21,049 nt of DNA from a virus. Below, in pieces: positions 1 to 21,049 of the stretch (position 1 is its first letter; each line of letters opens with the position of its first letter). The notes under the pieces were generated by a model that saw only the letters and a list, made by a program, of their open reading frames with translations, did no database searches and had not been told where the DNA came from. Where the stretch lies: IMG/VR virus record IMGVR_UViG_3300006802_012955, positions 1-21,049 of that record; one strand, written 5' to 3'. Position numbers and translations under genes: made by a program.

Positions 1-1104
1 TTCGCTGGCAAAGTTTCTCATGTTTTCCGCACTAACCATCGTGCCTGGAAATAGCGTCTTAAAGGCCGTGCCAAGAGCCACTGTGTCTGGCACTGTTCCA
101 TCCTGTAATATCCTTGCTTCGATTGTGGTAAGCTTCTTATTTTGAGCATGAATACTATAAAAGTTTAGTAGCGCCTGGTTCATTTTTTGTTTAATTTGAC
201 CTGCCTTTGCGCCACGAACAATACCGAGCGAGTTTTTCTCTGCTTCTATTATAGCTAACGCCTCTTTGGTTACACGCAATATCTGATTATAACCTTTCGT
301 CACTCTTGGAATGAAGTTATCCCGATCCGAGTCTAGCGTATCTCCCGACGGCTCAAACATTATCTTTTCGGTTCCGTTAGGTAGAGGTACGACGTAAGGT
401 CGTTTGGACGACTCTATATTTTCAAGCTTAGTCTGTAAGCTAGCAACGCTGTCTACAGTTTCCACCATCTTCTTCATGGCTTCGGCTGCCTCAACTGGGC
501 CAACATCAATAGCTTGTCTTGCTCGCCGTCTTCCGATTCCTGTCGCTAAACCTTGAGCTGCGCCAGCCTTAATCCTTCCTTGGTTTTCAACATCCTTAAC
601 CTCTAGTCGGCCCTTCTGTTTTAGACCCTCAAGGCCAATAGCAGCAGCTTGTTTACGTTTCTCCTTGGCTACTTCTAGTTTAATTTCTGACACAGCGAGT
701 TGGCGCTTCTCTTCTCGTTCTCTCTGCGCTTTAATTCCACTCATAAGTGTGGCGACACCACCGGAGCCAGCTTGAGCGCCAATAGCGCCACCACGATAAC
801 CGTCGACTCCAGCACCAATTAATGCAGGTAAAACCGCTAGTAAACTTGCTGCCAATGCCTGACCAGGCTCGACTGAGGTATCAGACTTTTGGGTCAGTGC
901 GCCAAGACCTGCGACTTTTTCGTCGCTCGCTTCCTTGTCTATCTGCCTTTGTCTTTCCAGAAACTCAAGAGCTACGTTGCTCTTGGAAGGCTCTAAGGAT
1001 AGATCCATTGGTACAGGATTAGTAGGCGTGAAGCTTTGCTTGAGCTGATCGAATACACCAGGAATACCCTCAGAGAACTGTTTTATTAAATCTATTTCGG
1101 CCAC
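1..1104 (-). CDS. Putative DNA-ejection / internal virion protein, 3'-truncated by window edge
   Basis: The reading frame is open from a GTG codon at 1104-1102 to the window edge, giving 368 codons with no stop. The GTG start is chosen because AGGAG (1117-1113) lies 8 nt upstream and overlaps the stop codon of the previous gene. The protein begins VAEIDLIKQF. Residues 84-122 are a Gly/Ala-rich hydrophobic stretch (LAASLLAVLPALIGAG and onward), followed by a long charged helical region rich in Lys, Glu and Gln. This layout, a glycine-rich potential membrane-active segment plus coiled coil downstream of the tail nozzle gene, resembles the internal virion or ejection proteins of short-tailed phages. 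No enzymatic motif is visible. The ejection role is inferred from position and composition, and the C-terminus is outside the window. Confidence 0.75.
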   Translation of the reverse strand, partial: MAEIDLIKQFSEGIPGVFDQLKQSFTPTNPVPMDLSLEPSKSNVALEFLERQRQIDKEASDEKVAGLGALTQKSDTSVEPGQALAASLLAVLPALIGAGVDGYRGGAIGAQAGSGGVATLMSGIKAQREREEKRQLAVSEIKLEVAKEKRKQAAAIGLEGLKQKGRLEVKDVENQGRIKAGAAQGLATGIGRRRARQAIDVGPVEAAEAMKKMVETVDSVASLQTKLENIESSKRPYVVPLPNGTEKIMFEPSGDTLDSDRDNFIPRVTKGYNQILRVTKEALAIIEAEKNSLGIVRGAKAGQIKQKMNQALLNFYSIHAQNKKLTTIEARILQDGTVPDTVALGTAFKTLFPGTMVSAENMRNFASE

Positions 1105-1105
1105 A

Positions 1106-1113
1106 GTTTAAAC
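1106..1113. repeat. GTTTAAAC palindrome in a ribosome-binding-site spacer
   Basis: Exact copy of the octamer found 12 times in the window. It fills nearly all of the 11-nt gap between two genes: its first G is the last base of the AGGAG ribosome-binding site, and it ends 1 nt before the GTG start of the downstream gene. A protein bound here, or pairing of this mRNA stretch with another copy, could affect translation start. That role is inference. Confidence 0.9.
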
Positions 1114-1115
1114 TC

Positions 1116-2204
1116 CTATTTACCGCCAAACATAATATTGCTGTTTGGATCTTGCTGTCCTGGCGCAAACCCAGTGTTGCCTGGCGTTGGTTTTTGTATC
1201 GGCTGTGTGTTAGGTGGTAAATTTCCTGGGTTCTGCAAGCTTCCTGGTTGCTGGAACTGAAACAGGTTCGAGAAGTCAGGTTGTGGCCTGTTAGCAAAAT
1301 CTCTGGCTATATTTACGTTATCTTGAGCTAGCCTGAAGTTGCGGTTATCGTTTCGTCTGGACTGACCAAGATCGACTCCACCAAACCAGAGTCCAGCTCT
1401 ACCAGCAGCTAAGCGCCTCATCTGCTCGTCATTTAGAAGCTGACGGTTTAGCTCATCGCCTCTAGCAAAAGTCGTAGCATCGCCAAAGTTTCGTAGTGCC
1501 TCTGCGCCTCTTTCGAACTCGTTTTGGGTCTGATCGCCTAAGAATTTAGACAGGTACTCCCTACGCTGGTTCTGGATATCTATGTTTTGGACCTGCAAAT
1601 CCTGCTCCATTTGCTGTTGAGCGCGGAATCTCTCCCTAGCCAAGTCTCTAAACTGAGCGCCACCAGCAGCGCCACGTACCCCAGAAGCTCCCTGTAAGCT
1701 CGCTAGCGCTCGTCTCTGTGTAGCTAGGTCTCTGTCTAGCTCACGCTGAGAAGCCTCCCTTATGGCCGTCTGTTCGTCTGCCATGAGGCCACCAAGGCCA
1801 CCTTGCATCTTATCTATGATGGCCTGTATGTCTTCAGGGCGTTGACCAGCTGTATTGGCCTGTTCTTCAAAGCGCTTTAAGAGACTGTTCATCTCATCGC
1901 TGCGGTTTTCGTCTACTAGACCACCGATAGCATCGACGTTCGGCAGGAACTTCTGGCCTAGAGCATCGCCTAACTTGGCATCCTTAGCGCCTCCCTTACC
2001 CAACCCCTTGCTGATAGCCTTATCACCAGCCTTACCGGAGAAGGTGCTAGGCTCTTTGGCACCAGGAAACTTGTTCTTATTGACCTTACCGCCACTGTCC
2101 TTGATCTTACCGATGATTTTATCGAGCTTTTTCTGGCTAAGATTGCCTTGGGCTAACTTGTCCTTAAGCTTCTTAATCTTCTTCTTGTTCTTCTTTTTTG
2201 CCAT
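1116..2204 (-). CDS. Gln/Arg-rich coiled-coil virion protein, possible ejection protein
   Basis: 362 residues. The first 40 are strongly basic (MAKKKNKKKIKKLKDKLAQG). Residues about 100-240 are long amphipathic helix rich in Gln, Arg, Glu and Ala, and the last 55 are Pro/Gln/Asn-rich and probably disordered. I do not recognise a named domain. The gene sits between a beta-domain virion protein and another coiled-coil protein, just downstream of the tail nozzle, which is where short-tailed phages keep ejection proteins. It resembles in style the protein encoded at 7585-8454 (arginine/glutamine coiled coil beside a Gly/Ala segment). The start ATG at 2204 has AAGG about 7 nt upstream and follows the previous stop by 2 nt. 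Function is inferred from context only. Confidence 0.8.
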   Translation of the reverse strand: MAKKKNKKKIKKLKDKLAQGNLSQKKLDKIIGKIKDSGGKVNKNKFPGAKEPSTFSGKAGDKAISKGLGKGGAKDAKLGDALGQKFLPNVDAIGGLVDENRSDEMNSLLKRFEEQANTAGQRPEDIQAIIDKMQGGLGGLMADEQTAIREASQRELDRDLATQRRALASLQGASGVRGAAGGAQFRDLARERFRAQQQMEQDLQVQNIDIQNQRREYLSKFLGDQTQNEFERGAEALRNFGDATTFARGDELNRQLLNDEQMRRLAAGRAGLWFGGVDLGQSRRNDNRNFRLAQDNVNIARDFANRPQPDFSNLFQFQQPGSLQNPGNLPPNTQPIQKPTPGNTGFAPGQQDPNSNIMFGGK

Positions 2205-2206
2205 AA

Positions 2207-2788
2207 TTAAGCCTTAGTTCTGTATGTTACGGTTAAACGAAACTCTGTTCCTGACGTTAGGTTCCAGTTGGCTGCGTCATATAAGCCGATGGCAATAGTG
2301 TCGATATTAGCCAAGGACCACCAGACGCACGACTTTGGATTACCCCCTTGGTCGGCATATCCACCACCACCGTTTAGCTCATCAGGGTGCATAGGCAGGG
2401 GAACAGTAAACCTAAGTTGTCTTCCAGGGCTGGCAGGAGGCGAAGACGAGGTAGTCCCCCCAGCTCTAATCCTCAACCTGACTTCATTTTTATTGACGTA
2501 CTTATATTCGGCTAAATGTGTAGTAACACTAGTAAAAAGCATGTTTCCCGAAGCAGAGTAAGTAGGTGTCCAGGTCTTCCAGCTCCTATCCTCTGGTTCC
2601 CATAGGCCCGTCTCGCCATTAAAGTAGACCCCCCAACCGTCTTCAGGCTTGATAGAAGGATCCATTTTGAGGCGCTGGCGTATATTGTTGTTTAGCTCAT
2701 CAGCCCAAGCCTTAAGGGTAGCTTCTGGTGTTCCTAGAACCTGTAGTCCTGAACCTCGCCTCGTGGCACTCTCGGAAGCTCTAGCCAT
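2207..2788 (-). CDS. Beta-domain virion protein of unknown function
   Basis: 193 residues. An N-terminal helix (residues about 20-45, ending near NNNIRQRLKMDP) is followed by a Trp-rich beta domain that opens WKTWTPTYSASGN and ends with alternating strands (EFRLTVTYRTKA). The 'WTPTYSASGN...' opening and the Gly/Thr-rich strands are typical of small beta-sandwich domains on phage virion proteins. No enzyme motif is seen. The ATG overlaps the last codons of the nozzle gene by 8 nt, and GAGG lies about 9 nt upstream, so translation is probably coupled. It could be a tail accessory or fibre-attachment protein, but the sequence does not decide this. Confidence 0.8.
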   Translation of the reverse strand: MARASESATRRGSGLQVLGTPEATLKAWADELNNNIRQRLKMDPSIKPEDGWGVYFNGETGLWEPEDRSWKTWTPTYSASGNMLFTSVTTHLAEYKYVNKNEVRLRIRAGGTTSSSPPASPGRQLRFTVPLPMHPDELNGGGGYADQGGNPKSCVWWSLANIDTIAIGLYDAANWNLTSGTEFRLTVTYRTKA

Positions 2789-5666
2789 CGTCTACTTCCT
2801 CGTTAAACGGAGTCACTACCTCGTACTCCCATCCTGTAAGTCTTACGGGCGTGTGTAAAGTGTTGTTTGAAAATTCTAGCTGTAAAGCCCTGGATTTATT
2901 AGACTTGAGCTTAGACCTGACTTCTCTGGTGCTACCAGCAGTAAACGTCTGTGTATAGCTGCTATGAGAGCTAGAGCTATCAAAATTGCGGTAGCTTTTT
3001 ACAGTCAGAGTGAAATCAGTTGTGTTTAAACTCGGATCGATACTCCAGGTTTTCTGGTGAAGGAACTTCTTGTTAGTCGACGGCGCTCCCACATCTTCCC
3101 AGGTAGGTGACAGTTTAAACTCAATCGGCTGAACATCATCTGCATAGTCGTACTGATCGCCACGAGTAAGTTCGGTATAGGTTGCTGACTTTACAGCGCT
3201 AGCGCCTGTGGGAACAAAGCAGCTAAGCCAGACTAGTTTTTCTTCAAAAATCTCCATTCCCCCGTACCCGTTAATGTACTCAGGGAATACCCACTCAAAC
3301 CAACTGCCGTTTTCATAGTCATAAACAAACCAGCGAGAGTTCTCGTTTGGATGCCTACCATCCGACACTAACGGATTGACTGTAGCGTCCACTGCTCCCT
3401 CTTCTGCTGGTACAAACAGAATCCATAACTTCCTAACATAGTCATTAACCGAAGTAGCTCTAGCTGCAACAAGTTTTGATTCGTTACTAGTCGAGATCGT
3501 AGTACCGTCTTCTTGGATGTATTTTTGACCCTTAAACTCGTTAGCCAGGACAGTCGGAAACTGGGGATCTATCACTCCATTGCTTTGCCGTTGTGGCCCT
3601 TGGTGTGAGAGCCAACATAACCCAACCTGTAGAGACTGTATGGAGTGATGCGAAGGACATCCTATACCGTCCTCTTGGATCTGTACGGTGAAGGTGTTAT
3701 TGGCGAGATCGCCGAAAACAATCGCACGAGAGTTTTCTTTAAAAACAACCAGTGCGCCATTATCTATACCAAGCCCAGTAATCGGGCCTTTCGTAGTGAA
3801 CTGTATATCAAAAGAGTTAGATGCTAACGGAAAGCCCTCAATATTATCAGGTTCAGAAAAGTAAACTGTATTTGGGTTATCCAAGTCACCAGACAGAATC
3901 GAAAGTCCTTGATGCGTAATGATAAATCTACATTTTGGCGGAGGGTCTGGATCTCTTACGGGCAAAATATACTTCGCTCCGAGTTCATCATCAGGAACAC
4001 TATCAACGTATGTCTGTAGGGATGCAGTGATCATCCTAGTAGCAGTGGGCGTAAAAACCTCAACTGTAGCGAAGCCCCAAGGGATCTCTTCTACTAAGAA
4101 CTTATCAACACCACCTGCCTTTGTGCGATAGATCCGTATCCTACCGTTAGTAGAAACCACACTCGGCCCTGCGCCCAGAGTTACAGGGTTCCCGTCCACC
4201 TCGATTTGGGCTGGTAATGCGCTAGAATCTGTAACCGTTCTTTCTACATAGGCCGAATCGACCTCATCATAAAAATAAACCTTCTCACCCACAGTTACTT
4301 GCAAGTTAGCTATACCGTCACAAACAATTGTATTGCTAGTTGTTGTGGTGGTAGCTAGACCACCTCCCAACAAAAACTGATCGCCTCCTGTATCAACTCG
4401 ATAAGCCCTTGCTCCTGAAGCCCAGGCTGACAGTGAAGTGTCCAACTCTAAAGTAACAGTTGTGGCAGCATCTTGAATCGCCGTAATTACTCCTGACTCT
4501 GCACCAGAGCTTGTTAGTACACGCACTGTCTCGCCAACTTTTAACCCTTGAGTTTTGCCTTTATAGTCAGTCTTAGACAACACCAAGCTAGTCCCAGAAC
4601 TAGCACCATTGGCCTTGCCTATAATGTCGAACAGCTCTGGGGAAAGCACGGAGATATCCCCATCCTCGCCAGAGAAGGTGATCTCAAAATCATCAGAAAG
4701 TGGCCCCTCAAAAATGTTCCCTCTATTGTCTTTTTGGGCATAAGCGAAAGCGTAAATGTAATCGCCAGTAAGTGTAGAGCTTCCAGTCGTTGCAACCACA
4801 GTGTTAGTTTCAAGCGGAGGCAATGGCAATCCAGCTCTAAAAACTCTGATACCATCATACTTTAATAGGTAGTCGTTAGGGGCAATATATAGCAGGTTTT
4901 GTGCAGTCTGCATGGTTGGATTTACGAAACCAGCAGCGTAAGGAGAATAGGCCGTGGGGGATGTAAACTGAGTTGGGTAAAAGATAAAAACTGTCTCTTC
5001 GTAGTAAACTTCTATGGTTGTGGAAGTTGAACTGATATCTAAGTCTATTTGTATTGGGACAGACCAGGCAGCAATAGAGGTGTCAGCAATTAAAGAAGCG
5101 TTCCACGTACACGTATAAGTGCCAGTGCCGTTTGCAACGTCAAGCCCGTTGATCTGATCTACTATCTGTTCTAGATCCTTTGCGGTACCGCCTGAGATGT
5201 CGTCTTGGGCAGTGCCGAATGTTTGAGGGAAGGTTCTGTTGGTATCAACGGACACTCCGTCTTCTTTTATGTCTAGCTCCCACACATTAGAAGAGTTTGG
5301 TTTAAACGTGAGAGTAACTGTTGAGGCCGTGCCACCTGCTGGATAGCCTATTTCAAGGTTGTCCTTAGAGAGCTTCGTCAAACTGCTGCCAACAGAACCG
5401 TAGCTTGGTCGATATAAAATTAATTGCTGAATGGTTGCGCCCGTATCTTTATCCAAGTAGGTGTAGTTTTTAATTCCCCTACCATCATTATTGTCATTAG
5501 ATGCGGAAAGTGTTTTACACCCAGGCCGTTTGACAACATCAAAGTTTTCATCAATCAGCATGTTTTGCGCCGTGCCAGCGTAGCCCTGTGGGCGTGTTAG
5601 GTCGCTAAAGCCTTTATGTATGCCCAGAAAATTCTCAAAATTTCTAAGAATAGTTTTCTGTCCCAT
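2781..5666 (-). CDS. Tail nozzle / tail tubular protein B-like
   Basis: Large beta-rich protein, 961 residues from the preferred ATG at 5666, compared with 794 in T7 gp12. It would form the distal tube of a short tail under the adaptor. Near residues 650-720 it has the signature seen in nozzle or stabilisation proteins of short-tailed phages: a hydrophobic strand ending in VVFKENSRAIVFG, then an ED-GIGCPSHHS segment and a CWLSHQGPQ strand. The N-terminus (GFSDLTRPQGYAGTAQN, KRPGCKTL) also fits. An upstream in-frame TTG at 5684 would add six residues. The ATG at 5666 is preferred because it overlaps the adaptor stop as TAATG, though no clear Shine-Dalgarno precedes it. It directly follows the adaptor gene, as in T7. 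Three GTTTAAAC copies lie inside it. Confidence 0.87.
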   Translation of the reverse strand: MGQKTILRNFENFLGIHKGFSDLTRPQGYAGTAQNMLIDENFDVVKRPGCKTLSASNDNNDGRGIKNYTYLDKDTGATIQQLILYRPSYGSVGSSLTKLSKDNLEIGYPAGGTASTVTLTFKPNSSNVWELDIKEDGVSVDTNRTFPQTFGTAQDDISGGTAKDLEQIVDQINGLDVANGTGTYTCTWNASLIADTSIAAWSVPIQIDLDISSTSTTIEVYYEETVFIFYPTQFTSPTAYSPYAAGFVNPTMQTAQNLLYIAPNDYLLKYDGIRVFRAGLPLPPLETNTVVATTGSSTLTGDYIYAFAYAQKDNRGNIFEGPLSDDFEITFSGEDGDISVLSPELFDIIGKANGASSGTSLVLSKTDYKGKTQGLKVGETVRVLTSSGAESGVITAIQDAATTVTLELDTSLSAWASGARAYRVDTGGDQFLLGGGLATTTTTSNTIVCDGIANLQVTVGEKVYFYDEVDSAYVERTVTDSSALPAQIEVDGNPVTLGAGPSVVSTNGRIRIYRTKAGGVDKFLVEEIPWGFATVEVFTPTATRMITASLQTYVDSVPDDELGAKYILPVRDPDPPPKCRFIITHQGLSILSGDLDNPNTVYFSEPDNIEGFPLASNSFDIQFTTKGPITGLGIDNGALVVFKENSRAIVFGDLANNTFTVQIQEDGIGCPSHHSIQSLQVGLCWLSHQGPQRQSNGVIDPQFPTVLANEFKGQKYIQEDGTTISTSNESKLVAARATSVNDYVRKLWILFVPAEEGAVDATVNPLVSDGRHPNENSRWFVYDYENGSWFEWVFPEYINGYGGMEIFEEKLVWLSCFVPTGASAVKSATYTELTRGDQYDYADDVQPIEFKLSPTWEDVGAPSTNKKFLHQKTWSIDPSLNTTDFTLTVKSYRNFDSSSSHSSYTQTFTAGSTREVRSKLKSNKSRALQLEFSNNTLHTPVRLTGWEYEVVTPFNEEVDDG
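3024..3031. repeat. GTTTAAAC palindrome inside nozzle gene
   Basis: Exact octamer, read in the gene as AGT TTA AAC (Ser-Leu-Asn). It lies 89 bp from the next copy at 3113. Confidence 0.9.
3113..3120. repeat. GTTTAAAC palindrome inside nozzle gene
   Basis: Exact octamer, read as GAG TTT AAA CTG (Glu-Phe-Lys-Leu). It makes a close pair with the copy at 3024. Confidence 0.9.
5300..5307. repeat. GTTTAAAC palindrome inside nozzle gene
   Basis: Exact octamer, read as ACG TTT AAA CCA (Thr-Phe-Lys-Pro), about 360 nt after the gene start. Confidence 0.9.
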
Positions 5667-6613
5667 TAGCACATGATATCCCAATCACTAACAGGAAAGT
5701 CGAAAGTATCTTCGCTAGGGTCTGCAAAGCTATCTAGGATGGTAGACTCGATTTGTTGTAGCAACATCTCTTGCTTCTTAGAATCTTCAGAGCTGTCTAG
5801 CTCCATCATTCTAAGCGCTGCGTACTCAGACAGATAGCGATAGCAGTTACGAGGCAAGCCCGTTAGGCAAGTTGTATACGAGCCGATGGTTACATAATCA
5901 CCAGCAGAGATAGTACCGCCAGTTAGTAGCTGACTAGCTGATAGCGTGATCGTTGGTGAAGAGTAACTAGCTACTGATAAGTTTTGATAAGTAGAAAGCC
6001 CGTTAGAATCGGTAACACAAATAGTATTACCACCTTTAGCACTAGTGAGCGTAGCCAACGCAGTGTCATCAAGAATATCATCAGCGGTTAAAGTGATAGT
6101 TGTATAGCTTGTGCCGTCATTAGCAGTTGAGGCTACAGTGCCTCTGCGTAAATCTAGGTTATCAAGCTCTCTGTAGTAACTAACCCGAATCTTACCTATT
6201 GTAGTTGTAGGTATAGGAGATAAGAGAATCTGGCCACTGCGCCTAATATAGTAGGCTGGGTGAGTGTTAGTGTAAGTACGCCGTTCCCTTAAAGTAGCAG
6301 GTCGAAGAGGGTAGTAGTCTTTAAGATTGCCAGTTGCGGAATACTCTACCAGTTTAAACCGATTGTTAATGAACACCTGATCAGGCACGTCGTAGGCTTC
6401 CTGATTACTAACAATAGGGATGATCTTCTCAGCTATAAACTCTTCTGGATAGTTGTTGATAATAAGCGACTGTAGATGGTCCTGGCCGTCATTAATCCAT
6501 TCGACTATATCGTCGTCGGGGATACCTTCATCTGCGCCATTCTCTTTGTTATCAGAGACTTTTCTCGCTCTAGCGATTAGCTCATCAACATAAACTTCTG
6601 CGTTATTGCCCAT
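5666..6613 (-). CDS. Head-to-tail adaptor / tail tubular protein A-like
   Basis: 315 residues. The N-terminal helical part has the pattern of phage adaptor proteins that dock on the portal: an ELIARAR helix, then IPDDDIVEWINDGQDHLQS (residues 31-49), then strands with YYPLRPATLRERR (100-112) and YYIRRSGQILLSPIP (121-135). A C-terminal helical region follows (YRYLSEYAALRMMELDSS, 258-275). Residues about 163-248 are a Thr/Ser-rich beta stretch inserted between these parts, which may explain why the protein is longer than T7 gp11 (196 residues). The ATG lies within the last codons of the lysozyme gene, with a run of G (AGGGGGG) just upstream. Position directly before the nozzle gene supports the call. 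Confidence 0.83.
   Translation of the reverse strand: MGNNAEVYVDELIARARKVSDNKENGADEGIPDDDIVEWINDGQDHLQSLIINNYPEEFIAEKIIPIVSNQEAYDVPDQVFINNRFKLVEYSATGNLKDYYPLRPATLRERRTYTNTHPAYYIRRSGQILLSPIPTTTIGKIRVSYYRELDNLDLRRGTVASTANDGTSYTTITLTADDILDDTALATLTSAKGGNTICVTDSNGLSTYQNLSVASYSSPTITLSASQLLTGGTISAGDYVTIGSYTTCLTGLPRNCYRYLSEYAALRMMELDSSEDSKKQEMLLQQIESTILDSFADPSEDTFDFPVSDWDIMC
6352..6359. repeat. GTTTAAAC palindrome inside adaptor gene
   Basis: Exact octamer, read as CGG TTT AAA CTG (Arg-Phe-Lys-Leu, residues 85-88). Confidence 0.9.
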
Positions 6614-7376
6614 TCAGCCCCCCTATACCCAACTTGTTTCTTATTGCTAAAAGCATCGCTCTTGCTGTTAAACTCGGTGTTTCCTCTGGGACTACCTCTG
6701 GAACGGGAGTAGGTGTCCCCTGTGGAATTGGCGCTGCTGCTATCTGCGGAGCAACGACAGGAGGAACTGGCGGAGGGGTTAGCATTTTCTGTTCTTCCTT
6801 TTTCTTATTGGCGAGAATGGTAGCTGCTGCTAATGCTAGGCCACGCACTTTCGAGTCTGGCTGTGGAGCCGTAACACTGTCCATGCTAGCTATTTGTGTT
6901 GGCTCTGTTTGGCCTGGCTTATTAAACCATACAGCCTCAAAACCCCTTCTTTTAGTTAGTCCATCTAGGACTTCTCCTGCCTGTTGGTTCCAGTCGGCAA
7001 AACTCTTTGTAGCACCCTCAAGATCCCCTCTATTGACTTGTTTAATTAACGTTGCAACGTGCCATTTGCCATTTTTTTTATACTTACCACCAGTGTTGTA
7101 ATGCCAAGAGACTAATGCATCTAGTTGGTTTTGATTAACAGGAACTTCAAGGTGGCTTTTGAGCCAATCTTCAGATCTTTTTATATCGTGATCAAAATAG
7201 GCTTGAGCTTCGGCCTCGTTTTTTAATACATCTCCTTTCTTAACTGGGGTTCCATCAGGGTAAACAGTAGTACCCCACCCAATAGTCCACTTGTCTTTTG
7301 GAGTAGGAAGATAAGCCTTCATTTTAAGCTTCTCGAACTTCTTGATGTACTCCTTCATTTCCTCAGAAGTTGCCAT
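6603..7376 (-). CDS. GH24-type phage lysozyme with long proline-rich C-terminal tail
   Basis: 257 residues. Residues 1-153 match the T4/lambdoid lysozyme family (GH24, peptidoglycan muramidase). The active-site region is KFEKLKMKAYLPTPKDKW followed by TIGWGTT, with E15 as the likely catalytic acid. The SWHYNTGG core motif is at 90-97 and the GLTKRRGFEAVW motif at 139-150. The usual E-x8-D-x5-T spacing is not kept: position 24 is Pro, and the nearest Asp before T31 is D28. After about residue 155 comes a tail not found in minimal endolysins: an Ala-rich segment, a Pro/Val-rich stretch (about 196-231) and a short hydrophobic-basic end (ARAMLLAIRNKLG). No signal peptide or transmembrane segment is obvious. 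It starts at a TAATG overlap with the previous gene. It may act in lysis, or be carried in the virion to help DNA entry, since it sits inside the tail and ejection cluster. Confidence 0.93.
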   Translation of the reverse strand: MATSEEMKEYIKKFEKLKMKAYLPTPKDKWTIGWGTTVYPDGTPVKKGDVLKNEAEAQAYFDHDIKRSEDWLKSHLEVPVNQNQLDALVSWHYNTGGKYKKNGKWHVATLIKQVNRGDLEGATKSFADWNQQAGEVLDGLTKRRGFEAVWFNKPGQTEPTQIASMDSVTAPQPDSKVRGLALAAATILANKKKEEQKMLTPPPVPPVVAPQIAAAPIPQGTPTPVPEVVPEETPSLTARAMLLAIRNKLGIGGLNGQ

Positions 7377-7588
7377 TATTTCTTTTTCTTCAATGTAAGA
7401 ACTAAAGCTTTAGCCTTAGACGAAGGCTTATCATCAGAATCCTCGTCTTTGCCCTTTTTGCCTTTTTTCATCATGGCCGAAGAAAAGCAGGACATACGTT
7501 TTGCTACACCGGATAACCCTTCCAAGGCTTCCATGATGATCACAGAGTCCTTGTGCATAGCTTCATAATCTTCATGTGACGGACTCAT
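7376..7588 (-). CDS. Small lysine-rich protein of unknown function
   Basis: 70 residues. An N-terminal acidic helix (SHEDYEAMHKDSVIIMEALEG) is followed by a basic and acidic low-complexity half that ends KKKK. There is no recognisable domain. It is translationally linked on both sides: its ATG overlaps the stop of the preceding gene as ATGA, with AGGAG 7 nt upstream, and its own TAA overlaps the lysozyme ATG as TAATG. Conserved spacing and a clear ribosome-binding site support a real gene. The basic end could bind nucleic acid, but this is a guess from composition. Confidence 0.75.
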   Translation of the reverse strand: MSPSHEDYEAMHKDSVIIMEALEGLSGVAKRMSCFSSAMMKKGKKGKDEDSDDKPSSKAKALVLTLKKKK

Positions 7589-8454
7589 CTTAATGCTCCT
7601 GTTAAAACTTGAGCTAAATTTTGTAACGCTCGACTCTGACCAGCAGAGCCTTGGTTGCCAGCAGAAATAGCAGAGTTGTTAGCGCTGATAATATTAGAGG
7701 TGTTTTGAGAAGCTAAGGCTTGGGCTTGCTGCGCTGCCTGAAGTTTTTGTAGGGCTTGCTCCATCTGTAAGCGTTGCTGAACGATTTGGTTCTCGAAAGC
7801 TCTCTGTCTCTCGTCAGCCTCTCGTTGCTCACGCACCAACTCTTCCTGTCGTCTAGCTTGCTTATCTTGCGCCTTGGCACCGAGTAGACCAGAACCTAGC
7901 TGACCACCTGTAATTAGCGCAGCAGCTAAACCTGTCTCTGAAGAAAGCGCATCAAGAAGCCCCTTGCTTAACGTTTTCTCTGTCGCTTTATCTACTACTT
8001 TATCTACTGGAGGCGGAGTAGTTAGTGCTGTTGTTGGAGGTGCTAGCGAGCCAGGGGTAGTGCCAGAAGCTAGAGCGCTGCCAATCGGATCGTAGCCAGG
8101 AGCGCCAAACGTACCACCATCAACAGAAGTGCCAAGAGGACCAGTTGGGGCCACGGTCGATGCTGCAATATCTGCGATACCAGGACTAGCAGCCTGAAAG
8201 CCAGGGATACCAGCAGAGCCGAGGACTTGGCCGAGGTTCACACCACTAGCAGCAGCAGGGGCTAGAATTGCAGTAGCCAGGGCGTGAAGCTCTGGATCTT
8301 TAGCTATAGATACGGCTGGGTTCACACCAAAGTTTATGACCTCGTTCGGTATCTCCTTGGGAAACTTATCTAGGACTTCATCAAGCTCGTTAGGAAATAT
8401 TTTGTCAGCAACACCCTTAACTGCGCTGGTTACTGATTTAAACGGATTGCCCAT
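7585..8454 (-). CDS. Internal-virion-like Ala/Gln-rich coiled-coil protein
   Basis: 289 residues from the preferred ATG at 8454. The N-terminal third is an amphipathic region (MGNPFKSVTSAVKGVADKIF). The middle (about 75-150) is Pro/Gly/Ala/Thr-rich and probably disordered. A short Gly/Ala/Leu-rich segment (LAAALITGGQLGSGLLGAKA, near 180-199) precedes an arginine/glutamine coiled coil (about 200-250). This resembles ejection or internal virion proteins of short-tailed phages, but I recognise no specific family. An upstream in-frame ATG at 8460 is rejected because the only ribosome-binding site, AAGGA, abuts it directly and is properly spaced (5-6 nt) for 8454. The stop overlaps the next gene as ATGA. 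Confidence 0.78.
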   Translation of the reverse strand: MGNPFKSVTSAVKGVADKIFPNELDEVLDKFPKEIPNEVINFGVNPAVSIAKDPELHALATAILAPAAASGVNLGQVLGSAGIPGFQAASPGIADIAASTVAPTGPLGTSVDGGTFGAPGYDPIGSALASGTTPGSLAPPTTALTTPPPVDKVVDKATEKTLSKGLLDALSSETGLAAALITGGQLGSGLLGAKAQDKQARRQEELVREQREADERQRAFENQIVQQRLQMEQALQKLQAAQQAQALASQNTSNIISANNSAISAGNQGSAGQSRALQNLAQVLTGALR

Positions 8455-8467
8455 AAACATCCTTACG

Positions 8468-8529
8468 GTTTAAACGTGAAACTATTAATATAGATTCTAG
8501 CTCTATAGTTCGACGCTATTAGTTTAAAC
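8468..8529. other. 62-bp non-coding element bracketed by two GTTTAAAC palindromes
   Basis: This lies in the 84-bp gap between the stop at 8539 and the start at 8454. GTTTAAAC occurs at both ends (8468-8475 and 8522-8529) and the copies could pair. Further symmetry lies inside: AAACTA (8479-8484) with TAGTTT (8520-8525), and TATAGA (8489-8494) with TCTATA (8502-8507) around a 7-nt loop. On the minus strand, TAATAGCG followed by CGAACTATAGA faintly recalls promoters of T7/SP6-type phage RNA polymerases (CACTATAG core), but the spacing is off by one and no second copy is seen. It could be an operator pair, a processed hairpin or a promoter. None is proven. Confidence 0.55.
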
Positions 8530-8538
8530 TGCGAAGCC

Positions 8539-8721
8539 CTATGTGTCAGCCTCTTCGTTAAAGACTATCAATATCTTACTAGAATCCTCTGGATCCTCTC
8601 CAAAATAACTCACATCCTGAAGCGTATACCCAGCAAACAGAGCTGGTGCTGCTGCTGCCAAGGCCACTAGCACCTCGGCCTTGGTAGCTCGTATGCGAAC
8701 CTCTTTTAGTTTATCAGCCAT
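8539..8721 (-). CDS. Small hypothetical protein
   Basis: 60 residues: a charged start (MADKLKEVRIRATKAEVLVA), an Ala-rich middle, then an acidic end (YFGEDPEDSSKILIVFNEEADT). AAGGA lies 6 nt before the ATG at 8721, and the gene follows the previous stop by 14 nt, so it is well placed for translation. It is the last gene of the accessory block before the non-coding element. I do not recognise a family. The alternating charged and hydrophobic residues suggest a small alpha/beta fold. Confidence 0.65.
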   Translation of the reverse strand: MADKLKEVRIRATKAEVLVALAAAAPALFAGYTLQDVSYFGEDPEDSSKILIVFNEEADT

Positions 8722-8735
8722 ATCATTTCCTTTTT

Positions 8736-9464
8736 TTAAGTTTCTGATGAAACGTAAATATATTCGCCGTCGGTCATAATCCCACTAATGACAGTGCCGC
8801 TAGGAGTCCAAAAGTTTTGGGCATCTCTAGTTTTCCCGTCAAACATGTCTTGAACAACTTCAGGAACACTAGCTCTTAAACGCCAAAAATAAAGCCCGTC
8901 ATAGGCTATGTCTGTAAGTAGACCTGTTCCGTATCCCCCGACAGCGCTGTGATTTGCTAAAGTCTTACCGCTATAATCGTATTGTCGTAGCAGGTTCGAA
9001 TTTGGTATGGTATTGTTTTGTAGTCGAAACCAGACTCTTGAGCCGTCATACTCAATCGCTCCAATCGAAAGTGATAAAGGTTGCTGGTCTGAGTTTACTA
9101 ACGTCAACGTCCCACTCTCGTTCCATTCGTAATGTCGAAAGTGGTGCCGAGTAAAGCCAATTCCACCACCACTGACCGCCTCTTCCTCGACCGTGAAAAC
9201 TGCGTTGCCGTCCCATTGCAGATCGCCACTCAACTTGTGGGAGTGATTGATGCAAACTCCTTTACCAGAGAAATCCTGGGTGGCGTAGTTGATTAGAGTC
9301 TTAATGGACTTAGTCGTCTTGCCATCCAAGCACCACTGTTGCAAAGATCTATTGCCAATCGATAAATAGTAACCACCACCCATGTAGCAAAGCGCAGCTT
9401 GTGGAGCGCCTGAGTAAGTATGGACTAGCTGGCCGTCTTTTTGATATTTGCGAAGAATTGCCAT
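8736..9464 (-). CDS. Beta-propeller-like accessory virion protein
   Basis: 242 residues with recurring strands of the type (I/L)-x-(Y/W/T)-D-G-x-x-hydrophobic-(W/Y/F): DLQWDGNAVFTV, AIEYDGSRVWFRL, DIAYDGLYFWRL and IMTDGEYIYV. Such repeats suggest a propeller or similar repeat beta fold, as seen in phage tail appendages and sugar-binding proteins. No catalytic motif is evident. The ATG at 9464 directly follows the TAA of the preceding gene, with only a weak purine stretch (AAGAAA) upstream, so translation is probably by reinitiation. It is likely a tail-fibre or receptor-contact component, inferred from fold and position. Confidence 0.7.
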   Translation of the reverse strand: MAILRKYQKDGQLVHTYSGAPQAALCYMGGGYYLSIGNRSLQQWCLDGKTTKSIKTLINYATQDFSGKGVCINHSHKLSGDLQWDGNAVFTVEEEAVSGGGIGFTRHHFRHYEWNESGTLTLVNSDQQPLSLSIGAIEYDGSRVWFRLQNNTIPNSNLLRQYDYSGKTLANHSAVGGYGTGLLTDIAYDGLYFWRLRASVPEVVQDMFDGKTRDAQNFWTPSGTVISGIMTDGEYIYVSSET

Positions 9465-11102
9465 TTAGTTTCTTAGATAAATACCGCTATTAGTTAGTAC
9501 AAACTCATTCCCACTCCCATTTGTTCCAGTACAAGTCACTCTGACTCTGATTAGCTGGCAAGCAATGGCGAAAGTCAAAGCTCTTTGCAGCCCACTCGCC
9601 GTGGCAGTATCTTCGTAGATCCAAGACGATAGCGGTCCAACCATCAGCTTGAAAAAGTTAGTCCCGTCATACGAACACTCAACTTCTATGACTATGTCCG
9701 TGGGAGTTCCGTTACTTTCAATATCAAGACAGACCGTTGCGTATCGATAGTTCCAACACTCAATGTTAGCGGATACGTCAGTTGTCGGACTGTCATCATA
9801 AGTCTGATCTAAGTCTGTTAGCGCAACATACTTGGAGTTGACCCCCTCAATTTGTTCGCCTCTTAAGTTCGTCGCAAGGTTAGCCCTATCGAGTTTTCCA
9901 ACTTCGGAAGGCTTATCAGAGTGTTCGTCCGATGCGTCTGGTTCGTAGTCGTGTCCCCGTCCGCCGACCTTGACCGGATTGCCCGAATCAGCAGCGTCGT
10001 GGGCAACATTGCCTACAACTTGAGCATTTAAGTTCGAAGCCGTCGCCTGAGCGACATCGTTATTAGTTCCCAGATTAACTAACAGCCCGTTGGTAGAGTC
10101 GCCACTGGCCCTATCCCACGTCGCTCCGTCGTACCACTGCGGATAGGTTCCTATTTTGGTTATAGTTGGGTTTGCTGTGTTATCCGCTGCCAATGCGACT
10201 GTGGGAAGCTTGCCATTAAGAGTAGAGAGTGTCGTCTCGGTTGCAATGTTTGCCGAGTTACTTTGCACCTCCCAAGGAGAAGCCCCTTGGTTTGCAGTGA
10301 CCGTTCCGTCTACGGTAATAGAGTTACCGCCATCCTGAATATTAACAGCCGAGGCTCCAGCAGCGTTGTCTATAGTTACATTATGACCGTCAGGAAGTTG
10401 ATTCCCTGCAATAGTTCCCAGGTCGGTTATTATGGAATCTTGCTTTCCTTCAGTTGCAGGATCTATGGGAGTGGCCGAAGTGTTTTTTAGCCCAACCGGA
10501 TCCGTTCCAAAAGACGAAACGATATTACCAGAAGCGTCAAGAATATGACTGTAAGAGGCTCCAAAGTTAGAACCTCTTTGGGTTATAATATCACCATCTG
10601 TTGACGTGACGGCAGCAGGGGTGTCGGCCCTAACTAGTTGTTTAACGCCACCTTCTGGATTCGCTGGTGCAGCAGCATCTTCGGTATATTCTGTACCACC
10701 ACCTCCCCCACCAGAAGCGTTAGTTTGCACCTCTCCATCGGCATTAACCTTTGGAGCCATATACCTGCGAATTGAAAAAGTGTCGGCAACGCCAGGAGCT
10801 TCAGCTAGTTCTTGAGAAAGCGTGATAGAGTTCGTAGCTACTTCTTTAACAGTAGCGATATGGTATTGCAGATTGCCAGAAGTGATGACAATGAAATCTC
10901 CCGTTTGTGCTGAGTGAGACGTGGCTACGATAGTTTGGGCAGTAGACCCTGATTCAGCAGCATCAGTGCCAACTTCAAAAGCATACAAGAGTGGTAGTGT
11001 GTTTAAACCGTAGAGATACGGGCCAGCCCTGTTGACAGTAGAAGGTTCAACTACACTACGGTCTTCCTTCTTCTCGGATGGGTAACCAGTTATCATCCCC
11101 AT
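9465..11102 (-). CDS. Large beta-rich structural protein, possible tail fibre or appendage
   Basis: 545 residues, rich in Thr, Asn, Gly, Ala and Asp. The N-terminal 120 residues include strands around TIVATSHSAQTGDFIVITSG and SITLSQEL, then a Gly run (GGGGGG, near 134). The middle has repeated short strands with 'LDASGNIVSSFG' and 'INIQDGGNSITVDGTVTANQG' character, as in phage fibre shafts and baseplate-like proteins. The C-terminal 125 residues form a compact beta domain (SYDGTNFFKLMVGPLSSWIY). No signal peptide is present. The ATG at 11102 follows the previous stop by 3 nt, and a weak AGAAG lies about 14 nt upstream. A host-contact role is plausible but unproven. Confidence 0.75.
   Translation of the reverse strand: MGMITGYPSEKKEDRSVVEPSTVNRAGPYLYGLNTLPLLYAFEVGTDAAESGSTAQTIVATSHSAQTGDFIVITSGNLQYHIATVKEVATNSITLSQELAEAPGVADTFSIRRYMAPKVNADGEVQTNASGGGGGGTEYTEDAAAPANPEGGVKQLVRADTPAAVTSTDGDIITQRGSNFGASYSHILDASGNIVSSFGTDPVGLKNTSATPIDPATEGKQDSIITDLGTIAGNQLPDGHNVTIDNAAGASAVNIQDGGNSITVDGTVTANQGASPWEVQSNSANIATETTLSTLNGKLPTVALAADNTANPTITKIGTYPQWYDGATWDRASGDSTNGLLVNLGTNNDVAQATASNLNAQVVGNVAHDAADSGNPVKVGGRGHDYEPDASDEHSDKPSEVGKLDRANLATNLRGEQIEGVNSKYVALTDLDQTYDDSPTTDVSANIECWNYRYATVCLDIESNGTPTDIVIEVECSYDGTNFFKLMVGPLSSWIYEDTATASGLQRALTFAIACQLIRVRVTCTGTNGSGNEFVLTNSGIYLRN
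11001..11008. repeat. GTTTAAAC palindrome inside the 545-residue structural gene
   Basis: Exact octamer near the gene start, read as GGT TTA AAC (Gly-Leu-Asn). The heptamer TTTAAAC is in the frame of a -1 slippery site, but the -1 frame stops after a few codons. Confidence 0.9.
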
Positions 11103-11105
11103 TCA

Positions 11106-11447
11106 TTAATCAACTTCTACATAAGTTAAGTGACCAACGGCTGCCGTATAAGTCGCAAGTTCTAGGTTAAGTAGTGCGTCAGAAGCCGTCTCAAACAAAC
11201 CCCCAGGGCAGTAAGATGCGTTAATGGAAACTCCAGCTAATGGGGTCATTAGCCCACTTAAAGCCGTACCGCCTGCTCCAGACTCCCAGCGAAGTGACCC
11301 AGCAGTGCCAGTTACCGTTAGATTATAAGCAACGACTCGGATCTTCTTTCCAGTTACAGCAGCTACAATCGTGTTATCACCTGCGCCAGCAGCGATAGTA
11401 GCGTATTTAAACTGTGGACCTACTTCTATATCGCCTTGTTGAACCAT
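11106..11447 (-). CDS. Small beta-sandwich virion protein, possible decoration protein
   Basis: 113 residues, nearly all beta strand: GDNTIVAAVTGKKIRVVAYN, then SLRWESGAGGTALSGLM, then FETASDALLNLELATYTAAV. The pattern 'GKKIRVvaynL...W-SGAGGTALSG...G-FETaS...LNLeL' is one I associate with small phage structural proteins, often beside capsid or tail-fibre genes. I cannot name a characterised member. GGAGG sits 7 nt before the ATG at 11447 and abuts the previous stop (TAGGAGG), a tightly coupled and probably well-expressed arrangement. A capsid decoration or fibre-base role is possible. Confidence 0.75.
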   Translation of the reverse strand: MVQQGDIEVGPQFKYATIAAGAGDNTIVAAVTGKKIRVVAYNLTVTGTAGSLRWESGAGGTALSGLMTPLAGVSINASYCPGGLFETASDALLNLELATYTAAVGHLTYVEVD

Positions 11448-11456
11448 ATAATCCTC

Positions 11457-12485
11457 CTAGAAATCATCTGCGTCATCAGAGCCGATGACAATTATGTGAC
11501 AATCATCTGCATCGCCTAAACTCCCTGAAGCATCAGCAGTCTCGATAGTACAAGCAGTAGCAGAAGAAGCAGAAACAGTTGCCCATGCATCAGTGCTATT
11601 ACCGGAGCAAACCACAACGATAGGTTCACGTTTAAACGCATCAGTATAGGTCAGAGTAAAAACGCCAGTGCCATCATCAACAACAGTACCGTCGCCAACA
11701 CCAGTAGTAACTGTGTCTTGGGTCGTAATGTGAAAGCCTAAGATTCTAGGCCGTCTCATTTGAGTCTGAATAGAGCTACCCATTCTCAAGCGATGCTCGT
11801 CCAGGGTATCCCAACCGATAGCAATGAAATTAAATGCTAGATCATCAGCAGAGTCCGACTCATCAAAAGTCAGGATGTTAATAGCTGAGGTCGTAGCAGA
11901 CTCAACTCGACATACTGCGCCTTGGTCAGCGGTAACTGGCGAAGCCACAACTACGGGAGTAGAAGCGAAAGCCCTCTTACCGCCAGTGCCAGTTAAGACA
12001 ATCGTATGATCGCCAGTACCGTTATCAGTAACAGAGAACTGATTACCACCGATTGTAACTGCGCCTAGAGCAGAGACTTGTCCTGCTATGATACGAGGCA
12101 TACGCCTTGTACCCTTAACAGACTGCATGTGCCTTAAAGGACCACCATAAGTCTGAGCATCGGTAGAATCGTAACCGAGTATTAAAGCGTGGTGGGTTCC
12201 AACGTCAGAGCCAGTAGCCGTTACTGATATCGCTGAAGCCGTAGGGTCAGCAGTAAGATGAGTAGCAACACCGTCTGCGAGATCAGCACCAGGAGTTGCA
12301 ATCACAACTGGAGCGCGAGCAAACGGTTGGGCTAAAGCTAGATCTAACTCTTCGTCGTTATCTGCGTTAGTAAATGTGCCTTCTTCAGCACCTACGCTAA
12401 TTGTGTTGGCTGCGGAACCAGCAGTCGTGCCAGTGTAAGCGATAAGTCTAGGTCGTAAGTGGGGTGTCTTGATTGTGCGTAACAT
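11457..12485 (-). CDS. Three-repeat beta-rich virion protein
   Basis: 342 residues made of three related units of about 117 residues. Each starts with an R-x-P-R-hydrophobic motif (R11-PRLI, R128-MPRII, R245-PRIL). Each continues with a strand ending in an F-x-R/S-x-P-V/I-VV motif (near 55-62, 173-180 and the third unit's FKREPIVVV). Each then has an A-x-SAI/CTI strand and closes with a hydrophobic strand before an acidic turn (ALILGYDSTD, FIAIGWDTLD, IIVIGSDDAD). No catalytic residues stand out. Three-fold internal repeats suggest a pseudo-trimeric particle part or three carbohydrate-type beta domains. GGAGG lies 5 nt before the ATG. It is the first gene after the terminator, so it may have its own promoter or be read through. 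Confidence 0.78.
   Translation of the reverse strand: MLRTIKTPHLRPRLIAYTGTTAGSAANTISVGAEEGTFTNADNDEELDLALAQPFARAPVVIATPGADLADGVATHLTADPTASAISVTATGSDVGTHHALILGYDSTDAQTYGGPLRHMQSVKGTRRMPRIIAGQVSALGAVTIGGNQFSVTDNGTGDHTIVLTGTGGKRAFASTPVVVASPVTADQGAVCRVESATTSAINILTFDESDSADDLAFNFIAIGWDTLDEHRLRMGSSIQTQMRRPRILGFHITTQDTVTTGVGDGTVVDDGTGVFTLTYTDAFKREPIVVVCSGNSTDAWATVSASSATACTIETADASGSLGDADDCHIIVIGSDDADDF
11630..11637. repeat. GTTTAAAC palindrome inside the three-repeat gene
   Basis: Exact octamer in the third repeat unit, read as GCG TTT AAA CGT (Ala-Phe-Lys-Arg). Confidence 0.9.
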
Positions 12486-12520
12486 AAAAGCCTCCGGTAT
12501 CTATCACGGGTAATGTAAAC

Positions 12521-12536
12521 GGGGGCCGAAGCCCCC
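12521..12536 (-). terminator. Hairpin terminator with UUCG tetraloop downstream of capsid unit
   Basis: On the minus strand the RNA would form GGGGGC-UUCG-GCCCCC, a perfect 6-bp GC stem with the very stable UUCG loop, preceded by AACAA and followed by GUUUACAUU. The U tract is short (three U), so termination may be partial. It sits 14 nt after the stop of the 172-residue gene and 35 nt before the next start. That mirrors the partial terminator after the capsid gene in T7-like phages, which raises capsid mRNA relative to downstream genes. Confidence 0.8.
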
Positions 12537-12550
12537 TTGTTACGTTGTGC

Positions 12551-13069
12551 TTAAGTTGCCCATCCAGCCCAGCAAGTGTCTGTCGCATCCCAAACAAAGA
12601 GAGCGTTTTCACCAGCAGCTATAACTACGGTAACTCCAGCACAGACATTCGAGGTTGCCTCGGCTGCCATAGTGGTAGTACCGCTAGCATCCTTATCAAC
12701 AGAGATAAGAGCCAACTGGCCGTGAACAGCTCCAGCTTCCATAATCACACCAGTAATGGCACCAGCATTAGTAATGCGTTGCCAAAACTGAGTGGTATCA
12801 ATAGTGCCAGAAGTAGCAACAGTTGTTGCAGCCGTACCAGCAGCAGGATTCGAGATAGGCACTCTCGCAGTTCCGCTAGCCATGTTCAGCACAAGCGTTC
12901 CCGAACCAGGCAGGTTTAACACCAAGTCGGCGTTGCTCTTAGAGCTAAGCATTGGTGTTCCTGTTAGGTCCAACGTTCCATTTGCTCCACTCAGTGCGTA
13001 AGCAACAAGCGGAACTCCAATTACTATCCCTGCCAAAAAGGTAAGAGATGTTTTTAGTATCTTATTCAT
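12551..13069 (-). CDS. Signal-peptide-bearing beta-rich protein next to the capsid gene
   Basis: 172 residues. The N-terminus looks like a Sec signal or membrane anchor: MNKILK, a hydrophobic core from about residue 9 to 23, then AYA at 23-25 as a good signal-peptidase I site. There is no lipobox cysteine. The rest is Gly/Ala/Thr-rich beta strand, ending NVCAGVTVVIAAGENALFVW then DATDTCWAGW, with two cysteines 19-20 residues apart that could pair. The C-terminal pattern (GQLALISVDKDASG, then a strand ending LFVWD) resembles small phage surface or head-fibre domains. AGGAG lies 5 nt before the ATG, and the gene starts 11 bp after the capsid stop and ends just before the terminator, so it is probably co-expressed at capsid levels. 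Its function is unknown. Confidence 0.78.
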   Translation of the reverse strand: MNKILKTSLTFLAGIVIGVPLVAYALSGANGTLDLTGTPMLSSKSNADLVLNLPGSGTLVLNMASGTARVPISNPAAGTAATTVATSGTIDTTQFWQRITNAGAITGVIMEAGAVHGQLALISVDKDASGTTTMAAEATSNVCAGVTVVIAAGENALFVWDATDTCWAGWAT

Positions 13070-13080
13070 AACAGCTCCTA

Positions 13081-14286
13081 TTAAGTAGCAAGTCCAGTGA
13101 TTACACCGTGGAATGGAGGTGCAATGTATGTTTCCATGTATCCACCGTACCGAGCCTCGTAAGAGTCTTCGTTAGTACGTAGAAATACTGTCCCATCATC
13201 GTCAAACCAACCGAAACCAGGGCGGTGAAATATCTCAATGAAGTTATCATTAAGAACATACACCCTGTCATCCTCACAGAATCTCTCTGGGAAGATACCG
13301 ATTGGTCCTTGAGAACTCATGAACTCGACTCCCTCAAAAGAGACTTTCCCTTTCAAGTTCTTAGCCCGTGGGTCAAGAGAGTATCGTTTTTGGTCTTCAA
13401 GTTGGTTCAGGATCTTCTCGTACTGAAGGTACGAAGTAAGGATCATGTTTGGAGTTTTACCAGAACGTTTCTCAACGTTAAGCATGGTCTTGTTCAGCAA
13501 GTCTGGAGTAATACCAGCACTAGCAGCAGCTAGCTGATAAGACTGCCATCGACGAGCAATAGCTACACCATACTTAGATCCAGTAGTTGCATCTAACACG
13601 CCCTTGAGTCCTTCAGGATCGTTATCCTTAGAACCCTGCATGTAGATCACTTCTGTATCGGCAGGAGTGTGTGTCGCACCAGATTGAGCAACAAGGCTTA
13701 TAACCCTGGTATCTGCATCAACAGCAGAAACTTCAAAAAGGTCAGTAGAGGTGTCAACGTTTACGAAGTCACGCTCCTCGAAGTTGGCCTCTTTCCAGGT
13801 AGCAGACGAAATCGTACACAAGTACGGATCGCCTGAAGTCCCTGTCCCAGTTACCGCAGCTCCGATTGTTCCAAGAGCGCCTGTACCGTCGCCAAATAGC
13901 GCACGAGACATGTTGCGGTTCCAAGACTCAACTGTCTTCTTAACAGTCTCTTTGGTGCCACGAACGAAAGAACCCTCGTCCGACATAGATGCCTTAACCG
14001 ACTCTCTGTCATATCGTGTTACCGCATACATCTTCTTAGCAGTGAAGAATACGTCCTCATAGTTGGCGACGTTAGCTTCAGGCAAAGATCCAGATCCAAC
14101 TCCACCTTGGAAAGACAGAGGAATCGGAAATTCCATCTTCTTACCAACGAAGTTGTAACTTTTCTTTACTCTACCAAGTAGTACGTTTGCGGAGTTATAT
14201 GAGTTATCAGAAAGCTGGCCGTATTTGATTTTAAAGAGATTCGACGCTTCCGTCAGATCCCAATTGGCCTGCAAATTAGTAGCCAT
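13081..14286 (-). CDS. Major capsid protein, HK97-fold type
   Basis: 401 residues, placed directly after the scaffold gene. The N-terminal arm (ANWDLTEASNLFKIKYGQ) is followed by SYNFVGKKMEFPIP and by FTAKKMYAVTRYDRES. A helix (TVKKTVESWNRNMSRALFG, near 115-135) matches the spine-helix region of HK97-fold coat proteins. A beta insertion follows (about 140-210), and the C-terminal half ends with VLNDNFIEIFHRPGFGWFDD and a YEARYGGYMETYIAPPF strand, typical of phage coat proteins. There is no N-terminal protease-cleaved delta domain, which agrees with a separate scaffold. The perfect AGGAGG at 14297-14292, 5 nt before the ATG, is among the strongest ribosome-binding sites in the window and fits the most abundant virion protein. 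Confidence 0.9.
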   Translation of the reverse strand: MATNLQANWDLTEASNLFKIKYGQLSDNSYNSANVLLGRVKKSYNFVGKKMEFPIPLSFQGGVGSGSLPEANVANYEDVFFTAKKMYAVTRYDRESVKASMSDEGSFVRGTKETVKKTVESWNRNMSRALFGDGTGALGTIGAAVTGTGTSGDPYLCTISSATWKEANFEERDFVNVDTSTDLFEVSAVDADTRVISLVAQSGATHTPADTEVIYMQGSKDNDPEGLKGVLDATTGSKYGVAIARRWQSYQLAAASAGITPDLLNKTMLNVEKRSGKTPNMILTSYLQYEKILNQLEDQKRYSLDPRAKNLKGKVSFEGVEFMSSQGPIGIFPERFCEDDRVYVLNDNFIEIFHRPGFGWFDDDGTVFLRTNEDSYEARYGGYMETYIAPPFHGVITGLAT

Positions 14287-14345
14287 ACAACCCTCCTGTG
14301 GGTAGTAAATAAAGCGTTAAAGGTTATAAAAGCTCGACTTAACGA
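14287..14345 (-). promoter_or_regulatory. Leader of the capsid gene with strong ribosome-binding site and inverted repeat
   Basis: This is the 59-bp gap between scaffold and capsid genes. It holds AGGAGG (14297-14292), 5 nt before the capsid ATG. Upstream is an inverted repeat, CGTTAA and TTAACG separated by about 18 nt that include TTTTATAACC. TATAAC could serve as a -10 box, but I find no matching -35, so a promoter here is only a possibility. Confidence 0.45.
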
Positions 14346-15620
14346 CTAGTAAACGTCGTCTAGGTCATCGAAGCTGAAGATATCTTCCTCTTCGGGCGCT
14401 TTTGGTGCCTTTGGCTTTGCTTTATCGGAGGATTGCTTTTTCGACTTAGTAGACTTCGCCTTCTTAGATGGTGAAGTGCGTCTTGAAGCGCTCTCTTGAG
14501 CTGGAGCCTCAGTATTATCAAACCCATCATCATCGACCTCATCGTCGTCTGAATCAGAGTCATCATCTTCTAAAAGTTCCTTAACAACATATTTTAAGTC
14601 ACTCTCAGATAATCCATTGTTGGCAACATTAATTATCGTGTCAACAAACTCTTTGTCTTCAAGCAGTTCTGGGGCCAGCTCTTTAATGACCGACTGTGCT
14701 TTTGAGACATTAGAAAACTCAGTGTGAAACTTAGCTACGTAGTTCACAATCTCGGCGTGATTCAAGCGAGAGTCTATGGCGTTTTCTTTTAGTAAATACT
14801 CGTATGATTCTTTAAATTCGTTAGGGGCAATGCCTTTCTCGTTTAAGACTTTACCAATATAGCCTTCTAGTTGTTGTTGGTATTGCTGGGACTGTTGCTG
14901 GTTTTTCTGCTTTTCTATTTCTCGCTTTTCATAAGCCAGCTTCTTTTTCTCTAAGAACGTTTGCTGGGAGTCTTCGTCTAAAGCACCAAACTCTTCTGCT
15001 ATACCAGCAGCCTCCTTGAGGTAGCTTTCTACAAACTCGCCTTCGTTTACGCCTGCCATCTGACAGAGAAATTCTAGCGCCTCGTAGGGCTTTCCAGACT
15101 TAGCCAGGTCAGCGAGCTTGGTTAAGTTCTGGTTTACTAAGGTCATATTGTCGTTGAACTTCTTCTCTTTGGCTCCTAGCTCTCCGAACCTACTGTTCCA
15201 AGCAGTTTTGCCTGCATACTCAGCTAGTAGGTCATCTAGGGTTACCTCTACCTCTTCGCCAGCTACTTTATGTTTAAACCGTGCATCGCTAGTTAGCTCT
15301 ATCTCGTCATCACCCTGCATGGCTATGAGCTTTCGGACCTTTCGGACCTTATCCATCGCAGCCCTCTTTTCTTCTGGGGTTGAGGCGTTCTCAACGTCAT
15401 CGACGGCATCTTGGGCTTGCTGCTCTAGGGTATCAACAACTTTCTCGGAAACTTGGATCTTACGACTGGCCTCTTCGGCGATCTCGTCGCTCTTAACCTC
15501 GTCGCTGGCCTCCATCATTGCGTCTAGGTCATCAAAAGATGCTCCCGAACCTGGTCCAACTGAAATTTTAGGCTCTGCGCCTACATCGGAGGGGGTACTC
15601 GAATCTGTTTCTGAGGCCAT
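14346..15620 (-). CDS. Capsid scaffold protein
   Basis: 424 residues, acidic and highly helical, located between portal and coat genes, which is the classic position of the assembly scaffold. Acidic N-terminal and central segments are predicted to coil (DTLEQQAQDAVDDVENAS, and a Gln-rich helix near 240-255). A low-complexity acidic run (DDDSDSDDDEVDDDG, about 350-365) precedes a Lys/Ser/Pro-rich basic patch and a final acidic peptide ending DDLDDVY. A basic patch near the C-terminus is the coat-binding feature of scaffolds such as that of P22. The ATG at 15620 has no recognisable Shine-Dalgarno: the leader is an A/T-rich run, which is unusual beside its neighbours. One GTTTAAAC copy lies within the gene and another in its leader. 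Confidence 0.87.
   Translation of the reverse strand: MASETDSSTPSDVGAEPKISVGPGSGASFDDLDAMMEASDEVKSDEIAEEASRKIQVSEKVVDTLEQQAQDAVDDVENASTPEEKRAAMDKVRKVRKLIAMQGDDEIELTSDARFKHKVAGEEVEVTLDDLLAEYAGKTAWNSRFGELGAKEKKFNDNMTLVNQNLTKLADLAKSGKPYEALEFLCQMAGVNEGEFVESYLKEAAGIAEEFGALDEDSQQTFLEKKKLAYEKREIEKQKNQQQSQQYQQQLEGYIGKVLNEKGIAPNEFKESYEYLLKENAIDSRLNHAEIVNYVAKFHTEFSNVSKAQSVIKELAPELLEDKEFVDTIINVANNGLSESDLKYVVKELLEDDDSDSDDDEVDDDGFDNTEAPAQESASRRTSPSKKAKSTKSKKQSSDKAKPKAPKAPEEEDIFSFDDLDDVY
15272..15279. repeat. GTTTAAAC palindrome inside scaffold gene
   Basis: Exact octamer, read as CGG TTT AAA CAT (Arg-Phe-Lys-His). It lies 373 bp from the copy in the same gene's leader. Confidence 0.9.
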
Positions 15621-15644
15621 AAATAATATAATAAGCGGATTTTA

Positions 15645-15668
15645 GTTTAAACGGCAATACCTATTGCC
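15645..15668. promoter_or_regulatory. GTTTAAAC abutting a 16-bp inverted repeat upstream of scaffold
   Basis: GTTTAAAC (15645-15652) touches the perfect inverted repeat GGCAATA-CC-TATTGCC (15653-15668). In RNA the repeat could form a 6-bp stem with a 4-nt loop between the portal stop and the scaffold start. On the minus strand TTGCCG, then an 18-nt spacer containing the palindrome, then TATTAT gives a poor sigma70-like promoter. This could be an operator, a processing hairpin or a promoter. The structure is seen directly; the role is inference. Confidence 0.5.
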
Positions 15669-15674
15669 CAGTAC

Positions 15675-17759
15675 CTATATCTGCACATCTGGCGGAGCTG
15701 CCTGAAGCGGTGGTAAATCACCACCTGGAGGGGCTTCCCCAACAGGCACTTCCCCTTGAGGTAGTGGTTCTTCGCCTGGCAAGGCTCCTGCCAAGTCGCC
15801 CTGACCGCCTGGAGGTATACCTGGGTCTTGTGGCGGTGGCGCTATCTGAGGTTTTTGTACTAAAAAGGCAGGAAATCCAGCTAGTTGCTGCAACACTTGA
15901 GCAAACGCTGGGTTAGCTACGGCCTTTTCTTCCATCAGAATCTCAGTTTGAGCTATATGATCTAGAAGCGACTCCCTGATAGGATCTGGAACGTTTTCCT
16001 TAAAATAACGGGTCTGAATAGGGATCATGTGGGTAGTCCAGTGAACCACTAAATCCTCAAACGGCTCTGGCTCGCCCACTTCTTTACCAGACAGAATATC
16101 CTCATTTTCTGACTCAGCAGATCGTAGGGCTGCCGTGGTGATGTCGTAAAACTTATCCACCTGGCCAAATTCAAGCATATCAGCCATCTGCTCCCTGGTT
16201 AAAAGACCTGGAATTTCTCTATTTAATTCAATAATTTGCGAGATTCTGCCAGCAAATGACTCGCTGAAAGCTGTAGTGTTCTGGATTTGTACGTCAAATG
16301 GGCCAGATAGCTTGGTCCCTCGCAGATCTTGTATCTGATATTGGTTATTTTTACCCAAAATACGAATTAAACGACCGTCATCTTCCTTCGTGTAGTCACT
16401 AAAGACACCTAAAGCCTTACGGGTAACTCGTTTGATGAAGTTATTGTGCTTGGTAATATGAGTATTTCTGCCCTTTCGCTCCTGTTCTTCTAGGAACTGC
16501 AAGGCTATACCAGCCCTAATCCCTGGAGGCGGTGTCCCACGAGACACCCCATGCTCTCCAGAGATTTGCTGAAGCTCCTGAAGCACTTTGTCTCTAAATG
16601 CGTAAGCCTCTGACGGATTAGCAGCGAAATTCACGATCTGAGGGGCAGTTGGACCTCTGTAAGTCACTACGGTAGCCCTATTCGTCATGCTTTCTATCTT
16701 AGCTGCGCCTTCAGGCATCAGGATTTTAGGGTGCGCCACAAGAAAAAGGTTACGACTAATCAGGCTAGTAGTTTTGTTGTACTGGTGCTGAATTGGTCGA
16801 AGAATATTGTACCAGCTCTGGCCATGTAGTCTCGCTGGGGCATCGATATCAGTTAGGCACTCAAAAGAAAAATCGTTGTGAGTATAAGGATAGACCTTGG
16901 TTCTCTCTACCACCTCATCGCTAACGATGCGGATAACAACCCCTTCCGGTATAAACTCACTAGGCTTTACCTGGACACGATACACTATGACTTCTTCTTC
17001 TCGCTTTTCGTCTTCGGCATCAGCAAAGCCATAAATCTTACAAGAATCGCTAGGCTTTAGGTTGGGCTTATTGAACTTCTTGCGAGCTTCTTCAATGTGA
17101 ATAATCTCTTCTATATCAATAACATAGCTGACTTCTCGCCAGTGCCTCTTAGGTTCTGGGAAGACAAACCAAGGCTCTTTGATGCGGTAGCAAACATCTC
17201 CGATAGGATTACCCTTATCGTCTTTGTCGCCAATACTCTTATCCCAGCCAATATCTAAGTAAATCTCCCCAAAGACTCGCTTCCAGCGCTGGAGTCTCTG
17301 CATCAACTCTTCGAATTGGTTCTTCTGGTTAATGTACTTAACGACCATCTGCCCTAAATCAGCACTCACCTTGTCGCGGTGTTCATTGTTTGCAGGACCG
17401 ACATAAACGTTCGGTTTAAACTGTGAGAGGTGACTTACATGCTGTTCGGTTAAGTCAGTAAGATGAGAGATAACAACAGGCATGATGCGCTTAGGTAGTA
17501 CCACGTCTCGGTTGTTTGGAATCCGAAAAGTGTACTCCTGGGTCTGATCGAACCAGCCCATATACCAGCACAAGTTATTCTTGTACTCGGCGATGCGGTC
17601 CTTAGCCAACTCTTCTAGGATCGGCAACGTATTCCTAAACCACTTAATAGTCTTTTTGTCAGTTTTGTAAGCGTTCTCAAACCAAATAGGCTTTAGAGGC
17701 TCTTTGTTAGAAGCTGCAACATCACTATATTCGTTAAAAACATCGCCTTTAGTAGTCAT
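15675..17759 (-). CDS. Portal protein
   Basis: 694 residues, the right size and position (after large terminase, before scaffold) for the dodecameric portal through which DNA is packaged and ejected. Diagnostic stretches are the N-terminal wing with NLCWYMGWFD and LPKRIMPVVISHLTD, a beta region with RIKEPWFVFPEPKRHWRE, and the stem/clip region with SWYNILRPIQHQYNKTTSLI, where portals of short-tailed phages carry a similar Arg/Gln helix. After about residue 630 the chain becomes a Pro/Gly-rich tail of about 60 residues (IAPPPQDPGIPPGGQG and onward) that is probably disordered. The ATG overlaps the previous stop as ATGA, without a strong ribosome-binding site, so translation is coupled. Confidence 0.93.
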   Translation of the reverse strand: MTTKGDVFNEYSDVAASNKEPLKPIWFENAYKTDKKTIKWFRNTLPILEELAKDRIAEYKNNLCWYMGWFDQTQEYTFRIPNNRDVVLPKRIMPVVISHLTDLTEQHVSHLSQFKPNVYVGPANNEHRDKVSADLGQMVVKYINQKNQFEELMQRLQRWKRVFGEIYLDIGWDKSIGDKDDKGNPIGDVCYRIKEPWFVFPEPKRHWREVSYVIDIEEIIHIEEARKKFNKPNLKPSDSCKIYGFADAEDEKREEEVIVYRVQVKPSEFIPEGVVIRIVSDEVVERTKVYPYTHNDFSFECLTDIDAPARLHGQSWYNILRPIQHQYNKTTSLISRNLFLVAHPKILMPEGAAKIESMTNRATVVTYRGPTAPQIVNFAANPSEAYAFRDKVLQELQQISGEHGVSRGTPPPGIRAGIALQFLEEQERKGRNTHITKHNNFIKRVTRKALGVFSDYTKEDDGRLIRILGKNNQYQIQDLRGTKLSGPFDVQIQNTTAFSESFAGRISQIIELNREIPGLLTREQMADMLEFGQVDKFYDITTAALRSAESENEDILSGKEVGEPEPFEDLVVHWTTHMIPIQTRYFKENVPDPIRESLLDHIAQTEILMEEKAVANPAFAQVLQQLAGFPAFLVQKPQIAPPPQDPGIPPGGQGDLAGALPGEEPLPQGEVPVGEAPPGGDLPPLQAAPPDVQI
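17414..17421. repeat. GTTTAAAC palindrome inside portal gene
   Basis: Exact octamer, read as CAG TTT AAA CCG (Gln-Phe-Lys-Pro). It is the rightmost copy; none is found from here to 21049. Confidence 0.9.
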
Positions 17760-18145
17760 GCGTCTTTCTTGGGAAGGTTATCTTTTTTATCTGGTAAAGG
17801 TGCATGTGCCATCATTGCAGGATCGAACTCAGTTAAGTCAACACCATCTATGCCAGCAGCCTCTTCAAACTGAGAGTTGAGAATGTCTTCTTCTAGTGAA
17901 ACAGTGCGCTCTCCAATCGGATCCTCTCGGACTCCGCTATTAGGATCTAGCGTGTAAACGCTGTGAGTAGTCCTCTTCATTGACTCAACTTCAGCCTTAG
18001 CTTCAGTGGCCATATCTAGGGCTTTCTCTGCCAGAACTCGTGCGGTCTTAGCTTCGGCAATGTACTCGATGAGAGTCATGATCATCTCAGTCTTGCCGTC
18101 CTTACCAGGTTCCACTTTGGTCTTTTTCTTTTTCACATTATCCAT
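17756..18145 (-). CDS. Small helical protein between large terminase and portal
   Basis: 129 residues. A basic start (MDNVKKKKTKVEPGKDGKTE) leads into a long helix (residues about 20-60, ending near EAKAEVESMKRT), then an acidic extended region ending PDKKDNLPKKDA. No known domain is recognised. It overlaps the terminase stop by 13 nt and the portal start by 4 nt (ATGA), so it is a coupled packaging or head gene. GGAGA lies a few bases before its ATG. Short helical proteins at this position occur in many phages, without assigned function that I can name. Confidence 0.75.
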   Translation of the reverse strand: MDNVKKKKTKVEPGKDGKTEMIMTLIEYIAEAKTARVLAEKALDMATEAKAEVESMKRTTHSVYTLDPNSGVREDPIGERTVSLEEDILNSQFEEAAGIDGVDLTEFDPAMMAHAPLPDKKDNLPKKDA

Positions 18146-19641
18146 ACTTCTCCAGTATCTTCATCAAATATTGCACCTTGCTGATCTGCCATGCGAGTCC
18201 AGTCACTCTGCGTTGCCATATCATGAAAGTCTTTTCGGGTTAGTTTGTATCTTTCAAACTCTTTGTCTTCGCCTTCAGGATCAGTCTTGTTTAGCTGATA
18301 ACAACTGTGCGAAAGCATATATCTAAAGCAATCAATTAAGTGATCGTCTTTCTTTGGAATCTTACCCTCATCGTCAGTCACGTAGTTTTGTATCTCTGAC
18401 ATTAAGTAGACGCAGTGACTAGCTATAAACAGCCCATGCTTTTGCCTCATCACATCTTTCATTAACGAAAGACCGTCTTCTTTTTTCTGAGTTTGTTTTT
18501 GTGTTGGTGTGAGGTTGCGACCATAGCGAGCTAGCACTTCAGTAGCGAACCAGGCAGCAGCGTTATCATAAACAAGTTGCCAGTCATCGGGTCTATCCCA
18601 ATAACGATCCATAATCTTTTCAGCCTTACCCCACATTAAGTCTGTAGAGGTTCGCATACGATCTCTTTCGTACACTTCATCAAGAACAAAGACCTGCTTG
18701 GTGTAAGGATGTACGGCAATGAACAGCATACCAAAACAAGTGGTAGTACCTGGGTCGCAAATGCAGTACCAGTTCATTTTCTTTCTGTCTCGTTTGATAA
18801 TCTCTTCGATGTCTCTAATAGGTCGGACATGCTTGTGCTGTGAGAACATAGGGAAGATCGCATTGACTCCACCTGGCACGTACTTGGCCATGTACTCACG
18901 AAGCCATACCGCACTTTCGCCGTTCTCATAGAGTTGGCGCTTCTTCTCTAGTAGGTCTTTTTTTAGTACGTAAGGATTAGCGGAAGTAGGAAATTCGAAG
19001 TAAGCAAACTCTTTGTTGCCTCTCTTAACTTCCCTTAAGACATTAGTTCGATATTTAGTATAGAAGCACTCTCTGTCTGGCGGTGTACCGATAATAACCA
19101 GTGGCGCTCGTTTAGTAAGAAAAGATGGTTCTATCGCTATATGAAACTCTTCCGAGAAGTCTTTAAATTCATCGTAGCTCATTAAGTCAGGAGTGATACC
19201 ACGTAAAGCCTCGGCATTGTCTGCGCCGTCTAGTTTTATAAAGCTACCGTTTTTAAAGTTTACACGTAATTCACTTTTGTTAAACGCCCTGTCGCCATCA
19301 AGTAGTAGTTCTCTTGGGCCAAAGTTTTGTATACGTTTTGATGCCCAGAGAATTTCCGCAATCTGCTTTCGTTGTGGGCCAATGATGTAGCACTCGCTAC
19401 CAGGAGAAGTTAAACATTTTCGCCAGTTAATATAAGCAACGATTTCGGTTTTGCCTAAGCGACGACCAGCCTGAATAAAGATCACACGACAGCTATCCTG
19501 AAACACAGCCCTTCCGATCTTGATCTGGGAAGGGTGCGGAAACCATCTGGAATGTAGAGCTAAGACAGCATTTTTATAATCACTAATGGATCTTAGTGAC
19601 TGTACTATCTGCTCCCTTGCCTGTTCTCTTTTCGTAGTCAT
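18133..19641 (-). CDS. Terminase large subunit
   Basis: 502 residues, the ATP-driven DNA-packaging motor with nuclease activity. The N-terminal ATPase has Walker A at residues 59-65 (AGRRLGKTE, with the arginine-rich P-loop usual in terminases), Walker B ending LMSYDE with catalytic E158, and a coupling motif IIGTP near 183-187. The C-terminal RNase H-like nuclease is shown by D296 in ICDPGTT, a strand with LDEVYE (320-325), an LVYDNAAAW motif and KKDDHLIDCFRYML near the end, giving the acidic metal ligands. Length is normal. The ATG lies 59 nt inside the small terminase gene with no strong ribosome-binding site, which suggests translational coupling. Confidence 0.97.
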   Translation of the reverse strand: MTTKREQAREQIVQSLRSISDYKNAVLALHSRWFPHPSQIKIGRAVFQDSCRVIFIQAGRRLGKTEIVAYINWRKCLTSPGSECYIIGPQRKQIAEILWASKRIQNFGPRELLLDGDRAFNKSELRVNFKNGSFIKLDGADNAEALRGITPDLMSYDEFKDFSEEFHIAIEPSFLTKRAPLVIIGTPPDRECFYTKYRTNVLREVKRGNKEFAYFEFPTSANPYVLKKDLLEKKRQLYENGESAVWLREYMAKYVPGGVNAIFPMFSQHKHVRPIRDIEEIIKRDRKKMNWYCICDPGTTTCFGMLFIAVHPYTKQVFVLDEVYERDRMRTSTDLMWGKAEKIMDRYWDRPDDWQLVYDNAAAWFATEVLARYGRNLTPTQKQTQKKEDGLSLMKDVMRQKHGLFIASHCVYLMSEIQNYVTDDEGKIPKKDDHLIDCFRYMLSHSCYQLNKTDPEGEDKEFERYKLTRKDFHDMATQSDWTRMADQQGAIFDEDTGEVWIM

Positions 19642-20131
19642 ACATCGGGTCTAGCTTGTCTAGCTCACTAAATATCTCTCTAACCTTTTTCTCTACAGCT
19701 TTAGGTGTAAGATTTTGGCGCTGTATAATTTCAGTTGGTTTAGAACTATCAAGCCTGTTGATGCGATCTATGTTCGCTAATATATCAGAAGCAAACTTGG
19801 CTTCCTTCATGCTCAACTCTTCGTCTCTAGCGACCATGCGCTGCAACTGTTTTCGAAGAACCTCAACTGACAAACCACAAATAGCAGTGATGCCAGCTTT
19901 GTTCTTCTGAATAGCTTCTTTAATCATCTGCGCTTCAAGCTGTTTTCTAGTTGCATACCATCGGCCAGAACCAGACCAAGACTGAAGCTGCTTTTCAGGA
20001 ACGCCCAAAACCTCTGAGATAAAAGAATACTTGCGGTACATAAAGTACAGCTCTTTAGCTTTTACTCTTGCGAGTGCGGGATCTCTTTGAAACAGTTTTG
20101 CGTTTGGCGGTAGACTTGGTTTTTGGGACAT
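19583..20131 (-). CDS. Terminase small subunit-like protein
   Basis: 182 residues, directly before the large subunit. A helix-turn-helix-like segment at about 27-58 (ELYFMYRKYSFISEVLGVPE, then QLQSWSGSGRWYATRKQ) resembles the N-terminal DNA-binding domain of small terminases, which recognise the packaging start. A central helical segment (LRKQLQRMVARDEELSMKEA) could drive ring formation. A strong GGAGG lies 6 nt before the ATG, inside the preceding gene. Identification rests on the HTH pattern and on position; the DNA site it would bind is not visible. Confidence 0.8.
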   Translation of the reverse strand: MSQKPSLPPNAKLFQRDPALARVKAKELYFMYRKYSFISEVLGVPEKQLQSWSGSGRWYATRKQLEAQMIKEAIQKNKAGITAICGLSVEVLRKQLQRMVARDEELSMKEAKFASDILANIDRINRLDSSKPTEIIQRQNLTPKAVEKKVREIFSELDKLDPMYDYEKRTGKGADSTVTKIH

Positions 20132-20429
20132 CTTTAACCTCCGGTTTTACTTCTTCCTTTACAATTTCTTTTTCTTTTATTGGTGTAACGACTGCTAAAC
20201 ATCTGTCAGGTTTTGTTGGGTTTTGGATCTGTTCGGCAACTTCCCATAGGTCATCAATGTCTAAGTGACCCAACCTGTCTCTCACGTATTTGATTTGCTT
20301 CTCGTTTAGGATTTGCATCACCACCTGTGCAGCAAACTCCTTTGCTAGCTCACGGCCATAGGACTGTTCATAGATCTTCAATAAGTCTCTGGTTAGTGCT
20401 GCGATCTCGTCTTTTGATTTTTGCGCCAT
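20055..20429 (-). CDS. Small protein with basic C-terminal tail, upstream of small terminase
   Basis: 124 residues: an N-terminal helical domain (LTRDLLKIYEQSYGRELAKE, then QIKYVRDRLGHLDIDDLWEV), then a Lys/Glu-rich linker and a strongly basic end (KRKTVSKRSRTRKSKS). There is no recognised family. The ATG overlaps the TAA of the holin-like gene as TAATG, with AAGGA about 8 nt upstream. The last 77 nt are shared in another frame with the start of the small terminase gene. Position suggests a role in packaging or in late regulation. The basic tail could contact DNA, which is inference. Confidence 0.75.
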   Translation of the reverse strand: MAQKSKDEIAALTRDLLKIYEQSYGRELAKEFAAQVVMQILNEKQIKYVRDRLGHLDIDDLWEVAEQIQNPTKPDRCLAVVTPIKEKEIVKEEVKPEVKDVPKTKSTAKRKTVSKRSRTRKSKS

Positions 20430-20659
20430 TAAAAGATTCCTTTTATTTTCTTATCAGCCTTAAGACGACCATACCAAGCAACGATGGCGCTGACTAGAAT
20501 AGCAGCAGCAGCCCAAAAATCTTTAGCTGCAAGTATCACTGCTGGATCAACGTTTTGAACTATGTTTACTAACCACCACAACGAGGTGCCTATGGCAGAA
20601 ACAGATCCCCACATTCCCACGCTCTTATATGCTGGCTTTGTACTCTTTTTCATATTCAT
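20429..20659 (-). CDS. Holin-like small membrane protein
   Basis: 76 residues with two likely transmembrane helices: about 16-34 (near SVSAIGTSLWWLVNIVQNV) and about 45-63 (FWAAAAILVSAIVAWYG), ending in a basic tail (RLKADKKIKGIF). The KPAYKSVGMWGS start resembles small phage holins, which form inner-membrane holes at lysis. Two helices with charged ends fit a class II type. AGGAGG is 8 nt before the ATG at 20659. A holin just upstream of the small terminase is the T7 late-gene order. The call rests on topology and position; other small membrane proteins would look the same. Confidence 0.75.
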   Translation of the reverse strand: MNMKKSTKPAYKSVGMWGSVSAIGTSLWWLVNIVQNVDPAVILAAKDFWAAAAILVSAIVAWYGRLKADKKIKGIF

Positions 20660-20751
20660 TTAGTCATCCTCCTAAACTCATTCCACAGGTAGCCAAACCA
20701 ACTCTTTAAAGTATCAAGCTTCACTCTTATGAGCGTAACCCGAAACTCCAC
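20656..20751 (-). CDS. Possible tiny gene filling the gap before the holin-like gene
   Basis: A 31-codon frame starts with GTG at 20751, 1 nt after the preceding stop, and ends in a TGA that overlaps the holin-like gene's start as ATGA. The product begins VEFRVTLIRVKLDTLKSWFG and ends NEFRRMTK, an amphipathic basic peptide. It exactly fills the 93-bp gap with the operon's usual junction style, which argues for a real gene. However, there is no clear ribosome-binding site, and the frame is short enough to be chance. If it is not a gene, this gap holds only the AGGAGG site of the next gene. Confidence 0.35.
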   Translation of the reverse strand: MEFRVTLIRVKLDTLKSWFGYLWNEFRRMTK

Positions 20752-20752
20752 G

Positions 20753-21031
20753 CTACATACCAATCTGAAACTTAACGATATTCAACGCCTCTTTGCCTAA
20801 AAACATCCCAGACACTATCAGCAGCACCACCAAGAAAACCCTGACTGGCACGGCCTTGTTGTGAAGCTGAGTAAACAGCCCGATCTGAGATGTTAGGAGA
20901 TCGATGGACTGGGTTAAGCCTGCAATCGAGGCTGACAGCTCATCTCTGAGATTGTGAACGTCATCTCTAATTCTATAGATACTATTTGCCACATCAGTAT
21001 CAGCGCCGTTGGTCTGGCCTGGTTCAGCCAT
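20753..21031 (-). CDS. Coiled-coil plus transmembrane protein, possible lysis accessory (XhlA-like layout)
   Basis: 92 residues from the ATG at 21031 (MAEPGQTNG). Residues about 15-60 form a heptad-like coiled coil (IYRIRDDVHNLRDELSASIA, then LTQSIDLLTSQIGLF), followed by one transmembrane helix at about 66-84 (RVFLVVLLIVSGMFLG). A cytoplasmic coiled coil followed by a single C-terminal helix is the layout of XhlA-type proteins that accompany holins, and this gene sits beside a holin-like gene. The frame is open to the window edge through a TTG at 21043, so a longer start is possible. The ATG is preferred for its weak upstream GGA. Confidence 0.7.
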   Translation of the reverse strand: MAEPGQTNGADTDVANSIYRIRDDVHNLRDELSASIAGLTQSIDLLTSQIGLFTQLHNKAVPVRVFLVVLLIVSGMFLGKEALNIVKFQIGM

Positions 21032-21049
21032 CAAGTCATCCAATAAAAA

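Follow-up and report, generated by a model that had tools for sequence, protein, structure and literature searches.

The octamer GTTTAAAC, which occurs 12 times in a 21,049-base viral record analysed over its whole length (hereafter, the window), behaves as a site that is maintained for binding by a phage protein, and this reading is well supported by comparisons made at the sequence level. We propose, with a probability of about 0.6, that this protein is a phage DNA-binding protein of the SprT/Spartan fold and that this holds for the window phage too. The two parts of the proposal are held with different confidence: the SprT-like family is very probably the direct reader of the motif, and use of the same family by the window phage is likely, with somewhat less assurance.

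The window covers part of a tailed-phage genome, and its minus strand carries a structural module in which the genes for terminase (18133-19641), portal (15675-17759), capsid (13081-14286) and endolysin (6603-7376) were located. All 12 copies of GTTTAAAC in the initial annotation of these 21 kb were found at exactly the positions given there, and its count of 20 TTTAAA hexamers was reproduced. The claimed over-representation was also borne out, the expected number of copies being 0.44, 0.97 and 1.7 under Markov models of order 1, 3 and 4, respectively, and about 0.6–0.67 once the sites were masked. Models of order 5 and 6, which had been suggested for this purpose, gave 4.3 and 8.4 expected copies against 12 observed, and these values are circular because the GTTTAAAC sites themselves train the model. 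The probability of 12 or more copies in the window is ~6e-10 (order 3), and GTTTAAAC is its commonest 8-mer, the runner-up palindromic octamers having two copies each. Furthermore, the contig L073, which is the same record as L001, is 99.99% identical to the window over a 12.9-kb overlap and extends it by 4.8 kb containing three further copies, which brings the phage to 15 GTTTAAAC in 25.8 kb (0.58/kb; P about 2e-12). Searches with the terminase and portal returned this near-identical overlapping contig only, and the window ends used as exact-sequence queries found no further extending contig. The overlapping contig also contains (L073:2665-4068(+)) what appears by eye to be a subtilisin-type secreted protease with a lipoprotein-like signal, which is unusual beside a phage structural module.

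Four of the window copies are wholly intergenic, as had been claimed, and the non-coding share of the window is 1.92% (p = 6e-5). The copy at 1106..1113 is 1 bp upstream of the GTG start of ORF 1-1104(-) and overlaps the Shine-Dalgarno spacer; those at 8468..8475 and 8522..8529 are 7 bp upstream of the ATG and 61 bp upstream of ORF 7585-8460(-), respectively; and the copy at 15645..15652 is 24 bp upstream of ORF 14346-15620(-), three of the four lying 1–24 bp upstream of a start codon. The other eight are within genes, namely at 3024..3031, 3113..3120 and 5300..5307 in ORF 2781-5684(-), 6352..6359 in ORF 5666-6613(-), 11001..11008 in ORF 9465-11102(-), 11630..11637 in ORF 11457-12485(-), 15272..15279 in ORF 14346-15620(-) and 17414..17421 in the portal gene. 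Six of these eight are read as NNG TTT AAA CNN, as initially counted, and those at 3024 and 11001 as NGT TTA AAC; the Phe-Lys bias carries little information because the third frame holds the stop TAA, leaving two frames. That coding copies have just two possible reading frames is also what can be said for a chance or codon-usage artefact as the source of the window's GTTTAAAC, an explanation that is practically untenable and that we regard as already refuted by the probability of about 1e-12, by the location of 4 of 12 sites within 1.9% non-coding DNA, and by the retention of the motif at homologous places between related phages.

The octamer count in related phages, which the initial annotation had proposed as a check, came out at background when relatives were defined by the capsid. 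The 70 viral contigs whose capsid proteins are related to that of the window (45–67% identity) contain 14 GTTTAAAC against about 19 (19.3) expected, and therefore the enrichment is a recent or local property of the window phage. The wider capsid-sharing group was rejected as the source of the motif, having neither the enrichment nor a SprT-like gene; the SprT-like protein was absent from 30 unenriched capsid-relative records of 18–43 kb.

The association of the octamer with a protein family emerged from DNA alone. A protein-blind scan of 2.9 million viral contigs selected those with three GTTTAAAC within a short range, and a second DNA-only scan used the variant GTGTAAAC; a large number of the first-scan matches showed very strong enrichment, one being L260, with 28 GTTTAAAC in 9.2 kb at 50% GC. 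Comparison of the proteins of the first-scan contigs revealed one family common to 14 of them, of ~200 residues, SprT-like and with a C-terminal zinc ribbon. Over both scans, this protein is encoded in 25 of the 35 contigs where dispersed sites are dense and in 1 of 91 sparse contigs (p = 3e-17, which like the other p-values is optimistic, the phages being phylogenetically non-independent). The dense contigs without it are mainly fragments, and several of them share genes with carriers or belong to a record that has the gene elsewhere. In the reverse scan, contigs were picked solely by a back-translated zinc-ribbon stretch and the protein was then confirmed. The 117 contigs selected in this way contain 648 GTTTAAAC against about 11 (11.2) expected, and in about three quarters of them it is the top palindromic octamer; a non-redundant set of 127 contains 838 against about 14 (14.2) expected. 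Furthermore, the SprT-like family was the sole sense-strand protein family common to 11 unrelated phages. A few contigs, such as L280 and L341, encode the SprT-like protein and have none of the motifs. The phage-encoded DNA-binding protein that the initial annotation had envisaged thus has a candidate in the SprT-like/zinc-ribbon family, linked to the octamer in other phages.

The motif-bearing phages span GC contents of 0.34–0.72 and hosts from Arthrobacter to E. coli and Pseudanabaena, which makes it very unlikely that the phage simply mirrors a GTTTAAAC-rich host genome through an oligomer bias of the HIP1 kind. Such a bias would find some support in the raised GTTTAAAC counts of two MAG genomes with no SprT-like match, namely an Aquimarina MAG (G037, L108; 382 GTTTAAAC against 44 of the reversed pattern) and an Omnitrophota MAG (G038, L119; 289 against 27). 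Against it, the MAG G074 carries the SprT-like gene, yet has 12 copies in its entire 2.9 Mb, three of which form an array 0.9 kb from that gene. A triple-cluster scan of bacterial genomes gave no HIP1-typical high local density among the matches listed.

The family corresponds to PHROG 6361, which is listed as of unknown function and is annotated as ‘SprT-like protease’ in many actinophages. PF10263 matched the protein of L189 at the cut-off and that of L233 just under it. In the predicted structure (pLDDT 92.8), a metalloprotease fold resembling that of Spartan precedes a small C-terminal domain set apart from it, and the best matches of residues 1–118 of the model were SPRTN 6mdx/6mdw (Z 8.2, rmsd 3.2–4.0 Å). 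HExxH is present in most family members and was lost in at least four lineages whose tail is intact and in which the motif remains strongly enriched. In these comparisons, the motif follows the C-terminal tail and not the protease. The protein-selected contigs had themselves been chosen by the tail, and the independent test came from isolates found by BLAST. All 18 isolates examined retain HExxH; those with the Q-x-T-R tail have GTTTAAAC or GTGTAAAC above expectation in 12/12 cases, and those without it hold none or one motif copy in 6/6 (Fisher p = 5e-5, with a smaller effective number as these six represent about three lineages). Motif counts were low in some of the Q-x-T-R isolates (2 in F_TK1718, 4 each in Arya and Persinger), and no clear substitute motif emerged when phages with the SprT-like protein minus QxTR were searched for one. 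In the clade that uses GTCTAAAC, the PHROG 6361 match is confined to the C-terminal part of the protein. We incline slightly to the broader view that the phage ‘SprT-like proteases’ are a large, cross-host family of site-specific DNA-binding proteins whose zinc-ribbon tail would organise or regulate entire phage genomes by way of evenly spaced GTTTA[A/C/G]AC sites, and in which the protease would be secondary and repeatedly discarded. The 54-residue profile phrog_34373 matches just the zinc ribbon of the SprT-like protein (L375:9506-10075(-), L388:31899-32507(+)), and therefore the tail may also occur as a stand-alone protein. In one clade, an AAA_5 ATPase often neighbours the SprT-like gene (L189:1-1063(-), L294, L304), and a second, larger HExxH-like protein is likewise a frequent neighbour there (L189, L294, L304).

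The 785 sites profiled give Y-GTTTAAAC-R, and beside GTTTAAAC the tolerated variants GTGTAAAC and ATTTAAAC are enriched 11-fold and 6.8-fold, respectively. This one-base tolerance is the pattern of a protein-binding site and not of a restriction site. In many protein-bearing phages a one-base variant replaces GTTTAAAC altogether: GTCTAAAC is found at 13–26 copies in one clade, for which the SprT tree shows monophyly (support 99/91); in Arthrobacter, Microbacterium and Streptomyces phages the variant is GTGTAAAC, at 17–38 copies. The motifs of L233, Tweety19 and L375 are GTTTAAAC, GTGTAAAC and GTCTAAAC, respectively. The motif classes cluster on the protein tree, with 25 changes against 31.5 when shuffled and 0 of 200 shuffles as low. 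One contig of 63% GC (L336), with a divergent SprT-like match of 38 bits, has 5 CTTTAAAG against 0.01–0.02 expected, which is possibly a further motif switch. An 8-bp palindrome would suit a restriction or methylation target, but that explanation is extremely unlikely here, since the strict recognition of a single sequence expected of such a target is contradicted by the enrichment of the variants alongside GTTTAAAC and by their switching between clades, whole clades being on non-palindromic variants, and since the sites show intergenic and positional bias. The methylase and RNA-pairing readings of the initial annotation agree poorly with the enriched one-base variants and with the clades that use non-palindromic variants in both orientations; its reading as the site of a phage protein was retained on the basis of DNA-level conservation, intergenic bias, one-base tolerance and the linked gene family.

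The sites are under selection in the phages that carry the protein. When two Arthrobacter phages were compared, 13 of 15 sites proved identical as compared with 24% for any 8-mer (p = 5e-7), a conservation at the level of the DNA. Of 994 sites in the protein-bearing contigs, 421 fall in non-coding DNA, where 128 would be expected, and site frequency peaks 0–20 bp upstream of start codons. Sites are spaced more regularly than by chance in Tweety19, DrSierra, Crosby and Pan1 (P 0.0002–0.002) and not so in Caron and L325. Tandem arrays are located 0–2.4 kb from the SprT-like gene in some phages, those of L226 and L235 having 13 copies spaced at 16–17 bp and 6 copies spaced at 24–26 bp, respectively. 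The orientation of variants is mixed overall, with 11:1 only in the intergenic sites of Tweety19. In the same phage a TAGACT box directly precedes several sites, and in E. coli phage Bas97 TATAAT precedes the site upstream of the SprT-like gene. The site conservation, intergenic peak, spacing, arrays and neighbouring boxes together suggest a phage-wide regulator of transcription with a stoperator-like spread of sites. In 29 of 106 cases, against 17 expected, a motif copy stands no more than 200 bp upstream of the SprT gene, which weakly hints at autoregulation. The DnaA boxes (TTATCCACA) are enriched 8-fold in SprT-bearing contigs, and in a subset (L189, L235, L332, L363 and others) clusters of 3–4 boxes in about 100 bp, 0.3–2.5 kb from the gene, are possibly a replication origin. 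Only Persinger among the eight motif-bearing isolates checked has a DnaA box, and thus these boxes do not explain the octamer.

In the proposed mechanism, the reader would be the PHROG 6361 protein of SprT/Spartan fold, whose C-terminal module, K-Q-[STG]-T-R followed by the zinc ribbon, may bind DNA physically by recognising Y-GTTTA[A/C/G]AC-R. Its sites would be maintained genome-wide, preferentially in intergenic gaps just upstream of starts and in genes too, with a tandem array near the gene in several relatives. The most likely role would be that of a phage-wide regulator of the phage's own transcription, acting at operators and as an elongation roadblock in the manner of stoperators, and an additional role in phage replication or packing is conceivable.

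The window fits the family in its octamer core, its density and its sites upstream of start codons, and distant homologues of its terminase and capsid occur in some of the phages that carry the SprT-like protein. The SprT-like gene was not found in the known 25.8 kb, small-ORF and C-terminal-profile searches included; if the window phage has the reader protein, its gene would be in the unsequenced part. A 111-aa double zinc-ribbon protein (L073:2095-2430) in the overlapping contig was considered and rejected, being no convincing relative of the tail (hhalign probability 3.6). The site list of the window has no tandem array and no significant even spacing. The flanks of the window sites prefer a purine, with a pyrimidine at −1 in 33% of the 30 half-sites of this phage as compared with 82% in protein-bearing contigs; YGTTTAAACR is the family majority and is not universal, low values also being seen in the family contigs L318 (33%) and L357 (42%). 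The missing gene and the purine-rich flanks would agree with another phage DNA-binding protein, such as a repressor, a nucleoid protein or a partition protein from outside the SprT-like family, as the reader of the window octamer. So would the iteron arrays of GTTTAAAC, spaced by about 21 bp or multiples, in a Polaromonas MAG and a betaproteobacterial MAG (L147:6930-7139, L162:7449-7794), whose genomes gave no SprT-like match, and therefore another protein may read GTTTAAAC. We consider such a different reader rather doubtful for the window, since most dense viral contigs have the SprT-like gene and the rest are mainly fragments, several sharing carrier genes. Membership of the window phage in the SprT-like/QxTR zinc-ribbon system is regarded as likely.

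If true, the proposal would assign both a function and a cis-element to the widespread phage family PHROG 6361 and would account for a 60-fold over-representation of an octamer in unrelated phages. The motif would foretell from sequence alone which phages have the SprT-like system, and E. coli phage Bas97, which has six sites, and Arthrobacter phage Tweety19 would be genetically tractable for testing a genome-wide regulator with a protease fold. Among the papers searched, none was found that connects a phage-wide motif with GTTTAAAC or with SprT-like proteins.

Among known systems, the stoperators of Cluster A mycobacteriophages (L5, TipsytheTRex) and Streptomyces phage R4 are many dispersed sites for one phage protein (PMC9283540, PMC10276819); they lack symmetry, and the repressor that recognises them combines an HTH with a stoperator domain (PMC9283540). 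Like them, the phage octamers are dispersed genome-wide and some overlap promoters. In contrast to the transcription-oriented asymmetry of stoperators, the main form of the octamer is palindromic, its variants occur in mixed orientation, and a zinc-ribbon protein of SprT fold is the candidate reader; the likeness is one of site layout. Operators of the KorB/ParB type are dispersed palindromes for regulation and partition, and the likeness to them extends to the dispersed palindromes only. HIP1 of cyanobacteria is likewise an over-represented 8-bp palindrome, but it belongs to bacterial chromosomes, whereas the enrichment of GTTTAAAC accompanies phages with a particular gene. The SprT/SPRTN (Spartan) DNA-protein-crosslink proteases (PF10263) have the same fold, and HExxH is kept in most phage members; the phage proteins differ in adding a C-terminal QxTR and zinc ribbon tied to a sequence motif, and several phage lineages have lost the protease site yet keep the motif.
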